From NCBI GenBank assembly GCA_017620255.1, contig JAFZQU010000019.1, positions 62,001-126,000 on the forward strand: a stretch of DNA of 64,000 nucleotides, given 5' to 3'. Made by a program: the position numbers and the translations under genes. Within the stretch, counting starts at the first letter, position 1. Each line of letters opens with the position of its first letter. The notes beneath the pieces are model-generated. The model did not search any database. It was not told where the DNA came from and saw only the letters and a list, made by a program, of their open reading frames with translations. Source of the DNA: Lachnospiraceae bacterium (GTDB taxonomy: Bacteria; Bacillota; Clostridia; Lachnospirales; Lachnospiraceae). Of this stretch, positions 1 to 64,000 are shown one piece after another.

Positions 1-1304
1 TTGAAATAGGCGGAATAGATACGGACATGATCGTAGATGCATTTCCAGCTGCTGCCGGAATTCACGGTCACGCAGATATAAGGCTGTCCGTCATCGTTCT
101 GTGCATAGCTGACCGCGCAGTAACCGGATTCCTTCACGTAACCGGTCTTGGCAAAGAGTACGTCCGCGCCGCAGTCCTTATCCTCGATCCTGCGCAGGAA
201 CCAGTTGGAGATCTCGATCCCCGCCGGATGCTGTGCGGTAGGCACGGTCGTATATTTATGCTCGGTCAGGATCTGTCTGCACAGTTCATTGTTCAAAGCC
301 GCCTGCATGATCATGGCGATGTCATAACAGGTACTGTAGTGATCTTCATCATAGAGTCCGACGCAGTTGGTGAAATGCGTTGTTTCGGCAAGGCCAAGCT
401 GCGCGACTTTTGCGTTCATCATATCGACAAAGCCTTCGTGCGATCCGCCCACATAGGTGGCGAGCGCCATGGCCGCATCTCCGCCGGACGGCAGGATCGT
501 GCCGTAGAGCAGGTCCTTGACCGTGACCACTTCGTCCGTATTGAACCCGACGATACTTAAGTCATGTTTATGCGCATAGTCGCCGATCTCCGGCGTGATC
601 GTGACAGTGTCGTTGAGATCTTTGATGTTCTCGGCTGCCACGAGCAGTGTCAGCACCTTTGTCATGGAAGCCGGGATGATCCTGGTCTTTCCGCCCTTGT
701 CCGCGATGATCGTGTGCGTTTTGGGATCGATCAGGATGCCTTTTTCGGCAAGCACGTCCGCACCGAACGTCCCCGTGTATTCCGTCTTTTCCGCATACAG
801 GGAACCGTTCGTGGCAAGATCCGCATCGTTACCGCCGACCGTCTCTTCATCGGTGAAAGCGATCACGCTGTTCTGCCCCGTGATCTTCTCTGTACTCTCT
901 TCTTCTTCGGAAGATGCCGCATCCGCGCCGTCTCCCGGAACCGCATCCATGGTCTCTGCAGCGTCTGCCTCGGGAGCTTCTTCCTGCTCTGTCGCAGCAT
1001 CCGCCACGATCGTGGTCTCTGCAGGCTCACCCTCTTTTTCCGCAAGTGACTCCGCATCAGCGACCATCTCTGTCTCCTGTGCGTTCACACGGTCACGGAC
1101 CAGAATGAAAAGTCCCCTGATCCCGAAGCCGATCCCCGTAAGGAGCAGCAGACAAACCAAACAAAAAGGAACGATCCTCGTAAACAGCCAGCGCATGCGG
1201 CGTTTGAACCTCCTGCGCTTACGCGCCTGAAGGGACTGCGCCCTGCGTCTCTGCATACGGATCTGTTCCTGTGCATCTTCTTCGTACTGATTATAATATT
1301 CCAT
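1..1304 (-). CDS. D-alanyl-D-alanine carboxypeptidase (S11 penicillin-binding protein), 3' end cut by the window edge
   Basis: Serine peptidase family S11, which trims the terminal D-Ala of peptidoglycan stem peptides outside the membrane. The frame opens with ATG at 1304 behind GGAAGGGG and stays open to base 1. Residues 1-38 are strongly basic, 40-62 form one membrane anchor, about 75-160 are an acidic Glu/Ala-rich linker, and the catalytic domain follows. All three active-site motifs are visible: SMTK with Ser213 and Lys216, SGG at 273-275 (the family's SxN box, here with Gly in third place), and KTG at 386-388. About 434 residues lie in the window and the C terminus is missing. The N-terminal anchor is unlike classic DacA, which carries a cleaved signal and a C-terminal anchor. 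No neighbour suggests an operon. Confidence 0.9.
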   Translation of the reverse strand, partial: MEYYNQYEEDAQEQIRMQRRRAQSLQARKRRRFKRRMRWLFTRIVPFCLVCLLLLTGIGFGIRGLFILVRDRVNAQETEMVADAESLAEKEGEPAETTIVADAATEQEEAPEADAAETMDAVPGDGADAASSEEEESTEKITGQNSVIAFTDEETVGGNDADLATNGSLYAEKTEYTGTFGADVLAEKGILIDPKTHTIIADKGGKTRIIPASMTKVLTLLVAAENIKDLNDTVTITPEIGDYAHKHDLSIVGFNTDEVVTVKDLLYGTILPSGGDAAMALATYVGGSHEGFVDMMNAKVAQLGLAETTHFTNCVGLYDEDHYSTCYDIAMIMQAALNNELCRQILTEHKYTTVPTAQHPAGIEISNWFLRRIEDKDCGADVLFAKTGYVKESGYCAVSYAQNDDGQPYICVTVNSGSSWKCIYDHVRIYSAYF

Positions 1305-1404
1305 TAGACCCCTTCCATCTGCGGGGAACACCCGGTTCCACGCACAACAGCTGCCGCTGCCGGAACATTTACTCCCGCGCCCCTCTGCACGGTTGTAAAC
1401 GCTG

Positions 1405-2070
1405 TTACATTAGTATAAAACCCGTCACGATCAGCAGTTTTGCCAGTGTGTATGTCAGCATCACGTTAAAATGCTTCCCGTAGAACGGTAATTTCTTATC
1501 AAACCGGACCAGAAACAGGATCGAATCCGAGGCCAGGAAGAGAAGTGCGCCAAACAGGATCAGTTCGCTTCCCATGCCGCCGTCTGAAAAAGCCTGCAGT
1601 GCGGCAAACAGATTCATCAGCGTGTTCATGCCAAGGTAAAATGTCATCATACAGATGATCGTCTTTGGCAGGTAACGCCGCATCCAGATGTACCCGGATC
1701 TTAAAACCCCGAAACCAAGGATGAGGTACGGCACGACAATGATCAGATCGACCGGACTCCACCTGATATGCGGGATATATAAAACGATCAAAAGAACATG
1801 CGTAAGTAAAAAACTGATCCCGCCGCTCGTAAACCATTTCATGCCGTGGATCATCAGCAGGACATCCCCGATGAAACTCGTCATGATCAGTGCCACCACC
1901 AGCCAGTTGACCGGGTCCGCGCTGCAGATATAGAACGCTGCGAGTGCGGGCATCAGCAACGGTTTCGTGATGTTGCGGATCCTTTGATCATGCATGGCAC
2001 AGCCGTACAGATGCACGGCCGAGACCACCAGGTACAGACAAAGAAAAACTATCTTCCACATAAAGATCAC
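1405..2070 (-). CDS. YhhN family integral membrane protein (TMEM86/lysoplasmalogenase-like)
   Basis: A 221-residue, almost entirely hydrophobic protein with about eight predicted membrane helices. The YhhN signature region is visible in the first 120 residues (KPLLMPAL near residue 36, then GDVLLM near 68 and a long hydrophobic run). The eukaryotic homologue TMEM86 hydrolyses lysoplasmalogens; anaerobic clostridia make plasmalogens, so a lipid role is plausible but is inference. Its start overlaps the end of the upstream gene by 4 bases (ATGA), so the two are translationally coupled and share the promoter at 2495-2523. Confidence 0.75.
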   Translation of the reverse strand: MIFMWKIVFLCLYLVVSAVHLYGCAMHDQRIRNITKPLLMPALAAFYICSADPVNWLVVALIMTSFIGDVLLMIHGMKWFTSGGISFLLTHVLLIVLYIPHIRWSPVDLIIVVPYLILGFGVLRSGYIWMRRYLPKTIICMMTFYLGMNTLMNLFAALQAFSDGGMGSELILFGALLFLASDSILFLVRFDKKLPFYGKHFNVMLTYTLAKLLIVTGFILM

Positions 2071-2453
2071 TTGATATCAGGCAGTTTCAACGCATTGACT
2101 GCCTTGATGAATTTGCGCCACGTATCCGGATACTGGTCACAGCCGCCTTTGTAGACTTCTTCTCCGTTATCGAAACGGATCTCGACGCCCCAGCTGCGTC
2201 CGTTCGGATCCTGCTTTTCGCTGCGGTAATCCTCTTTCCAGTCAAGTACGCCGCACGCATATACTTTGTTCAGGAATTTCGTGCACACGTCTCTTGTCAG
2301 AGGCGCGGTATCAACGATCTTCTCGCGCACCAGATATTTCCCCTTGCAGTCGGTCGCTCCGATCTCGACCTCCAGCTTGTTGAAATCTCCTGAAAACTTG
2401 CCCATAGAGAAGCCAAAGTAGGTAGTATGCGTACTTGCTTCTTTTTGGTCCAT
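2067..2453 (-). CDS. hypothetical protein, 128 aa
   Basis: Not recognised. A soluble, charged protein without signal peptide or membrane helix. It has four cysteines (in ATDCKG, RDVCTKF, YACGVL and GGCDQY) and aromatic-rich ends. Start ATG at 2453 follows GAGGGGG at 5-base spacing, and a good sigma-A promoter lies just upstream. It is the first gene of a two-gene operon with the YhhN membrane protein, overlapping it by 4 bases. Function unknown. Confidence 0.7.
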   Translation of the reverse strand: MDQKEASTHTTYFGFSMGKFSGDFNKLEVEIGATDCKGKYLVREKIVDTAPLTRDVCTKFLNKVYACGVLDWKEDYRSEKQDPNGRSWGVEIRFDNGEEVYKGGCDQYPDTWRKFIKAVNALKLPDIK

Positions 2454-2494
2454 AGCAACCCCCTCGTTGTCTGAACTTGTTACAAATTTATTAC

Positions 2495-2523
2495 ATTATA
2501 AACTATATTTGTTTAAATAACAA
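2495..2523 (-). promoter_or_regulatory. sigma-A promoter of the hypothetical-yhhN operon
   Basis: On the minus strand, -35 TTGTTA (2518-2523), a 17-base spacer and a perfect -10 TATAAT (2495-2500), ending about 40 bases before the ATG at 2453. Confidence 0.7.
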
Positions 2524-2546
2524 GGGGATTTTTGAAATTATGTAAA

Positions 2547-3524
2547 TCAATAGCCGTATAACCGGATCTCGCTGACGCACGTATCATCGTATTTAGTGCC
2601 CCTTGTGGCGTCCTCGATCGTAAACGTGATCGATTTTGCCTTCACGGGCGTATCAAACACGATCCGCTCGGGCGTTACGTCGCTCTCCGTAAAGGGCGTG
2701 TCGTCGTCGCCGCCGTTCATGATGTGCCCCTCGAAATAGGTGCTCGTCCCGTTGGAAAAATCAACCCGCACGTAAACCGGCTTCCCGTTAATGGTGTAGC
2801 GGTATTGCGACAGGAGATATCCTCCGTAAAAATCAATCTCCGTGATCTCTCTCTGGCGGTCAAGTACGAGCGTGATCCACTCTCCGACACCGACGCCGTC
2901 CTCGTTCTCCACCCAGGCGGTATGGATATCATCATCCACCGCATTCGTTGCGAAGTAGGTTTTATGGTCCTTGGAGACCGCATCGAGTTCAGACGATGCA
3001 TAGACTTCCGACACATACAGTCTGCCGGGCTCGCCCTTTTCGGTCGAACCTTCTTCCACGGGTTCCGGGCCGGATTCCGTCTCAGGCTCTGTCTGCATGC
3101 TGTCATCCAGTTTGGTTACGGTCTGTGGTTCTTCGGGATCCTGTGTCTCCGGCTCGGACGTAAACCAGCCGTCATCCGGATCGGTCTCATCCGCGATCTC
3201 CTCTGCCACGGCCTGCGCGGTCCGGTCAAGGACCTTGCCCATCAGCGCATAGATCCCAAAGCCGAGTCCTGCCGCCACCAGTACCGCGGCGATGAGCAGG
3301 GCTGCCACGATGCCGCCGTTTACACGGCCGCTGTTATTCTTCTGCGGCCTCGCACCTGCCGGATTCTGTGGTCCCTGCATCTTCGGTGCTGCACTCTGCT
3401 GCGGCGGTGCACTTTGCTGCGGCTGCGCTTCCGCCGGCTTGTTCAGCGGCTCGACCGGCGCCCCGCAGACGCTGCAGAATTTTGTGTTGTCGGGAATACT
3501 GGCTCCGCATTTGATACAAAACAT
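2547..3524 (-). CDS. zinc-ribbon membrane protein with C-terminal discoidin-like (NADase-type glycan-binding-like) domain
   Basis: A 325-residue protein. It opens with a double CxxC zinc ribbon (MFCIKCG at 1-7, FCSVCG at about 17-22), then a Pro/Gln/Ala linker, one membrane helix (about 74-95) and an acidic linker rich in Glu/Pro. The C-terminal ~160 residues resemble the F5/8-type fold seen in NADase-type glycan-binding domains (YASSELDA, then an NAVDDDIHTAW-like strand, then GEWITLVLD). Topology predicts the ribbon inside and the beta-sandwich outside, suggesting a surface sensor or adhesin; that is inference. It starts 15 bases after the GH3 stop, behind AAGGATGATG, so it is probably the last gene of that operon. 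Confidence 0.7.
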   Translation of the reverse strand: MFCIKCGASIPDNTKFCSVCGAPVEPLNKPAEAQPQQSAPPQQSAAPKMQGPQNPAGARPQKNNSGRVNGGIVAALLIAAVLVAAGLGFGIYALMGKVLDRTAQAVAEEIADETDPDDGWFTSEPETQDPEEPQTVTKLDDSMQTEPETESGPEPVEEGSTEKGEPGRLYVSEVYASSELDAVSKDHKTYFATNAVDDDIHTAWVENEDGVGVGEWITLVLDRQREITEIDFYGGYLLSQYRYTINGKPVYVRVDFSNGTSTYFEGHIMNGGDDDTPFTESDVTPERIVFDTPVKAKSITFTIEDATRGTKYDDTCVSEIRLYGY

Positions 3525-3538
3525 ATCTCATCATCCTT

Positions 3539-6091
3539 TCACATCTTTTCGATCACATGCAGGATATTGCATGCGCAAAACTGCAGATCGGCTTTCGAAC
3601 AGGTAAAGCCGAGATCGTCTTTTCCATCCTTTGCACTCGCGATCAGTGCATCCACCAGTTCCTGGGAACCCGGCATCTGCAGATCGTTGCCTGCATAGAC
3701 GCAGCCCGTGATGGAGGATCTCGGATAAACCTCGGAAGGTTTTGCGATCTCCGGCATATCTTTCGAAGCAAACCAGTCTGTCATCACAACGCCTTCAAAG
3801 CCCCACTCATCACGCAGTGCGGATTGGAGCAGGTCGTAGTTGCAGGCGGAATGCACACCGTTGATCAGGTTGTAACTGGTCATCACGGAAAGCGGACCGG
3901 ACTCTTTGACACAGATCTCAAATCCTCTCAGATAGATCTCTCTGAGTGCACGTTCGCTGATATGGGAATTCGTATAATTCCGGTTATCTTCCTGGTTGTT
4001 GGCGGCATAATGCTTGATCGTCACACCCAGATACGCTTTCATCTGCACACCGTCCGTGATGGCGGAAGCGGTCATACCGGAAACGAGCGGATCTTCCGAA
4101 TAGTATTCGAAATTACGTCCGCAGAGCGGATTCCTGTGAATGTTCATCGCAGGTGCCAGCCAGAGGTCGACGCCGAACTCGTTCATTTCCTCTCCGACCA
4201 CTTTACCGGCTTCTACGAGGAGGTCCGTATTCCACGAACTTGCCAGTGCCCAGCCGATGGGGATCGCCGTGCAGTACTGGTAATAATCAATGTAAGTACC
4301 CTCTTCCATTTCCGGGAACGGCTGTACCGTATCACCAAAGGTCTCGCCGCCCTTTAACAGTTTCCCGGACAGATCCGTCCGAAAGTGCGGTGTCAGGCGC
4401 AGTCCCGCAGGTCCGTCCGCAAGGATCATGTTTCTGATCCCGCGCGACTCGATCAGGGAAGAGGTCGAATCGCCTGCTGCCCCGGGAACCGCCTGGGATG
4501 CTTCGCCGATGACGGATGCAACGCCGCCTCTTAAGGAACCGATGCAAAGGTCTGCGAGTTCTTCCACGGAAAGCTGTGCCACAAGGTCTTCCACACAGCA
4601 CTTCCCGTTTCTCACATCTTCCATGGTGAGTTTTTCCGTAAACGAAGTGGTGATCTCCGTGCGCGGAAATGCCGAGTAGGAAGCCTCAATGCAGGCAAGC
4701 TCCGAAAGATCCAGTGTCAGGGACAGGGGTGCCTTTGCGGCATCCGCCTGCTTTCTTGCTTTGCAGTCCGTATCTTTTGTGGTCAGTTTGTCAAAATCAT
4801 CCGTCGCAAAAAGATTCTTCAGTATTTCGGTCTTCGTCGTTTCCGTTACGACAAGCTTTGCGACGATCTCCGTGTGATCGGAAGCATTGCCGAGGCGTAC
4901 CACATAGTCTCCCGCTTCCAGAACCCTTGCCGCACACTTCTCACAATAGGAGGCCATCTGCGCGATCGGGAAAGAGATCGTAAGCGTTTCGGATGCGCCC
5001 GGTGCAAGGAGCGAAGTCTTTGCAAATGCCATCAGTTCCTGGAACGGTTTCTCAAGGTTACCGTCCGGTGCGGAAACATAGACCTGCACCACTTCCTTGC
5101 CGGCGCAGGCACCGGTGTTTTTGACCGTGGCTTCCAAAACGACCCGGTCTCTCTCCTGCCTGACGTTTCCGGCAGCGGTCTCAAAGGTCGTATAGGATAG
5201 ACCAAAGCCGAACGGATAAAGCGGCTTTACATTGAAACTGTCGAAATAGCGGTAGCCGACATAAATGTCTTCCGAATAATATTCATCATCCACATTTCCG
5301 TCGTTCCCGGAAAACGTCGCGGAACTCGGATAGTCTTCATAGGTCTTTGCCCAGGTATCCACAAGCTTGCCGGACGGATTGACCGCTCCGGTCAGGATAT
5401 CTGCAAGCACGTATCCGCCGATATTACCAAGCTGGTTCATGAGCAGTATGGCACCGATGCCTTCGATCTCATGCAGCGGACTTAAGTCCATTACACCGCC
5501 GATATTTAAGATCACGACCGTGTGTTTGTAATAGTCTGCCAGGCGTCTGATGTTATCCAGTTCTTCCGTGTGGAAACGGTAGTCGCCGGGTGCGTTCTTC
5601 CGGTCCGCACCTTCTCCGGAATTGCGGGAGATCACATACAGGGCCGTATCTGTATCTGCCTTCAGTTCAGAGGGCTCGATCAGAAGATCCGCAGGCTCGA
5701 TAAAAGGTGTGCCGAAAGCCAGCAGAAAAGCAGGGACACCGATCTCTTTGGCCCTTGCTTCGAGTTCTTCCGTGTATTCTTTTTTCTTTTGACTGTAGTG
5801 GTCAGTATTGCGGTCCAGCCAGTCTTTCGTCAGGATCTCAAACCCGCCTTTCAAAAGGCCCTCTTCCACCGTTACGGAAAAGCGCGTGTTCACATCGCCG
5901 GAACCTGTTCCGCCTTTGATCGTCTGTCTGACGCCGCGTCCGTAGAGCGCGATCCTGCCGGCTTTCATCGGCAGCACGCCGTCGTTTTTCAAAAGTACCG
6001 GGCATTCACCCGCCAGTTTTCTCGACAGTTCCATATGCGCCTGTTCACTGGCGCTGATCTGACTGTCTTTTGATGCATAGATTTTTCCCAT
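3539..6091 (-). CDS. beta-glucosidase, glycoside hydrolase family 3, permuted domain order
   Basis: Hydrolyses terminal beta-linked glucose (or related sugars) from oligosaccharides. The ATG at 6091 is chosen because AAGGAG sits 7 bases before it; the longer alternatives lack such a site. The 850 residues run in swapped order: the GH3 C-terminal alpha/beta domain first (about 10-240, with GECPVLLKNDG and GGTGSGDV), a fibronectin-III-like domain (about 300-400), then the (beta/alpha)8 domain (about 490-800). The nucleophile is Asp772 in VVMTDW; KHYAANNQE and GRNFEYYSEDP form the sugar pocket. There is no signal peptide, so the enzyme is cytoplasmic and acts on imported oligosaccharides. The C-N order is known for some ruminal GH3 enzymes. 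It has its own promoter at 6150-6179. Confidence 0.9.
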   Translation of the reverse strand: MGKIYASKDSQISASEQAHMELSRKLAGECPVLLKNDGVLPMKAGRIALYGRGVRQTIKGGTGSGDVNTRFSVTVEEGLLKGGFEILTKDWLDRNTDHYSQKKKEYTEELEARAKEIGVPAFLLAFGTPFIEPADLLIEPSELKADTDTALYVISRNSGEGADRKNAPGDYRFHTEELDNIRRLADYYKHTVVILNIGGVMDLSPLHEIEGIGAILLMNQLGNIGGYVLADILTGAVNPSGKLVDTWAKTYEDYPSSATFSGNDGNVDDEYYSEDIYVGYRYFDSFNVKPLYPFGFGLSYTTFETAAGNVRQERDRVVLEATVKNTGACAGKEVVQVYVSAPDGNLEKPFQELMAFAKTSLLAPGASETLTISFPIAQMASYCEKCAARVLEAGDYVVRLGNASDHTEIVAKLVVTETTKTEILKNLFATDDFDKLTTKDTDCKARKQADAAKAPLSLTLDLSELACIEASYSAFPRTEITTSFTEKLTMEDVRNGKCCVEDLVAQLSVEELADLCIGSLRGGVASVIGEASQAVPGAAGDSTSSLIESRGIRNMILADGPAGLRLTPHFRTDLSGKLLKGGETFGDTVQPFPEMEEGTYIDYYQYCTAIPIGWALASSWNTDLLVEAGKVVGEEMNEFGVDLWLAPAMNIHRNPLCGRNFEYYSEDPLVSGMTASAITDGVQMKAYLGVTIKHYAANNQEDNRNYTNSHISERALREIYLRGFEICVKESGPLSVMTSYNLINGVHSACNYDLLQSALRDEWGFEGVVMTDWFASKDMPEIAKPSEVYPRSSITGCVYAGNDLQMPGSQELVDALIASAKDGKDDLGFTCSKADLQFCACNILHVIEKM

Positions 6092-6114
6092 ACCCATTCT
6101 CCTTTTATACAACA

Positions 6115-6141
6115 GAAGCACCGGCAAGCGGCCGGCGCTTC
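6115..6141 (-). promoter_or_regulatory. 5' UTR hairpin ahead of the GH3 gene
   Basis: Arms GAAGCACCGGC (6115-6125) and GCCGGCGCTTC (6131-6141) pair over 11 positions with one non-Watson-Crick pair and a 5-base loop. It lies between the promoter and the ribosome binding site, with no proper T-run on either strand. It may act as a leader structure, or weakly end transcripts of the upstream reductase. Confidence 0.45.
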
Positions 6142-6149
6142 CAATTCAC

Positions 6150-6179
6150 ATTATATCAAAAACAAAGATCATCGGACAA
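6150..6179 (-). promoter_or_regulatory. sigma-A promoter of the GH3 gene
   Basis: Minus strand -35 TTGTCC (6174-6179), 18-base spacer, -10 TATAAT (6150-6155), in the gap between the aldo/keto reductase stop and the GH3 start. Confidence 0.6.
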
Positions 6180-6202
6180 TACCGATCGTGTTTTCAGACC
6201 AC

Positions 6203-7333
6203 TCAGCTTTGCTGTTTGTCAAACAGTCCGGAGGCTTCTTTCAACAGTTCGATGATCGGCAGGTGCTGCGGGCAGACGCCTTCGCACTGGCCGCAGGCGA
6301 TACAATCGCCGGCCTTGCCGCCGCGGTCCGCCACGCCCGAATAGAAATTCTTGGCTCTCCAGTCGTCCGGATATCTGCGGATCGTGTTGACTGCACGGAA
6401 CACATCCGGAATACTGATCTGCATCGGACAGCCCGGCGTGCAGTATTTGCAGGCCGTACAGCCGATCTGCGGGATCTTTAAGATCGCTTCGGTCGCTTCG
6501 TTGATCAGTCCCATCTCTTCATCATCGAGCGGCTCAAAGTTTGTAAAAGTCCCGATGTTGTCCGCCATCTGCTCTTCCGATGACATACCGGATAAGATGG
6601 TCATGACGCCCGGCAGCGATCCGACATAGCGGAGTGCCCAGGAAGCAACGGACTTATCCGGCTGCTTTGCCTTGAACTTGGCTTCGATCTCCGGAGACGC
6701 ACTCGCGAGCATGCCGCCGCGTACAGGCTCCATCACGATGATGGGGATCTTGCGCTCGGCCAATATGTTGTAGAGACTCTCGGAACGAACGACCGGATTC
6801 GTCCGATCCAGGTAGTTGAGCTGGATCTGTACAAACTCCGTTTCAGGATGCTTATCAAGCACCTCCACGAGCAGTTCCGGACTGCCGTGGAACGAGAATC
6901 CGAGGTGTCTGATCTTCCCCTGTTCTTTCATCTTCATGCCCCAACTGAAGCAGTCATACTTCTCGTATGTCTCATAGTTGGCGCCGTCCTCGATCGAATG
7001 CAGCAGGTAAAAATCAAAATACTCCACGCCCGCTCTCTCCAGCTGCTCGTTGAAGATCCTGTCGATATCGCTTTCTTTCTTGATCTCCCACGCAGGCAGT
7101 TTGGTCGCGATCATAAAGGAATCACGCGGATAGCGTTTTACGAGCGCTTCCCTGGCTGCCACTTCCGACTTCCCGCCATGATAAACGTAAGCCGTGTCAA
7201 AATAGCGCATGCCGCTCTGCATATACATGTCGACCATCCGTTCCACATGTTTGAGATCGATCTGGCCGTCCTTTTCCGGAAGGCGCATTAAGCCGAATCC
7301 GAGTTTTGGCATTTCACTTAAGTTTATGGACAT
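6203..7333 (-). CDS. aldo/keto reductase with C-terminal [4Fe-4S] ferredoxin-like domain
   Basis: NAD(P)H-type oxidoreductase of the aldo/keto reductase superfamily in its anaerobic Fe-S version. Start ATG at 7333 is chosen because GGAGG precedes it by 5 bases. The (beta/alpha)8 barrel occupies about residues 1-290, with Asp46 and Tyr51 of the catalytic tetrad in YFDTAYVYHGG and a Lys in IATKLPAW. The last ~80 residues carry two cysteine clusters (CTACKYCTPGC and CIACGQCEGVCP) that match two [4Fe-4S] sites. 376 residues, typical for the family. It overlaps the end of the upstream SDR gene by 10 bases, so the two are coupled. The substrate is unknown; a sugar-derived aldehyde fits the cluster but is inference. 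Confidence 0.9.
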   Translation of the reverse strand: MSINLSEMPKLGFGLMRLPEKDGQIDLKHVERMVDMYMQSGMRYFDTAYVYHGGKSEVAAREALVKRYPRDSFMIATKLPAWEIKKESDIDRIFNEQLERAGVEYFDFYLLHSIEDGANYETYEKYDCFSWGMKMKEQGKIRHLGFSFHGSPELLVEVLDKHPETEFVQIQLNYLDRTNPVVRSESLYNILAERKIPIIVMEPVRGGMLASASPEIEAKFKAKQPDKSVASWALRYVGSLPGVMTILSGMSSEEQMADNIGTFTNFEPLDDEEMGLINEATEAILKIPQIGCTACKYCTPGCPMQISIPDVFRAVNTIRRYPDDWRAKNFYSGVADRGGKAGDCIACGQCEGVCPQHLPIIELLKEASGLFDKQQS

Positions 7334-8355
7334 AGAAACCTCCTCTTTCCTTCTTCGAGTGTCTCGATCACACGGTCGCACCATTCGTCAAATTCAGGAT
7401 CTTCCACCTGGCATTCCGGATGCGAAAGAACATAGTCCAGTGCGATGCGTACACCCTGGTCGAAACGGACTCTCGTCTGCATATCCGGTACCACGCGTTT
7501 CAATTTGCTGTTGTCGAATACAACGGAAACTGCCTTGTCGCCAAGCAGGCTTCCTTCAAAATCAAACCCGTAAGGGTCTCCCAGTGCACTCAAGTATTCC
7601 GAAGAGACGTGGTAAGCATGCAGTTCCACCTGCAGTGCATCCGCGATCGTCTGATAGATCTGATCCCAGGTGAGCGTCTCATCGCCCGTGATCTGGAAGG
7701 CTTCCCCGATGGCATGCCTGTTGCCCATCAGTCCCACGAATCCTCTGGCAAAATCAGTATTGAACGTGGCCGTCCAGAGCGAAGATCCGTCTCCCTGAAT
7801 GATGACCGGTTTGCCCTCGAGCATTCTCTTGATCACCTGATAGAAACCTTTCTTTCCGTGTACGCCAAGCGGCACATTCCGCTCATCGTATGTATGGCTC
7901 GGGCGCACGATCGTGACAGGGAATCCCTCTTCCCTGTATTTCTTCATCAGGAATTCTTCACACGCGATCTTGTTGCGCGAATATTCCCAGTGCGGATTGG
8001 AAAGGGTCGTACCTTCCGTGATCACATAGCCTGCTGCCGGTTTGTTGTAGGCAGAAGCCGAACTGATGTAGATATACTGTTTTGTTTTACCCGCAAACAG
8101 CCTGTAGTCGCGCTCCACCTGATCCACAGTAAAGCCGATGAATTCGCAGACCACGTCAAAATCCATTCCCGCCAGTTTTTCTTTTGCCGCCTCTTCGTCT
8201 GCAATATCACAGGTCAGTTCATGCACGCCGGACGGTACCGCATTCTTCCTGTTTCCGCGGTTCAATACCCAGACAGACCTGGCGGGGTCTTCGGAAAGTG
8301 CCCTGACGATGGCGGCGCTGATCGTACCCGTTCCGCCGATAAACAATGCTTTCAT
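7324..8355 (-). CDS. NAD-dependent epimerase/dehydratase (extended/atypical SDR)
   Basis: A 343-residue Rossmann-fold protein. The dinucleotide motif GGTGTIS at residues 7-13, LNRGN after the second strand and the DFDVVCEFIGF strand mark an SDR of the epimerase/isoflavone-reductase-like kind. A YSRNK segment supplies the YxxxK pair. A sugar-nucleotide or sugar epimerase/reductase is likely; the exact substrate cannot be read. It lies between the iron alcohol dehydrogenase (36 bases upstream) and the aldo/keto reductase (10-base overlap). Confidence 0.8.
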   Translation of the reverse strand: MKALFIGGTGTISAAIVRALSEDPARSVWVLNRGNRKNAVPSGVHELTCDIADEEAAKEKLAGMDFDVVCEFIGFTVDQVERDYRLFAGKTKQYIYISSASAYNKPAAGYVITEGTTLSNPHWEYSRNKIACEEFLMKKYREEGFPVTIVRPSHTYDERNVPLGVHGKKGFYQVIKRMLEGKPVIIQGDGSSLWTATFNTDFARGFVGLMGNRHAIGEAFQITGDETLTWDQIYQTIADALQVELHAYHVSSEYLSALGDPYGFDFEGSLLGDKAVSVVFDNSKLKRVVPDMQTRVRFDQGVRIALDYVLSHPECQVEDPEFDEWCDRVIETLEEGKRRFLCP

Positions 8356-8391
8356 ATGTGTTCTCCCTTAATGATTTTTACAAAATATCCC

Positions 8392-9567
8392 TTACAGCAT
8401 CAGCCGGTAGATCTCTGTGCAGTCCTTCTCATCAAGCGTTGCAAATCCGTTGAGCGTGCCTTTTCTTCCGTTGCCGTTGCAAAGCACGTCCACAAGTTTC
8501 GGGATGTCCTCTTCTTTCGCTCCGAGTTCCGCAAAGTTCTTCGGCATGCCGATGGAAACGAGGAACGCCTGGAATGCGTTGATCCCCTCGAGCGCCGTCA
8601 CTTCCGGATGATCGAAGTCCATCTCGCAGCCCCAGATCCTGACTGCCGCTTTGGCAAAACGCATCACGTCATGCTTCATCACATATTTGAATACCGCCGG
8701 CATCGTAACTGCAAGTCCCGCGCCGTGTGCGCAGTCATACAGCGCCGAAAGTTCATGCTCGATATCGTGGCTGTTCCAGTCCTGGCTTCTTCCCACGCCG
8801 CAGGAATTGTTGTGCGCCATCATACCGGCCCACATGATATTCGCGCGTGCTTCGTAATTGTCGGGATCAGCGATCACACGCGGAGCTTCATGCCGCATGG
8901 TGAGCAGCAGCGCTTCGATCAGCCTGTCCGTTACCTCAACGTCTTTGGTATTGGTCAGATAACGTTCATACAGGTGCGCCATGATATCCGTGATGCCTGC
9001 TGCCGTCTGATAAGGCGGAAGCGTCTGCGTCAGTGCCGGATTCAGGATACTGAATTTCGGGCGGATCGCATCGCCGCTCGCACCGCGCTTGAACATGCCT
9101 TCTTCCTTGGTGATCACGGAATCGGGACTGCCTTCGCTGCCTGCTGCCGCGATCGTAAGGACCGTTCCGACGGGCAGTGCTTTCTCGATCCGTTTGCCCA
9201 TGTAGAAATCCCAGAAGTCGCCGTCATAGACCACGCCTGCCGCAATGGCTTTGGATGAATCGATCGTGCTGCCGCCGCCGACTGCGAGGACAAAATCAAC
9301 CTGTTCCTTTTTGCACAGATCGATCCCTTCATATACCAGAGAACTTCTCGGATTGGGCTTTACGCCGCCAAGCATCACGTAAGGAATACCTGCATCGGAA
9401 AGGGACTTCTCAACCCTGTCAAGCAGTCCGCTCCGCTTCACGCTGCCGCCGCCGTAATGGATCAGCACTTTCGTGCCGCCAAAGCGCTTCACGCATTCTC
9501 CGGTCTTCTCTTCCGTGTCTTTTCCGAATACAAAATAAGTAGGTGAATAAAAAGTGAAATTGTCCAT
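8392..9567 (-). CDS. iron-containing alcohol dehydrogenase (butanol dehydrogenase-like)
   Basis: Group III metal-dependent alcohol dehydrogenase, 391 residues, interconverting an aldehyde and an alcohol with NAD(P)H. The N-terminal half holds the nucleotide-binding GGGS motif in VGGGSTIDSSK (about residues 95-105) and the family opening FYSPTYFVFGKDTE. The C-terminal half has metal-ligand histidines in DIEHELSA and DCAHGAGLA. BdhA/YqhD-type enzymes are the closest recognisable group. RBS CGAGGAG precedes the ATG. It is the first gene after the regulator-controlled divergent region, so it probably leads the redox cluster. Confidence 0.88.
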   Translation of the reverse strand: MDNFTFYSPTYFVFGKDTEEKTGECVKRFGGTKVLIHYGGGSVKRSGLLDRVEKSLSDAGIPYVMLGGVKPNPRSSLVYEGIDLCKKEQVDFVLAVGGGSTIDSSKAIAAGVVYDGDFWDFYMGKRIEKALPVGTVLTIAAAGSEGSPDSVITKEEGMFKRGASGDAIRPKFSILNPALTQTLPPYQTAAGITDIMAHLYERYLTNTKDVEVTDRLIEALLLTMRHEAPRVIADPDNYEARANIMWAGMMAHNNSCGVGRSQDWNSHDIEHELSALYDCAHGAGLAVTMPAVFKYVMKHDVMRFAKAAVRIWGCEMDFDHPEVTALEGINAFQAFLVSIGMPKNFAELGAKEEDIPKLVDVLCNGNGRKGTLNGFATLDEKDCTEIYRLML

Positions 9568-9608
9568 ACCCTTCTCCTCGTTATGTGTTTTCGTTAACCG
9601 GTATGATT

Positions 9609-9637
9609 ATTATAAAAGGGATGGAGCGAAAAAGATA
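9609..9637 (-). promoter_or_regulatory. promoter of the alcohol dehydrogenase cluster, weak -35
   Basis: Minus strand -10 TATAAT (9609-9614), 17 bases, and a poor -35 TATCTT (9632-9637). A perfect -10 with a poor -35 is typical of activator-dependent promoters, and the AraC-family gene lies next to it. The -35 coincides with one arm of the inverted repeat at 9632-9647. Confidence 0.5.
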
Positions 9638-9647
9638 GAAATATCTT
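9632..9647. promoter_or_regulatory. inverted repeat, candidate operator between araC-type gene and adh
   Basis: Perfect 6-bp arms AAGATA (9632-9637) and TATCTT (9642-9647) around GAAA. It sits over the -35 of the minus-strand promoter and just upstream of the -35 of the plus-strand promoter, a good place for the divergently encoded regulator to act on both. Confidence 0.4.
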
Positions 9648-9648
9648 A

Positions 9649-9676
9649 TTGATTTTTGCCCGTTTTTTGCTATGAT
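9649..9676 (+). promoter_or_regulatory. promoter of the AraC-family gene, positioned for a leaderless mRNA
   Basis: -35 TTGATT (9649-9654), 16 bases, -10 TATGAT (9671-9676). The usual start point 7 bases after the -10 falls on the A of the ATG at 9683, and there is no ribosome binding site before that ATG. Confidence 0.5.
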
Positions 9677-9682
9677 GAAACC

Positions 9683-10528
9683 ATGGATCGCGAAATCATC
9701 AAATATCCGCATATTCACGGCGTAGTTTTTGCAGAACGCGGCCTTCCTACCGATTTTCCCGCACACTGGCATAATGAAGCAGAATTTCTGATCATCCGGA
9801 AGAAGGGCTGCCGTTATAAGATCGGGGATACGGTGTATGCACCGGAGCCCGGTGATATTCTGCTTATCTGGCCGAGAGAGCTGCACGAGATCATTCATAT
9901 CCCGAAGGACGGGGAGATCCTGATCCAGTTTTCCTCCGACCTGCTTGAGAGCAACAGCGACCTGCTCGCGGCGGGAAGATTCCTGAACGAATACCACCAT
10001 ATCAGCACAAAAAAAGAACCGGACCTGACCGGCAGATTCCTGGAGACGATCGGTCAGATCCGGGATATGTATAGCAAAAATCTGTACTTTATGGAGACGC
10101 GCTGCAAACTGCTCATATACGAACTGCTGATCCTGCTCGGGGAGCATGCGATGCAGGGGCATCGCGAGCTGATCGGCGGCGACCGTTTTTCCGACAGATC
10201 CTGGGAGTATGTCCGCATGGCCTGTGACTATATTTCCGACCATTCCTCGGAGGACATCTCACAGACGGAAGTTGCCGCGCATACAGGCTTAAGCCCGTAC
10301 TATTTTTCCAAACTGTTCAACGAATATACCAAGATGACTTTTCCGGCCTATCTTTCCGCGGTCCGTGTGCAGAAAGCCACGCACCTGCTTGCCGATATGC
10401 ACTTATCCGTCACGGAATGTGCCTTCCTGTCCGGCTTCCAGTCCACGACCACTTTCAACAAAGCCTTTCATGAGCTGACCGGTCATTCGCCGCGCGAATA
10501 CCGGAAGATGCGCAGACAGAACCGCTAA
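9683..10528 (+). CDS. AraC family transcriptional regulator
   Basis: A cupin-type effector domain fills the first ~110 residues (FPAHWHNEAEF, then a PGDILLIWP turn), followed by a linker and a C-terminal double helix-turn-helix (about 175-278) with SQTEVAAHTGLSPYYFSKLF and the conserved VTECAFLSGFQSTTTFNKAFHE-type second helix pair ending in SPREYRK. 281 residues from this ATG. An in-frame TTG 27 bases upstream would lengthen it, but neither has a clear Shine-Dalgarno. It is divergent from the alcohol dehydrogenase/epimerase/AKR/GH3 cluster, which it most likely controls in response to a sugar (inference). Confidence 0.88.
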   Translation: MDREIIKYPHIHGVVFAERGLPTDFPAHWHNEAEFLIIRKKGCRYKIGDTVYAPEPGDILLIWPRELHEIIHIPKDGEILIQFSSDLLESNSDLLAAGRFLNEYHHISTKKEPDLTGRFLETIGQIRDMYSKNLYFMETRCKLLIYELLILLGEHAMQGHRELIGGDRFSDRSWEYVRMACDYISDHSSEDISQTEVAAHTGLSPYYFSKLFNEYTKMTFPAYLSAVRVQKATHLLADMHLSVTECAFLSGFQSTTTFNKAFHELTGHSPREYRKMRRQNR

Positions 10529-10548
10529 CCGTTCGCCGCTTCTTCTTT

Positions 10549-10590
10549 CATGATCCGTCTTCCATGATCTGTCTTCCATGATCTGTCTGC
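10549..10590. repeat. three tandem 14-bp repeats
   Basis: CATGATCYGTCTTC occurs three times head to tail (10549, 10563, 10577; the last copy ends TGC) in the short gap between two convergent genes. No terminator-like hairpin is evident here. Confidence 0.7.
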
Positions 10591-10601
10591 CATGTCCCCT
10601 T

Positions 10602-11615
10602 TCAGAGAATGAGCAGGTTATGGAATGCAGGTATGAAACTTTCCTTCGCGACTGCTCTGTCCTGTATGTATGCATTTGTGATCCCGATCGCGATCGCATG
10701 ATCGACAACACGGTCATACTCGCGTTTTGTGATGCGTCTGTTCAGTTCCGGGTGCGTTTCAGATGCCGGCCCGACCGGCGTATACTGGCTCATGATACTG
10801 ATCCGGATCCTGTCTCCGTAAGTTTCATGCAGATAAGACAGAACACGTTTGGATTCCCGCACATGTCCCGGCAGTACCAGGTGCCTTACGATGGTGTCCG
10901 TCTGCCTGACCATCTCCGCAATGGCTTCTTTGGCAACTTCCGGATAATCGGCTGCATGAGACAGTGCGGCCCCAAGGTCTGCATCCAGGTACTTCAGATC
11001 CGGCAGATAAACATCGATCAGCCCGTCCAGGTGCCGCAGCATCTCCACGGATTCATACCCCGAAGAATTGTAAACGACCGGCAGCTTCAGCCCCTTCGAT
11101 TTGGCAAGGTCAAGCGCACACGCGATCTTTGGCATATGCATGAATGCCGTGACAAGATTGATGTTCAGCGCGCCCTGCGCCTGCAGATGCAGGAAAATGC
11201 CCGCAAGTTCTTCCACGGTGACTGCGCGTCCGCTGCACGCTTTCGTACCTGCAGCGCTCTCAGACAGCACTTCCGTCTGCTGCACATCCGTCCCTTCCGT
11301 CTGTGGCTTATGCAACGGATCCGTCGCAACATATCTTGATATCTCGTAATTCTGGCAATAGGTACAGCGTAGATTACATCCCATAAAGAAGACCGTCCCG
11401 GACCCGCGCGGATCCTCCACTCCTTCGCACGCCCCCGACAGCTCCGGCTCTTCCCAGAAATGCAGGGCCGCTCTTGCGATCCGGATCTCACTGCTCTGGC
11501 CGCAATACCCAAGTGCCCTGTCACGGTTCACATGGCAATTTCGCGGGCAAAGCGCACAGTCCTCATACATCGCCTGCAAAACTTTACGGTTTTCATTGAT
11601 ATCATGTTTTATCAT
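10602..11615 (-). CDS. radical SAM protein related to pyruvate-formate-lyase activating enzymes
   Basis: 337 residues. The radical SAM cluster is CNLRCTYC (Cys80, Cys84, Cys87), spaced CX3CX2C. Before it, four more cysteines (20, 23, 27, 38; CALCPRNC then GYCGQ) match the N-terminal motif of the PflA-like COG1313 group, whose substrate is generally unknown. VTVEELAGIFLHLQ and YNSSGYES further on are typical of the family. An extra ~35-residue, polar, non-family-like stretch sits between CQNYEIS and VTVEEL. Transcribed away from ispF, with a weak ribosome binding site. Function beyond radical chemistry is not assignable. Confidence 0.8.
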   Translation of the reverse strand: MIKHDINENRKVLQAMYEDCALCPRNCHVNRDRALGYCGQSSEIRIARAALHFWEEPELSGACEGVEDPRGSGTVFFMGCNLRCTYCQNYEISRYVATDPLHKPQTEGTDVQQTEVLSESAAGTKACSGRAVTVEELAGIFLHLQAQGALNINLVTAFMHMPKIACALDLAKSKGLKLPVVYNSSGYESVEMLRHLDGLIDVYLPDLKYLDADLGAALSHAADYPEVAKEAIAEMVRQTDTIVRHLVLPGHVRESKRVLSYLHETYGDRIRISIMSQYTPVGPASETHPELNRRITKREYDRVVDHAIAIGITNAYIQDRAVAKESFIPAFHNLLIL

Positions 11616-11623
11616 ATCTTTTC

Positions 11624-11652
11624 TTGTCGATTTTCCCTAAATCCGATAAAAT
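11624..11652 (+). promoter_or_regulatory. sigma-A promoter of ispF
   Basis: -35 TTGTCG (11624-11629), 17-base spacer, -10 TAAAAT (11647-11652), about 40 bases before the ATG, which is preceded by AAGGTGG. Confidence 0.6.
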
Positions 11653-11693
11653 AGAACCGGAACAATAAAGCACATACAAGGTGGAAATACACT

Positions 11694-12221
11694 ATGAGAA
11701 TCGGAACCGGATATGATGTACACAAGCTGGTCGCAGACCGTCCGCTCATTCTGGGCGGTGTGAACATTCCCCATGAAAAAGGACTGCTCGGGCACTCCGA
11801 CGCAGACGTCATCGTTCATGCGATCATGGACGCGCTGCTTGGTGCGGCGGCTCTTGGCGACATCGGCAGTCATTTTCCCGACACGGATGAAAAGTACAAA
11901 GACGCCGACAGCCTGAAACTGCTGGCTCATGTCGGCGATCTTCTGCTTGAAAATCATTATATCATTGATAATATCGATGCCACGATCATTGCGCAGGCCC
12001 CGAAACTCCGTCCCTATATCGATCAGATGCGCGAAAATGTTGCAAACGCGCTTTCGATCGAGCTCAGTCAGGTCAGCATCAAGGCGACCACGGAAGAGGG
12101 GCTCGGTTTTACCGGTGCAAAAGAAGGCATCAGCGCGCAGGCTGTCTGCCTGTTATCTTCCGTAGGAGATCTGCCGCAGTCCTGCAACATGGGCTGTCAG
12201 GCATGCTGCGATCCGGATTGA
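11694..12221 (+). CDS. ispF: 2-C-methyl-D-erythritol 2,4-cyclodiphosphate synthase
   Basis: Fifth step of the MEP isoprenoid pathway: cyclises CDP-ME-2-phosphate to ME-cPP with loss of CMP. Zinc ligands Asp8 and His10 (GYDVHK) and His42 ([13 protein letters not shown]) are present, as are [15 protein letters not shown] and the C-terminal [17 protein letters not shown] signature. The normal ~158-residue domain ends near VCLL; about 20 further residues follow, ending in a cysteine cluster CNMGCQACC. That tail is not part of standard IspF. Monocistronic, convergent with argS. Confidence 0.95.
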
Positions 12222-12275
12222 TCCGCGCATGACCGGTCTGCTCCCTTCATTGCCGCCGGCCGTGACCTCCACGGA

Positions 12276-14048
12276 TCACATCCGCTCCGGCGCACCGAAT
12301 CCGAGAAGATCGATACAGGTCTCCAACAGTTTTTCCGTCAGATCCAGCAGGGCGATCCACCCCTGCTGTTTTTGTTTATCCGTTTCCCCGAGGATCTTGT
12401 TCTCGTGATAGAAACGATTGAACGCATTGGCCACATCATAGATATAAGCACAGATCCGATGCGGTGCGATCTCGCTGTAGGCTGCTTCCATGACATCATG
12501 GAACTTCACCAGTTCGAGCATCAGCGCCTTGTCCGTTTCATTGACCGCTCCTGCAAGAGCGCAGGCTGAAACAGCGGTGGCATCCTGCGAATCCGCATAC
12601 TTTGTTAAGATCGATTTGATGCGCACGATCGTGTACAGAATGTACGGACCTGTGTTGCCTTCAAACGATGTGAATTTATCCGTATCGAAAATGTAATCCT
12701 TGGTCGCCTGGTTGGAAAGATCGCCGTATTTGATCGCGGAGAGTGCAACGATCTTGGCGGTCTCGCGCGCTTCCTCCGGGTCGGCCTCATGATTCTCCAT
12801 GATCTTCGTATACATCTGCTCGTTGATGTCTTCGATCAGCGTTTCGAGACGCATTACGCCGCCGGAACGTGTCTTGAAGGGCTTTCCGTCCTTGCCGTTC
12901 ATCGTTCCGAATCCGAGAAAATCAAGGCGGATCCCGTCTTTGACGATCCCTGCTTTCCTGGCCGTACGGAATACCTGCAGGAAATGCATCTCCTGCCGCT
13001 TGTCAACGACATAGATCACCTGATCGGGATCAAACGCCTGGCGTCTGTCGAGCAGTGTTGCCAGATCCGTCGTTGCATAGAGACTTGCGCCGTCTGATTT
13101 TAAGATCATGCAGGGCGGTACTTCCTTGGTATCGCCTTCCTCTGCCACATCCACGACCAGCGCACCCTCACTCTCATGGGCAAGACCGCTCTTCTTCAGA
13201 TCTTCCACCATGCCCGGGATCAGCGGCTGCACATCCGATTCACCCTTCCACCATTCAAAGTGCACGTTGAGATTTTCATAGTTGCGTTTCAGATCTTCGA
13301 CCGAGATCCGCATGATGTGATCCCAGATCGCAAGATAGCCGCGGTTGCCGTGCTGCAGCTGATAGGTCGCCTGCAGTGCGGCTTCCTTATAGGCATCGTC
13401 GTCTTTTGATTTTGCGGACGCTGTCGGATAGATCTCTTCCAGTTCCGAAATGGTAAAAGGCGCCTCTGCAGGATAGTCGCCCGTAAAGTTTTCATCAAAA
13501 TAGGGCAGGTCCGGTTTGCGCTCTTTGAGTTCCGTGATGATCAGCCCCATCTGCAGGCCCCAGTCGCCAAGATGGATATCGCCGATCACGTCGTTTCCCG
13601 CGAATTTGCAAATGCGCTTCACGGATTCGCCGATGATCGCCGCACGCAGATGTCCGATGTGCAGCGGTTTTGCCACGTTCGGCCCGCCGTAATCCACGAT
13701 GATGCGCTCACCGCTTCTCTCAGGTGCATAGCCGAAACGATCCTCCGTGCGCATCTTTGTCAGATAATCACGCAGATAAACGGGATCGACTTTCAGGTTC
13801 AGGAATCCCGGTGCGACCGCATCGATCATCGAAAAGCAGGCACAGCCGTTAAGCGCCGCCGCCACATCCTGCGCGATCGCAATCGGTGCCTTCTTATATT
13901 CCTTTGCCGCCGGCATCGCGCCGTTGCACTGGAACTCGCACAGATCCGGCCGGTTGCTGACCGTGATCTTTCCGTATTTCTCATCGTATCCGGCCGTCTC
14001 AAAGGCCTTGCCGACTTCCGCCGACAGCAGTTCGATCAAAGTTTTCAT
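12276..14048 (-). CDS. argS: arginyl-tRNA synthetase
   Basis: Class I aminoacyl-tRNA synthetase, 590 residues. It has the N-terminal Add-1 domain, the HIGH motif in PLHIGHLRAA (about residues 130-139) preceded by IIVDYGGPNVAK, the catalytic Rossmann fold with GFGTMNGKDGKPFKTRSGG in place of KMSKS, as usual for this enzyme, and a DALR anticodon-binding C terminus (ETCIDLLGFGAPERM). The upstream 330 bases hold the inverted-repeat array rather than a T-box: no TGGNACCGCG bulge sequence is present. Confidence 0.97.
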   Translation of the reverse strand: MKTLIELLSAEVGKAFETAGYDEKYGKITVSNRPDLCEFQCNGAMPAAKEYKKAPIAIAQDVAAALNGCACFSMIDAVAPGFLNLKVDPVYLRDYLTKMRTEDRFGYAPERSGERIIVDYGGPNVAKPLHIGHLRAAIIGESVKRICKFAGNDVIGDIHLGDWGLQMGLIITELKERKPDLPYFDENFTGDYPAEAPFTISELEEIYPTASAKSKDDDAYKEAALQATYQLQHGNRGYLAIWDHIMRISVEDLKRNYENLNVHFEWWKGESDVQPLIPGMVEDLKKSGLAHESEGALVVDVAEEGDTKEVPPCMILKSDGASLYATTDLATLLDRRQAFDPDQVIYVVDKRQEMHFLQVFRTARKAGIVKDGIRLDFLGFGTMNGKDGKPFKTRSGGVMRLETLIEDINEQMYTKIMENHEADPEEARETAKIVALSAIKYGDLSNQATKDYIFDTDKFTSFEGNTGPYILYTIVRIKSILTKYADSQDATAVSACALAGAVNETDKALMLELVKFHDVMEAAYSEIAPHRICAYIYDVANAFNRFYHENKILGETDKQKQQGWIALLDLTEKLLETCIDLLGFGAPERM

Positions 14049-14103
14049 GGGTGTCCTCTCTTGTATACCTGCTTGTCAAACAACAAACGTATTTCTGAAC
14101 CAC

Positions 14104-14340
14104 CTACGTGTACCATTTGTATTTTTTACAATTTACACGTAGTTTTTTGCTCATTTTTCTTACCGGCTACGTGTAATAAAATGATCATCAGGTTTTTACA
14201 CGTAATTTTCTTTTGTTTTTTCCTGTTTTATCCTAAATCTACGTGTAAAAATCTCAGTTTCGGTCATTTACACGTAGCTGTTCTCATTTTTCGCTCCAAA
14301 ACTACGTGTAAAAGAAATGATTTCCGGAACCTACACGTAG
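14104..14340 (-). repeat. array of eight alternating 9-bp arms (four 63-72 bp inverted-repeat units) in the queH-argS gap
   Basis: CTACGTGTA starts at 14104, 14167, 14239 and 14302; its complement TACACGTAG starts at 14134, 14197 (as TACACGTAA), 14269 and 14332. Spacings are 30, 33, 30, 42, 30, 33 and 30 bases, so same-orientation copies recur every 63, 72 and 63 bp. Each arm can pair with the arm before or after it. Read on the minus strand, the one deviating arm forms a G.U wobble; on the plus strand it is a C.A mismatch. Inner stems also occur (TTGTA/TACAA, GAAAT/ATTTC). This fills nearly all of the 337-base gap between queH and argS, both transcribed on this strand. No plausible gene is present there. 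Confidence 0.85.
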
Positions 14341-14385
14341 TCGCTCCCAAAGGGCAGTTACAAAAGCCCTCGTAATTTGCCACGA

Positions 14386-15006
14386 TCACTGCGTGATCCT
14401 GGCAAACGTACAACCGCAAAACGACTGTCTATACAGCCCGTACGTGCGGGAGAGTTCGATCGAGCGTTTCACGCCGTCGCACTTTTTGAAATCGGACGGC
14501 AGGTAGAGCACGCTGCTGTTTGCGGCACAGGCTTCACCGGTCTCGTTGAGCTTGTCGGCGCTTTTCAGCGGGCTTAAGGTAAGCGTTGTCGCAAAGTAGT
14601 CGAAGCCGTGATCTTCCGCATACTCGCATGTCTTTCCAAGCCGCAGCGCATAGCAGCGGAAGCAGCGTTCACCGCCTTCCGGCGCATCTTCCACTCCTTT
14701 TGCGATCCGAAGGAAATCATCAGGCGTATATGGTTCCGTGATCACCGAAACATCCCCGCCAAAATCCGTGTTCACGATGTTTGCAAACCGCGTAAGTTCC
14801 GCAAGCCGTTTTTCATATTCCGCCTGCTCCGTGATGTTCGGATTATAGAAATAAAACGTGACGGAAAACGCGCGGTACACACGCTCAAAACACCCGCTTG
14901 TACAAGGGGCGCAGCAGGCGTGCAAAAGCAGGGTCGGGCGTCTTTCTTCTGCCCTAAGCCCTGCAATGATCTCATCCATTTCCTTTTGGTAATTCCGTGC
15001 GGTCAT
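14386..15006 (-). CDS. queH: epoxyqueuosine reductase QueH
   Basis: Last step of queuosine tRNA modification: reduces epoxyqueuosine to queuosine (family formerly DUF208). The diagnostic cysteine pairs are all here: HACCAPC (Cys31, Cys32, Cys35), ERCFRCY in the middle and SFCGC near the C terminus, plus YNPNI. 206 residues, normal length. The ATG follows the stop codon of the GGDEF/EAL gene directly, so it is probably co-transcribed with it. Other queuosine genes are not in the window. Confidence 0.93.
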   Translation of the reverse strand: MTARNYQKEMDEIIAGLRAEERRPTLLLHACCAPCTSGCFERVYRAFSVTFYFYNPNITEQAEYEKRLAELTRFANIVNTDFGGDVSVITEPYTPDDFLRIAKGVEDAPEGGERCFRCYALRLGKTCEYAEDHGFDYFATTLTLSPLKSADKLNETGEACAANSSVLYLPSDFKKCDGVKRSIELSRTYGLYRQSFCGCTFARITQ

Positions 15007-17292
15007 TTAACTCTGTATCGTATTGTATTTCTCAATAAACTCATCCATTGAGATCGGTCTGGAGTAAAGGTATCCCTGTGCGTAATTGCAGCCGATCTCC
15101 ATGAGCATCTCCGCCTGTTCCCTTGTCTCCACGCCTTCGCAGATGACGCGTACGCCAAGGCCGTCCGCCATTTCCACGATCTTCTTCAAGATGAACTTTC
15201 CGGTCTCGCTCGCGTTCGTTTCATTTAAGAAACCGCGGTCGATCTTCAGCACGTCAAACGGCATATCACGCAGCAGGTTGAGCGATGAGAAACCGGAACC
15301 GAAGTCGTCGATGGATAAGTCCATGTTCATGCGTTTTAGTTCTTCCATGACTTCGAGCATACGCTCTCTCTCCTGGAAGAAGACGGTCTCCGTCAGTTCC
15401 AGCTCGATGAGGCTCTTGGGGATCCTGTATTTTAGCAGGATCTGCTGCACGTTCAATGTATAGTTCGGGTCATGCAGCAGGTATCTTGACTGGTTGACGG
15501 AGATCGGATAGACTTCGCGTCCCTCATCCAGCATCCTGCGCAGATATTTGCAGATCTGTTCCAGCATGTAGAAATCGATCTTCTCAATGAAGCCGTTGTT
15601 TTCAAAGATCGAGATAAAATCACCCGGCGGGATGATCTCATTCGTATTCTGTTTCCAGCGGACCAAAGCTTCAGCCGCGATGATATGGTCATTCTTCATA
15701 TCCCATTTCGGCTGCAGATACGGTACGAATTCGCCTGCGATCAGGGCCATTTCCATCTTGGACTCGATGAACTCGCGGCGCCGCGTTTCTTCCATCAGGC
15801 GGTCCTCATAGATCGCGATGAGATCCTTGCCCTGTGAAGGAACGGATTTACGCGCCAGGTTGGCTTTATCGATCATGGCCGCGATATTTTCTTTCCGGTC
15901 GCTGACCTCATAGAATCCGCATTTCATCTTGATCGGGTAGTTGATCATCTCTTCGTTTGCGGATCGGGCGATACGCTCTTCCATGTGCAGGATCCTCTCC
16001 CCGGTCCTGCCGTCATCCACGAGCAGGGCCACGAAACGGTCCGCACCGATACGCGCATAAGTCTCACGCACACTCAGTTCCTTCTCGACATGCTTCACCA
16101 TGATGCGCAGCAGGTCATCGGCTTTCATGTGTCCGTACGACTCGTTTAAGTAACGGAAATTCTGAATATCGAAACTGACAACGCGGTAGGCGATGTCGGG
16201 ATAATCCTTTAAGAGTTTTGCCGCATGCGTCTGGAAATATCTCTCGTTTGGCGCCTGCGTCAGCGAATCCTCAAACGCCAGCTTTAACATCTCGTGCTGC
16301 TCGCTCATAACGAAGCGTCCGACCAGGAAACAGAGCAGGAGCATCAGCAGGATAACGCTTAAGATCGACAGGAACGATTCGACCTTGATGCTGCGGAGGA
16401 GTGCATTCACGGCGCTGTCCCTTACCACGTTGATATAGATCCAGCCTTTCAGGTCATCGATCGGTGCGTAATAGATCTTCCAGTCATCGTCTTTGGCGTT
16501 GAACGTTAGGAACCCGGCGTCCTTCTCCGAGAAGGATTTGCGCAACTGTCCCTCCATCATGTCGCGATCTTCGTTCACGGAAAGATCTTTTAAAACATCC
16601 GTGTAAAAATCATCATTCTGCAGTACGAACATCACGTCCGAATTGCTGATCGCCATGATGGTGCCTTTTTCGTTGATGACATAGGATCTCGAGATCTGGG
16701 AATAGGTATCCATGTCCGTGCCGTCCAGCATGCCCGTTGTGGAGCTCAGTCCGAACAGATACCCCCGGATGATCCCGCGGTGAATGACAGGAAGCATGAT
16801 ACAGTAGGAAGCCATTCCGTCGCCAAAATCAAAATAGGTCTTGGCCACGACCACCGTTCCGTCTTCACTGGCGGACGGGATCAGTTCTTCAAGGCCCGAC
16901 ATTGTGGAATAGCGCTCCGAAGAATAAGACGTGCCGTCCTTCATGATCAGGACGACCCTGTCGAGATTGGACTTGTTACGCACACCGACCAGCAGCTTGT
17001 AGATCTGCTGTTCGTCCATATCGTAATTTTCGTTCTGCTGCAGCTGCTCTGCAGTGGAACGGATAACCTGGATGTTGGTATCCAGGTTTGCACTGACCAG
17101 TTCCGCATCGAGCTGTGTCTGTCCGACAATGGACGAATCCACGAATCTGCGGTATGTGTTCAGCAGGCCGTAGACATGCACAAGACAGATGATCAGACAG
17201 GTGAGCAGCAAAACAAGACATCCCGACAAAAGCAGGGTTGTCTTCCTGTTCCATTGCAGACTGTAATCTCTTCTTCTCTCCTGTTTGGGCAT
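15007..17292 (-). CDS. membrane sensor with degenerate GGDEF and EAL domain (cyclic-di-GMP phosphodiesterase)
   Basis: 761 residues. One helix at about 23-45, an extracellular Cache-type sensor region (about 50-290), a second helix near 300-325, a GGDEF domain and an EAL domain. The diguanylate cyclase signature is degraded to GADRF, so cyclase activity is unlikely. The EAL domain keeps AAEALVRW, ELTETVF, DDFGSGFSSL, DVLKIDRGFL and EGVET, so c-di-GMP hydrolysis is expected. Start ATG follows AGGGGAC. It lies 40 bases after purL and abuts queH. It ties an extracellular signal to c-di-GMP turnover; the ligand is unknown. Confidence 0.9.
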   Translation of the reverse strand: MPKQERRRDYSLQWNRKTTLLLSGCLVLLLTCLIICLVHVYGLLNTYRRFVDSSIVGQTQLDAELVSANLDTNIQVIRSTAEQLQQNENYDMDEQQIYKLLVGVRNKSNLDRVVLIMKDGTSYSSERYSTMSGLEELIPSASEDGTVVVAKTYFDFGDGMASYCIMLPVIHRGIIRGYLFGLSSTTGMLDGTDMDTYSQISRSYVINEKGTIMAISNSDVMFVLQNDDFYTDVLKDLSVNEDRDMMEGQLRKSFSEKDAGFLTFNAKDDDWKIYYAPIDDLKGWIYINVVRDSAVNALLRSIKVESFLSILSVILLMLLLCFLVGRFVMSEQHEMLKLAFEDSLTQAPNERYFQTHAAKLLKDYPDIAYRVVSFDIQNFRYLNESYGHMKADDLLRIMVKHVEKELSVRETYARIGADRFVALLVDDGRTGERILHMEERIARSANEEMINYPIKMKCGFYEVSDRKENIAAMIDKANLARKSVPSQGKDLIAIYEDRLMEETRRREFIESKMEMALIAGEFVPYLQPKWDMKNDHIIAAEALVRWKQNTNEIIPPGDFISIFENNGFIEKIDFYMLEQICKYLRRMLDEGREVYPISVNQSRYLLHDPNYTLNVQQILLKYRIPKSLIELELTETVFFQERERMLEVMEELKRMNMDLSIDDFGSGFSSLNLLRDMPFDVLKIDRGFLNETNASETGKFILKKIVEMADGLGVRVICEGVETREQAEMLMEIGCNYAQGYLYSRPISMDEFIEKYNTIQS

Positions 17293-17332
17293 ATCTGTCC
17301 CCTTTTATCCTCTATCTATATCTATCGGTAGA

Positions 17333-20300
17333 TCATCTGAAATAATCCACACCGGCTTCAAAGAGCCGCATATCCTGCTGCCCGTAAATGTTCAGCGCCA
17401 CACCGTCGCCGATACGCTCCGCATGACCCATCTTACCGAAGACGCGGCCGTCCGGTGAAGTGATGCCCTCGATCGCAAGGTAGGAACCGTTCACGTTCCA
17501 TTCCTCATCCATGGAGCAGTTACCGTCGGGATCCACGTATCTGGTCGCGATCTGTCCGTTTGCGGCAAGCTTCTTCAGCCACTCGTCGTTTGCAACGAAC
17601 CTTCCCTCTCCGTGGGATGCCGGGATCACATAGGTTGCACCGCACTCTGCCTTGGAAAGCCAGGGCGAGAGGTTCGATACCACCTTGGTGTAGACCATCT
17701 TGGAAACGTGACGGTTGATCGTGTTGAACGTAAGGGTCGGCGAATCCGCATCCTGTCCCGTGATCCTGCCGTGCGGCACGAGTCCGAGTTTGATCAGCGC
17801 CTGGAAACCGTTACAGATACCAAGCACCAGACCGTCCCTTGCAAGCAGGCCTTCCACCGCTTCTTTAATGCCTCGTTACGGTAAGCCGTCGCAAAGAATT
17901 TGGCCGAGCCGTCCGGTTCGTCACCGGCTGAAAAGCCGCCGGGGAACATCACGATCTGCGCCTTGTTCATATCTTTTGCATAGGCAGCGACCGAATCGCG
18001 GATATCCTGCGCGCTCCGGTTCGTGAACACTCTGCAGATCACATCGGCGCCCGCTTTTTCAAACGCCTTCATACTGTCGTATTCGCAGTTCGTGCCCGGG
18101 AATACCGGGATGAAGACGGTCGGTTTTGCAACTTTATTCTTGCAGACATACACCTTCTCTACGCGGTAAGGCGTGCTGTCAAGCACCTGTTTGTTATCGT
18201 ATGATCTTGTCGGAAAGACTTTTTCAAGCGGCGCGGTCCATGCATCCACCGCTTCTTTCTGCGAAATGACGGTATTCCCTACGGAAAAATCACCCGATCC
18301 GTCCACTTCGCCGATCACTTCATACGGGATCGAGAGCTGGCTCAATCTGTCTTTTTCCACTTCCGCAACGATCGAACCGAAAGCCGGCATGAACAGGTCT
18401 TTCACATCTGCATCATCATTGATCTTCACGCCGAGTCCGTTACCGAACGCCATCTTGCAAAGCGCCGGTATAGCGCCTGCACCGTCAAGCGCATAAGCAG
18501 CCTTGAAGAGACCTTTCTTTGCATCCTGATGGAACTTCTTAAACTCTTCTGCACAAAGATCATAATCCGGCAGATCGTGATCGTCTCTCTTCGCACGCAG
18601 CAGTACGATCGCATCTCCTGCCTTTTTCAGTTCCGGTGTGATCACATCGCCTTCTTTTGCCACATCCACCGCAAAACTTACCAGCGTCGGCGGTACATCG
18701 ATCTCATTGAAAGACCCGGACATGGAGTCCTTGCCGCCGATGGACGGAAGATGGAAACGCATCTGCGCTTCAAACGCACCGAGCAGGGCCGAGAACGGCT
18801 GGCTCCAGCGCGCCGGATCCTCGCTCATCCGGCGGAAATATTCCTGGAACGTGAAGCGGATCTTTTCGTGGTCACCGCCGGATGCCACAATCCTCGCCAT
18901 ACTTTCAAGCACCGCATAAACGGCGCCGTGGTACGGGCTCCAGGACGATAAATAGGGATCAAAACCGTAACTCATCATGGTCACGGTATCGCATTTTCCT
19001 TCTAAAACGGGCAACTTCGCGATCATGGTCTGTGTCTCGCTAAGCTGCAGTTTTCCGCCGTAAGGCATCAGCGTGGAAGCGGCTCCGATCGAAGAGTCAA
19101 ACATTTCGACAAGCCCCTTCTGCGAGCAGGCGTTGAGATCGGAAAGAGCAGACAGCCATGCGGCTTTGACATCGCCTTTTGCAAGCGCGTCTTCCACAGC
19201 CTTCACTTTGCAGGAAGCAAAGAAACGCTTCTTCTCATCCGGCATCTCGACTTTGACGTTGCATTCCTGGTGTGCGCCGTTGGTATCGAGGAACGCGCGG
19301 GAAAGGTTCACGATCGTCTTGCCTCTCCAGTTCATGACAAGACGCGGCTCTTTCGTCACGGTCGCAACCTGCACGGCCTCGAGATTTTCCTCTGCCGCAT
19401 ATTGCAGGAAAGTCTGCACGTCTTTTTCATCCAGAACGACCGCCATACGCTCCTGCGATTCGGAGATCGCAAGTTCCGTTCCGTCAAGGCCCGCATATTT
19501 CTTCGGCACTTTATCAAGGTCAATGATCAGGCCGTCCGCAAGTTCACCGATCGCCACGGACACGCCGCCTGCGCCAAAATCATTACATTTCCGGATCAGG
19601 CCGGAAACCTCCGGTCTTCTGAACAGCCTCTGCAGTTTCCGCTCTGTCGGCGCGTTACCTTTCTGTACTTCCGCACCGCAGGTTTCGATCGACTGCTCGG
19701 TATGTACCTTGGAAGATCCCGTGGCACCACCGCACCCGTCTCTCCCTGTTCTGCCGCCAAGCAGCAGGATCACGTTGCCCGGATCCGAAGTCTCGCGGAT
19801 CACGTTCTTACGCGGCGCCGCGCCCATGACTGCGCCGATCTCCATACGCTTTGCAACGTAATCGGGATGGTAGATCTCTTTGACATACCCGGTCGCAAGA
19901 CCGATCTGGTTTCCGTAGGAAGAATAACCGGATGCCGCGGAGCGGACCAGTTTCTTCTGGGGAAGTTTTCCTTTCAGCGTATCTGAAAGCGGGCGCGTCG
20001 GATCGGCTGCACCGGTCACGCGCATCGCCTGATAAACATAGGATCTGCCGGATAAGGGATCGCGGATCGCGCCGCCAAGACAGGTGGCCGCGCCACCGAA
20101 AGGTTCGATCTCCGTCGGATGGTTGTGCGTCTCGTTCTTGAAACTGATCAGCCATTCTTCACTTGCCGGCGCTTCCTCACTTGCAACGATTCCATCGGAA
20201 TCGTCGCGCAACGTGCCGGCCATCGCGGAACGCGATTCTCTTGCCGGCGCTTCCTCTTTACTGTAATTGATCTCAACAGGCACCACGATCGAGCAGGCAT

Positions 20301-21198
20301 TGATCTCGTCGCTCTCTTCCTGGTCCTGTAAATATCCGTCTTTTTTCAGTTTCCGCATCGCCATCAGAGCAAGGTCCATGAGACATACGAACTTGTCCTG
20401 CCGTCCTGCGAACACTTCTTTATGTGTATCTAAATATTTCTCATAACTGCCGCGGATCACATCCGTGTAAAATCCGTCTGCAAAATCAACCTGCTTCAGT
20501 TCCGTCGAGAACGTCGTGTGTCTGCAGTGATCCGACCAGTAGGTATCGAGCACGCGGATCTCCGTCATGGTCGGCTCGCGCTTCTCTTCCGTGGCAAAAT
20601 AGTTCCGGATATGCAGGAAATCCTTGTAGGTCATGGCAAGGGAGAGCGAATCATATAAAGCCTGAAACGCTGCATCATCCATCGTCAGGAAGTCTTTCAT
20701 GACTGCCACATCCGCAGGCTCCGTAAAGTCAAGGATCAGCGTCTCCGGTTTTGTGAGCGATGTTTCCCTCGAATCGACCGGATTGATACAGTAGCTCTTG
20801 ATTTTGCTTAGATCCTCATCTGAGATCTCGCCGCTTAAACAATAGGTCACGGCCGTTTTGATGACCGGATCCTCGTTCTCGTTCAAAAACCGCACGCACT
20901 GCATCGCGGAATCGGCACGCTGGTCAAACTGGCCCGGCAGATATTCCACCGAAAAGACCCTGTCCGTCGCTTCCCTGTCAAAATCCTCTTCATAGAGCAC
21001 ATCGATAGGCGGCTCGGAAAAGACGCAGGTACACGCTTTTGCAAACACATCGTCCGATATGTTTTCCACGTCGTAACGGATCAGTTCGCGCACCTTTTTG
21101 ATCCCCGTGATCGAAAGGTAACTCCTGATCTCCTCCTGTAACTGACGCCCCCTTAAGGCGTATGCGTCTTTCTTTTCCACATAGACTCGTCTGACCAC
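17333..21198 (-). CDS. purL: phosphoribosylformylglycinamidine synthase, interrupted by a single-base frameshift
   Basis: Fourth step of purine synthesis (FGAR to FGAM), long single-chain clostridial form. Start is GTG at 21198 behind CAGAGG. The first frame (21198 to 17794) covers the linker, both synthase halves (SDHCRHTTF, FKNETHNHPTEIEPFGG, CNDFGAGGVSVA) and the start of the glutaminase domain (PVFPGTNCEYD). The second frame (from about 17866 to 17333) holds the glutaminase nucleophile Cys in GICNGFQAL and SHGEGRF. Restoring one A to the AAA opposite plus-strand TTT 17864-17866 joins them as EALKEAVEGLL, exactly what the family needs. So one base is lost, in the DNA or in the read. A 26-residue insertion sits before the ETHNHP motif. 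It follows radA by 6 bases. Confidence 0.9.
20162..20256 (-). repeat. in-frame palindromic insertion in purL flanked by 17-bp direct repeats
   Basis: The sequence GAGGAAGCGCCGGCAAG (minus strand) occurs at 20240-20256 and again at 20162-20178, exactly 78 bp apart. Between them lie two hairpins: ATCGCG-TTC-CGCGAT, and an 11-bp stem GACGATTCC-GAT-GGAATCGTT extended by GC pairs with one G.U. The 78 bp encode 26 extra residues (EEAPARES... to ...GIVAS) directly before the WLISFKNETHNHP core. Confidence 0.8.
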
Positions 21199-21204
21199 TG
21201 CTTT

Positions 21205-22590
21205 CTACCTCTGCTTTTCTGACTTTAATTTCTGTAAATATCCGATGGCCTCTTTCAGGCCCGATACGCCGATCAATTCCATTTTGGTGCGGATCGTCTG
21301 TTTTTCGAGCGCACTCTTCGGAAGGATGCAGGTGGTAAATCCGAGTTTTTCCGCTTCCCGGATCCTGCCTGCCGCTCCGCTCACGGAACGCACTTCACCG
21401 CTTAAACCGACTTCCCCGAATACCACGAGCGATTCGGGAAGGGGAATGTCCTCAAAACACGAAACAACGGCAAGTACGATCCCAAGGTCCGCCGCGCGCT
21501 CCTGCAGTTTCATGCCGCCCGCCACGTTCACATAGGCATCGCAGTCGCCTGTCTTTAAACCCAGCCGTTTTTCAAGGACTGCCATCAAGAGGTTCACGCG
21601 GTTAAAATCAACCCCTGTCGCCTGACGTCTCGGCATACCGAAATTCGTCCTGCACACAAGTGCCTGGATCTCCAGCAGCAGCGGCCTGCTGCCTTCCATC
21701 GTGCATACCGTTACCGATCCGGATGCCCCCTCAGGTCTTCCGGACAGCATATATTCAGAGGGATTCGGTACTTCTTTGAGTCCCTCCGTGCACATCTCAA
21801 ATACACCGATCTCGTTGGTGGAACCAAACCGGTTTTTCACACCGCGCAGAACGCGGTACGCATTGTAGCGGTCGCCCTCCAGATAGAGCACCGTATCCAC
21901 CATGTGCTCGAGTACTCTCGGTCCTGCGACCGTGCCTTCCTTTGTCACATGCCCGACGATGAACACAGAAACCGGCAGGCTCTTTGCAAGTCTGAGCAAT
22001 ACCGCGCAGGCTTCACGCACCTGCGATACCGATCCCGGCGCCGAAGAGATCTCTTCCGCATACATCGTCTGGATCGAATCGATGACCACGACTTCCGGTT
22101 TCATCCGCCTGATCCAGCCCTCGATCTCCGTTAAGTTGATCTCGCAGAGCAGGGAAAGATTGTCTGCAAAATCACCCAGGCGCAGCGCGCGCATCTTGAT
22201 CTGCTTTAAGGATTCCTCGCCGGAAACATAGAGAACCTTATGATTTTCCGACAGGTTCTTACAAACCTGCAAAAGCAGCGTGGATTTTCCGATCCCGGGA
22301 TCTCCGCCGACCAGCGTCAGCGAACCCGGCACGATCCCGCCGCCAAGCACTCTGTCAAACTCCGCGATCCCCGCGGAGAATCTGTCTTCTTCCTTCAGAT
22401 CGATCTCTTGTAAGGTAGAAGGCGCATTTTCACTTTGAAGGGCAGGCGCATGGGCCTTCCCTTTTATTTTTACGACCGGCTCTTCCACGAGCGTGTTCCA
22501 TGCTTTGCAGGCGGGGCACTGCCCCATCCATTTGGCGAACTCGCCGCCGCATTCGCTGCAGAAGAAAGCCGTTGATTTTTCTTTAGCCAT
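21205..22590 (-). CDS. radA: DNA repair protein RadA
   Basis: RecA-like ATPase that promotes branch migration during recombinational repair. 461 residues with all expected parts: N-terminal zinc finger (Cys11, Cys14, Cys25, Cys28), Walker A GDPGIGKST at about 96-104, the RadA-specific KNRFGSTNEIG motif, and the C-terminal Lon-protease-like domain (LPESLVVFGEVGLSGEVR). Its start overlaps the preceding small gene by 8 bases, and purL follows after 6, so all three are one transcript. clpC-radA proximity is common in Firmicutes. Confidence 0.96.
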   Translation of the reverse strand: MAKEKSTAFFCSECGGEFAKWMGQCPACKAWNTLVEEPVVKIKGKAHAPALQSENAPSTLQEIDLKEEDRFSAGIAEFDRVLGGGIVPGSLTLVGGDPGIGKSTLLLQVCKNLSENHKVLYVSGEESLKQIKMRALRLGDFADNLSLLCEINLTEIEGWIRRMKPEVVVIDSIQTMYAEEISSAPGSVSQVREACAVLLRLAKSLPVSVFIVGHVTKEGTVAGPRVLEHMVDTVLYLEGDRYNAYRVLRGVKNRFGSTNEIGVFEMCTEGLKEVPNPSEYMLSGRPEGASGSVTVCTMEGSRPLLLEIQALVCRTNFGMPRRQATGVDFNRVNLLMAVLEKRLGLKTGDCDAYVNVAGGMKLQERAADLGIVLAVVSCFEDIPLPESLVVFGEVGLSGEVRSVSGAAGRIREAEKLGFTTCILPKSALEKQTIRTKMELIGVSGLKEAIGYLQKLKSEKQR

Positions 22591-22996
22591 TTACCTTCTG
22601 GATCCTGATCGACGTTGCGCTGCCCTCTGTTAAGGATACGGACAGGCTCAGCTTGCCGCCGAGATTTGTCTTCATCACGCCTGCGCTCACGCCGTTTTCA
22701 AACACTTCATACTGCGTATCTTCCTGCAGCCCGACGGTGATCATCGCGTCCGCGTCGCCTTCCACGTTGAAGGAAAGGCCGTCGCGCGTCATCGCAAAAT
22801 CACTGACGTCTGTGCCCGGCTCCGATTCGTACACGAGCAGTTCATCCCGCTCGAGCTTGGTGAGAGCCGCGAAGGTTTTGACTTTGTAGATGTTTCCCGC
22901 AAAATCAAAGCCGTCCAGTTTCGCTTTCTCGCTTCTGGCGCGGTCTCCGAAACTCAGTTTTCCGTCACGAACAAGGATCAGTTCCTTTTCTGCCAT
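22583..22996 (-). CDS. conserved small protein of Lachnospiraceae (often labelled endosialidase-like; function unknown)
   Basis: 137 residues, no signal peptide, beta-rich. The pattern VRDGKLSFGD, FAGNIYKVKTF, LTKLERDELLVYES and KTNLGGKLSLSV recurs in short Lachnospiraceae proteins I remember annotated as endosialidase, but no sialidase Asp-box is visible, so the name should not be taken as function. Fourteen bases or fewer separate it from clpC and it overlaps radA, so it belongs to the stress/repair operon. Confidence 0.65.
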   Translation of the reverse strand: MAEKELILVRDGKLSFGDRARSEKAKLDGFDFAGNIYKVKTFAALTKLERDELLVYESEPGTDVSDFAMTRDGLSFNVEGDADAMITVGLQEDTQYEVFENGVSAGVMKTNLGGKLSLSVSLTEGSATSIRIQKVNG

Positions 22997-23007
22997 GTGC
23001 TACCTCC

Positions 23008-25482
23008 TTATTTTTGGCGCTTTTCGTGTTGTATGTCTAAAACGATCTCGCTCTTTTTATTCCTGGTGACCAGTTTTGCTTCCACACTGTCCCCGGCTTT
23101 CACATCCCCTGCAAGCACATGCTCCGCGAGCAGGTCTTCGAGGTAAGTCTGGATCGCACGCCGGATGGGGCGCGCACCGAATTTCTTGTCGCTGCCTTTT
23201 TCGACGATGTATTTCTTGACGCTGTCCGTCACGCTTAAGCGGATGTCCAGCTCTTCCTTTGCACGTTTTGCAAGATCCTTTGCCTGCAGCGTCACGATCT
23301 TTCGAAGATCCTGATCGTTCAACGCACGGAATACGATGATCTCATCGATCCTGTTGATGAACTCCGGCTTGAAGATGCGTTTCACTTCTTCCATCACGCC
23401 GTCCTTCATACGGTCGTAATCCACACTCTCGTTTGCAGCGGCGGCAAAGCCCAGTTTCTTCGGATCGATGATCCTGCCTGCCCCCGCGTTACTGGTCATG
23501 ATGATCACGCAGTTCTTGAAGCTGACTTTGCGTCCCATGGAATCCGTGATATGTCCGTCATCGAGTACCTGCAGAAGGATATTGAAGACGTCCGGATGCG
23601 CTTTTTCGATCTCGTCAAAGAGCACCACGGAATAGGGATTGCGTCTTACCTTTTCCGACAGCTGTCCGCCGTCGCCAAAACCCACATAGCCCGGCGGCGA
23701 GCCGATCATCTTGGATACGGTATGCGCTTCCATATATTCCGACATGTCCACGCGGATCAGGGCGTTCTCGGTTCCAAAGAGCACTTCCGACAACGTCTTG
23801 GAAAGTTCGGTCTTGCCGACACCCGTGGGCCCTAAGAACAAGAACGATCCGATCGGACGGTTCTTTTCCTTGAGTCCGACACGGCCTCTCTTGATCGCGC
23901 GCGAAAGAGCGCTGACCGCCTCTTCCTGTCCGATCACGCGTTTTTTCAGTTCCTTATCAAGCCGCAGTAACTTTGCGGATTCTTCTTCTTTCAGACGGCT
24001 GACCGGAATTTTCGTCCATTCCGATACGACAGCCGCGATCTGTTCTTCATCGACAACGGTCTGCGTTTTACCTCTGGTGTTCATAAAACGCTTCCGCTTG
24101 CGGTCATACTGCTTCTGCGTCTCGTCCTGCTCTTCGCGCAGTTTCGCGAGTCCCGCAAGATCGCCGCTGCGGAGCAGTTCTTCTCTCTGTTTGTCAAACG
24201 CCTGCAGTTTTTCTTCGAGTTCATCGAGACCCTTTGGCGGTTTCATGGCGTGAAGTTTTGCTTTCGAAGCCGCTTCATCCATGAGGTCGATCGCCTTGTC
24301 GGGCAGGAAACGTTCGTTGATATAGCGTGCAGACATCTGCACGGCCGCGCGCACCGCATCGTCCGTGATCGTCACGCCGTGGTGATCCTCGTAATGGGAC
24401 TTGATCCCGCCAAGGATCGCGATCGCGGTCTCCTCATCCGGTTCCGCCACGTCGATCGGCTGGAACCTGCGCTCTAAGGCCGCGTCTTTTTGCACGTATT
24501 TTCTGTATTCTTCGTGCGTCGTTGCACCGATCAGCTGGATCTCGCCTCTTGCAAGGCTCGGCTTTAAGATGTTGGAAGCATCGATCGATCCTTCCGCACC
24601 GCCGGCACCGATCAGGGTATGCAGTTCATCGAGGAAGAGGATGATATTTCCTTCCGCGATCACCTCGTTCACCACGCGTTTGATCCGTTCCTCAAACTCA
24701 CCGCGGTACTTGGTCCCTGCGACCATGCCTGAAAGATCGAGTGTTAACAGCCGCTTGCCGAGTACCGTTTCCGGTACGCTTCCTTCCACGATCCGCTTGG
24801 CAAGTCCTTCCACGATGGCGGTCTTACCGACGCCCGGTTCTCCGACCAGGCAGGGATTGTTCTTGGTCCTGCGGCTCAGTGTCTGGATGATCCGGTCGAT
24901 CTCTGTCTCGCGTCCGATCACGGGATCCAGTTTCCCTTCTTTTGCAAGACAGGTCAGATCCCTGCTGTAGCGGTCGATCAGCAGTTCCTGTTTCTCTGCG
25001 ATGCGTCCGCCTCTTAAGCTCTGGATCTCTTCTTTATAGTCTTTCGGGTCCTCGCCCATCGCGAGCAACACGTCCACAAACAGCTTCTGCGGATTGACGG
25101 AAAGCGTGTTCAAAAGCCTGACTGCCAAATTATCCACATCACGAAGCAAAGCCAGAAGGATATGCTCTGTTCCAATCTGGCTTGCGTGAAATCGTTCTGA
25201 TTCGTGCCCGCTGCTTGTAAGGATCTGTTCCGCTTTGGGGCTGTAACCTTCTCTGTCTTTTAAGACCACACCCGAAGGCGGGGCGATCTGCTGCTGGATC
25301 AGGTTAAGGACCTGTCCGCGTTCTACGCCGTTTGCCGAAAGCACGCTGGAAGCGACATTCGTCCCCTCTTCGATCAGCCCGAGCAGGATATGTTCCGTTC
25401 CGATATAACCGTGCCCGAGATCTCTGGAAAAGGCAGCCGCCAGTTTCAGCGCTTTCTCTGCTTTTTCGGTGTAACCTGACAT
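23008..25482 (-). CDS. clpC: ATP-dependent Clp protease ATP-binding subunit ClpC
   Basis: Hsp100 unfoldase that feeds ClpP. 824 residues: two Clp-N repeats (1-140), AAA module 1 with Walker A GEPGVGKT at 214-221, a UVR-containing middle domain (about 420-460), AAA module 2 with Walker A GPTGVGKT (about 555) and the C-terminal D2-small domain. Unlike the Bacillus arrangement, no ctsR, mcsA or mcsB precedes it. Instead it follows a large membrane protein by 10 bases, in an operon started by a cell-wall hydrolase. I see no CtsR box. Confidence 0.97.
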
Positions 25483-25491
25483 CTGTATCTC

Positions 25492-28400
25492 CTAACCCTT
25501 CCTGTTGATGTCTATGAACTCGAATTCAAAGTCATCATCCAGGTCAATGTTCTGTGTATTATACGGATTCTGTCCGTAGCCGGGATAGCCGCCGTAAGGC
25601 TGGCCGTACTGGTCATAGCCCTGCATGCCCTGGCCGTAAGGATCATAGCCCTGCTGATATCCGCCATACGGATCATAGCCCTGCTGGTATCCGCCGTACG
25701 GATCGTAGCCCTGGCCGCCCTGGCCGTAAGGATCGTAGCCCTGCTGGTATCCGCCGTACTGTTGACCGTACGGGTCATACCCCTGTGCGCTCTGTCCGTA
25801 AGGATCGTAGCCCTGCGAATATCCGCTCTGCTGGCTTGTCCCGTAACTGCCCTGCGTGCCGGTACTGTAACTGCCAAGCGGGCTGCCGTAAGTACCCTGG
25901 CTGGTCTGTCCGCTCTGGCTGCCTGCACTGTAGCTGCCCTGGCTGCTCTGGCCATCGCCGTAAGAATCTGCCGCTTTATCCTGTGCATACTGCTGCGTGG
26001 TGCTCTGCTGCCAGTAGTTGCTCTCCTGCTGCGGCACGGTTTCCTTATGGATCTGGGAAGCCGGCTTCACAGCCTTTCCTTTATCCGGTTTCGGGATATC
26101 CGTCGGCAGATCCACCTTCACCTTCGGTGTCTCTACGACCGGAACGCCCTTGGAACCTGCCGGCGCTGCGGTTGTCTGGGCCGTACCTGTTGCTGCTGTT
26201 GCACCTGCCTGGCCCGCTGCGCTCACTGCACCTGCAGCTGCTGCACCCGCGGTTGCTCCGGCGGCTGCAACTCCCGCGCCTGCTCCGGCGGCTGCAACTC
26301 CCGCGCCTGCACCCGGCTGGCCTGCTGCCGTACCTGCTGCACCTGCGCCTGCCTGCTGCTGCATCAGCTTGGAGTAAGGAGATTCTCCGCCCTTCGGGCG
26401 TCTCTCATCCGTTGTATCTTTGATCGTACCTTCGAGCGAAGACCAGTCGATCTGTTCAGGCTCGTCGAAGTCCATCGCTTTCTTACGTTTCTTTTCTTTC
26501 TTGCGTTCCTCGCGGCTCTTGCGTGAGAACAGACCGCCTTCTTCCTCTTCTTCGTAATCGTCCTTGAATTCTTCTTTTGCCGGTCTTACGAAATCACTGA
26601 CAGACGGTGCATTGATGTTCGCACCCTTCGCCGGGCCTGCCTGGCCGGCTGCACCGGCTGCCGCACCTGCCGCAACTCCCGCTGCGCCTGCTGCCACGCC
26701 TGCTGCACCGGCCGTTACCGCCGTCATACCGGCTGCATTTGCACCCTGCGGTGCCATCTGACTGCCCTGGGATGCATTTCCGCCCAAAGCCGTACCTGCA
26801 TTTGCACCCTGCGGTGCCGCCTGGACGTTCTGGGATGCAACCGCGCTGGCTGCCACGCCCGGTTTTGCACCCTGCGCAGCTGTCTGACCACTCTGGGATG
26901 CACTTGCACCTGCCGCCTGTGCACCCTGCGGAGCCGTCTGAGCACTCTGGGATGCATTTCCGCCTGCTGCCGTACCTGCATTTGCACCCTGCGGTGCCGT
27001 CTGACCACTCTGAGATGCATTTCCGCCCACTGACGCTCCGGTCTGTGCACCCTGCGGAGCCGTCTGGCCGCTCTGGGATGCATTTCCGCCTGCCGCCGCT
27101 CCGGCACCAACAACAGAGCCCGCACCGGAAGCTCCAACAGCACCGGCAGCTGCACCTGCAGCACCGACCCCAACAACCCCGGCATTTGCACCGCCCGCAG
27201 GCGCTGCGTTCAGTTTCGCTGCCGCATCCGCAGGTGTTGTCACGGACTTCACGGGTGTGCGTGTCTCGCCCTTTTCGCCTGCATGCGGATCGTTTACAAG
27301 TTTATCGAAATCGACGGGCTCAAACGTTTCGCCCATTTCCATTCTGGCCAGTTCGCTCGCACGGATCCGGCTCGTCTCTTCCACGGAAGGTTCCCTGCGG
27401 CTTGTCTGCCTGGAGGTTTCAGTCTCCTCATCCTCATCGATGTAATCGTAACTCTGGTAATCCCTGAGTTTGAAGAAGAAGATCAGAAGGAAGATGAACA
27501 TCACGATCATGACAAGGCCCATCACGCCGATGATGATCAGGTTGCGGAATGCGATGGCCTTGTAATCCTTGTCTTCGCCATCCCCGCCGGTCAGTACGCT
27601 TAAGAAACCGCCCTCTTCTTCCTCGCCGGTCTTTACGCTGTCATTTGCGATCGGAAGATATCTCTGGTAGGTACCGCCGACCTGGTCGTAGAGGTACCAG
27701 CCCTTGTTGCCTTCGGAACTGATCGCATAGAGCAGGAAAAAGTCAGTTGCCGGAACATCCGAGATCACGGTGGAATCAATGGCATCCACTGCGTAAGCTT
27801 CGAGTGTCAGGCCGTCCCACTGCAGGGCGGCTTTGGTAAAGCCGTTCGGAGCCGCTACCGACTCGGGTGCTGTTAAGATAATGATATAACGGTTTTCGAT
27901 GCCCTGGATCATCTTGAAATCGGAAAGGGATTCCGTTGCGGGATCGAAAATGTTGAAGTTTCCGTTTTCACCGGTGTTATCCGTTACATAGAGCAGCGTG
28001 ATGTCGCCCATGTCAAACGAAGCCGCTTCCACGGTCTGACCGGAATAAGTCGTCGTTGTCTTATGGAAAAGCGGAGGCATGAATTCATCGTCAAATACGG
28101 TCGAGATGATCTTGGATCCGTCAGAAGAAACGATATTTCCCGGTTCCACACCCGTCGAACTCTCTGCTGCCGCCGCAATTGCTGCCGCTGTATCTTCACC
28201 GTCCACGCTGACGTAGATGGAAGAAGTCGCAGGCTCTGCGCCGTTTCCGTCAAAGATCGCCGAAGCGCTGACTTCAGCCGGTCCGCCGGACAGAATGGAG
28301 AACGTGATCGACGCACTCGTTTCGGAAAGCTGTAACAGTCCGCCTTCGCCGCCGCCGTACTCCTTATCGCATTCCAAAAATCCCAGACGGTTCGGATCAT

Positions 28401-28617
28401 AACTGATACCGATCTGCGGTGCTTCCGCAGCGTCTGCCGGATTCTCTGCTTCATACGTGACTGTGAGCGTATCGCCCACAACAGCTGTTTCCTTGTCTGC
28501 AGTCAGTGTGATGCTGCCGTCGGCAAGGACCGGAATAGAGAGCCAAAGCACGCCGAGCAGGGAAAGAATGATGCTGCCCGTGATCTTGGCATACCGGTTT
28601 TTTGTATTTGGATTCAT
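25492..28617 (-). CDS. membrane protein with cohesin-like ectodomain and long disordered Ala/Gly/Gln and Tyr-rich cytoplasmic tail
   Basis: 1041 residues, not a recognised family. Signal-like helix 1-32, then a cohesin-type beta domain (about 34-140), a second extracellular region, and a membrane helix near 357-384. After it comes an acidic/basic stretch and then ~600 residues of low complexity: seven copies of an ASQ-x-x-Q-x-APQGA unit (26720-27080), long Ala/Gly runs, a basic EERKKEKKRKK patch, and seven GYDPYG units in Gln/Gly/Tyr-rich sequence (25590-25830), ending in an acidic tail IDLDDDFEFEFIDINRKG. The ectodomain faces outward and the tail inward. It sits between a glucosaminidase gene and clpC, 10 bases from each, so it is co-expressed with both. 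Scaffold or condensate roles are inference. Confidence 0.7.
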   Translation of the reverse strand: MNPNTKNRYAKITGSIILSLLGVLWLSIPVLADGSITLTADKETAVVGDTLTVTYEAENPADAAEAPQIGISYDPNRLGFLECDKEYGGGEGGLLQLSETSASITFSILSGGPAEVSASAIFDGNGAEPATSSIYVSVDGEDTAAAIAAAAESSTGVEPGNIVSSDGSKIISTVFDDEFMPPLFHKTTTTYSGQTVEAASFDMGDITLLYVTDNTGENGNFNIFDPATESLSDFKMIQGIENRYIIILTAPESVAAPNGFTKAALQWDGLTLEAYAVDAIDSTVISDVPATDFFLLYAISSEGNKGWYLYDQVGGTYQRYLPIANDSVKTGEEEEGGFLSVLTGGDGEDKDYKAIAFRNLIIIGVMGLVMIVMFIFLLIFFFKLRDYQSYDYIDEDEETETSRQTSRREPSVEETSRIRASELARMEMGETFEPVDFDKLVNDPHAGEKGETRTPVKSVTTPADAAAKLNAAPAGGANAGVVGVGAAGAAAGAVGASGAGSVVGAGAAAGGNASQSGQTAPQGAQTGASVGGNASQSGQTAPQGANAGTAAGGNASQSAQTAPQGAQAAGASASQSGQTAAQGAKPGVAASAVASQNVQAAPQGANAGTALGGNASQGSQMAPQGANAAGMTAVTAGAAGVAAGAAGVAAGAAAGAAGQAGPAKGANINAPSVSDFVRPAKEEFKDDYEEEEEGGLFSRKSREERKKEKKRKKAMDFDEPEQIDWSSLEGTIKDTTDERRPKGGESPYSKLMQQQAGAGAAGTAAGQPGAGAGVAAAGAGAGVAAAGATAGAAAAGAVSAAGQAGATAATGTAQTTAAPAGSKGVPVVETPKVKVDLPTDIPKPDKGKAVKPASQIHKETVPQQESNYWQQSTTQQYAQDKAADSYGDGQSSQGSYSAGSQSGQTSQGTYGSPLGSYSTGTQGSYGTSQQSGYSQGYDPYGQSAQGYDPYGQQYGGYQQGYDPYGQGGQGYDPYGGYQQGYDPYGGYQQGYDPYGQGMQGYDQYGQPYGGYPGYGQNPYNTQNIDLDDDFEFEFIDINRKG

Positions 28618-28627
28618 AAATCCCTCC

Positions 28628-30826
28628 TTAATTTACATCGATCGTGATCGTATATGTTTTCGTACTTCCGTTTTGTGCCTTGCACACAACATAGTATACG
28701 TTGGATCCGCTGTTCAACTGCACCGTGCCCGTGCCGCCGACGCTTGCCAGGGGATCTGCTGCTTTCGCACTGATCGTGACTTCGCGTACGTTTGCGCCAA
28801 CCTGCAGTTTATACTGTTCGCAGCCTGCGGAAAAAGCAGGTGTCAGTTCATATCCCGAAACGCTTAAGGATTCAAGCGTGTTGTTCGGGCTCGAATCGGA
28901 GGTCGGCTTCGGACAGGGGTCTGACGGCATATCCTTATAATAAGGAATGCGGAAAGTCAGTTCCGTGTTCAGGTCCGGATAAGCCCTCTTCAGTCTTGCG
29001 CCCTCTGTGCTTGCCGCGCAGATGTTGCTCATATACTGATGCGAATAGATGCCGTTCTCTGCATTGACCATGTTGAACTTCTGGAAATACAGAGTGTTCT
29101 GGCCCTTCGCCACATATTTCTCACTGACATATTTTGCCGCACCGAGAACCGAACGGAATCTGGAATTCCACGGTCTCGAATACGCTTCGTCCGTGCCTTT
29201 TGCATAGATCAGGCCGTTGATCGATGCGCTGAGGCCGTTTGCCGCATAGGCGCCGATGTTAAAGTAATTGAAAAAATTCTCATAACCCGGCGTGTTGCCC
29301 GTTACGCAGGCGCTGGTCCCGTAAAGGCCCTGTTCCTGCAGGCATCTCGAAGCCAGATGATACGGGCTGACCCCGTTCTGTCTGCCGGCTTCCACAAATG
29401 TATTCGCATACGATCTGGTCACGCCGTCCGTATCGGTGTAGGATCCGCTCATAAAGGAACCTGTCAGGATCGATGCGCAACCGGATTCGTTCTGATATTC
29501 CTGGAATTCCAAAGTCTCAAACTGGAAGATGCCCGCATCATCCAGAAAGTTTCTCGGATCCATGTAGTACTTGATCACGGCCGGTGAAGCGGATGCCCAC
29601 GAACCGCCGTCAAACCCGTACCACGTTCCCTTCGCGCTGTTATAAGCTCTCGGATCCGTGGATTTCCACGAAGGAATGGAGGAGATCGAGGTCAGGTTTT
29701 TGCCGACCGCACATTCCGCGGTCACGGCGTCCTGCCAGTTCAGTCCCGTGTTCACGGGTACGATCTTCCATTTCGGATACTTCGCATGCAGGGAACGCAA
29801 GGGGTTCTTGTAACTCTCCGGCAGTTCCCGGATCACGGACTCAAACGCTTCGTCCTGGATCGCGGCTTCCCCGGTGTTGCCTGCATTGGACATGTTCACG
29901 AGATCGGAACGCACATAGCCTTCCTTTGTCGCGCCCTGATAGGTGAAACGCACGTGGTACCAGGTATACTGGTCGTCTGCTCGTTTTTCATCCAGGATCT
30001 CAAGGTCATGTCCCGTGTTCAATTGTACCACAACAGCACCATTGACTTCCTTATCACGGATACGGACACTGGTGCCTCGGATAAACGCTCTTTTGGTTGT
30101 ATCGGAAACAGGGGCGGTATTTTCCCCCTGCGTATTCTCTTCAGTATTTTCCCGTGCGGGTTCCGCTACGGGCTGAGCCGCCTCCAAACGGATCCCTTCG
30201 GTAAAATCAGCCCGGATATAGCCGGTCAACGGATTTTTGTCCTGCACAAAGGAGATCGCATACCAGGTATTGCCGTCGCTTCCCTGCACGCTTTCATTCG
30301 CTGTGATCTTGTCTCCCTCGGTCAGTCTGGTGACGACTTTGCCGTCCACGGGCTCCTTGCGGACATTGATCCCCGTGCCCTTGACTTTTCCGATCCTGGA
30401 GATCTGCGTGCCGTCAGTTGCCGCAGCATCCGCAGCCGGCGCTTCGCTCTGCTCTGCGCCTTCTTCCTGCTGCTTCTGGTCGCTCTCGTCGGGTTTTTTT
30501 GCAGCATTCTCTTCCGGTTGTGTTTGAATGGTGACCGTTTCTTTGGATTTGGTTACCAGATCGGAACGGATATAACCCGATTTGCCCTGCAGACTGATCT
30601 TGTACCAGGTGTTGCCGTCCTTGCCCTTTTCCTCGGACAGAACGAGGATCTCCTCGCCCTCTGATACGCAGAATGCACAGTTTGCAGATGAGGATGCGCT
30701 CTCTCTGACGATCCCGCTCTTGCATTTCACTTTCGCCTTCGTGGCCGTCTCGGCAGTTACGCCCTGCGTCAGGATCGCGGACGCAAAAACGAACGCTGCC
30801 GTAAAGAGCACAGACAGACGAAACAT
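28628..30826 (-). CDS. secreted N-acetylglucosaminidase with bacterial SH3 repeats and cadherin-like C-terminal domain
   Basis: Peptidoglycan hydrolase. The ATG at 30826 is used: GGGGG lies 10 bases before it and it yields a clean signal peptide (about 1-25, ending VTAE). Three SH3b domains follow (about 27-90, 145-200, 225-290), each with WYKI/WYAI/WYHV and GYIRSD-type ends. The glucosaminidase domain is about 330-590 (NPYHLAS-like SPYHLASRCLQEQG, YFNIGAY, GAKYVSEKY). A cadherin-like beta sandwich (LESLSVSGYELTP onward) closes the protein. 732 residues. First gene of the clpC-radA-purL run, driven by the strong promoter at 30927-30955. Confidence 0.88.
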   Translation of the reverse strand: MFRLSVLFTAAFVFASAILTQGVTAETATKAKVKCKSGIVRESASSSANCAFCVSEGEEILVLSEEKGKDGNTWYKISLQGKSGYIRSDLVTKSKETVTIQTQPEENAAKKPDESDQKQQEEGAEQSEAPAADAAATDGTQISRIGKVKGTGINVRKEPVDGKVVTRLTEGDKITANESVQGSDGNTWYAISFVQDKNPLTGYIRADFTEGIRLEAAQPVAEPARENTEENTQGENTAPVSDTTKRAFIRGTSVRIRDKEVNGAVVVQLNTGHDLEILDEKRADDQYTWYHVRFTYQGATKEGYVRSDLVNMSNAGNTGEAAIQDEAFESVIRELPESYKNPLRSLHAKYPKWKIVPVNTGLNWQDAVTAECAVGKNLTSISSIPSWKSTDPRAYNSAKGTWYGFDGGSWASASPAVIKYYMDPRNFLDDAGIFQFETLEFQEYQNESGCASILTGSFMSGSYTDTDGVTRSYANTFVEAGRQNGVSPYHLASRCLQEQGLYGTSACVTGNTPGYENFFNYFNIGAYAANGLSASINGLIYAKGTDEAYSRPWNSRFRSVLGAAKYVSEKYVAKGQNTLYFQKFNMVNAENGIYSHQYMSNICAASTEGARLKRAYPDLNTELTFRIPYYKDMPSDPCPKPTSDSSPNNTLESLSVSGYELTPAFSAGCEQYKLQVGANVREVTISAKAADPLASVGGTGTVQLNSGSNVYYVVCKAQNGSTKTYTITIDVN

Positions 30827-30926
30827 GGGATATCGTCCCCCTTTAGACGATCGTCCCTGCCATAGTGGCATAAACATCATATACCGATTCCCCCTTCAGT
30901 ATATAAAGACCCCTTTTTACCCCACT

Positions 30927-30955
30927 ATCATACAACGATATGTTGTTTATGTCAA
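30927..30955 (-). promoter_or_regulatory. near-consensus sigma-A promoter of the glucosaminidase-clpC-radA-purL run, with operator-like repeats
   Basis: Minus strand -35 TTGACA (30950-30955), 17 bases, -10 TATGAT (30927-30932). An ATATGT ... ACATAT inverted repeat and repeated CAAC/GTTG half-sites lie across and upstream of the spacer, a possible repressor site. Confidence 0.75.
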
Positions 30956-30998
30956 CCACATATTGTTAGTCAAAATCACACAATCACAAGATATTGCG

Positions 30999-31457
30999 TT
31001 AATGCCGTTCGAATCTCCGGCGCCCGGTTACATCGCGATTCGGGTCGGATGCATAGCCCATTTTCTTCTGTTTATCCTTGACGACTTTGGCCACGCGCTG
31101 CTCGTCCTGTTTGACTTTGGCCGCACAGGCGCTGCAGTATCTGCCCGAACGGATCTCCGCGCCGCAGAGCGCGCAATTTAAGAAGATCACGGAATCCGGT
31201 GCGACCTCGATGCGCTCCTCGACCAAAAGTTGCCTGATCTTTTCCTTGGATACGCCTGTCGCATAACTGACATCCCCGAGCGTGGCGCCCGGATGCTTCT
31301 CGATATAGTTACGTACCTTGCCGTAATCATCGTAAGCGATTGCACCGCACTGCTCGCACTCATACTCGCCGACGCCCTTAAAGATCATCGGTCCGCCGCA
31401 CTTTTCGCAGTTGACGGGTTTATAAAATAATACGGTTTCTCCTCGCCGGTTATTCAT
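30999..31457 (-). CDS. zinc-ribbon/helix-turn-helix protein resembling flagellar-operon YvyF-type proteins
   Basis: 152 residues. An N-terminal zinc ribbon (CEKCGG ... CEQCG), a central helix-turn-helix (GDVSYATGVSKEKIRQLLVEERI) and a second ribbon (CALCGAEI ... YCSAC) followed by a basic tail. The arrangement matches the small regulator-like protein found in Firmicute flagellar operons (TIGR03826/YvyF), but no flagellar genes are nearby. It starts 26 bases after purD behind GGGAGG and is the last gene of the purE-M-N-D operon. Role unknown. Confidence 0.65.
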   Translation of the reverse strand: MNNRRGETVLFYKPVNCEKCGGPMIFKGVGEYECEQCGAIAYDDYGKVRNYIEKHPGATLGDVSYATGVSKEKIRQLLVEERIEVAPDSVIFLNCALCGAEIRSGRYCSACAAKVKQDEQRVAKVVKDKQKKMGYASDPNRDVTGRRRFERH

Positions 31458-31483
31458 TTCCGCCTCCCAAGCACTCCGGGGTC

Positions 31484-32758
31484 TTACGCTTCGTCAATGG
31501 CGCGTCCGATATCCCCGCGTTTGTATGCATTGTCAAAATCAACCAGTTCCGTTGCCGCATAAGCGTTCTTCCTGGCTTCCTTCAGGTTGCTGCCAAGCGC
31601 CGTCACGCCAAGTACCCTGCCGCCGTTTGTTACGATCTCGCCCTTTTCGTTCAGCTTCGTTCCTGCATGGAAACAGAAGATGTCGTCCCTGCCCTCAAAG
31701 TTTTCAAGTCCCCGGATCGGGAAGCCTTTTTCGTAATGCAGGGGATAACCGTTGGAAGCAAGCACGACGCAAACGGCCGCGTTATCGGCAAACCGAAGGT
31801 CGGTTTGATCGAGCGTGCCGTCAATGCAGGCATCGATCACATCCAGGATGTCGTTCTCCATGCGGGGCAGGACCACCTGCGCCTCGGGATCACCGAACCG
31901 CGCATTGTATTCCAGTACCTTCGGTCCGTCCTCCGTCAGCATCAGTCCGAAAAAGATCACGCCCTTAAACGGACGTCCTTCCGCACACATCGCATCGACC
32001 GTCGGTTGATAGATCTTCTCCCTGCAGAACCGGTCCACTTCTTCCGTATAGAAAGGGCTCGGGGAGAAGGTTCCCATGCCGCCCGTATTGAGTCCTTTAT
32101 CTCCATCCAGCGCACGCTTATGATCCTGTGCGCTCGTCATCGGCCGGATCGTCTTTCCGTCACAGAACGTCAGCACGGAAACTTCGCGGCCGGTCATAAA
32201 TTCCTCGACCACCATCCGGTTGCCGGCATCACCGAACTGCTTATCCTGCATGATGGATTTGACGCCTTCCTTGGCTTCTTCGAGTGTATTGCAGATCAGG
32301 ACGCCTTTTCCGAGTGCCAGCCCGTCCGCTTTGAGGACGATGGGCATCTTCGCGGTCTCGAGATAGGCAAGTGCGTCCTCCGCATTGTCAAAGTTCTCAT
32401 AAGCAGCCGTCGGGATGTTGTATTTCTTCATCAGATCTTTCGAAAAGGCCTTGCTGCCCTCCAGGATCGCGGCTTTTTTATCCGGACCGAACGTACGCAG
32501 GCCGCGTGCCTTCAGTACGTCAACGAGTCCGCCGACCAGCGGATCATCCGGACCGACGATCACGAGATCGACTTTCTTTTCTTCTGCAAGATCGGCGATC
32601 TTCTCAAACTCCATCACCGGGACCGGTACGCACTCCGCAAGTCCTGCGATCCCCGCATTACCTGGCGCACAGTAGATCTTGTCCACGCGCTTGCTCTGCG
32701 CCACCTTATATACGATTGCATGCTCCCGTCCGCCGGAGCCCACCACCAGAACTTTCAT
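31484..32758 (-). CDS. purD: phosphoribosylamine-glycine ligase
   Basis: Second step of purine synthesis: ATP-dependent joining of glycine to phosphoribosylamine (GAR synthetase). 424 residues from the ATG at 32758, chosen because GGAGG lies 9 bases before it. The ATP-grasp protein begins MKVLVVGSGGREHAI, with VGPDDPLVGG, GLALGKGV, FEGVIFFGL-like FKGVIFFGLM and EYNARFGDPEAQ. It is separated from purN by a gap holding the palindromic element at 32793-32856. Confidence 0.96.
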   Translation of the reverse strand: MKVLVVGSGGREHAIVYKVAQSKRVDKIYCAPGNAGIAGLAECVPVPVMEFEKIADLAEEKKVDLVIVGPDDPLVGGLVDVLKARGLRTFGPDKKAAILEGSKAFSKDLMKKYNIPTAAYENFDNAEDALAYLETAKMPIVLKADGLALGKGVLICNTLEEAKEGVKSIMQDKQFGDAGNRMVVEEFMTGREVSVLTFCDGKTIRPMTSAQDHKRALDGDKGLNTGGMGTFSPSPFYTEEVDRFCREKIYQPTVDAMCAEGRPFKGVIFFGLMLTEDGPKVLEYNARFGDPEAQVVLPRMENDILDVIDACIDGTLDQTDLRFADNAAVCVVLASNGYPLHYEKGFPIRGLENFEGRDDIFCFHAGTKLNEKGEIVTNGGRVLGVTALGSNLKEARKNAYAATELVDFDNAYKRGDIGRAIDEA

Positions 32759-32792
32759 ACGTGTCATCCTCCAGATTACATATTCTATATGC

Positions 32793-32856
32793 GATTTCGC
32801 AGAACCCCTTCGTCCGCTCGCGCATTAGCTCGCGTCCAAAGTGTTCTGTCGAAATC
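32793..32856. repeat. imperfect palindromic intergenic element between purN and purD
   Basis: Outer arms GATTTCGCAGAAC (32793-32805) and GTTCTGTCGAAATC (32843-32856) pair over 13 positions with one bulged base. Inside lie two GCTCGCG copies around ATTA and GTCC motifs. It fills most of the 101-base gap inside the pur operon. No T-run follows on either strand, so it is not a simple terminator. Confidence 0.65.
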
Positions 32857-32859
32857 CCC

Positions 32860-33465
32860 CTAGTTTCCAATCGGGATTTCACCGTCCGCGATCCCCTGAA
32901 TGACCGCGGGCAGCAGTTTCCACTCGGCCTCCTCCATCACGCGCCGCTGCAGGATCTCGGGCGTGTCGCCCTCGCGTACCTCCACGGCTTTCTGCATGAT
33001 GATCGGCCCCGTATCGGTACCGCTGTCGACAAAGTGCACCGTCGCGCCGGTGACTTTCACGCCGCGCGAAAGTGCCGCTTCGTGCACCTTAAGCCCGTAG
33101 AATCCGTCCCCGCAGAACGAGGGGATCAGGCTCGGATGGATATTGATGATCCGGCGCGCAAAAGCCTGCACGAAGGTTTCCGAAAGCACAACGAGAAAGC
33201 CCGCGAGCACAACCAGGTCCGCGCCGCTCTCCCGGATCGCATCGATCATTGCACGGTCATAATCCGCCGGCGTATCATAGTCTTTTTTCCGGATGCAAAC
33301 GGAAGGGATCCCGTGTTCCTTAGCACGCGTCAGTGCATACGCATCCGGTTTGTTGCTGAGCACCAGAACGATCTGCGTGCCGGTCAGCTTTCCGCTCTCC
33401 ACGGCGTCGATGACCGCCTGCAGGTTTGTGCCGCCACCGGACACCAAGACTGCGATCTTCAGCAT
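32860..33465 (-). CDS. purN: phosphoribosylglycinamide formyltransferase
   Basis: Third step of purine synthesis: transfers formyl from 10-formyl-tetrahydrofolate to GAR. 201 residues, normal length. [20 protein letters not shown] is the family start. The catalytic triad is visible as Asn in INIHPSL, His in IHPSLIPSF and Asp in [13 protein letters not shown]. Its start overlaps the end of purM by 7 bases. Confidence 0.96.
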
Positions 33466-34487
33466 AATTCCACTCCCTTGTCACCCTTCTCGATCTTGCC
33501 GATCACGTAGGCTGTCTCGCCTGCTGCCATGATGGCATCGATCGTCTTCTTCTCGTCTTTCGGATCAATGGCAAGCATCATGCCGATGCCCATATTGAAC
33601 GTATTGTACATCATTTCTTCCGCGATATTGCCGCTCTCGCGAAGCAGCTTGAAGATCGGCTGCACGGGATAGGAATCCTTGCGGATCACGGCTTTGGTAT
33701 TCTCCGGCAGCATGCGCGGAACATTCTCATAGAAGCCGCCGCCCGTGATGTGGCTGCAGCCCTTGATGGTCACGCCTGCCTTCTGCACGGACTGGATGGC
33801 TTTCACATAGATCTTGGTCGGCGTGAGCAGGGCTTCCCCAAGCGTCATGCCGAGCGTATCGATATATTTATGCAGATTCTCTTCCGTCATCGGGAATACG
33901 CGGCGCACCAGCGAATAGCCGTTGGAGTGAACGCCCGAACTTGCGATGCCGATGATGATGTCACCGGGCTTGATGGTTTCTCCGGTGATCAGTTTTTTGC
34001 GTTCCACAACGCCGACCGCAAAGCCGGCCAGATCGTATTCATCTTCCGGCATGAGGCCCGGATGTTCCGCCGTCTCGCCGCCCACCAGCGCGGCTCCTGC
34101 CATCCGGCAGCCTTCCGCAACGCCTTTTACGATGTCGGCGATCTTTCTCGGCTCATTCTTGCCGCACGCGATGTAGTCCAGGAAAAACAGCGGTTCGCCG
34201 CCTGCGCAGATCACATCGTTCACGCACATTGCCACGGCGTCGATCCCGATGGTGTCATGTTTATCCATCAAAAATGCGATCTTGACTTTCGTTCCGCATC
34301 CGTCCGTTCCGGATAACAGGACCGGATCATCCATTTCCTTGATCTTCTTTAAGGAAAAAGCACCCGAAAAACCGCCGATGCCGCCAAGCACTTCTTCGCG
34401 CATCGTCTTTTTCACGTGCTCTTTCATCAGCTTCACGGCTTCGTATCCCGCTTCGATATCAACCCCTGCGCTTTTGTAATCCATCAT
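33459..34487 (-). CDS. purM: phosphoribosylformylglycinamidine cyclo-ligase
   Basis: Fifth step of purine synthesis: closes the imidazole ring to give AIR. 342 residues: [15 protein letters not shown] at the N terminus, [26 protein letters not shown] and [13 protein letters not shown] are all diagnostic. Two adjacent ATGs (34487 and 34484) follow GGGAGAAACGG and either could start. Between purE (71 bases) and purN (overlap) in the same operon. Confidence 0.96.
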
Positions 34488-34558
34488 CCGTTTCTCCCAT
34501 CCTTATTTTTCTGACGCACCCCTGAACCGGTACATACGCCGGCAAGAGCACGCGGATC

Positions 34559-35074
34559 TCATGATTTTGCCTGCAGATAAGCCTCGTATCCGAGTTCCTG
34601 AAGCTTTGCATCCTTGTTTGCAACGTCCGTCTTCATCTTCTCCTGATAAGCCTGCAGTTTTGCAAGCAAGCCCTCATCGGAGATCGCAAGCATTTTTACG
34701 GCAAGGAGCGCCGCGTTCACGGCTCCGTCGATCGCAACGGTCGCAACGGGAATGCCGCTTGGCATCTGCACGATCGAATAGAGCGAATCCTTGCCGCCGA
34801 GGCTCTTCGTGTGCATCGGGATCCCGATGACCGGCAGCGGAAAGATCGCCGCGCACATGCCCGGCAGATGCGCCGCCATCCCGGCTCCTGCGATGATCAC
34901 TTTAAAACCTTTGTCTACGGCTGTTCTTGCATAGTCAAAAAATACATCCGGCTCTCTGTGTGCCGATATGATCGTCATCTCATAGTCCACGCCGAACTCC
35001 TCGAGGATCCCGGCTGCTTTTTTCATGACGGGCAGATCCGAATCGGATCCCATCACGATCCCAACTTTAGACAT
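34559..35074 (-). CDS. purE: N5-carboxyaminoimidazole ribonucleotide mutase
   Basis: Class I PurE, converting N5-CAIR to CAIR. 171 residues: VGIVMGSDSDLPVM, ISAHREPD and GAGMAAHLPGM with the phosphate-binding serine and active-site His are present. No purK is adjacent. First gene of the pur operon; GGGAGG precedes the ATG. A weak promoter (TTGCAA, 18 bases, TATTAA) may lie across the end of the upstream peptidase gene. I see no purine riboswitch in the 61-base leader. Confidence 0.95.
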   Translation of the reverse strand: MSKVGIVMGSDSDLPVMKKAAGILEEFGVDYEMTIISAHREPDVFFDYARTAVDKGFKVIIAGAGMAAHLPGMCAAIFPLPVIGIPMHTKSLGGKDSLYSIVQMPSGIPVATVAIDGAVNAALLAVKMLAISDEGLLAKLQAYQEKMKTDVANKDAKLQELGYEAYLQAKS

Positions 35075-35135
35075 AAGCGCCTCCCACGGTCAAAATTGCA
35101 GTGGAACCAAACATCCCTGCGGTTAATATTTTACC

Positions 35136-37205
35136 TTATCTTCCCTTTGCAAGCAACGGCTGATTGAGTGCATCAAGCCCCGGCAGAACAAACAATCCGT
35201 CGCGGATGATGGCCGTTTCATTGCCGTTTTCATCCACTGCGTAGATCCCCGCCAGTTCATCGTAAGGGATCGTGATATCGGTATGGCAGTGGAAGTATGC
35301 TTCCTTCGGATTGTCTTTGCGTTTGATCGTGATCTCGTTGTCACGCGCGACGATCTGTTTGCCGTCCGGATTGAACGTCTCCAGATCCTCGTCATAGCTG
35401 TAGCAGGTATCACCGACGGCAAAGTGCGGGCCGGTCTTCTCTGCGATCAGGATGTCGAGCCGGTCAAAAATGCCGAAATCCTTGGCCATCCGGTAAGCCG
35501 TCGTGTTCGTCCCGATGGCAAACTCGCCAAGCGGCAGCATGTCATGATGGAACATCACATTATCCTTGATGTATTTGCGGTTCTCCTCTTCCGTTTCAAA
35601 GTTGCCGCAGGTATAATCCGCGATGCAACCGTCCTTGAACGTGATGGAAAGATCCGTATATTTGAGCCCCGCCAGATACACTTCCGTTACATGCAATACG
35701 CCGTTCGTGCCGGTCAGTTTCGGACTCGTGAACACTTCGCCGACGGGGATGTTCACATCCGCCACACAGTTTTCAAAGATCGTTTCCTTCGCGGGATCTT
35801 TCAGTTCATAGAGTGCGACCGTGATGTCCGTGTGATTTTTCCCGCTGCCCACAACATGCACGTACCTGGCTTTGTCGAGCGTGTCGATGATGATCTGCTG
35901 CATGTGCTCGTAGAGCTTGTAATCGAGCGTATTGACCACTACGGTCTGTTCGAAGATCTTCTCAAAATCCTTGCCGATCGCGGGAACCGGGAACGAGATG
36001 ATCGTGAAGCTCCGCTCGCTGCCGATGATGTATTCGTTGATCAGGCGCCCGCTCTCATCCGCGTATTCCACGGACAGTTTCTGCTGCTTTGCATCCAGCC
36101 GCAGGGCTTCCTTTTTAAACACGGGATCAAACGGCTCCTCACCGAACGTCTCGATGACGGCCGGGCCCGCATGATGGTTCGCGAGTGATCTTCGTTCCTC
36201 GAAAGCCGCCTTCAGCACGCTGACTTTGCGGTTCACGAAGTCCTTGTCAAGGAAGAGCGCCGCATCTTCCTTATGGTCAAAATCATACTGCCTGTTGGGC
36301 GACGTGCTCCCAACGCCTGCCCGGTATCCGGCAACGCGGATGACCGACAGGGTCGGATTCCTGCGGACCGTGACTTTCAGGCCCATCTTTTCAAAGAGCG
36401 GGACGGACTGTAAAACCATGCGCTCAAGACCCAGCGGATACCGTACTTCCGCGGTCTCCTTTTTGGAAAGATCCTTGCCCGCGTTGACAAAGCCGATCCG
36501 GTAGCCTTCCGTATAGACGCTCGCAAGTCTTGCAACCTCTTCTTCGGGCATCTTTGCAAACAGTTTCGCGAGCCCCAGCTCGTTTTCCGAAACATAATCG
36601 CCGTAGTAGTAGAGATAGCGGAGATCGCCAAGGTCGTTATCCTTTATGATCTGTAAGGGAAAATCATACGCCGGGTCGATCTGCTGCGATAAACGGTTTG
36701 GGATCAGAATGTCGCAGTTGTCGCTCTCGAACCAGTAGATCGTCTTCTTCAGTTCTTCCGCCTTCGGTACGCCCGCATCACTCAGTGCGAACTGGTCGTA
36801 GATCTCGATGAACAGTTCCAGGAACAGCACGATGACGGAAAGATCCTTCTCAAACACATACGGGATCAGCCCGCGGATCTCGGTATAGAGGAAGCAGAGA
36901 ATCTGTCCGTAATCAGCCGCATAACCTGCCTTTTCGAAAAACGAAACCGCGTAAGTGGGATTTGCAAAACTCTGTCCGTAATTCCCGGGCAGGATGTCTT
37001 CGTACAGGGTGTGATTTTGCCTCTGTAATTCCGCAAGATCCATCCTGTAAAGCGAGCCGTCAGCGACTGTTTCGTAAGTCTCATTCAGCAGCCCGATAAA
37101 CGATGCAACCTTTGAAAAATAAGTTGCAAACGGTGCCTCCGTTTTCTGTTCTGTCAGGATCTCGCTGATCCTGTCCGTGGAAAGCCTGTAGCGTTCCATA
37201 ACCAT
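35136..37205 (-). CDS. M29-type aminopeptidase with long N-terminal extension
   Basis: 689 residues, start ATG at 37205 behind AAGGAGG. The C-terminal ~380 residues carry the metal ligands of the M29 metallo-aminopeptidases (AmpS/PepS): Glu in IPVGEVFTSP, Glu in LGEFAIGTNT, His in KTGPHFAVGDT, and His/Asp in HTDITIPYDE. PepS enzymes are about 410 residues; here another ~290 helical residues precede the catalytic part, with no signal peptide. It is cytoplasmic and probably releases N-terminal amino acids from peptides. It follows the small membrane protein by 15 bases, and pyrE before it. Confidence 0.8.
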   Translation of the reverse strand: MVMERYRLSTDRISEILTEQKTEAPFATYFSKVASFIGLLNETYETVADGSLYRMDLAELQRQNHTLYEDILPGNYGQSFANPTYAVSFFEKAGYAADYGQILCFLYTEIRGLIPYVFEKDLSVIVLFLELFIEIYDQFALSDAGVPKAEELKKTIYWFESDNCDILIPNRLSQQIDPAYDFPLQIIKDNDLGDLRYLYYYGDYVSENELGLAKLFAKMPEEEVARLASVYTEGYRIGFVNAGKDLSKKETAEVRYPLGLERMVLQSVPLFEKMGLKVTVRRNPTLSVIRVAGYRAGVGSTSPNRQYDFDHKEDAALFLDKDFVNRKVSVLKAAFEERRSLANHHAGPAVIETFGEEPFDPVFKKEALRLDAKQQKLSVEYADESGRLINEYIIGSERSFTIISFPVPAIGKDFEKIFEQTVVVNTLDYKLYEHMQQIIIDTLDKARYVHVVGSGKNHTDITVALYELKDPAKETIFENCVADVNIPVGEVFTSPKLTGTNGVLHVTEVYLAGLKYTDLSITFKDGCIADYTCGNFETEEENRKYIKDNVMFHHDMLPLGEFAIGTNTTAYRMAKDFGIFDRLDILIAEKTGPHFAVGDTCYSYDEDLETFNPDGKQIVARDNEITIKRKDNPKEAYFHCHTDITIPYDELAGIYAVDENGNETAIIRDGLFVLPGLDALNQPLLAKGR

Positions 37206-37220
37206 TTCTTATCCTCCTTA

Positions 37221-37559
37221 TCAAAACACCATTCCGCTAAACACCAGCAGTCCCCAGAGCAGGAACAGCACGATGTTTACGATCAGTGCGATCCTCGGTA
37301 CCCAGATGAAAATGTCGCGTTCCTTCAGACTGATCGAAGCCGCAACGATGCCGATGATGTTCCCGATGGCTGCAAACATGCCGACGCCGCCGAGTTTCCC
37401 GGGCACCTCCCCGCGATGCGTGAACGAAAAGATGATGCATGAGATCATCGCAAGCAGGGAAACGACCGCGATCACACAGGACAAAACGCCGTTCTCGGAC
37501 TGGTGCTTCGTTGTGAACATGAAGCTCTTTTTCTTTTTGATCTTCTTGGGTTTTGGCAT
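37221..37559 (-). CDS. small membrane protein, possibly DUF6142
   Basis: 112 residues with a very basic start (MPKPKKIKKKKS) and three hydrophobic helices (about 25-48, 58-78, 87-110). The layout fits small clostridial proteins of DUF6142, an assignment from memory only. Its ATG directly follows the pyrE stop codon, so translation is coupled. Function unknown. Confidence 0.6.
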   Translation of the reverse strand: MPKPKKIKKKKSFMFTTKHQSENGVLSCVIAVVSLLAMISCIIFSFTHRGEVPGKLGGVGMFAAIGNIIGIVAASISLKERDIFIWVPRIALIVNIVLFLLWGLLVFSGMVF

Positions 37560-38237
37560 TTATTTGACTCCGTATGTCCGGTAATACGCATCGATCGCGG
37601 CTTTGATCTCATCGTCGATCACTACCTTCCCGTTTACGGGCTTGTTGTAAAGTGCCTCCACGACTTCATCCATGGTCACGATCGCGGATGTCGGAAAACC
37701 GTACGTTTCCCGCACTTCATCAAGCGCGCACATGTTGCCGGACTGCCCGACTTCCATGCGGTTCAGGGACACCATCAGGCCCGTGATCGTAACATCCGCC
37801 TGCGCCCTGACGATCGGCACGGTCTCCTCCATGGATTTACCGGAAGTCGTCACGTCCTCGATCATCATGACCCGGTCGCCGTCTTTCAGTTTGGACCCGA
37901 GCAAAATGCCCGTGTCGCCGTGGTCTTTCACTTCCTTACGGTTGCTGCAGTAGCGGATCTCCTTGCCGTAGAGCTCGCTGATCGCCATGGTCGTTGCGAC
38001 CGAGAGCGGAATGCCCTTGTAAGCCGGTCCGAACAGTACGTCAAAATCAAGCCCGAACGTATCATGGATCGCCCGCGCATAAAAGCCCGCCAGTTTCCGA
38101 AGCTGGCTGCCCGTCACATAGGCGCCCGCGTTCATAAAAAAAGGGGATTTACGACCACTCTTGAGTGTAAACTCCCCGAATTTCAACACATTTGCCTCTA
38201 CCATGAAAGCAATGAATTCCTGTTTGTATTGTTCCAT
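37560..38237 (-). CDS. pyrE: orotate phosphoribosyltransferase
   Basis: Pyrimidine synthesis: orotate plus PRPP to OMP. 225 residues from the ATG at 38237, chosen for GAGG 8 bases before it. FTLKSGRKSPFFMNAG at the N terminus, GPAYKGIPL and the PRPP-binding loop VMMIEDVTTSGKS are diagnostic. pyrF, the next enzyme in the pathway, is 11 kb away at 49086. Expressed from the promoter at 38276-38304, divergent from metN. Confidence 0.95.
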   Translation of the reverse strand: MEQYKQEFIAFMVEANVLKFGEFTLKSGRKSPFFMNAGAYVTGSQLRKLAGFYARAIHDTFGLDFDVLFGPAYKGIPLSVATTMAISELYGKEIRYCSNRKEVKDHGDTGILLGSKLKDGDRVMMIEDVTTSGKSMEETVPIVRAQADVTITGLMVSLNRMEVGQSGNMCALDEVRETYGFPTSAIVTMDEVVEALYNKPVNGKVVIDDEIKAAIDAYYRTYGVK

Positions 38238-38275
38238 TTTTTCTGCCTCTTTCCGTGTTCGATACACACATGACT

Positions 38276-38304
38276 AGTCTATCATAAATACGGGTATGCT
38301 TCAA
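38276..38304 (-). promoter_or_regulatory. promoter of pyrE
   Basis: Minus strand -35 TTGAAG (38299-38304), 17 bases, -10 TAGACT (38276-38281), about 40 bases before the pyrE ATG. Confidence 0.55.
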
Positions 38305-38350
38305 CGATGAATACACGGATCTGCGTAAACCTTTTCATGCCCGTTCTTAG

Positions 38351-38380
38351 TTGACAAAGTCTCTGTCACGGTGCGATAAT
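38351..38380 (+). promoter_or_regulatory. sigma-A promoter of metNIQ
   Basis: -35 TTGACA (38351-38356), 18 bases, -10 GATAAT (38375-38380). The start point near 38387 leaves only ~25 leader bases, too few for a SAM riboswitch. Confidence 0.7.
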
Positions 38381-38411
38381 GGAAAAAGTATTTTATTAAG
38401 GAAGTCTTGTT

Positions 38412-39428
38412 TTGATCGAACTTGTCAATGTTTCGAAAACATTTAATACAGATGACGGAGAACTCGAGGCGGTCAGGAACGTATCCCTGCATATCAACAA
38501 AGGGGATATCTACGGGATCATCGGTTTATCGGGCGCCGGCAAATCCACGCTTGTGCGCTGCATCAACTTTTTAGAGGTCCCGACCGGGGGTGAAGTGAAA
38601 TTTCAGGGCGTGCCGCTCTCTTCTCTTTCCCATAAGGAACTGCTCTTGAAGCGCAGATCGATCTCCATGATCTTTCAGGGATTCAATCTGCTCTCACAGC
38701 GCAACGTTCTGAAGAATGTCTGCTATCCGCTTGAGATCGCGGGCGTTCCGAAGGCCGAAGCCGAGAAAAAAGCCGTTTCCTTATTAAAGATCGTGGGACT
38801 CGATGACCGTCTGAAGGCTTTTCCTGCCCAGTTATCGGGCGGACAGAAGCAGCGTGTCGCGATCGCGCGTGCACTTGCCACGGACCCGGAAGTCCTGCTC
38901 TGCGACGAGGCGACCTCGGCGCTCGACCCGAATACCACCCGGGCGATCCTTGATCTTCTCAAAGAGATCAACGAGACCATGGGCGTGACGATCGTCGTGA
39001 TCACGCACGAAATGAAAGTCGTTGAAAAGATCTGCAACCGCGTTGCGGTACTCGACCACGGCGTGGTCGCTGAAGAGGGACTGGTCAGTGATATCTTCAC
39101 TGCGCCGAAGTCCGATATCGCACGGGAGCTGATCTTACCTAAATCCGCGGCAGTTGCGGAAGTGAAGAACGGAAAGATGATCCGCGTCATCTTTGACGGC
39201 CAGGAAAGCGATGAACCGTTCATTTCCAACATGTCCATCCAGTGTTCCGCCGCAGTCTGTATCATGGGCGCCAACACGGAAGACATCGGCGGCAAAGCTT
39301 ACGGACAGATCCTGCTGCGCCTGCCGGATGACCCCTCCGCGGAAGCCCGTATCATGCGGTACATGCAGGATCATGGCACTAAGTATGAAGAGGTTACCAC
39401 ACCTGCTGTAGAGGAGGTGATGTCATGA
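38412..39428 (+). CDS. metN: methionine ABC transporter ATP-binding protein MetN
   Basis: Energises D/L-methionine import. 338 residues; the start is a TTG (38412) behind AAGGAAG, giving the family opening MIELVNVSKTF. Walker A GLSGAGKST, signature LSGGQKQRVAIARAL and Walker B VLLCDEATSALD are intact. The C-terminal ~75 residues are the NIL regulatory domain that senses methionine. It overlaps metI by 4 bases. The TTG start may limit its translation. Confidence 0.95.
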   Translation: MIELVNVSKTFNTDDGELEAVRNVSLHINKGDIYGIIGLSGAGKSTLVRCINFLEVPTGGEVKFQGVPLSSLSHKELLLKRRSISMIFQGFNLLSQRNVLKNVCYPLEIAGVPKAEAEKKAVSLLKIVGLDDRLKAFPAQLSGGQKQRVAIARALATDPEVLLCDEATSALDPNTTRAILDLLKEINETMGVTIVVITHEMKVVEKICNRVAVLDHGVVAEEGLVSDIFTAPKSDIARELILPKSAAVAEVKNGKMIRVIFDGQESDEPFISNMSIQCSAAVCIMGANTEDIGGKAYGQILLRLPDDPSAEARIMRYMQDHGTKYEEVTTPAVEEVMS

Positions 39429-40114
39429 CCGGCTTTCTGCAGTCCTGTTTTGGCAACGGAATGCTTGGCACTTACGGACTTGCCGTCGTCTCCACACTGA
39501 AGGTAACGCTGATCAGCTTTGCGGTCTCCTATCTGCTCGGACTCCCCTTGGGTGTCCTGCTCTACGGAACCGCTTCGGACGGGATCTTCCCGAATAAACC
39601 GCTGAGTACGGTGCTTGACGTGATCGTCAACATCATCCGCTCGATCCCGTTCATCATTCTGCTCGTCATGATACAGCCGCTTGCTAAGATCGTGGTGGGC
39701 ACGAAGATCGGTGATAATGCTTTTATCTTCTACCTGATCGTTGCCTCGTTCCCCTATGTGGCGCGTATGATCGAATCTTCCCTTCGGGAAGTCGACCGCG
39801 GCGTGATCGAAGCCGCACAGTCCATGGGTTCGAACAATTGGCAGATCGTAACCAAAGTCATTATCCCCGAAGCGAAACCTTCCCTGATCATCGGTGCGGC
39901 GATCGCGATCACCACGATCCTCGGTTACACACCGATGGCCTACCTCATCGCAGGAAGCGGCTTGCTCGGACAGCTTGCGATCCAATACGGTCTCTACCGG
40001 TTTGATTCAAAGATCATGTACATTTCGTCACTGCTCCTGATCATCCTGGTACAGATCATGCAGGTTGTGTTCAACTATTTTGCCAAGAAGACGGATAAAC
40101 GGATCCGCAACTGA
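39425..40114 (+). CDS. metI: methionine ABC transporter permease MetI
   Basis: 229 residues, five predicted membrane helices. The ATPase-contact loop reads FPYVARMIESSLREVDRGVIEAAQSMGSN-like (EAA motif), and NIIRSIPFIILLV precedes it, both standard for MetI. Coupled to metN by the ATGA overlap; metQ follows after 82 bases. Confidence 0.95.
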   Translation: MTGFLQSCFGNGMLGTYGLAVVSTLKVTLISFAVSYLLGLPLGVLLYGTASDGIFPNKPLSTVLDVIVNIIRSIPFIILLVMIQPLAKIVVGTKIGDNAFIFYLIVASFPYVARMIESSLREVDRGVIEAAQSMGSNNWQIVTKVIIPEAKPSLIIGAAIAITTILGYTPMAYLIAGSGLLGQLAIQYGLYRFDSKIMYISSLLLIILVQIMQVVFNYFAKKTDKRIRN

Positions 40115-40196
40115 TCAATATGCCGGTTTATGCCGTAAGGCATATAACTTATAAACAAAAAACAAACCACGAATAATGGTATCAGGAGGAAAAAAG

Positions 40197-41006
40197 ATGA
40201 GAAAAAAGATTTTGGCAACCCTTGTTGTTGCTGCCACAGTTCTGGCGCTGGCAGGCTGCGGAAATTCTTCCGCTGCTGACAACACCATCACGGTCGCTGC
40301 ATCCAGCGCACCGCACGCGGAGATCCTGGAACAGTGCGTTCCGGTCCTTGCAGATCAGGGCATCACGCTTGAGATCAAGGTAATGGACGACTACATCATT
40401 CCGAACACTTCCACGGAAAGCGGAGATGTAGATGCGAACTATTTCCAGCATCAGCCGTATCTGGATGATTTTAACGCAAGCAACGGTACACACCTTGTAA
40501 CGGTTACACGCGTTCACTACGAGCCCTACGGCATCTACGCAGGAACCTGCGATTCTCTGGACGCTCTGCCTGACGGCGCTTCCATCGCAGTGCCGAACGA
40601 CACGACCAACGAAGCCCGCGCGCTTCTGCTTCTGCAGGACAACGGCATCATCAAGTTAAAAGACGGCGTCGGCCTGACAGCAACCAAGAATGATATTACG
40701 GAGAATCCGAAGAATGTCGATATCCTGGAAATGGAAGCAGCACTCCTTCCGGCTCAGCTTGACGAAGTGGCTGTTGCAGTCATCAACGGTAACTACGCGA
40801 TCGATGCAGGCTTAAAGGTTTCCGAAGCACTGGCTGCAGAGAAGGCTGATTCCGAAGCAGCACAGACCTACGCAAACATCCTGGTCGTAAAAGAAGGCAA
40901 CGAAAACCTGCCGAAGATCCAGGCCCTTTCCAAGGCTCTGACATCCGACGCGATCCGCGACTACATCAACAACACATACGATGGTGCGGTGGTACCGATC
41001 TTCTAA
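40197..41006 (+). CDS. metQ: methionine-binding lipoprotein MetQ
   Basis: Substrate-binding component (NlpA family). ATG at 40197 is chosen for AGGAGG 7 bases upstream. Signal peptide MRKKILATLVVAATVLALAG ends at a lipobox LAGC, so the mature protein is lipid-anchored outside. IPNTSTESGDVDANYFQHQPYLDDF and VAVINGNYAIDAGL match methionine-binding NlpA proteins. 269 residues. Followed by a strong terminator at 41024-41060. Confidence 0.95.
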   Translation: MRKKILATLVVAATVLALAGCGNSSAADNTITVAASSAPHAEILEQCVPVLADQGITLEIKVMDDYIIPNTSTESGDVDANYFQHQPYLDDFNASNGTHLVTVTRVHYEPYGIYAGTCDSLDALPDGASIAVPNDTTNEARALLLLQDNGIIKLKDGVGLTATKNDITENPKNVDILEMEAALLPAQLDEVAVAVINGNYAIDAGLKVSEALAAEKADSEAAQTYANILVVKEGNENLPKIQALSKALTSDAIRDYINNTYDGAVVPIF

Positions 41007-41023
41007 GTTCATGCAAAAATGCA

Positions 41024-41060
41024 CCCCCTGCGAGCCATTGCTCACAGGGGGATTTTTTTT
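41024..41060 (+). terminator. intrinsic terminator of metNIQ
   Basis: CCCCCTG (41024-41030) pairs with CAGGGGG (41045-41051), extended inward by GAGC/GCTC, followed by eight Ts. Confidence 0.9.
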
Positions 41061-41115
41061 GTAAGCTGTATTTTCATTTCTGTATATTTCCGTTTATTTC
41101 TGTGTGCTTCATTTT

Positions 41116-41463
41116 CACCCTGATGGTTCATTTTCTCTTTTCAGGGTGCATTCTCTTTTTCCGCTTTAGAGCATTTTTCACCCTGACAGGCCATTCTCTC
41201 CTCCCAGGGTGCATTCTCTTTTTCCGCTTTAGAGCATTTTTCACCCTGACAGGCCATTCTCTCCTCCCAGGGTGCATTCTCTTTTTCCGCTTTAGAGCAT
41301 TTTTCACCCCGGCAGGCCATTTTCTCCTCCCAGGGTGCATTCTCTTTTTTCGCTCCGGATTAAATTTCACCCCGGCAGGCCATTCTCGCCTCCCGGGGTG
41401 CATTCTCTTTTTTCGCTCCGGATAAAATTTCACCCCGGCAGGACATTCTCGCCTCCCGGGGTG
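41116..41463 (-). repeat. six exact 63-bp tandem units, each with an inverted-repeat hairpin and compensatory arm changes
   Basis: Left arms start at 41116, 41179, 41242, 41305, 41368 and 41431: exactly 63 bp apart. Right arms start 26 bases later in every unit. Units 1-3 have CACCCTG/CAGGGTG, units 5-6 CACCCCG/CGGGGTG, and unit 4 the intermediate CACCCCG/CAGGGTG. On the minus strand unit 4 is a G.U wobble; on the plus strand it is a C.A mismatch. The minus-strand hairpin continues through an AGG/CCT or AGGC/GCCT inner stem to a GAGAATG loop. The linker of later units contains GGAGCGAAAAAAGAGAA. The array fills the gap between the metQ terminator and the convergent DUF4097 gene. The minus strand is open as a 114-codon frame of 21-residue basic repeats starting MHPGRREWP; I do not call it a gene. 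Confidence 0.9.
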
Positions 41464-41495
41464 CATTTTCACTTCACGCGCCTAATAATCACTGC

Positions 41496-42446
41496 TTAGT
41501 TCAGCCGGATGTCGATATCGCCGCTGGTTGTGGAGACTGTGATCTTGTTCGCACAGCCCTCATCGCGGATATAATGCTCATCCTTCTCGTCTCCGTTTAT
41601 CTCGATGTCTCCGCTGGTGACGCTTAAGTCGTAATCATAGTCTTTCTCATTCCCGAGCAGACGCATGTCCACATCGCCGGAAGTGACTGCGCCGCGGATC
41701 TGGCTGATCTTCGAATCGATGAGATCCACATCCCCGGAGGAAAGGTCAAACGTAAACGTGTCCGATGTGACTTTCCCAAGGTTGATATCACCGGAAGTGG
41801 CTGCCAGGGACAGGTCCCCGATCGTTCCGTTCTGTACCGACATATCACCGGAGGATGTTTTCACATATAAGGTGTTCATGTTCACGCCATCCACTTCCAG
41901 ATCGCCGGAAGTCCCCTGCAGGTTCAATCTCCCGCCGTCAAAATCACGCAGTGCCACATCCCCTGAGCTGAGCGTGATCCTGCCGGATACCGCAACTTTA
42001 TCGACTACAATGTCCCCGGAGGTCGCATCGACCGTCAGCTGATACTCTTTGCTGTCTTTGGGAACCGTCAGTATAAAACGTTCTCCTTCTATATTGGAAA
42101 AGAAGGTGAATACCAGTCTGTTGTCTATGTTCTGCTTAATTCTGACTTCGCTGCCGCTCTGCTTCACTTCCGGTTCACGGTCTTCCGGTGTCCGGTATGT
42201 CAGGCTGTAGGAATCACCTGTCTTGATCATGATATCAGCGGAAGATACATCGAGCACGATCGAGTCAAACGCATCCAGACTGACGGTCTTCTCCTGCATA
42301 TTGGTATTCTCGTAATACTTCATGTTGTTCAGGTCGAGTCCCCAGGTTGCTTTCCCGCCAAAACGAAGGCCCAGGATCGCCAGCAGGATCCCCACCGGCA
42401 ACATGCAAAGTGCAACAAGTAAAATGATCTTTTCTGTTTTGCTCAT
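41496..42446 (-). CDS. DUF4097 family beta-helix membrane protein
   Basis: 316 residues: one N-terminal helix (about 8-28), then a repetitive beta structure in which TSGD or SSGD recurs about every 17-20 residues (ASSADIMI, ATSGDIVV, SSGDVALR, TSGDLEVD, SSGDMSVQ and so on), the hallmark of DUF4097/LiaG-like proteins. The ectodomain is extracytoplasmic. Last gene of the PadR-HAAS-DUF4097 operon, a recurring envelope-stress type trio in Firmicutes. The array at 41116-41463 lies immediately downstream on the same strand and could be in its 3' UTR. Confidence 0.85.
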   Translation of the reverse strand: MSKTEKIILLVALCMLPVGILLAILGLRFGGKATWGLDLNNMKYYENTNMQEKTVSLDAFDSIVLDVSSADIMIKTGDSYSLTYRTPEDREPEVKQSGSEVRIKQNIDNRLVFTFFSNIEGERFILTVPKDSKEYQLTVDATSGDIVVDKVAVSGRITLSSGDVALRDFDGGRLNLQGTSGDLEVDGVNMNTLYVKTSSGDMSVQNGTIGDLSLAATSGDINLGKVTSDTFTFDLSSGDVDLIDSKISQIRGAVTSGDVDMRLLGNEKDYDYDLSVTSGDIEINGDEKDEHYIRDEGCANKITVSTTSGDIDIRLN

Positions 42447-42470
42447 TTCTTTCTCCTCTCAAACTCTATT

Positions 42471-43040
42471 TCACGCTTTGCTCTCGGCTTTGTCCCTGCG
42501 GAACATCTTACGGAACAGCGCCCTGATCAGTGCGAACAGCCCGTATCCGAGCAGGAATCCGATACCGAGAGATGCGAGTCCGGTACCGAACACGGTCAGT
42601 TTTTGGATACCCGGTGCGATAAAGACACCCGCCAGGCAGGCAAGTCCCGCAAACACAAGCGACAGGGCCACAACCGCAAACGAGATCAGAAGTGTCAGTA
42701 CCACCACGATCATTGTGATCGCAAAAGCCAGGACTATGATCGCAAGCGGCAGGGAAACCGGCAGGGACATCACGCCCAAAACCGAAAGCCAGACAACCGT
42801 TGCATGTCCTTTGAGTGTTTTCTTCTCCGCGTAATCGTCTGCATGCTTCTGCGTGCAGTCATCCAGGATCTTCTTCGCGGCATCCTTTGCCGTTCCAAGC
42901 CGCACGGTGACATCCTCTGTCTCGTCAAATCCCATATCACTCATGAGCTCGGTGTAATATTCTACAGCGTCCTCCCGGTCTTCTTTCGGGATGTATCGCA
43001 GACGCTTGCTCAGTTCTTTGATAAAAGCATTCTTATTCAT
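42471..43040 (-). CDS. HAAS domain (DUF1700) membrane protein
   Basis: 189 residues from the ATG at 43040 (GGAGGGAG upstream). The N-terminal HAAS domain is clear: FIKELSKRLRYIPKEDREDAVEYYTELMSDMG and a second amphipathic segment. Three or four membrane helices follow, and a basic tail. HAAS proteins are encoded next to PadR-type regulators and are thought to interact with them. It overlaps the PadR gene by 8 bases. Confidence 0.85.
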   Translation of the reverse strand: MNKNAFIKELSKRLRYIPKEDREDAVEYYTELMSDMGFDETEDVTVRLGTAKDAAKKILDDCTQKHADDYAEKKTLKGHATVVWLSVLGVMSLPVSLPLAIIVLAFAITMIVVVLTLLISFAVVALSLVFAGLACLAGVFIAPGIQKLTVFGTGLASLGIGFLLGYGLFALIRALFRKMFRRDKAESKA

Positions 43041-43476
43041 CACTTTCTCCCTCCATCCCGTCAGATTCACCGGCAGCTGCGGTTTCTGCAGTCTCTGCAG
43101 TCTCTTCCGCAAGTACGGTTTCTGCAGTTACTTCCGCGTCACTTTCCGCAGAGGCGGTCTCTGCCGCGTCTCCCGCACCCAGCAGGCTGTCGATCTTATC
43201 CTTATATACATTCCATTCTTTTTCGTAAAAATCAAGCAGGCCCCGTCCCTCTTCGGTGATCGCATAGTATCTTCTGTTGCGGCCCTGGAAAGGCGCATCA
43301 TAGGTCCGAAGATGGCCGGATTTCTGCAGGCGTCTTAAGACCGGATACAGCGTGGATTCCGATATGTCCACGACCTGCTGCATTTTCTGTGTCAGCGTAT
43401 AGCCGTAGGAATCTTCCTGATCTACGATCCCAAGAACACAGGCATCAAGCAGCGGTGCTGTCAACTGGTATGTCAT
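43033..43476 (-). CDS. PadR family transcriptional regulator with acidic tail
   Basis: 147 residues. A winged helix (1-85) with LDACVLGIVDQEDSYGYTL, STLYPVLRRLQKSGHL and GRNRRYYAITEEG is typical PadR. The last ~45 residues are a Glu/Ala/Thr-rich acidic tail not part of the family core. It probably represses its own operon by binding the inverted repeat across its promoter, with release by an envelope signal (inference). Confidence 0.9.
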   Translation of the reverse strand: MTYQLTAPLLDACVLGIVDQEDSYGYTLTQKMQQVVDISESTLYPVLRRLQKSGHLRTYDAPFQGRNRRYYAITEEGRGLLDFYEKEWNVYKDKIDSLLGAGDAAETASAESDAEVTAETVLAEETAETAETAAAGESDGMEGESDE

Positions 43477-43553
43477 TCCTTTCTCCTCCTGTTTGTTCGT
43501 ACTTTCGCGCTTTTTGTACGTATCCTGTCAGGGACATCTTCCCTTCGATATAA

Positions 43554-43583
43554 TACTATACGCTGTATAATATTGTTTGTCAA
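43554..43583 (-). promoter_or_regulatory. promoter of the padR operon with overlapping inverted-repeat operator
   Basis: Minus strand -35 TTGACA (43578-43583), 17 bases, -10 TATAGT (43555-43560). An inverted repeat TACTATAC (43554-43561) / GTATAATA (43565-43572), 7 of 8 pairs, spans the -10 and spacer, placed for autorepression. Confidence 0.7.
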
Positions 43584-43665
43584 TACATATTTTACAAAAA
43601 ATATTATTGTATGATATGCAATTCCTGCATAAAACAGTCTGTCACGCAAAGTCCAAACTCATAAG

Positions 43666-43697
43666 AAAGAGCCGTGTGCATCGCACACAGCCCTTTC
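43666..43697 (-). terminator. intrinsic terminator of the large cell-wall-binding protein gene
   Basis: Minus strand GGGCTGTGTGC and GCACACGGCTC pair around GAT, followed by TTTCTT; 40 bases after the stop at 43739. Confidence 0.7.
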
Positions 43698-43738
43698 TAT
43701 GATCATAATATTCCGTGATATTGAAAATGAATAATGGG

Positions 43739-46700
43739 TCAAAGATTAACCGGATCCAGGCAGGTCCCGCCATCGGGATCAAAGTACAGCTTAAGATTGA
43801 GTCCAAAGTAGTTGAAGGTCTGTTGTCCGCCGACCAGTTGTCCGTTCTTGAAACAATAGGTATTAGTGAGGCCAAATTTATATGCTCCGTTCAGCGGTTT
43901 CTGTGTCTCTTCATCCACGGCACTTATCAGGCGGCCTTCCTGATCATAACGTAACTCAATGGTAAGCGAAAAGCCCGTACTCAGGGATGTAGCCCCTACC
44001 GTATCCGTCCCCGTGACATGATACCCGTACCAGCTGTTCCCTCTCTTTGCAAATACACTGTAATCGTAGACAGAAATCCCGACCGCGTTTAACCAATCAT
44101 AGCCACTGTCATCGGCTTCGTTCAGATACAGGCTTCCGTCCGTTCTCGTATAAAAATTAAGATCCTTATGATCATTTGTAGCCCACATTACAAGCCGGTC
44201 AAGCCTTTCCTGATCCGCCTTTGGAAGGTTTGAATAATCCACCCGGCATCCATAACCGCTTTCAAAGAACTCATCGGTGATATATTTATTTTCGACTATG
44301 TCACCCTGAACTGCATAGATCTTCTTGCCGGATTTAACAAAGGTGTATTCACTGTCGGTATTGATGGAGCCGTCACTGTCGCAATATATATAGCAGACGT
44401 GCAAGCCCTTTTCACTGAATACGCAGCGCTGCAGACCGGTCAGGGGCAGTCCCTTGGTCCCTAAATAGAAATACTGCTCTCCCACTTTGATCTTCGTGTT
44501 CTTAAGCATATTGCCATTAGCATCGCAGAAATATGCGATACTGCCGTCCGCATTGTATTTTACGTTAAAATATCCATAGCAGGCGGTGCTCATTTTTCCG
44601 TCGTCTCCGTAGTAATACCACTTTCCTTTTGTCTGTCTTAAGGCTTTTTTCTCCTTGACGCCCGTTTTCAGATTGTAATAGTACCAGTCTTTTCCAACCT
44701 TCGTCCGTCCCGTTGCGAACGATCCATCCGCATTAAGGGACATGTCATCACCGATCTCACCCGGATCCTCATCGACCAGACCTGCCCTGCCCGTAAGCAG
44801 AGAGCCGTCCGGTGCAAAGCGGTACAGTTTGCCTTTGATCGAAAGATCGGCCGTGCCATAGCCATCATATCCGGCAAGTGCACATGCAGGCGCTTCTCCC
44901 GTATCCTGCTCCAGGAAATACAGTTTCTTTTTTACATCCGTGATGACCGGCCGGTTGCCGTTTGTAACTATCCAGCCGTCCACGCCGACCGCAGGGGCAT
45001 TCTTTGTCTGCCAGCCAGTTACCGCCGCGCCGCTCTTTTCGTCAAAATAGAAGTTATAATAACCATAATAACCCGTCCATGCATCCGTTCCGTCCTCATC
45101 AATGATCGGTCCGTCGATGTAAAGCCAGCCTGTATCCATTACGCCGTCCTTATCGAAATGATACAGTTTCCCGCCGATCCTGTAGAGGTATTCCAGGGAA
45201 CCGTCTTCGTTATCCCGGCAGCACCCCGTTATAAAACCATATTTGCCTTGTACGCGCGCAGGCTGGTAGTATTTCTTTTTATCCTTCGTGGTGATCCAGC
45301 CGGTCTTTACTGTTCCGTCTTTATTAAACCAGAATAATTCTGCATAAGGACCGATCCGCTCACTGTAATCCTGATCGCTCTGCATGATCGTTCCCGTGCC
45401 GGACTTATAGCCGTTCGATTTCTTTGTTGCGTGAATGTGATAGTATTTGCCCTTGTATTCAACAAGGTCATTCGTACATTCGATGCCGTCTTCAAGGATC
45501 AGATATTTTGAACCGCCAACTGTTTTGATCCCGGGATCAGGCTGTCCGTCCTTCTTGACCCAGACGTGTATGCCGTCACGATTGATAGAGTCAGACGTAT
45601 CAATAAAGAACGTTCCCGTCGGGACCACTGCGGATGTTGCGATCACACCCGGGATGCTCCCGAGCCAGTAATCCTTACCCTTCCAGGTGACCAAAGTCTC
45701 TTTTTCAGCAGATAACTTTCCGGTTTCCGTGAAGTAATAACTCCGCCCGTCCACCTTGGCAATACCCGTTACCGCTTTGCCGGATGCATCCAGATAAAAG
45801 GTTTCTTTTCCGTGATAGTAGAGCCAGGATTTTGTCACTTTTTTCTTACACTGATCATCGTAATAGAAGAATACACCGCCCTCCGGTTTCGTTGTCGCGC
45901 TCATGCAATATACGGACTTCGTTCCTCCCGCATCCAGGTACAGCCCGTCTGCCGGTGTACCGGGCGCACCGATCAAGTTCACTTCACCTTCAAACAGGTG
46001 GCACATCTTACCATTGATCACACGGAACCCGGATTCATTAATGGTACCGTCTTTCGAAACATAGATCGTTCCGCCGATCGTCGGAACCGCCTTGTCATAT
46101 TGCACCACGCCGTTTGCATCGGCATAATAATAATTAGCGCCAACCGTGAAAATGCCGGTAGCGATCGTATAAGTGTCTGAAGCAGACACACCGGCGTGAT
46201 ACGTTTTATCACCAACCGTAAAGAACTCAGAACTCTTTACGACGCCGCATAACGGATCCGCATAGACCATTTTTGCCGCGTTGTTTTTCGTTGTGACTTT
46301 TCCGGTGTCATCCAGATAGACGAAACCGGTCTGCCTCACACCATCCTTAAATACATAAACAGCACCATCATAGACATTCGAATCAAAGCCGGATAAGCAG
46401 TATATGCCCTCCTGTGAAAGGGCAACGCCATCATCCCTTCTTACAAAGACATATCCCTTTTTGGACTTATCGTATACCCAGGTGTCTTTTTTCAGCTGCG
46501 GATCATAATAACAATCCCCGACCCGGCCGGTCAGCACTTCACCCGTATTGCTGACTGCCAGTGCCTGTGAGTCCAGAGTATCAATGTCACTCTCGTTAGT
46601 CCCTATTCCGAGTTCCCCATCATTATAAAAGTAATAGTATTTATTACTGATCGTCCATAATCCCGTCGCCGGCTGCATCGTATCCGCCGTATAATATCTG

Positions 46701-48910
46701 ATGGTATATCCTTCGGTTCCGGCTTTGGGTGCAAGCTTCAGGGCCGCATTGCCCGTTGCGACGATCGCATTTTTTGCGTCGAAAGCCACCCATCCGGTCA
46801 GTTGCTTGCCGTTTTGATAGGCGCCTTCATCGGCTGCGCCATCTACGGTAACCGTAACGGAAACCTTCTTGTTTTCATAGTTTTTGGGATCGGCCGTATG
46901 TACATCCGCTCTTGCCGTGACAGTATATACACCGCCCTTACCAAGCTTCATGTTTACCATGCTCTTTCCGTCTGTTACCGGTGTAGAGCTATATGAAAAA
47001 TTTACCCCCGAATCGGCATCCACGCTCCAATCTACCGTTCCTTCAAGTCCTGCATCCATCGTAAGTGTAAGATCGACCTCATCACCCGGTTTTCCCGTGA
47101 CTTTAGCCGGCGTAACAGTCATCTTTTTGATCTTTTCCTTCTCAGAAACAACGAGACGAACCTGTGCTGTCAGTTTGTTGTATGTTTCGCTCATCACGGT
47201 CAGGTCGGCCTGCCCGAACTTCTTTGCTGTCACATTCCCGACAGCATCCACGGTAAATATCTTCGGATTTCCACTTGTAAATGTCACGTTCTGATCATCC
47301 GCCCTTTTGTCTGTAGCATTTTTCACGATGGCGTCGATCTGAAACGGTTCTCCGATATAGATTTCCTTAAAGGTACCAAGCGGTGTAAAATCCAAATGCG
47401 GGTACAGATCTATCTTCGTCCCCTTGATCTCACTTCGTTTCAGTGATACTTCCACGTACGGGGAATGGAAATTGACAACTCCGTCTTTCTGCATTTTTTC
47501 GCCGAGGGCATGTGTGTAACTGCCTGATCCGTAGCAGACATAAAATCTTTCATCGGAATAAGCTTCCAGCCCGTAAGTTAAGTATGTGGTAAATACAGCC
47601 GTATCACCTGTAAAAGCCACCTGTTCATACTCATCTACGTTCTTGCCGTATTTATAGAGCCATGCGTCTACGGCAGCCTCACTTTCGCCGCCTTTTTTTA
47701 CAATGATCGAGTCTTCCGTAACGATCACCTGGCTTGTTTCATCATCTGTCAATTTCGGTGCCGGAAATACATTCAGCTTGAGGTTTTTTCCACCATACGC
47801 TTTTGTTTCACCCGTATCCGGATCGGTGATCGTCGCATGGATTTCATACTCTCCCGCTCCCAGTTCCTGACTCTTCAGCAGATCGACGCCAACGGATTTC
47901 AGATAATTCGATTCTTTCTCATCATCCGTTCCCCCGGTTGCGTCTTTCGGGTCCGTGAGTTTTGCCGTCCCAAGGTAAAACTCCTTTGTGCCCTTTTGGG
48001 CATAAACAGTGACTGTTTTATTGAAGTTTTCAGACGTAGGTTCAAAAGAGATATACCCGCCAAAATAGCCCATCTCGTCTTTATAATCATCCCCGAACGA
48101 TACGCCCTTCAGATGATCCTCTCCGTCCTCTTCTTCACCGATGACTTCCTCCGGCTCCTCTTCTTCTGTTACAACAGCCACCTCATCAGCGCTGCTTTCA
48201 AGTTTTTCCGGAGTCTCGACGTCTTCGGGATTATCCGCATCGGGTGTGTCTTCTGTATCGGGTGTGTCTTCTGTATCGGGTATGTCTTCTGTATCGGAAT
48301 CCTCATATTCTTCCGCCGGCGATTTTGCTGCGAGCATAACTGTCGTACCCTGCAATGCAAGGATTCCGTCATCCGTTTCCGCAACCGCAGCAACAAGCAG
48401 TTCCTGCTCTTCTTCATTTTCTATTTCGGATAATACAAGACCGCCGTCTTCTCTGATCTCTTCGATCAGTTCCCGGGGATTGGAATTGTCTTCCGTTTCC
48501 ATCCGGGCAATGATCTTTTGTCCAAGTTCCGATTCTTTATCAAAGAAATAATAAGATATACCAAATGTGCCCTCCGCCATCTCAATGTCTGCATCTTCGT
48601 ATGCGGCCTGATCCGGCGTGTAGATCTGTTCATCTACGCTTAATTCGGGAGCAAACAGATCATTCAGATCCACACTCCCCATGTCAGCGCTGCAGGGTGA
48701 TTTTGCCTCCTGCAGTGTAAGAATTACCTTCGGGGACTGTTCCGTCTCCGTTAAGATATCCTCTTCGTCTTCCAACGGGCTCTCTTCACCCTCCCCTGTT
48801 GAAAAACCCACTGTTTCCATGGGTTCCGAGGCATATGCCGGAACAGCGGGTGCGACCGGGCCTGCCAGCATACATGCAAGAACCAACCAAGCAACTGTTT
48901 TCTTACTCAT
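43739..48910 (-). CDS. very large secreted protein with Ig-like domain and cell-wall-binding (choline-binding-type) repeats
   Basis: 1723 residues from the ATG at 48910. Signal peptide (SKKTVAWLVLACMLAGPVAPAVPAYASE). An acidic N-terminal region with an 18-bp DNA repeat coding DTEDTP (48230-48300). A Big-type Ig-like domain around residues 545-620 (FQIDAIVKN ... VTAKKFGQADLTV). Then ~1000 residues of Trp/Tyr/Gly-rich cell-wall-binding repeats of the form G-x-x-YYF-x-x-x-G-x-x-x-TG. No sortase motif, so non-covalent wall attachment is expected. No catalytic domain is recognisable. Probably an adhesin or wall scaffold. Stands alone with its own terminator. Confidence 0.8.
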   Translation of the reverse strand: MSKKTVAWLVLACMLAGPVAPAVPAYASEPMETVGFSTGEGEESPLEDEEDILTETEQSPKVILTLQEAKSPCSADMGSVDLNDLFAPELSVDEQIYTPDQAAYEDADIEMAEGTFGISYYFFDKESELGQKIIARMETEDNSNPRELIEEIREDGGLVLSEIENEEEQELLVAAVAETDDGILALQGTTVMLAAKSPAEEYEDSDTEDIPDTEDTPDTEDTPDADNPEDVETPEKLESSADEVAVVTEEEEPEEVIGEEEDGEDHLKGVSFGDDYKDEMGYFGGYISFEPTSENFNKTVTVYAQKGTKEFYLGTAKLTDPKDATGGTDDEKESNYLKSVGVDLLKSQELGAGEYEIHATITDPDTGETKAYGGKNLKLNVFPAPKLTDDETSQVIVTEDSIIVKKGGESEAAVDAWLYKYGKNVDEYEQVAFTGDTAVFTTYLTYGLEAYSDERFYVCYGSGSYTHALGEKMQKDGVVNFHSPYVEVSLKRSEIKGTKIDLYPHLDFTPLGTFKEIYIGEPFQIDAIVKNATDKRADDQNVTFTSGNPKIFTVDAVGNVTAKKFGQADLTVMSETYNKLTAQVRLVVSEKEKIKKMTVTPAKVTGKPGDEVDLTLTMDAGLEGTVDWSVDADSGVNFSYSSTPVTDGKSMVNMKLGKGGVYTVTARADVHTADPKNYENKKVSVTVTVDGAADEGAYQNGKQLTGWVAFDAKNAIVATGNAALKLAPKAGTEGYTIRYYTADTMQPATGLWTISNKYYYFYNDGELGIGTNESDIDTLDSQALAVSNTGEVLTGRVGDCYYDPQLKKDTWVYDKSKKGYVFVRRDDGVALSQEGIYCLSGFDSNVYDGAVYVFKDGVRQTGFVYLDDTGKVTTKNNAAKMVYADPLCGVVKSSEFFTVGDKTYHAGVSASDTYTIATGIFTVGANYYYADANGVVQYDKAVPTIGGTIYVSKDGTINESGFRVINGKMCHLFEGEVNLIGAPGTPADGLYLDAGGTKSVYCMSATTKPEGGVFFYYDDQCKKKVTKSWLYYHGKETFYLDASGKAVTGIAKVDGRSYYFTETGKLSAEKETLVTWKGKDYWLGSIPGVIATSAVVPTGTFFIDTSDSINRDGIHVWVKKDGQPDPGIKTVGGSKYLILEDGIECTNDLVEYKGKYYHIHATKKSNGYKSGTGTIMQSDQDYSERIGPYAELFWFNKDGTVKTGWITTKDKKKYYQPARVQGKYGFITGCCRDNEDGSLEYLYRIGGKLYHFDKDGVMDTGWLYIDGPIIDEDGTDAWTGYYGYYNFYFDEKSGAAVTGWQTKNAPAVGVDGWIVTNGNRPVITDVKKKLYFLEQDTGEAPACALAGYDGYGTADLSIKGKLYRFAPDGSLLTGRAGLVDEDPGEIGDDMSLNADGSFATGRTKVGKDWYYYNLKTGVKEKKALRQTKGKWYYYGDDGKMSTACYGYFNVKYNADGSIAYFCDANGNMLKNTKIKVGEQYFYLGTKGLPLTGLQRCVFSEKGLHVCYIYCDSDGSINTDSEYTFVKSGKKIYAVQGDIVENKYITDEFFESGYGCRVDYSNLPKADQERLDRLVMWATNDHKDLNFYTRTDGSLYLNEADDSGYDWLNAVGISVYDYSVFAKRGNSWYGYHVTGTDTVGATSLSTGFSLTIELRYDQEGRLISAVDEETQKPLNGAYKFGLTNTYCFKNGQLVGGQQTFNYFGLNLKLYFDPDGGTCLDPVNL

Positions 48911-48941
48911 GATTTCATCTCTCCTTTTATTGATCATGCCG

Positions 48942-48979
48942 AAAAAAGCGGCATGCCGGGCTTTTCACTCCGGCATACC
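48942..48979 (-). terminator. pyrF terminator overlapping the promoter of the large secreted protein
   Basis: Minus strand GGTATGCCGG (48970-48979) and CCGGCATGCC (48950-48959) pair over 10 positions, followed by GC and six Ts (48942-48947). A TGGTACAAT extended -10 (48981-48986) directly before it could start the downstream transcript inside the hairpin. The right arm can instead pair with CGGCATG at 48935-48941. Confidence 0.6.
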
Positions 48980-49085
48980 GATTGTACCACTTCTCATGAT
49001 TTTGTTACTACCGTCAAAGGTCTGTATTTTTATTCGCGTCCACCGACTATTCAACCTTTTTTAGGGAAAAACCGATTGGTATACA

Positions 49086-50030
49086 TTATAAAGCGTTCTC
49101 CCGGATGTCATCGCGCATGTCCGTGACAGCTGCCCTTGCGGCATCCGCAAAGCCTTCCGAGCCGTAGTTTGCATACTTCTCCTGTTTATAGGCTGCGATG
49201 ATGCCTCTCGAGCTGTTGACGATCGCACCAAGTCCGTCTGCGTTAAAGAACGGCTTTAAGTCAGCGCCCATGCCGCCCTGTGCGCCGTAGCCGGGCACTA
49301 AGATGAAGGTTTTTGGCATCAGTTCTCGCAGGATCTTACCCATTTCCGGATAGGTCGCACCGACAACCGCCCCGACATTGCTGTAGGTTCCGTCCGTTCC
49401 CATGCAGTCCCCGCCCCACTTTGCGACCTGCTCGCCGACGATCTCATAAAGCGGACGGTCTTTGCTGCCGTCCGTTGACCGGATCAGTCGGTCCTGGAAT
49501 TCCCCGCTACTTGGGTTGGAAGTCTTTACAAGCACGAAGATACCCTTGTTCTCTTCCTTACAGACTTTGATGAACGGATTCACACCGTCGCTGCCAAGGT
49601 AGGGATTCACGGTCACGAAATCTTCGTCAAAACCGGCATACTGTTTGGAGCCGACCGTGACTTTTCCAAGATGCGCGACCGCATAGGCTTCCGATGTGGA
49701 GCCGATATCGCCGCGCTTGATATCCCCGATCACGACCAGCCCCTTCTCATGCGCATAGTCAACGGTCCGCTTAAACGCGATGAGACCTTCCAGACCGTAC
49801 TGCTCGTACATCGCGATCTGCGGCTTTACCGCCGGTACCAGATCACAGACGGCATCGATGATCCCCTTATTATAGGCAAAGATCGCTTCGCCTGCGCCCT
49901 TCAGCGTCTCGCCGTACTCTGCAAACGCTGCTTTCATCAGATGTTCCGGAATGTAGGCCGGCATCGGGTCAAGGCCGACCACGATCGGTGCGCCTGTTTT
50001 TCGGATCCTGCTGATCAGTTTGTTAATCAT
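49086..50030 (-). CDS. pyrF: orotidine 5'-phosphate decarboxylase (type 2)
   Basis: Last step of UMP synthesis. 314 residues, matching the longer type 2 family: IVVGLDPMPAYIP, KPQIAMYEQYG, the catalytic DIKRGDIGSTSEAYA and NPYLGSDGVNPF. RBS AAGGAG. It lies 75 bases after nrdD, with a hairpin in between, and far from pyrE. No other pyr genes are adjacent. Confidence 0.95.
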   Translation of the reverse strand: MINKLISRIRKTGAPIVVGLDPMPAYIPEHLMKAAFAEYGETLKGAGEAIFAYNKGIIDAVCDLVPAVKPQIAMYEQYGLEGLIAFKRTVDYAHEKGLVVIGDIKRGDIGSTSEAYAVAHLGKVTVGSKQYAGFDEDFVTVNPYLGSDGVNPFIKVCKEENKGIFVLVKTSNPSSGEFQDRLIRSTDGSKDRPLYEIVGEQVAKWGGDCMGTDGTYSNVGAVVGATYPEMGKILRELMPKTFILVPGYGAQGGMGADLKPFFNADGLGAIVNSSRGIIAAYKQEKYANYGSEGFADAARAAVTDMRDDIRENAL

Positions 50031-50058
50031 GATTTTTCTCCTTTGTATGACAGAATTA

Positions 50059-50080
50059 TAGCCGCCCCAAAGGGCGGCTA
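50059..50080. terminator. perfect hairpin between nrdD and pyrF, probable terminator
   Basis: TAGCCGCCC (50059-50067) and GGGCGGCTA (50072-50080) with a 4-base loop. No real T-run follows on the minus strand, so termination may be partial. A TATAAT on the minus strand (50055-50060) overlaps its end, but no -35 is visible. Confidence 0.5.
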
Positions 50081-50105
50081 TTTGGTTCCATTCCGTTAAG
50101 TTACA

Positions 50106-52496
50106 TTATACGAGCACGCCTGCATGCGCTTCCGCATATTTCTTGATGCTGGAAGCATTCACATACTTCTCATAGGAATCGCCGTTAACGACTACCAGCG
50201 TCGGTGCCTGCATCACGCCGTACTTCTGTGCGAGTTCCATGTTCTCTTCCGCATCGATCAGGATGTACTGCTCATCCTGCAGATAGCTCTTGGCCAGTTT
50301 GCAGTTCGGGCAGGTCTTGGTCGTGAAGAGATATTTCACATCTTCTGCCGGTGCAACGGTGACCGGATCGTCCTTATCAAGACCGGATAAAGTCACAACC
50401 GAAGTTGCGGGTCTCTTCATGCAGGAGCAGTTCAGATCATAAACCAGTCTGTTCTTGTATTCCTGTGCCTTACCGTCGTTCCAGTTCTGTACCGGTCTGT
50501 AGTAACCTGTGATACGGCTGTATACTTCCGTAGCGGCGCCGCAGTGCGGGCAGGTAGCCTGCTCGCCGGTCAGATAACCGTGCTCACGGCATACCGAGTA
50601 AGTCGGAGATAAGGTATAGTACGGAAGTCTGTAGTTCTCTGCGATCTTGCGGACCAGAGATGCCGCTGCATTCCAGTCGGGAAGCTTCTCGCCGAGGAAC
50701 GCATGGAATACGGTTCCGCTTGTGTACAGTGTCTGTAATTCATCCTGGATATCCAGTGCATCAAAGATGTCTGCTGTATAGTCAACCGGCAGATGGGAAC
50801 TGTTCGTGTAGTACGGTGTATCCCCGGGAGCTCCGGCCGTCTTGATGTTGGGCCAGCGCTTTCTGTCGTGCTTCGCCAGACGGTAAGCCGTGGACTCCGC
50901 CGGTGTTGCTTCGAGGTTGTAAAGATCTCCGTACATTTCCTGGTAATCGGAAAGACGGTTACGCATATGATTCAGGACTTCCTTCGTGAATTCCTGTGTG
51001 CGCTTGTCGGTCATGTCCGCGCGCAGCCAGTTGGCATTTAAGCCCACTTCGTTCATGCCCACAAGACCGATCGTGGAGAAATGATTGTCAAAGTTGCCGA
51101 GATATCTCTTTGTATAAGGATATAAACCTTCTTCCAGCAGCTTGGAGATGATGCCTCTCTTGACTTTCAGGCTGCGTGCCGCGATGTCCATCATACGGTT
51201 CAGGCGTACGAAGAAATCATCTTTGCTGGTCGCAAGATATGCGATACGCGGCATGTTGATCGTAACAACGCCCACAGAACCCGTGGATTCGCCGGATCCG
51301 AAGAAACCGCCGGTCTTCTTGCGCAGTTCGCGCAGGTCCAGACGCAGTCTGCAGCACATGGAACGAACGTCCGAAGGCTCCATATCGGAATTGATGTAGT
51401 TGCTGAAATACGGTGTGCCGTATTTGCTGGTCATTTCAAACAGAAGACGGTTGTTCTCCGTGTCGGACCAGTCAAAATCACTCGTGATGGAATAGGTCGG
51501 GATCGGATACTGGAATCCTCTTCCGTTTGCATCGCCTTCGATCATGGTCTCGATGAAAGCCTTGTTGATCATGTCCATTTCGGCTTTGCAGTCTTTGTAT
51601 TTGAAATCCATCTCTTCGCCGCCGACTATCGCCGGAAGCTCTGCAAGGTCATTCGGAACCGTCCAGTCAAGTGTGATGTTGGAGAACGGTGCCTGTGTGC
51701 CCCAGCGGCTGGGTGTGTTCACGCCGTAGATGAAGGACTCGATGCATTTCTTTACTTCTCTGTATGTTAAGTTGTCAACCTTTACGAAAGGAGCAAGGTA
51801 GGTATCAAAGGAAGAGAAAGCCTGTGCGCCTGCCCATTCATTCTGCATGATACCGAGGAAGTTGACCATCTGGTTGCAGAGTACGGACAGATGAGATGCG
51901 GGTGCGCTTGTGATCTTGCCGCTGATCCCGCCGAGGCCTTCCTGGATCAGCTGCTTTAAGGACCAGCCTGCGCAGTAACCTGTCAGCATGGACAGATCGT
52001 GGATGTGCAGATCCGCATTCCTGTGTGCTTCCGCGATCTCCTGGTCATAGATCTCGGAAAGCCAGTAGTTCGCCGTTACGGCACCGGAGTTGCTCAAGAT
52101 CAGACCGCCTACGGAATAGGTAACGGTGGAGTTCTCTTTCACTCTCCAGTCTTCCACTTTCACGTAACTGTTTACCACGTCCTTGTAATCGAGGATCGTG
52201 GACTTCATGTTACGGATCTTTTCTCTCTGCTTGCGGTAAAGGATGTAAGACTTGGCTACATCTGTGTATCCGGCCTGCTCAAGGACTGTCTCCACGCTGT
52301 CCTGGATGTCCTCCACATGTACCAGATTGTCTTTCATTTTGGTTTGGAAATCGGCTGTGACTCGAAGTGCTAAAAGATCGATCATGTCGTTGTTGTACTG
52401 CTTCTCGCATGCAACGAATGCTTTCATGATCGCATCGTTGATCTTACTCAGGTTAAAATCGGTAATCTCCCCATCACGTTTTACTACACTAAACAT
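50106..52496 (-). CDS. nrdD: anaerobic (class III) ribonucleoside-triphosphate reductase with fused C-terminal thioredoxin/glutaredoxin-like domain
   Basis: Makes dNTPs without oxygen through a glycyl radical. ATG at 52496 is chosen for GGGAG 7 bases before it. 796 residues: N-terminal ATP-cone (FSVVKRDGEITDFNLSKINDAI), large catalytic barrel (ADLHIHDLSMLTGYCAGWSL, TPSRWGTQAPFSN), zinc site (CREHGYL, CPHCG), and the glycyl radical loop RITGYYRPVQNWNDGKAQEY. After the usual end comes a redoxin-like domain of ~75 residues with CPNC (TTKTCPNCKLAKSYL, QAPTLVVVNG), a likely built-in electron donor. The activase gene nrdG is not next to it. Regulated by NrdR-like boxes. Confidence 0.93.
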   Translation of the reverse strand: MFSVVKRDGEITDFNLSKINDAIMKAFVACEKQYNNDMIDLLALRVTADFQTKMKDNLVHVEDIQDSVETVLEQAGYTDVAKSYILYRKQREKIRNMKSTILDYKDVVNSYVKVEDWRVKENSTVTYSVGGLILSNSGAVTANYWLSEIYDQEIAEAHRNADLHIHDLSMLTGYCAGWSLKQLIQEGLGGISGKITSAPASHLSVLCNQMVNFLGIMQNEWAGAQAFSSFDTYLAPFVKVDNLTYREVKKCIESFIYGVNTPSRWGTQAPFSNITLDWTVPNDLAELPAIVGGEEMDFKYKDCKAEMDMINKAFIETMIEGDANGRGFQYPIPTYSITSDFDWSDTENNRLLFEMTSKYGTPYFSNYINSDMEPSDVRSMCCRLRLDLRELRKKTGGFFGSGESTGSVGVVTINMPRIAYLATSKDDFFVRLNRMMDIAARSLKVKRGIISKLLEEGLYPYTKRYLGNFDNHFSTIGLVGMNEVGLNANWLRADMTDKRTQEFTKEVLNHMRNRLSDYQEMYGDLYNLEATPAESTAYRLAKHDRKRWPNIKTAGAPGDTPYYTNSSHLPVDYTADIFDALDIQDELQTLYTSGTVFHAFLGEKLPDWNAAASLVRKIAENYRLPYYTLSPTYSVCREHGYLTGEQATCPHCGAATEVYSRITGYYRPVQNWNDGKAQEYKNRLVYDLNCSCMKRPATSVVTLSGLDKDDPVTVAPAEDVKYLFTTKTCPNCKLAKSYLQDEQYILIDAEENMELAQKYGVMQAPTLVVVNGDSYEKYVNASSIKKYAEAHAGVLV

Positions 52497-52535
52497 CAAA
52501 AAACTCCCTTCCCTCTTACGAATCTTTGTATTTTG

Positions 52536-52561
52536 GGGCAATATTCCCCTAGGTATTGCCC
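52536..52561 (-). promoter_or_regulatory. hairpin at the 5' end of the nrdD transcript
   Basis: GGGCAATA and TATTGCCC (8 perfect pairs, 52536-52543 and 52554-52561) around a 10-base loop, only a few bases after the expected start point. It may protect the mRNA 5' end. Confidence 0.5.
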
Positions 52562-52570
52562 ACTGTATCA

Positions 52571-52600
52571 AGTATAGCATTGCCCCCCGTCAAAAGTCAA
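52571..52600 (-). promoter_or_regulatory. promoter of nrdD
   Basis: Minus strand -35 TTGACT (52595-52600), 18 bases, -10 TATACT (52571-52576). Confidence 0.6.
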
Positions 52601-52606
52601 CAGAAA

Positions 52607-52654
52607 ATACTATATCTTGTGTTATTTAATTCAAAGAGGTGGAATATGTTGTAT
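52607..52654 (-). promoter_or_regulatory. tandem NrdR-box-like operators upstream of nrdD
   Basis: Minus strand ACACAAGATATAGTAT (52607-52622) fits the NrdR consensus ACACWATATATWGTGT well. A weaker ATACAACATATTCCAC (52639-52654) starts 32 bp from it, the pair spacing typical of NrdR (three helical turns). Both lie directly upstream of the -35. Confidence 0.6.
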
Positions 52655-52696
52655 TTTGGCGATTTGCGGCCACTAAACCCCGGGAAATGATTTTGC

Positions 52697-53737
52697 CTAC
52701 CGTGTTTTCAGAAATTCATACTCTCTCGCGGCCGTCTCATCGTTGGGATAAGCCGTGAGATATTCCTGCATGAGCACTGCGGCTTTTTTAAAATCAAGCA
52801 GATATTCATAGGCCACGATCCGGTCAAACTGCAGGCTCTGCATGTATTCCACATTGCCTGTGGCGATCCCGGCGTCAAACGCAGCCAGCGCACCTTCGTA
52901 GTCCTTAAGCTCCATCTTTGCAAGCCCGAGCTGTGCGTAAAGCTCCGCTTCTTCGGGATGTGTGGCAAGAAACTCGGTATAGAGCGCCGTGGCGTAATTC
53001 AGGTCGCCGAGCGCTTCATAGGTCTTGCCGAGAAAAAGGATCAGGTCCTTGGTGTCTTTCTTACCGCGGCTGTTCTCGAAACGGTTGCGCGCCTCTTCGT
53101 ACTCGCCCGCATAATAATGGAAGACTCCCATCTGGTAATCGGATTTTTTGTAGTCCGTGTTCTTTGCGCGCTGGATATAGGCAAGGCCCTCGGACGCATA
53201 GCCCGCGTTCGTCAAGTCTTTGCAGATGTTGATGTAATTGTCGTAATCCGTCGGCGCAAGGATGACCGACTGGTCAAAATCCTGCAGTGCAGAGCCGAGA
53301 TCACCCATGCTCAGACTGACTTTGCCCCGCAGATAATAGGCTTTCGTGTCTCTTTCATTCATGGCGATGATCGCGGTGTAGGTGTCGTACCCCGCCTGCA
53401 GATCGCCCGCCTTGACCTGCGCGACCGCCAGATAATAGGAAATGTCATATTCGATCTTATGAATGCGGCCGTTTGACTGCGCGAGCGCATTCTCGAAAGC
53501 CTTCTGCGCCTCCGTGTACTGCGCCAGTCCAAGCAGCGCCATCCCTTTCCCGCGGTAAGCAAGCTGCGCGTCTTCGCCCGCCGAAAGGGCAGCATCAAAC
53601 ATGGAAGCTGCTCCGGCAAAATCAAGAGCCTCAAGCGCATCCATTCCCTGATCCGTATATGACTTTTCCTTGGCGGACCCGCATGAAATGAGCAGCAGGC
53701 TGCATAAAAGCGGGATGATGTATAGAAACTTTTTCAT
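52697..53737 (-). CDS. TPR-repeat lipoprotein
   Basis: 346 residues from the ATG at 53737, which gives a lipoprotein signal (MKKFLYIIPLLCSLLLIS) with a cysteine in LLISCGS. The rest is about eight tetratricopeptide repeats (DAQLAYRGKGMALLGLAQYTEAQKAF-like units, SMGDLGSALQDFDQSVILAP, ELYAQLGLAKMELKDYEGALAAFDAG). An outer-face protein-interaction scaffold; partners unknown. A TGGTATACT extended -10 lies ~35 bases upstream. Divergent from the TraX-like gene. Confidence 0.85.
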   Translation of the reverse strand: MKKFLYIIPLLCSLLLISCGSAKEKSYTDQGMDALEALDFAGAASMFDAALSAGEDAQLAYRGKGMALLGLAQYTEAQKAFENALAQSNGRIHKIEYDISYYLAVAQVKAGDLQAGYDTYTAIIAMNERDTKAYYLRGKVSLSMGDLGSALQDFDQSVILAPTDYDNYINICKDLTNAGYASEGLAYIQRAKNTDYKKSDYQMGVFHYYAGEYEEARNRFENSRGKKDTKDLILFLGKTYEALGDLNYATALYTEFLATHPEEAELYAQLGLAKMELKDYEGALAAFDAGIATGNVEYMQSLQFDRIVAYEYLLDFKKAAVLMQEYLTAYPNDETAAREYEFLKTR

Positions 53738-53837
53738 GATCAATATGACCCCTCCAAATGACCTGCCTATAGTATACCAACAATCCGCAACAAAAGACAC
53801 TGTCATTTTTCATGAAATATGTTATGATTGGTATGTT

Positions 53838-54614
53838 ATGGATAATGCAGTGCAGGAAAAAACAAACGGCCTGTCCGTTTTTCATCTGAAGATCATCGCC
53901 TATACGACCATGCTCATCGATCACATCGGTGCGTTCGTTCTGGATCCGTATATCGCGGCCAACTTGGAGACCATGGGCTATCAGCGCATGCGTATTCTTG
54001 ATTTTGCCTATGAAGCAAGCAGAAGTATCGGCCGCATCGCTTTCCCGCTGTTTTGTTTCATGCTGGTGGAAGGTCTGTTCCACACAAAGAACCGGTGGCG
54101 CTATCTGGCGCGTCTGCTGATCTTTGCCGTGCTCTCGGACATTCCGTTTGACCTGGCATACACCGGCGAATGGCATTCTTATCAGCACCAGAGCGTGATG
54201 ATCACTTTATCCATCGCCTTTCTTGTGCTGATCGCCATGGAAGAGATCCGCAAACTCCGCCTGCCGCAGTTTGCCGTCAACCTGCTGCAGTTTGTTCCCG
54301 TGGCGGCCGGATGCGTGATCGCTTATTTCGTAAAGTGCGATTACGGGTTCAAAGGGATCCTTGTGATCAGTGCGCTTTACCTGCTCTATCCGCTGCTTAC
54401 GATCGACCGCGGCGCGTATGCGCTTGCCGGCGGTGCGCTCTTCATGTGGGAATGGGTTTCCAAGATCTCCCGCGTATTCGGCAGCCTTTCCTTTATCACG
54501 CTTCTTTTCTACAACGGCCAAAAAGGCAAAAGTGCGAAGTGGTTCTTCTACTTCTTCTATCCCGTGCACCTTCTCATTCTCTACTTCATCCGCCGCGCGC
54601 TGCTCGGGGCGTGA
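53838..54614 (+). CDS. TraX-like acyltransferase-type membrane protein
   Basis: 258 residues from the ATG at 53838. About eight membrane helices; HLKIIAYTTMLIDHIGAF, GRIAFPLFCFMLVEGLFHTKNRWRYL and LSDIPFDLAY match the TraX family, named for the F-plasmid pilin acetylase but widespread in Firmicutes with unknown substrates. Longer in-frame starts run through the divergent lipoprotein gene and are rejected. No Shine-Dalgarno is visible; a TATGAT (53823-53828) lies only 10 bases before the ATG. Confidence 0.8.
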   Translation: MDNAVQEKTNGLSVFHLKIIAYTTMLIDHIGAFVLDPYIAANLETMGYQRMRILDFAYEASRSIGRIAFPLFCFMLVEGLFHTKNRWRYLARLLIFAVLSDIPFDLAYTGEWHSYQHQSVMITLSIAFLVLIAMEEIRKLRLPQFAVNLLQFVPVAAGCVIAYFVKCDYGFKGILVISALYLLYPLLTIDRGAYALAGGALFMWEWVSKISRVFGSLSFITLLFYNGQKGKSAKWFFYFFYPVHLLILYFIRRALLGA

Positions 54615-54664
54615 TCTCTGATCATTTGAACATCTCTGCCCTGTCCGGCACACGGCTTCTCATC

Positions 54665-54693
54665 TTGTGGAACAAAATCATCAGTACTATAAT
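54665..54693 (+). promoter_or_regulatory. sigma-A promoter of the secreted hypothetical
   Basis: -35 TTGTGG (54665-54670), 17 bases, -10 TATAAT (54688-54693), 50 bases before the ATG at 54744. Confidence 0.65.
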
Positions 54694-54743
54694 ATAGGAA
54701 GAGTTTTATCACACTCAATCTTTAAGAACAGGAGAAAAAGCCT

Positions 54744-55403
54744 ATGAACAAAACAGGAAAACACACTTTACCAAAGCTTCTCAGTCTTACGATCGCTCTG
54801 GCGCTCGGGATCCTTGCTGTGATCCCCGTACTGTTCTTTACCGCGGAAACGGTGGAAGCCAAGAGAATCCGCAAACCCATCTATGATAACGGGGATATTG
54901 CAGACTGGATATGGGTCGAAGTTCCGGATGATGAGGAAGATGCCGGCAAGCCCGGTGTTCCGCCTTCATACGGTGACATCAACGGGGCCAAGGCAAAAGA
55001 TCCGCTGGCAGCAGCAGTTTCCTACAACTTCACATTCCCGGATTCCAGCCTGATCGCCACCTACAAACAAAACGGCGCTCCCGTTGACGGCTGTGCGATC
55101 GGCGTACAGGCACAGGGCGGTCTCGGCGGCCTCGCATTCAAAAACGCAATGCCTGCAGGATACAGGGAAGCCTGCCCGTTCAACATCACGATCAACGGAA
55201 ATACAGATGAGACTTTGAAGAACGGCACGCTCTCGCTCATGATCCCGAAAGAATACCAGAAAACAGGCAGAACCTTCAAACTGATGGGCATTGATAAGAA
55301 CGGAAACGTAAAGATCTTTGATAACCAGTCAGCCGGTTCCTTATCCTTCGTAGCAGACCTGGATCTGGAAGGATACGCATTCGATCTGATCTATAAGGAT
55401 TGA
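54744..55403 (+). CDS. secreted hypothetical protein, 219 aa
   Basis: Not recognised. Signal peptide with a long hydrophobic core (LLSLTIALALGILAVIPVLFFTAETVEA), then a soluble domain. A WIWVEVPDDEEDAGKPG acidic patch, Gly-rich stretch (GVQAQGGLGGLAFKNAMPAGYREACPF) and two cysteines that could form a disulphide. GAG-AG RBS (AGGAGAAAAAGCCT). It has its own promoter and an excellent terminator, so it is a monocistronic exported protein, likely well expressed. Confidence 0.7.
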   Translation: MNKTGKHTLPKLLSLTIALALGILAVIPVLFFTAETVEAKRIRKPIYDNGDIADWIWVEVPDDEEDAGKPGVPPSYGDINGAKAKDPLAAAVSYNFTFPDSSLIATYKQNGAPVDGCAIGVQAQGGLGGLAFKNAMPAGYREACPFNITINGNTDETLKNGTLSLMIPKEYQKTGRTFKLMGIDKNGNVKIFDNQSAGSLSFVADLDLEGYAFDLIYKD

Positions 55404-55423
55404 TCCTTTACAAACAATACGGA

Positions 55424-55457
55424 AACGCCCGGGCCTTCATCGCCCGGGCGTTTTTTT
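55424..55457 (+). terminator. strong intrinsic terminator
   Basis: ACGCCCGGGC and GCCCGGGCGT pair perfectly around CTTCATC, followed by seven Ts. Confidence 0.92.
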
Positions 55458-55518
55458 CTTTTCATTTTGCCGCTATATCATCCTGCTGTCTGTGAATATG
55501 CAGCTGCATTGCCACAGA

Positions 55519-56487
55519 TCAATCCCCAAGGTACTTCTTCGCGATCTCATCCGTAAACATCTCCGCGCCCTGCGGATTCAGATGCGAACTGTCACCGAAG
55601 TACGCATTGTCGTAGCAGGGGATCTTTGTTTCCACAACCGCCTGCGGATAAAGGTCTGCGTAGGATTGCAACAGCAGACTGTAACCCTGCACAAATCCGT
55701 CCTGCAGCCGGTCATAACTGGCCCGGTTCATCGGTGCCTGTAAAAGATAAGCTTCAATGCCCTCTCTTTCGCAGAGTGCAAGCGTCTTTTGCAGATAAAG
55801 CCGGATCAGGTCCGCATCGCCCGATTCACGCAGGCTCTCGTATGTCGTCTCATAATTCAGTTCATCGGATCCGTCTGCCGTTCCAAACGGCGCATAACCG
55901 CGGTCTTCCCGCAGTTTTGCAAGCAGCTGTTTATTTGTCTCATATCTTCCGATAAAATGCGCATTCAAAAGCGCAGGCAGATACACATGCGGCAGCCTGA
56001 GCCGGTTGGACAGAAGATCCGCACCGGAACCTGCCAGGATCGTTTCGGAACCACAATCTCTGCCGTCGCGCATGATTTTGCCCACCTGCACCGGATCCAG
56101 GTCATTAAAATACACGGTGCGCTCCCACCAGTTGTCCATGTAGGAATAATGGAAAGGCGCAAACAGGATCAGGCACTTGGACGGTGCGGGATGCGCGCGC
56201 AGATAGTCCTCGAGATAACAGTAATTCTCGATCGCTGTCGCCCCGCCCGTTGCCAGATTCACGCAGGAAGCGCCGATCCTTGCCGGCATCAGATCAGCCA
56301 TGGCCCTGGAGTCCCCGAGGATCAGCACCTCGCAGTCCGTGCCGGAAGCGACCGCCTCATGCGTGTAACGCCGCGCCGGATACTCGTTGTCCATGTAGCA
56401 AAGCGGCGCCGCGGCCGTAAAAGCGATCACAGCCAGAAACGGCAGGGCTGCCAGTATGCACTTTGCAAAAAATCTTACTTTTTTCAT
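55519..56487 (-). CDS. SGNH/DltD-like esterase or acyl-transfer partner of the MBOAT protein
   Basis: 322 residues. One N-terminal helix or signal anchor (about 8-30), then an extracytoplasmic SGNH-hydrolase-like fold: the nucleophile Ser60 in LILGDSRAM and a C-terminal DSSHLNPQGAEMF supplying the Asp/His pair. This architecture is that of the small partners (AlgX/DltD/PatB-like) that move acyl groups onto polymers after membrane transfer by an MBOAT protein. It starts 10 bases after the MBOAT stop, so the pair is one operon. Confidence 0.78.
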   Translation of the reverse strand: MKKVRFFAKCILAALPFLAVIAFTAAAPLCYMDNEYPARRYTHEAVASGTDCEVLILGDSRAMADLMPARIGASCVNLATGGATAIENYCYLEDYLRAHPAPSKCLILFAPFHYSYMDNWWERTVYFNDLDPVQVGKIMRDGRDCGSETILAGSGADLLSNRLRLPHVYLPALLNAHFIGRYETNKQLLAKLREDRGYAPFGTADGSDELNYETTYESLRESGDADLIRLYLQKTLALCEREGIEAYLLQAPMNRASYDRLQDGFVQGYSLLLQSYADLYPQAVVETKIPCYDNAYFGDSSHLNPQGAEMFTDEIAKKYLGD

Positions 56488-56497
56488 AACACTTTTT

Positions 56498-57934
56498 CTA
56501 GAACTTGAAATATAAGAACTCCTGCGTACTTAAGTTGCAGGAAAACAGGATCATGATGATCACCACATAGTAAAGTGCCCAGCGTACGGGCCATTTCACA
56601 TGCGTGAGAAGGCCCGTGATATCGCATTTCTTCTTTTCGCAGGCAATATCCGCTGCGATCAGGATCACGAGTGCAGCTGCCGCAAACAGCAGGTTCTTCA
56701 CGCCAAGCCCCAGCGTAAAGAGCGTACCGTCAAGTAATGGCCTGATGTAGGGACCGCACAGTCTCTGCAGCGTATCCAGGGCTTCCGGTACGGAAGGCGC
56801 GCGGAAGAAGACCCAGGTCAGCGTCATCAGAAGGAAGGTCAGCGCGATCCGCACTCCGCCGGCAGGTCCCCGGCCGGAAGCATGAGAATTTACGACGGTC
56901 TGAGCCCCCGCAGAACCATGCGGCTCCCCGGACGCACGCCCCACCTTCGAAAAGACGCCCGAGATCACCTGATAAATGCCATTTAACAGGCCCCAGACCA
57001 GGAAAGTTATGTTTGCACCATGCCAGATGCCGCTGACTGCGAACACGATGAGCACGTTCACGTATTTTCGAAACATTCCCTTGCGGTTGCCGCCAAGGGG
57101 GATATAGAGATAATCGCGAAACCACGAAGAAAGCGAAATGTGCCAGCGCCGCCAGAAATCCGCTACAGAAGTTGCAAGATAGGGCTGCCTGAAGTTTTGC
57201 GGCAAGCGGAAGCCCATGATCTTCGCGCAACCGATCGCGATATAGGAATAGCCAGCGAAATCACAATAGATCTGGAAACTGTAGGCAAGGACCGCAACCA
57301 GCACCGGCAGGCCGCGCATCGATGCATCGCCGAAAACCAGATCGGTCAACAGTGTCAGCCTGGATACAAGGACCATCTTTAAGAAATAGCCCCAGAGCAT
57401 GGAAACAAGGCCCTCTTTTGCCTGCAGCGTATCAAAATCATGTTCTTCATCAAACTGCGGCAGGAGATCTTTTGCCCTGGCGATCGGCCCTGACAGGATC
57501 GTCGGGAAGAACGAAACGAACAGAGCATATTTGAAGAAGTTCTTCTGCGGGCTGCAGGTATGATTGTAGCAATCCAGGAGATAGGTTGCCGACTGGAAGG
57601 TATAGAAAGAGATCCCGATCGGAAGCAGGATCGAAACCTCTCCTTTTCCGAACAGGGAACAGATATAGGCAAAGTATTTGAAATAGGCAAGGATCAGGAA
57701 GGCTGCGGCAAGCCAGAGAAAGCCGTTCTTCTTTCCGTCATACAAAAGCTTCCCGCCGATCCAGGTGACCACAGTGGTCAACAGGAGGACAAGCACGGCA
57801 GAAGGCTCCGCAAAGGCATAGAAAATATACCCTGCCGCAAGGAGCAGCAGATAGCGGAACCGGTACGGCGTCAGATAGTACAGAACGCAGACGACCGGAA
57901 AAAACATCAGGAATTCTACCGAGTTGAAAAGCAT
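56498..57934 (-). CDS. MBOAT family membrane-bound O-acyltransferase
   Basis: 478 residues from the ATG at 57934 (GGAGG 4 bases before it). The longer frame upstream is the shadow of lepB. About 11-12 membrane helices; SFYTFQSATYLLDCY, FADFWRRWHISLS-like VADFWRRWHISLSSWFRDYLYIPLGGNRKG and the catalytic His in VSGIWHGANITF are the AlgI/DltB signature. It likely transfers acyl groups across the membrane for O-acylation of a polysaccharide, teichoic acid or peptidoglycan. No dlt genes are nearby, so D-alanylation is not supported. Confidence 0.92.
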   Translation of the reverse strand: MLFNSVEFLMFFPVVCVLYYLTPYRFRYLLLLAAGYIFYAFAEPSAVLVLLLTTVVTWIGGKLLYDGKKNGFLWLAAAFLILAYFKYFAYICSLFGKGEVSILLPIGISFYTFQSATYLLDCYNHTCSPQKNFFKYALFVSFFPTILSGPIARAKDLLPQFDEEHDFDTLQAKEGLVSMLWGYFLKMVLVSRLTLLTDLVFGDASMRGLPVLVAVLAYSFQIYCDFAGYSYIAIGCAKIMGFRLPQNFRQPYLATSVADFWRRWHISLSSWFRDYLYIPLGGNRKGMFRKYVNVLIVFAVSGIWHGANITFLVWGLLNGIYQVISGVFSKVGRASGEPHGSAGAQTVVNSHASGRGPAGGVRIALTFLLMTLTWVFFRAPSVPEALDTLQRLCGPYIRPLLDGTLFTLGLGVKNLLFAAAALVILIAADIACEKKKCDITGLLTHVKWPVRWALYYVVIIMILFSCNLSTQEFLYFKF

Positions 57935-57943
57935 GATGCCTCC

Positions 57944-57972
57944 TTGTAATTCAAAATCGATTGTACTATAAT
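57944..57972 (+). promoter_or_regulatory. promoter of lepB, with symmetric -10 facing the MBOAT gene
   Basis: -35 TTGTAA (57944-57949), 17 bases, -10 TATAAT (57967-57972). The same bases read TATAGT on the minus strand (57965-57970), a possible -10 for the MBOAT operon, but its -35 is weak. Confidence 0.6.
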
Positions 57973-58042
57973 GGAAAAGCGATTTCAACATGACCGTCAC
58001 AATAAGACGGTATCGACTTACAGCGGATAAGGATACGGAAAA

Positions 58043-58597
58043 ATGCCCAAGGAACAGGAGCAGACACAAGAGAATAAGCCTTCCCTGAAACGGGAGATCA
58101 TGGAATGGATCATCGTGATCGAAGTTGCCGTGATCCTGGCCGTCGTCCTGAACATGTTCCTGATCGTGAACGCAGTGATCCCGTCCGCTTCCATGGAGAC
58201 CACCATCATGACGGGTGACCGGATCTTCGGTAACCGGCTCGCCTATATGAAAAAAGATCCCGCGCGCGGCGATATCGTGATCTTCAAATTTCCCGATGAT
58301 GAAAAACAGCTCTTTATCAAACGTCTGATCGGCATGCCGGGGGAGACTCTGGAAATGAAAGACGGCATCGTCTATATCAACGGCGAAGCGCTGGATGAGC
58401 CCTATCTGGCAACGATCCCCTACGGAGATTACGGCCCCGTGACCGTGCCCGAGGGCGCTTATTTCGTGATGGGTGACAATCGCAACAATTCCGCGGATTC
58501 CCGCTACTGGAAGCAACCCTTTGTCTATCGTGAAAAGATCTTAGGCAAAGCGGTCTTCTGCTATTTCCCTGTTTCAGATTTCGGAAAGATCGAATAG
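58043..58597 (+). CDS. lepB: signal peptidase I
   Basis: Cleaves signal peptides at the outer face of the membrane. 184 residues: one N-terminal helix (about 20-43), then Ser50 in PSASMETT, the general-base Lys93 in FIKRLIGMPGE, and the C-terminal GDNRNNSADSRYW box. Normal Gram-positive length. It sits alone between the MBOAT operon (divergent) and the ABC ATPase (convergent, 7 bases apart). Confidence 0.95.
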   Translation: MPKEQEQTQENKPSLKREIMEWIIVIEVAVILAVVLNMFLIVNAVIPSASMETTIMTGDRIFGNRLAYMKKDPARGDIVIFKFPDDEKQLFIKRLIGMPGETLEMKDGIVYINGEALDEPYLATIPYGDYGPVTVPEGAYFVMGDNRNNSADSRYWKQPFVYREKILGKAVFCYFPVSDFGKIE

Positions 58598-58604
58598 GAT
58601 ACGT

Positions 58605-59393
58605 TTAGTGTTCGGCAGGAAACGTGCTTGACACGGGCTTTTGCAGTCCGTGGATGTGTTCGTGTATGCTTTTTTCACACTGCAGGCATTTCCCGTTGTC
58701 ATCCAGATAAGTCCTGCCGAGCCTGCTCTGTAAGTACTCGTCCGTCGTCCCGTAGAACGCGGCCGTTTCGCCCGACAGATGCAAAATGTGCGTTGCATGG
58801 TGGATCGCCTCGTGAATGTCATGGCTGACCATGATGATGGTCACGCCGTCTTTGTTCAGGCGTTTGATCGTATCGTAAAAATCACGCGTGGCGTTCGGAT
58901 CGAGCGCCGCCACCGGCTCATCCAGCAGCAGGAGACGCGCGGAAGTCATCAGCGCTCTTGCAAGAAGCACGCGTTTGCGCTGTCCGCCGGAAAGTTCACG
59001 GAAACTTGCGGAAGAAAGGCTTTCGATGTGCAGTTTTTTCAGCACTTCCGTGCATTTTGCACGCTCGGCGGCCGCATAGAACGGACGCAGCCCGTGCCTG
59101 CCAAGGCAGCCCTGCATCACCACTTCCCTGACGGAAGCCGGAAAATCCGGACCGGTCTCATCCGCCTGCGAAAGGTAGCCGATCTCTGTTGCATGAAGAG
59201 ACGGGTCAAATGCAATGCTTCCGGAGCGTACCGTTTTCAGGCCCAGGATACACTTCAACAGCGTTGATTTTCCCGCACCGTTATCCCCGACAATGCAGAG
59301 ATAATCCCCTTCGTTCACCTGAAAGGACAGGCCGGTGATCACCGTTTTCTGTTCGTATTTGATCAGCAGATCTTTGCAGGTCAGCAGTACCAT
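58605..59393 (-). CDS. zinc/manganese-type ABC transporter ATP-binding protein without adjacent permease
   Basis: 262 residues from the ATG at 59393 (AAGGAG 5 bases before). Walker A GDNGAGKST, signature ELSGGQRKRVLLARAL, Walker B LLLLDEPVAALD and the switch His in VSHDIHEA are complete. The sequence resembles ZnuC/AdcC. The last ~35 residues add a Cys/His-rich tail (CLQCEKSIHEHIHG) able to bind metal. Neither a permease nor a binding protein is adjacent: lepB lies downstream on the other strand, and a divergent unrelated gene upstream. Confidence 0.85.
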   Translation of the reverse strand: MVLLTCKDLLIKYEQKTVITGLSFQVNEGDYLCIVGDNGAGKSTLLKCILGLKTVRSGSIAFDPSLHATEIGYLSQADETGPDFPASVREVVMQGCLGRHGLRPFYAAAERAKCTEVLKKLHIESLSSASFRELSGGQRKRVLLARALMTSARLLLLDEPVAALDPNATRDFYDTIKRLNKDGVTIIMVSHDIHEAIHHATHILHLSGETAAFYGTTDEYLQSRLGRTYLDDNGKCLQCEKSIHEHIHGLQKPVSSTFPAEH

Positions 59394-59402
59394 GGTCGCT
59401 CC

Positions 59403-59452
59403 TTGTTTTTCATTTACCGTCCTATTATAATATAAACCGTCCCATGGCTCAA
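59403..59452. promoter_or_regulatory. symmetric bidirectional promoter between the ABC ATPase and Mbeg1-like genes
   Basis: Plus strand: -35 TTGTTT (59403-59408), 17 bases, -10 TATAAT (59426-59431). Minus strand: -35 TTGAGC (59447-59452), 17 bases, -10 TATAAT (59424-59429). Both -10 elements share the palindrome ATTATAAT. Confidence 0.75.
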
Positions 59453-59469
59453 GGCAGGGGGTATGCGTT

Positions 59470-60633
59470 ATGAAAAAGACTGCAAGAACGATCATCGATT
59501 ACATGGAAGAATACGGTTCTATGGATCTGGATGCCCTCGCATTTAACGAAGTGGATTCCCTGATCCTCTGCCAGCTTTCCTACTTAAAATACGATTCCCA
59601 TCTGCACGCGCTTTCCGAAAAAAAGCACGGCACGCCGCTGCATGTACTTGCAGGATCAGACGGGATCGATACGCTGTTTGAAGACAAGCGCTACGAGAAA
59701 AACAACCGCGCACTGTTTTTTGCAGCCGCAGAAAGCAAGCGGTTCGGTGGCATGAAACTGAACAACTATGTCAGCGTGCTGGATGAGAGCTGGGAAGTGC
59801 AGTTCTGCGCCCTGACTTATCTCTTTCCAAACGGCCTGCAGTATGTGGCTTACCGCGGGACCGACGAGACGCTCGTCGGCTGGAAAGAGGACTTCAACAT
59901 GGCCTTGTTCTCGCCCGTTCCCGCACAGGAAATGGCGCTGAAATACTTGAACCGGTATGCGGCAGGCGTCCACGGAAACTTTTTCCTTGGCGGACATTCC
60001 AAAGGCGGAAACCTTGCCGTCTATGCCGCATCCCATTGCAATGACAGCGTCAGGGAACGGATCGAACTGGTCTACAACCACGACGGACCGGGCTTTCCGC
60101 CGGGCACCGTCATGGAAACGGAAGGCTTTCAGAAAGTCTGCAAGAGGATCCGCAAATACATGCCCCACTCTTCCATCGTCGGCATGCTCATGGAATCCCA
60201 CGAGCCCTACCGGATCGTGGAGTGCAAGCGTTTCGGCATTCTGCAGCACGATCCCTACAACTGGATCGTCGACGGGACAGCTTTCCGGCGTGTCAGCAAC
60301 ATCTACGAACATGTCGCGGTAAGGAACGAATCCGTCAACCGGTGGATCGCGGATATGAGCGACGAGGAACGGCATGTGTTCGTCAACACGCTCTATAACG
60401 TGATGACCGCCTCCGGCGCCAAGACGCTCATTGACATCATGAGTGATTTTAAGAGCAATTCCAAAGCCATGACCGCCGCGATCGACGCCGAGGACGAAAA
60501 GACGCGCGAGATGTTGCACGACATCCTCACCCTTCTCTTTAACTGCCTGCAGGAGACCATGCAGTTAAAAGTGGCCGAGCGTATCCAGCCCGGATGGAAA
60601 AAACTGAAGGAAGAGATCGAAAAATGGAGTTGA
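59470..60633 (+). CDS. Mbeg1-like (DUF2974) alpha/beta hydrolase
   Basis: 387 residues, no signal peptide. VAYRGTDETLVGWKEDFNMA precedes the nucleophile elbow GGHSKGGNLA (Ser177), the signature of DUF2974 lipase-like proteins common in Firmicutes. Likely a cytoplasmic esterase or lipase; substrate unknown. Translated from an ATG behind GGGGG at 8 bases. Transcribed from the shared bidirectional promoter; the next gene has its own. Confidence 0.88.
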   Translation: MKKTARTIIDYMEEYGSMDLDALAFNEVDSLILCQLSYLKYDSHLHALSEKKHGTPLHVLAGSDGIDTLFEDKRYEKNNRALFFAAAESKRFGGMKLNNYVSVLDESWEVQFCALTYLFPNGLQYVAYRGTDETLVGWKEDFNMALFSPVPAQEMALKYLNRYAAGVHGNFFLGGHSKGGNLAVYAASHCNDSVRERIELVYNHDGPGFPPGTVMETEGFQKVCKRIRKYMPHSSIVGMLMESHEPYRIVECKRFGILQHDPYNWIVDGTAFRRVSNIYEHVAVRNESVNRWIADMSDEERHVFVNTLYNVMTASGAKTLIDIMSDFKSNSKAMTAAIDAEDEKTREMLHDILTLLFNCLQETMQLKVAERIQPGWKKLKEEIEKWS

Positions 60634-60712
60634 CTGCATGATATACCAAAAAGGCCATGCGAAACCACAATATTTTGTGAAAACTGCTAGTGACGAACAC
60701 AAAAAACTATGC

Positions 60713-60718
60713 TATAAT
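60713..60718 (+). promoter_or_regulatory. extended -10 promoter of the DUF3048 gene
   Basis: TATAAT preceded by TGC (TGCTATAAT); the region 17 bases upstream (GTGACG) is a poor -35, which extended -10 promoters tolerate. Confidence 0.55.
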
Positions 60719-60756
60719 AGTACAAGTTTTGAGATAACCCAAGGAGGAAATGAGGA

Positions 60757-61872
60757 ATGAAAAAGAGAACTCTGCTTCTTCTTTTTGCACTTACTGCAAC
60801 ACTCGCTTTTTCAGCCTGCGGCAAGGAAGAAGTTGAACAGGAGCCCGAAGTTGAGACACAGGAACCGGTCATTCAGGTCATTACCGAAGACAACGCCGCT
60901 CCTGTCATCGAAGAGGAAGAAGAAACCGTTGTCGAAGAGACAAGGGAAGGCATGTACAGAAGCGAACTGACCAACGAATGGATCGATGAGAGCTTAAAAG
61001 ACCAGCGTCCCATCGCCGTTATGGTCGATAACGAGAAGACAGCACTGCCGCATTTCGGCCTGTCCAAATCCGATGTGATCTACGAGATCACCAACTCCAA
61101 ACTGAACGACGGTGTTACCCGTTTCATGGTTCTGGTAAAAGACTGGGGCAACATTGAACAGCTCGGTTCCATCCGAAGCGTACGTCCCACAAACCTGCAG
61201 CTGATCCCGGAATGGAACGCGGTCATCTGCCACGACGGCGGCCCGTTCTACATCGACGATTATCTTGCAAGAGACTATGTTGAGAACTTCTCCGGCACAT
61301 TCTCCCGTGTCAACAACGGTAAGTCGAGAGAGTTCACGGAATACATCCTGCCGGGCGATCTGGACAAAAACTTTGCGAACAAGGGATATTCCACTACTTA
61401 CAACGAGTACTATCCCGGCCCGCACTACAAATTCGCAAGCGAAGACAATCCGGTTGATTTAAGTTCCGATTCCACGGCGATCAAGGCAGAACATATCCAG
61501 ATGCCTTTCAGACATAACAAACCGTTCTTCGATTACAAAGACGGTCTGTACTACTACAGCGAATATGGTTCACAGCATGTGGACGCAGGCAACAACAACG
61601 AGCCTCTGACCTTCAAGAACCTGCTCCTGCAGAACGCACGTTACGTTGTATTCGATGATCACGGATACATGATGTTCCACTCCATCGACTACAACCGTGA
61701 AGGATATTACATCACCAACGGCAAAGCCATCAAAGTACAGTGGTCCAAGTCCGAGGAGCTCTCGCCCACCAGGTATTACGACATGGACGGCAACGAGATC
61801 GTGCTCAACACAGGACGTACCTATGTTGCAATGGTTCCGGACGACATCTTTGACAACCTCGAGATCGAATAG
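60757..61872 (+). CDS. DUF3048 lipoprotein (YerB-like)
   Basis: 371 residues. Signal peptide MKKRTLLLLFALTATLAF with lipobox FSAC, a Glu/Val-rich linker (about 25-65), then the YerB core: RPIAVMVDNEKTALPHFGLSKSDVIYE, FMVLVKDW, IGSIRSVR-like LGSIRSVRPT, and the C-terminal TGRTYVAMVP. Lipid-anchored on the outer face; DUF3048 function is not established. Strong RBS AAGGAGG. The following small gene starts 17 bases on and shares its transcript and the terminator at 62259. Confidence 0.9.
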   Translation: MKKRTLLLLFALTATLAFSACGKEEVEQEPEVETQEPVIQVITEDNAAPVIEEEEETVVEETREGMYRSELTNEWIDESLKDQRPIAVMVDNEKTALPHFGLSKSDVIYEITNSKLNDGVTRFMVLVKDWGNIEQLGSIRSVRPTNLQLIPEWNAVICHDGGPFYIDDYLARDYVENFSGTFSRVNNGKSREFTEYILPGDLDKNFANKGYSTTYNEYYPGPHYKFASEDNPVDLSSDSTAIKAEHIQMPFRHNKPFFDYKDGLYYYSEYGSQHVDAGNNNEPLTFKNLLLQNARYVVFDDHGYMMFHSIDYNREGYYITNGKAIKVQWSKSEELSPTRYYDMDGNEIVLNTGRTYVAMVPDDIFDNLEIE

Positions 61873-61889
61873 AACGAAAGGAGATCATC

Positions 61890-62240
61890 ATGGCTAAGAA
61901 ATTCGGGAAATTTGTTTTCTTTACTGCTCTGCTTGGCGCCGCTGCAGCGGGCGTTTACTACTACCTCAACCGTGACGAGGAAGGTACGGCCACAGCCGAT
62001 TTCAGCCGCGACGTTGACGACTTCTTTGACGGTAAGAAGAACCGCGATTACGTTTCCTTAAACAACGTAGCCGGCGACGAGAACAAAGAAGCGATGAAGA
62101 ACGTTGTGGAACAGGTCGCTGAGGAACTGCGCGAGAAAGCGGAGATGGACGATGAGACCGGTATCATCCGTGATGATTCCCAGGAGGCAGCTGATTTTGC
62201 CTTCAAAGAATTCAAAGACGACGAAGAGCCGTTATCTTAA
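61890..62240 (+). CDS. small membrane-anchored acidic protein, 116 aa
   Basis: N-terminal basic residues and one helix (FVFFTALLGAAAAGVYYYL, about 8-26), then an acidic, helical, probably cytoplasmic or periplasm-facing tail rich in Asp/Glu. The layout resembles YtxH-like stress proteins but the match is only in shape. AAGGAG precedes the ATG. Second gene of the DUF3048 operon. Confidence 0.7.
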   Translation: MAKKFGKFVFFTALLGAAAAGVYYYLNRDEEGTATADFSRDVDDFFDGKKNRDYVSLNNVAGDENKEAMKNVVEQVAEELREKAEMDDETGIIRDDSQEAADFAFKEFKDDEEPLS

Positions 62241-62258
62241 GGGATAACGATCCTATGT

Positions 62259-62298
62259 AAAAATCAGGGGCCAACCGGTTCGGCTGCCCCTGATTTTT
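62259..62298. terminator. bidirectional intrinsic terminator between convergent genes
   Basis: AAAAATCAGGGGC (62259-62271) and GCCCCTGATTTTT (62286-62298) pair over 13 positions; A-run and T-run at the two ends make it work on both strands. Confidence 0.9.
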
Positions 62299-62320
62299 CT
62301 ATGTCTGTATTTACTTTTGT

Positions 62321-63163
62321 TTATCTGTTCTTCTGCTGCAGGATATCGTCTTTCAGATCCCTTGCTTTGTCCTTGATACGCGGGTTTGCTTTTGCATCCG
62401 TTAAGATCCCTGCGATCAGCTTGGAAGCGATGTCATACTTCTCGAACTTGGTGGCCGTTACGGAGATGATGTAATCCACCGTCGACTCGTCCATGCCGCA
62501 CATCGGGAAATCTTCCGTCTGTCTCGCGTTGATGAAACCGTCGAGTGCGTTCTGCAGAAGTTCCATCTCATCCTTTTTCAGTTCCGCCATCTGATCGTCG
62601 TAATCCGGCAGATCGATGTCGAGCGCTTCCATCTTGGCACGCAGTACCCATGCAAGTTTCAGACAGAGATATGCTTTCTCGCTTGCTTTTGCACGCTTTA
62701 CGATCGCATTTGCGAGTGCGAGCTGATAACGTTCGATCGCATCGTCATAGGAATAGTCCAGAAGATGCTTCAGACCGTGGAACGATGCGGAGATCTCCGA
62801 CTTGATGAGTTTGGCCTGCGGCGGTGTGATCTTGTCGAAATAGCGTGTCAGCGCTGCATAGCCGCAACGCGGGCAGGCGATGATATCATACTTGATCGGA
62901 TCGATCGGTTCATACTTAGGCCTGAGGTCTGAATCCTGACCGGTCATCTTTACCTTGTTCGCCTTCATGGTCGGATTGACGAATTCCTGATAGCAGACAG
63001 GGCAGGAATACTTCTTGTCAAACACGAAGTCCTCGATCGTAGGAGCCTTGGACTGGGCAGCAGCCTGTTTCTTCTGCTCCTCTTCTTTCTTCTCGGCACC
63101 GAATACATCCGCGCCTTCCAGATTTCCAAGTCCTAAATTTCCCAACCCGGATAATACACTCAT
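62321..63163 (-). CDS. DUF2225 family protein
   Basis: 280 residues. After a Gly/Glu/Gln-rich N terminus come two zinc-binding pairs (YSCPVCYQEF and IIACPRCGYAA) and a helical TPR-like region (LKHLLDYSYDDAIERYQLALANAI, KASEKAYLCLKLAWVLR). This is the usual DUF2225 layout; function unknown. RBS AAGGAGG. It follows glnS by 30 bases on the same strand and ends at the bidirectional terminator. Confidence 0.88.
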   Translation of the reverse strand: MSVLSGLGNLGLGNLEGADVFGAEKKEEEQKKQAAAQSKAPTIEDFVFDKKYSCPVCYQEFVNPTMKANKVKMTGQDSDLRPKYEPIDPIKYDIIACPRCGYAALTRYFDKITPPQAKLIKSEISASFHGLKHLLDYSYDDAIERYQLALANAIVKRAKASEKAYLCLKLAWVLRAKMEALDIDLPDYDDQMAELKKDEMELLQNALDGFINARQTEDFPMCGMDESTVDYIISVTATKFEKYDIASKLIAGILTDAKANPRIKDKARDLKDDILQQKNR

Positions 63164-63193
63164 ACAATACTTCCTCCTTACACTTCCTAAGCC

Positions 63194-64000
63194 TTACTGC
63201 TGCGTGGGCAGCTTGAACGAACTCTTCAGGGATACGATGCGGTTGAACACGAGCGCATCCTCTTTGGAATCCCGCGCATCCACACAGAAAAATCCCTGTC
63301 TTACAAACTGAAAACTCTCGTACGGTTTTGCACCTTTTAAATTCTCTTCAAGATAGCATTCCGTCAGGACTTTGATGGAATCGGGGTTCAGGTTCAAAGA
63401 TCCGTCTTCCTTGTTGTAGACGCCCTTTTCCTCATCGACCAGATTCTCGTAGAGACGCACGCAGGCTTTGATCGCATGCGATGCATCGACCCAGTGGATC
63501 GTGCCCTTGACTTTGCGTTCGCAAAAACCGCTGCCGCTTCTGGTCGCGGGATCGTAAGTGCAGTGCACCACGCTCACCCTGCCGTTCTCGTCTTTTTCAA
63601 AACCCGTACAGGTTACAAAATACGCATTCATGAGACGCACTTCATTGCCCGGATAAAGCCTGAAATACTTCTTTACCGGCTCTTCCATAAAGTCGTCGCG
63701 TTCGATATAGAGTTCCCTGCCAAACGGCACCTGCCGGCTGCCAAGGGATTCATTCTCTAAGTTATTCGGTACCTCAAAATATTCCGTCTGCCCCTCGGGG
63801 TAATTGTCGATCACCAGCTTGATGGGATCAAGGATCGCCATCATGCGGGGACGCTTCAGTTTGAGGTCTTCGCGGATACAGTACTCAAGCATACCGTAAT
63901 CCACGGAGGAATTGGCTTTGGATACGCCGCACAGATCCACGAACTTCTGAATGGATTCCGGCGTAAAGCCGCGGCGCCTTAAGGCCGCGATGCTGACAAG
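63194..64000 (-). CDS. glnS: glutaminyl-tRNA synthetase, C-terminal part (start beyond the window)
   Basis: The frame is open to the right edge and 268 residues are visible, starting within RRRGFTPESIQKFVDLCGV, a signature of GlnS rather than GltX. The anticodon-binding beta-barrels follow (VRLMNAYFVTCTGFEKDENG, GTIHWVDASHA, FQFVRQGFFCVD), ending SFKLPTQQ. The catalytic HIGH/KMSKS part is outside the window. Having GlnS means this organism can charge tRNA-Gln directly. Confidence 0.93.
   Translation of the reverse strand, partial: LVSIAALRRRGFTPESIQKFVDLCGVSKANSSVDYGMLEYCIREDLKLKRPRMMAILDPIKLVIDNYPEGQTEYFEVPNNLENESLGSRQVPFGRELYIERDDFMEEPVKKYFRLYPGNEVRLMNAYFVTCTGFEKDENGRVSVVHCTYDPATRSGSGFCERKVKGTIHWVDASHAIKACVRLYENLVDEEKGVYNKEDGSLNLNPDSIKVLTECYLEENLKGAKPYESFQFVRQGFFCVDARDSKEDALVFNRIVSLKSSFKLPTQQ

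Follow-up and report, generated by a model that had tools for sequence, protein, structure and literature searches.

Two types of inverted-repeat DNA array in a Lachnospiraceae genome, each with its own nuclease-like gene, look like a new kind of repeat-plus-enzyme element

The two arrays in the window (the whole 64,000-nucleotide stretch of Lachnospiraceae DNA analysed here) are two branches of a single family in which inverted repeats follow one another at even spacing; such DNA arrays are present in many gut bacteria, each type with its own nuclease-like gene. Arrays and enzyme together resemble a genetic element of a new kind, repeat plus enzyme, rather than a hairpin RNA. A first-pass annotation had joined the two arrays in one family on the basis of a shared linker and a common strand; the kinship is confirmed, but on other grounds, namely that for each arm type an array is adjoined by a cognate paralogue from a single protein family.

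Both arrays are present as that annotation described, except for the spacing of the first. Type-A array 1 (14104..14340, minus strand) consists of four inverted-repeat units at 14104-14142, 14167-14205, 14239-14277 and 14302-14340, with arms CTACGTGTA/TACACGTAG and the minus strand purine-rich. Its downstream neighbour is the arginyl-tRNA synthetase gene (12276..14048, minus strand) and its upstream neighbour the gene for epoxyqueuosine reductase QueH (14386..15006, minus strand). Type-B array 2 (41116..41463, minus strand, again purine-rich on that strand) has six inverted-repeat units of 33 bp and lies between a convergent NlpA lipoprotein gene (40176..41006, plus strand) and a gene for a DUF4097 protein (41496..42446, minus strand), all four neighbours being Pfam assignments. 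The proposed common period of 63 bp holds throughout array 2, but the hairpins of array 1 start at 14104, 14167, 14239 and 14302, a spacing of 63, 72 and 63 bp that is not uniform. Imperfect arms do occur at 14197-14205 in array 1 and in the unit at 41305 in array 2, and scanning the entire window with a generic detector returned these two arrays and nothing else. The 16/17 linker match between them is real but weak as a family signature: 1/300 shuffles of the linkers of the two window arrays reach it, as do 2/60 when 56 type-A linkers are compared with 21 of type B. Sequences within 2 mismatches of the linker occur at 10 places in the genome, 3 in the window arrays and 7 outside all known array places. 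The linker GAGCGAAAAANGAGAA was rejected as a signature since it performs near chance.

The suggestion that these are mobile repeats is supported, as array 1 is absent from the ArgRS-queH junction in 10/10 congener loci showing that junction. Moreover, type-A arms (CTACGTGT/ACACGTAG) occupy at least 17 places in the genome, with diverged loops (mean loop identity is 0.53 within arrays and 0.41 between them), and type-B arms (CACCCYG/CRGGGTG) occupy five. The genes adjoining the dispersed arrays, among them those for ArgRS, QueH, parts of an Opp transporter, a GNAT protein, an alpha/beta hydrolase, a PLP enzyme, MgtE and NlpA, are unrelated, and a common regulon was rejected for that reason. 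At one locus (L062) an array sits between oppC-like and oppD-like genes. By one count 10/11 type-A arrays lie upstream of a co-directional gene, a figure given no weight because divergent junctions produce it automatically. Type-A hairpins also turned up at ten viral loci, singly in each case.

A protein of ~267 residues is encoded exactly twice in the genome, next to an array of type A in one case and of type B in the other. Across the bacterial family the protein is present in 125/397 genomes, and an inverted-repeat array adjoins it at 71 of the 101 loci fetched, against 0/101 shuffles and 0/186 control pieces. Once the arrays over 350 bp away from the gene (8/71) are left out of the counts, 63 protein-arm pairs remain on the tree; the correlations use 62 of these, one further row with a score below 2.4 being left out. 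Arm sequences vary widely between arrays, yet they track the protein tree, and both arm and period similarity follow protein similarity, although the correlation is modest and has exceptions. A TAC core is found in 42/63 arms. With one paralogue beside an array for each arm type here, and the association recurring across the family, we regard protein and arm type as very probably a cognate pair. No array was found at six loci from other parts of the phylum where the nuclease domain occurs alone (0/6).

The protein has no sequence match in Pfam, NCBIfam or the PDB, where sequence searches gave nothing credible. Its predicted fold has long helices and a small three-stranded sheet, followed by a C-terminal half that is a predicted PD-(D/E)XK nuclease; an E...PD...(D/E)xK-type active site in an alpha-beta-beta-beta-alpha-beta core is indicated by the conserved motif (kept in 99/99) and by the model. 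The array-linked protein is a putative PD-(D/E)XK-type nuclease. No Y1 tyrosine transposase appeared among Pfam matches up to E 1 for 7 members, a range in which the HMMER filters drop most matches above 0.1. A phage or plasmid element was also considered and rejected: viral contigs contained no relative, and plasmids had no full-length match. One of three phage records is nearly full length; this record, faecal and unverified, is 4.2 kb long and gave no array.

The C-terminal nuclease domain is homologous to that of PDC-S68 and HEAT_CxxC_PDDEXK, candidate defence proteins in PADLOC, and this counts in favour of an alternative, a host-useful or defensive pair. The nuclease would sit on chromosomal arrays serving as operators, stores or self-marks and be freed or activated against incoming DNA, with the arrays spread by ordinary recombination and kept by selection. 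The full retention of the motif residues is consistent with this, as are the position of the array upstream of the gene in 59/71 cases and sites that recur in several genera, close to guaA, comEC-like genes and rplM. Against it, no neighbour family recurs strongly (the largest clusters hold 6 proteins among the 101 loci), those tested are housekeeping families, and the dispersed arrays adjoin unrelated genes; a fixed partner gene beside the nuclease was not found among the 101 loci. Unlike the protein described here, PDC-S68 matches only through the last ~130 residues of ~1200-residue models, and plasmid relatives are annotated as AAA family ATPases. We consider a defensive pair possible but unlikely.

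The geometry of the arrays bears on two further alternatives. Half-sites are 7-9 bp long and about 31 bp apart, loop length is constant although loop sequences diverge, and array periods come in steps set by the DNA helix (about 42, 53, 63, 73, 85 and 94 bp). Such phasing would suit a chromosome-domain system, in which the arrays are binding platforms of a structural protein that here happens to have a nuclease fold, by analogy with matS/parS clusters; parS, matS and parC arrays also present repeated half-sites on one helix face. Moreover, 13/17 type-A and 3/5 type-B places fall on three contigs that make up 13.3% of the genome (binomial 6e-9; in a post-hoc simulation 1/20000 was as extreme). 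However, parS matches lie on contig C34, apart from the three array-rich contigs, so the origin is probably on another contig than the clustered arrays, and an origin-proximal role was rejected. A search of 36 congeners for these arms gave no convincing copy, and invariant catalytic residues are needless for a structural role. In contrast to parS, matS and parC, the partner is a nuclease-like protein with an invariant motif, and the arm is mostly private to each paralogue. A chromosome-domain system appears improbable.

The helical quantisation and fixed loop length also argue against minus-strand transcripts that fold as tandem hairpin RNAs, since independent RNA hairpins would need neither. 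The first-pass annotation had seen in wobble pairs a sign that the minus strand is the functional RNA, and that reading found no support. Its pair count survives for type B, which leans minus (15 minus-wobble versus 6 plus-wobble cells in 24 units, which are related), but type A is near balance (19 versus 14, own copies), as are the arrays of other genomes (42 versus 33 cells; 18 versus 16 arrays), an outcome that the annotation had itself named as refuting its reading. By one reading the purine-rich strand is the sense strand in 6/7 co-directional type-A contexts. Type-A arm positions 2-7 are invariant, and position 9, the only variable pair (AT 28, AC 13, GT 11, GC 3), shows no compensation; differences between arm types were excluded from the covariation test, being symmetric by definition of the detector. 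Rfam gave no gathering match in the window, a search that an undescribed family would escape. On pair counts, spacing and Rfam, an RNA family was rejected as highly improbable. Passive satellites, that is, local slippage repeats whose nearness to the protein gene is coincidental, would explain why neighbouring units within one array are sometimes near-identical, but this barely conceivable reading is refuted by the contrast between protein loci and control pieces, by the occurrence of one arm type at 17 scattered places whose loops have diverged, and by arms that track protein phylogeny.

Among known systems, CRISPR, TIGR and other guide arrays likewise place a regular array beside a nuclease gene. 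The present arrays differ in having no unrelated spacers, the loops within an array being similar, and in occurring at many places without the gene. Type III toxin-antitoxin and CRISPR-like arrays are generally restricted to the locus of the partner gene, unlike the 17 dispersed type-A places for one gene. The closer parallel is with REP/BIME repeats and their RAYT/TnpA-REP protein (REPtrons, REPINs). The repeats are described as short extragenic palindromes of alternating orientation, often tandem and dispersed between genes; beside them lies an enzyme gene, mostly in single copy and specific for the repeat, and repeat and enzyme co-evolve (PMC8266576; PMC3733652). Here too an enzyme gene lies beside one copy of the repeat while repeats of the same type are dispersed, one gene each for type A and type B, and repeat and enzyme co-evolve to the modest degree noted above. 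In contrast to RAYT/TnpA-REP, an HUH tyrosine transposase, the enzyme is predicted to be of PD-(D/E)XK type. REP/RAYT systems are also characterised by an enzyme that cleaves the repeat in single-stranded form. A REP is a 20-50 nt stem-loop preceded by GTAG, whereas these half-sites are widely separated and helically phased, and GTA(G/A) lies inside the inverted arm rather than as a tag outside the stem. The hosts also differ: the carriers here are Lachnospiraceae, by named MAGs, and the words Firmicutes and Clostrid are absent from PMC3733652.

On balance we favour, as probable, a two-part element whose arrays are the dispersed target repeats of the ~267-residue nuclease-like protein, built as tandem inverted repeats of its private half-site. 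The arms are quite likely recognised by the protein as duplex DNA: the N-terminal half of a dimer would read a pair of inverted half-sites separated by about three turns of the helix, and neighbouring dimers would align on one helix face, which may be why units are n x 10.5 bp apart. Through an array in front of its gene the protein could regulate its own expression. Cuts or nicks made in arrays and then resolved by repair or unequal recombination might expand them, and the same events might seed copies at further intergenic sites, much in the way proposed for RAYT proteins and REP/BIME; that the nuclease spreads the arrays is put forward tentatively. We judge the chances evenly poised that this is a new class of selfish or domesticated element, in which paralogous PD-(D/E)XK nucleases assemble palindrome arrays in phase with the helix, each from its private half-site, and scatter them through the chromosomes of Lachnospiraceae and at least one rumen Treponema. 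Such an element would be the duplex-DNA counterpart of REP/RAYT, its DNA recognition domain being evolvable. The literature is weak evidence of novelty because the search, which found no description of these arrays or protein, covered open-access PMC, preprints aside. If true, the REP/RAYT design would have been arrived at a second time with an unrelated enzyme, in bacteria where our search met no description of such an enzyme. The 63 natural protein-arm pairs would serve as a data set for working out how DNA is read by the N-terminal half, and the n x 10.5 bp rule would be a sharp, testable constraint. Since contigs end at several arrays, the element may be a further cause of breaks in gut-genome assemblies.

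The window holds two arrays of inverted repeats, and a scan of all 64 kb with a generic tandem-inverted-repeat detector returned only these two. Array 1 (type A arms; 14104-14340) has four CTACGTGTA-N21-TACACGTAG units whose starts lie 63, 72, and 63 bp apart, flanked by queH (14386-15006) and argS (12276-14048), both on the minus strand; array 2 (type B arms; 41116-41463) has six CACCCYG-N19-CRGGGTG units starting every 63 bp, between an NlpA lipoprotein gene on the plus strand and a DUF4097 gene on the minus strand. The first-pass annotation, which had described two hairpin arrays sharing a 63-bp period, was thus right about the hairpins and array 2 but not about the spacing of array 1. A 63-bp tandem repeat at 26733-27090, inside a long minus-strand ORF (25492-28617), is probably a coding repeat, and its equal period seems a coincidence.

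Across the source genome, a 2.93-Mb draft of 48 contigs in which the window is C25:62001-126000, DNA and covariance-model searches found type A in at least 17 places (a lower bound, 150 of 700 candidates having been scored), one a lone unit at C1:9114, and type B in five. Contigs C25, C27, and C11 make up 13.3% of the genome, yet hold 13 of the 17 type-A and 3 of the 5 type-B places. Type-A arrays stand at both ends of C25. Arms are near-invariant across these arrays, whereas loops and linkers have diverged; loop identity averages 0.53 inside arrays versus 0.41 between them (58 units, 13 arrays), and despite the divergence all 58 units keep a loop length of 23 or 24. Searches of 36 congeners gave no convincing match to either array (best E 0.0012 and 0.019). 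Among 19 congener loci fetched for the queH-argS comparison, array 1 was absent from all 10 with both genes adjacent (the other 9 showed argS only), and the gap there is 4-189 bp versus 337 bp in the source genome.

The data show that these phased arrays and a nuclease-like protein family, of about 267 residues with a predicted C-terminal PD-(D/E)XK domain, are a cognate pair. Tandem inverted-repeat arrays accompany 71 of 101 protein loci (61 from genome searches plus 40 fetched, chiefly the top scorers among more than 150 listed). Relative to the gene, 59 of these arrays lie upstream and 11 downstream, while 1 overlaps the called start; 63 of the 71 are within 350 bp of the gene. The same detector found none in 101 dinucleotide shuffles, 99 congener pieces, 19 argS loci, 62 other-phylum pieces, or 6 loci of C-terminal-only proteins. 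Reversed or complemented arms were each found at 12 loci, versus 73 for inverted arms; a direct-repeat requirement gave 32, tandem arrays also yielding direct repeats. Fifteen later full-length loci had arrays in 7, including 5 of 9 congener loci, with arms different again. Starting instead from type-A hairpin loci, the protein was present in 11 of 13 genomes, reached via 13 loci that had been picked from 59 because they were array-like or came from MAGs with array-like loci.

Sampling of the bacterial family turned up the protein, often in multiple copies, in 125 of 397 genomes; within the genus, 16 of 37 genomes have it. Sampling across the phylum (398 genomes) gave 11 with a match. Every full-length match there belongs to the same bacterial family, and six genomes outside it have only the C-terminal domain. 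Named MAGs bearing arrays are mostly Lachnospiraceae. A rumen Treponema MAG (L115:6298-7094; also L234, L244, L254) has seven matches. The three of its paralogues that are linked to arrays group in a single supported clade, which makes transfer and radiation more likely than misbinning. Two other MAGs (L080, L135) bear apparently degenerate type-A arrays with decayed left arms; the protein was not found in them, as one would expect of enzyme loss. By BLAST clusters, with Pfam on part of the members, the gene recurs near guaA, comEC-like genes, and rplM in different genomes (three groups: L202, L203, L218, L236, L242; L229, L239, L240, L265, L271, L284; and L272, L278, L281, L289, L294), which suggests, across several genera, that these sites have been occupied for a long time or used more than once.

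Arms are very diverse (TACGTGT, TACGCGC, TTACGGT, TACCACGG, CCGACTG, GCATCGG, GACACGC, and others), with TAC in 42 of 63 (null mean 9.8, maximum 21, 2000 draws), at the first or second base in 30 of those 42. Same-genome paralogues with detected arrays differ in arms, by eye, in 13 of 14 genomes, although some of these arrays are weak or lie over 350 bp away from the gene; the exception, G357, has similar arms. Protein identity correlates with arm similarity (r 0.26) and period (r 0.19), each 0/2000, although kinship makes the loci non-independent and these probabilities, like the others given here on arms and spacing, optimistic. Below 60% identity the values are 0.23 and 0.17, and by protein half 0.21 (N-terminal) and 0.17 (C-terminal). 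On a maximum-likelihood tree of 63, arm classes cluster (25 changes versus a shuffled mean of 33.1, 0/200), as do TACG (10 versus 19.9) and GAC (4 versus 7.7; 0/500 each); CAT, TACx, and "other" show no clustering there. One rumen Lachnospiraceae array (L103:4480-5000) mixes TTACGGGTG, CTACGTGTG, and TTACGGGCC arm units, each arm type with its matching partner, plus one chimeric unit; at L113:4360-4835, GTACGTAAA-arm and CTACGTGT-arm arrays lie side by side, both with a period of ~73 bp.

Unit spacings cluster at 41-42, 51-54, 61-65, 71-75, 83-86, and 94-96 bp, and a common divisor of 10.45-10.5 bp fits the array medians best (R 0.80, against at most 0.43 in 5000 null draws). Three mixed arrays have medians of 56.5-58, and wider detector limits add medians of 33, 79, 107, and 126; arm-to-arm distance inside a unit is mostly 29-32 bp. 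In the simplest mechanism, a dimer or larger assembly of the protein would read half-sites in duplex DNA, favored because hairpin RNA or single-stranded hairpins need no helical spacing between units. The earlier proposal of minus-strand functional RNA gains no support from that spacing or from the freely varying type-A pair (AT 28, AC 13, GT 11, GC 3). The two sides of this pair change without regard to each other, a pattern that fits degenerate half-sites better than a paired stem. Its wobble asymmetry persists in type B (15 wobble cells minus versus 6 plus, 24 distinct own units) but hardly in type A (19 on the minus, purine strand versus 14, 55 units) or in protein-adjacent arrays of fetched loci (gene strand 42, opposite strand 33, and 41 cells pairing on neither; 18 arrays versus 16). 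Nor does the shared linker serve as a family link: shuffling equals its similarity in 1 of 300 trials when only the window arrays are compared, and in 2 of 60 with the full linker sets.

We found no description of these arrays or this protein in the open-access literature (without preprints). The closest known systems are REPtrons (REP/BIME repeats with a RAYT enzyme), which differ in two tested defining features, enzyme superfamily and tag structure, though the element would work in a similar way. The arrays may benefit the host, in defence or chromosome organisation. Three features suggest that the arrays spread in a REP/RAYT-like fashion: they are dispersed, congeners lack array 1, and each arm type has a single gene.
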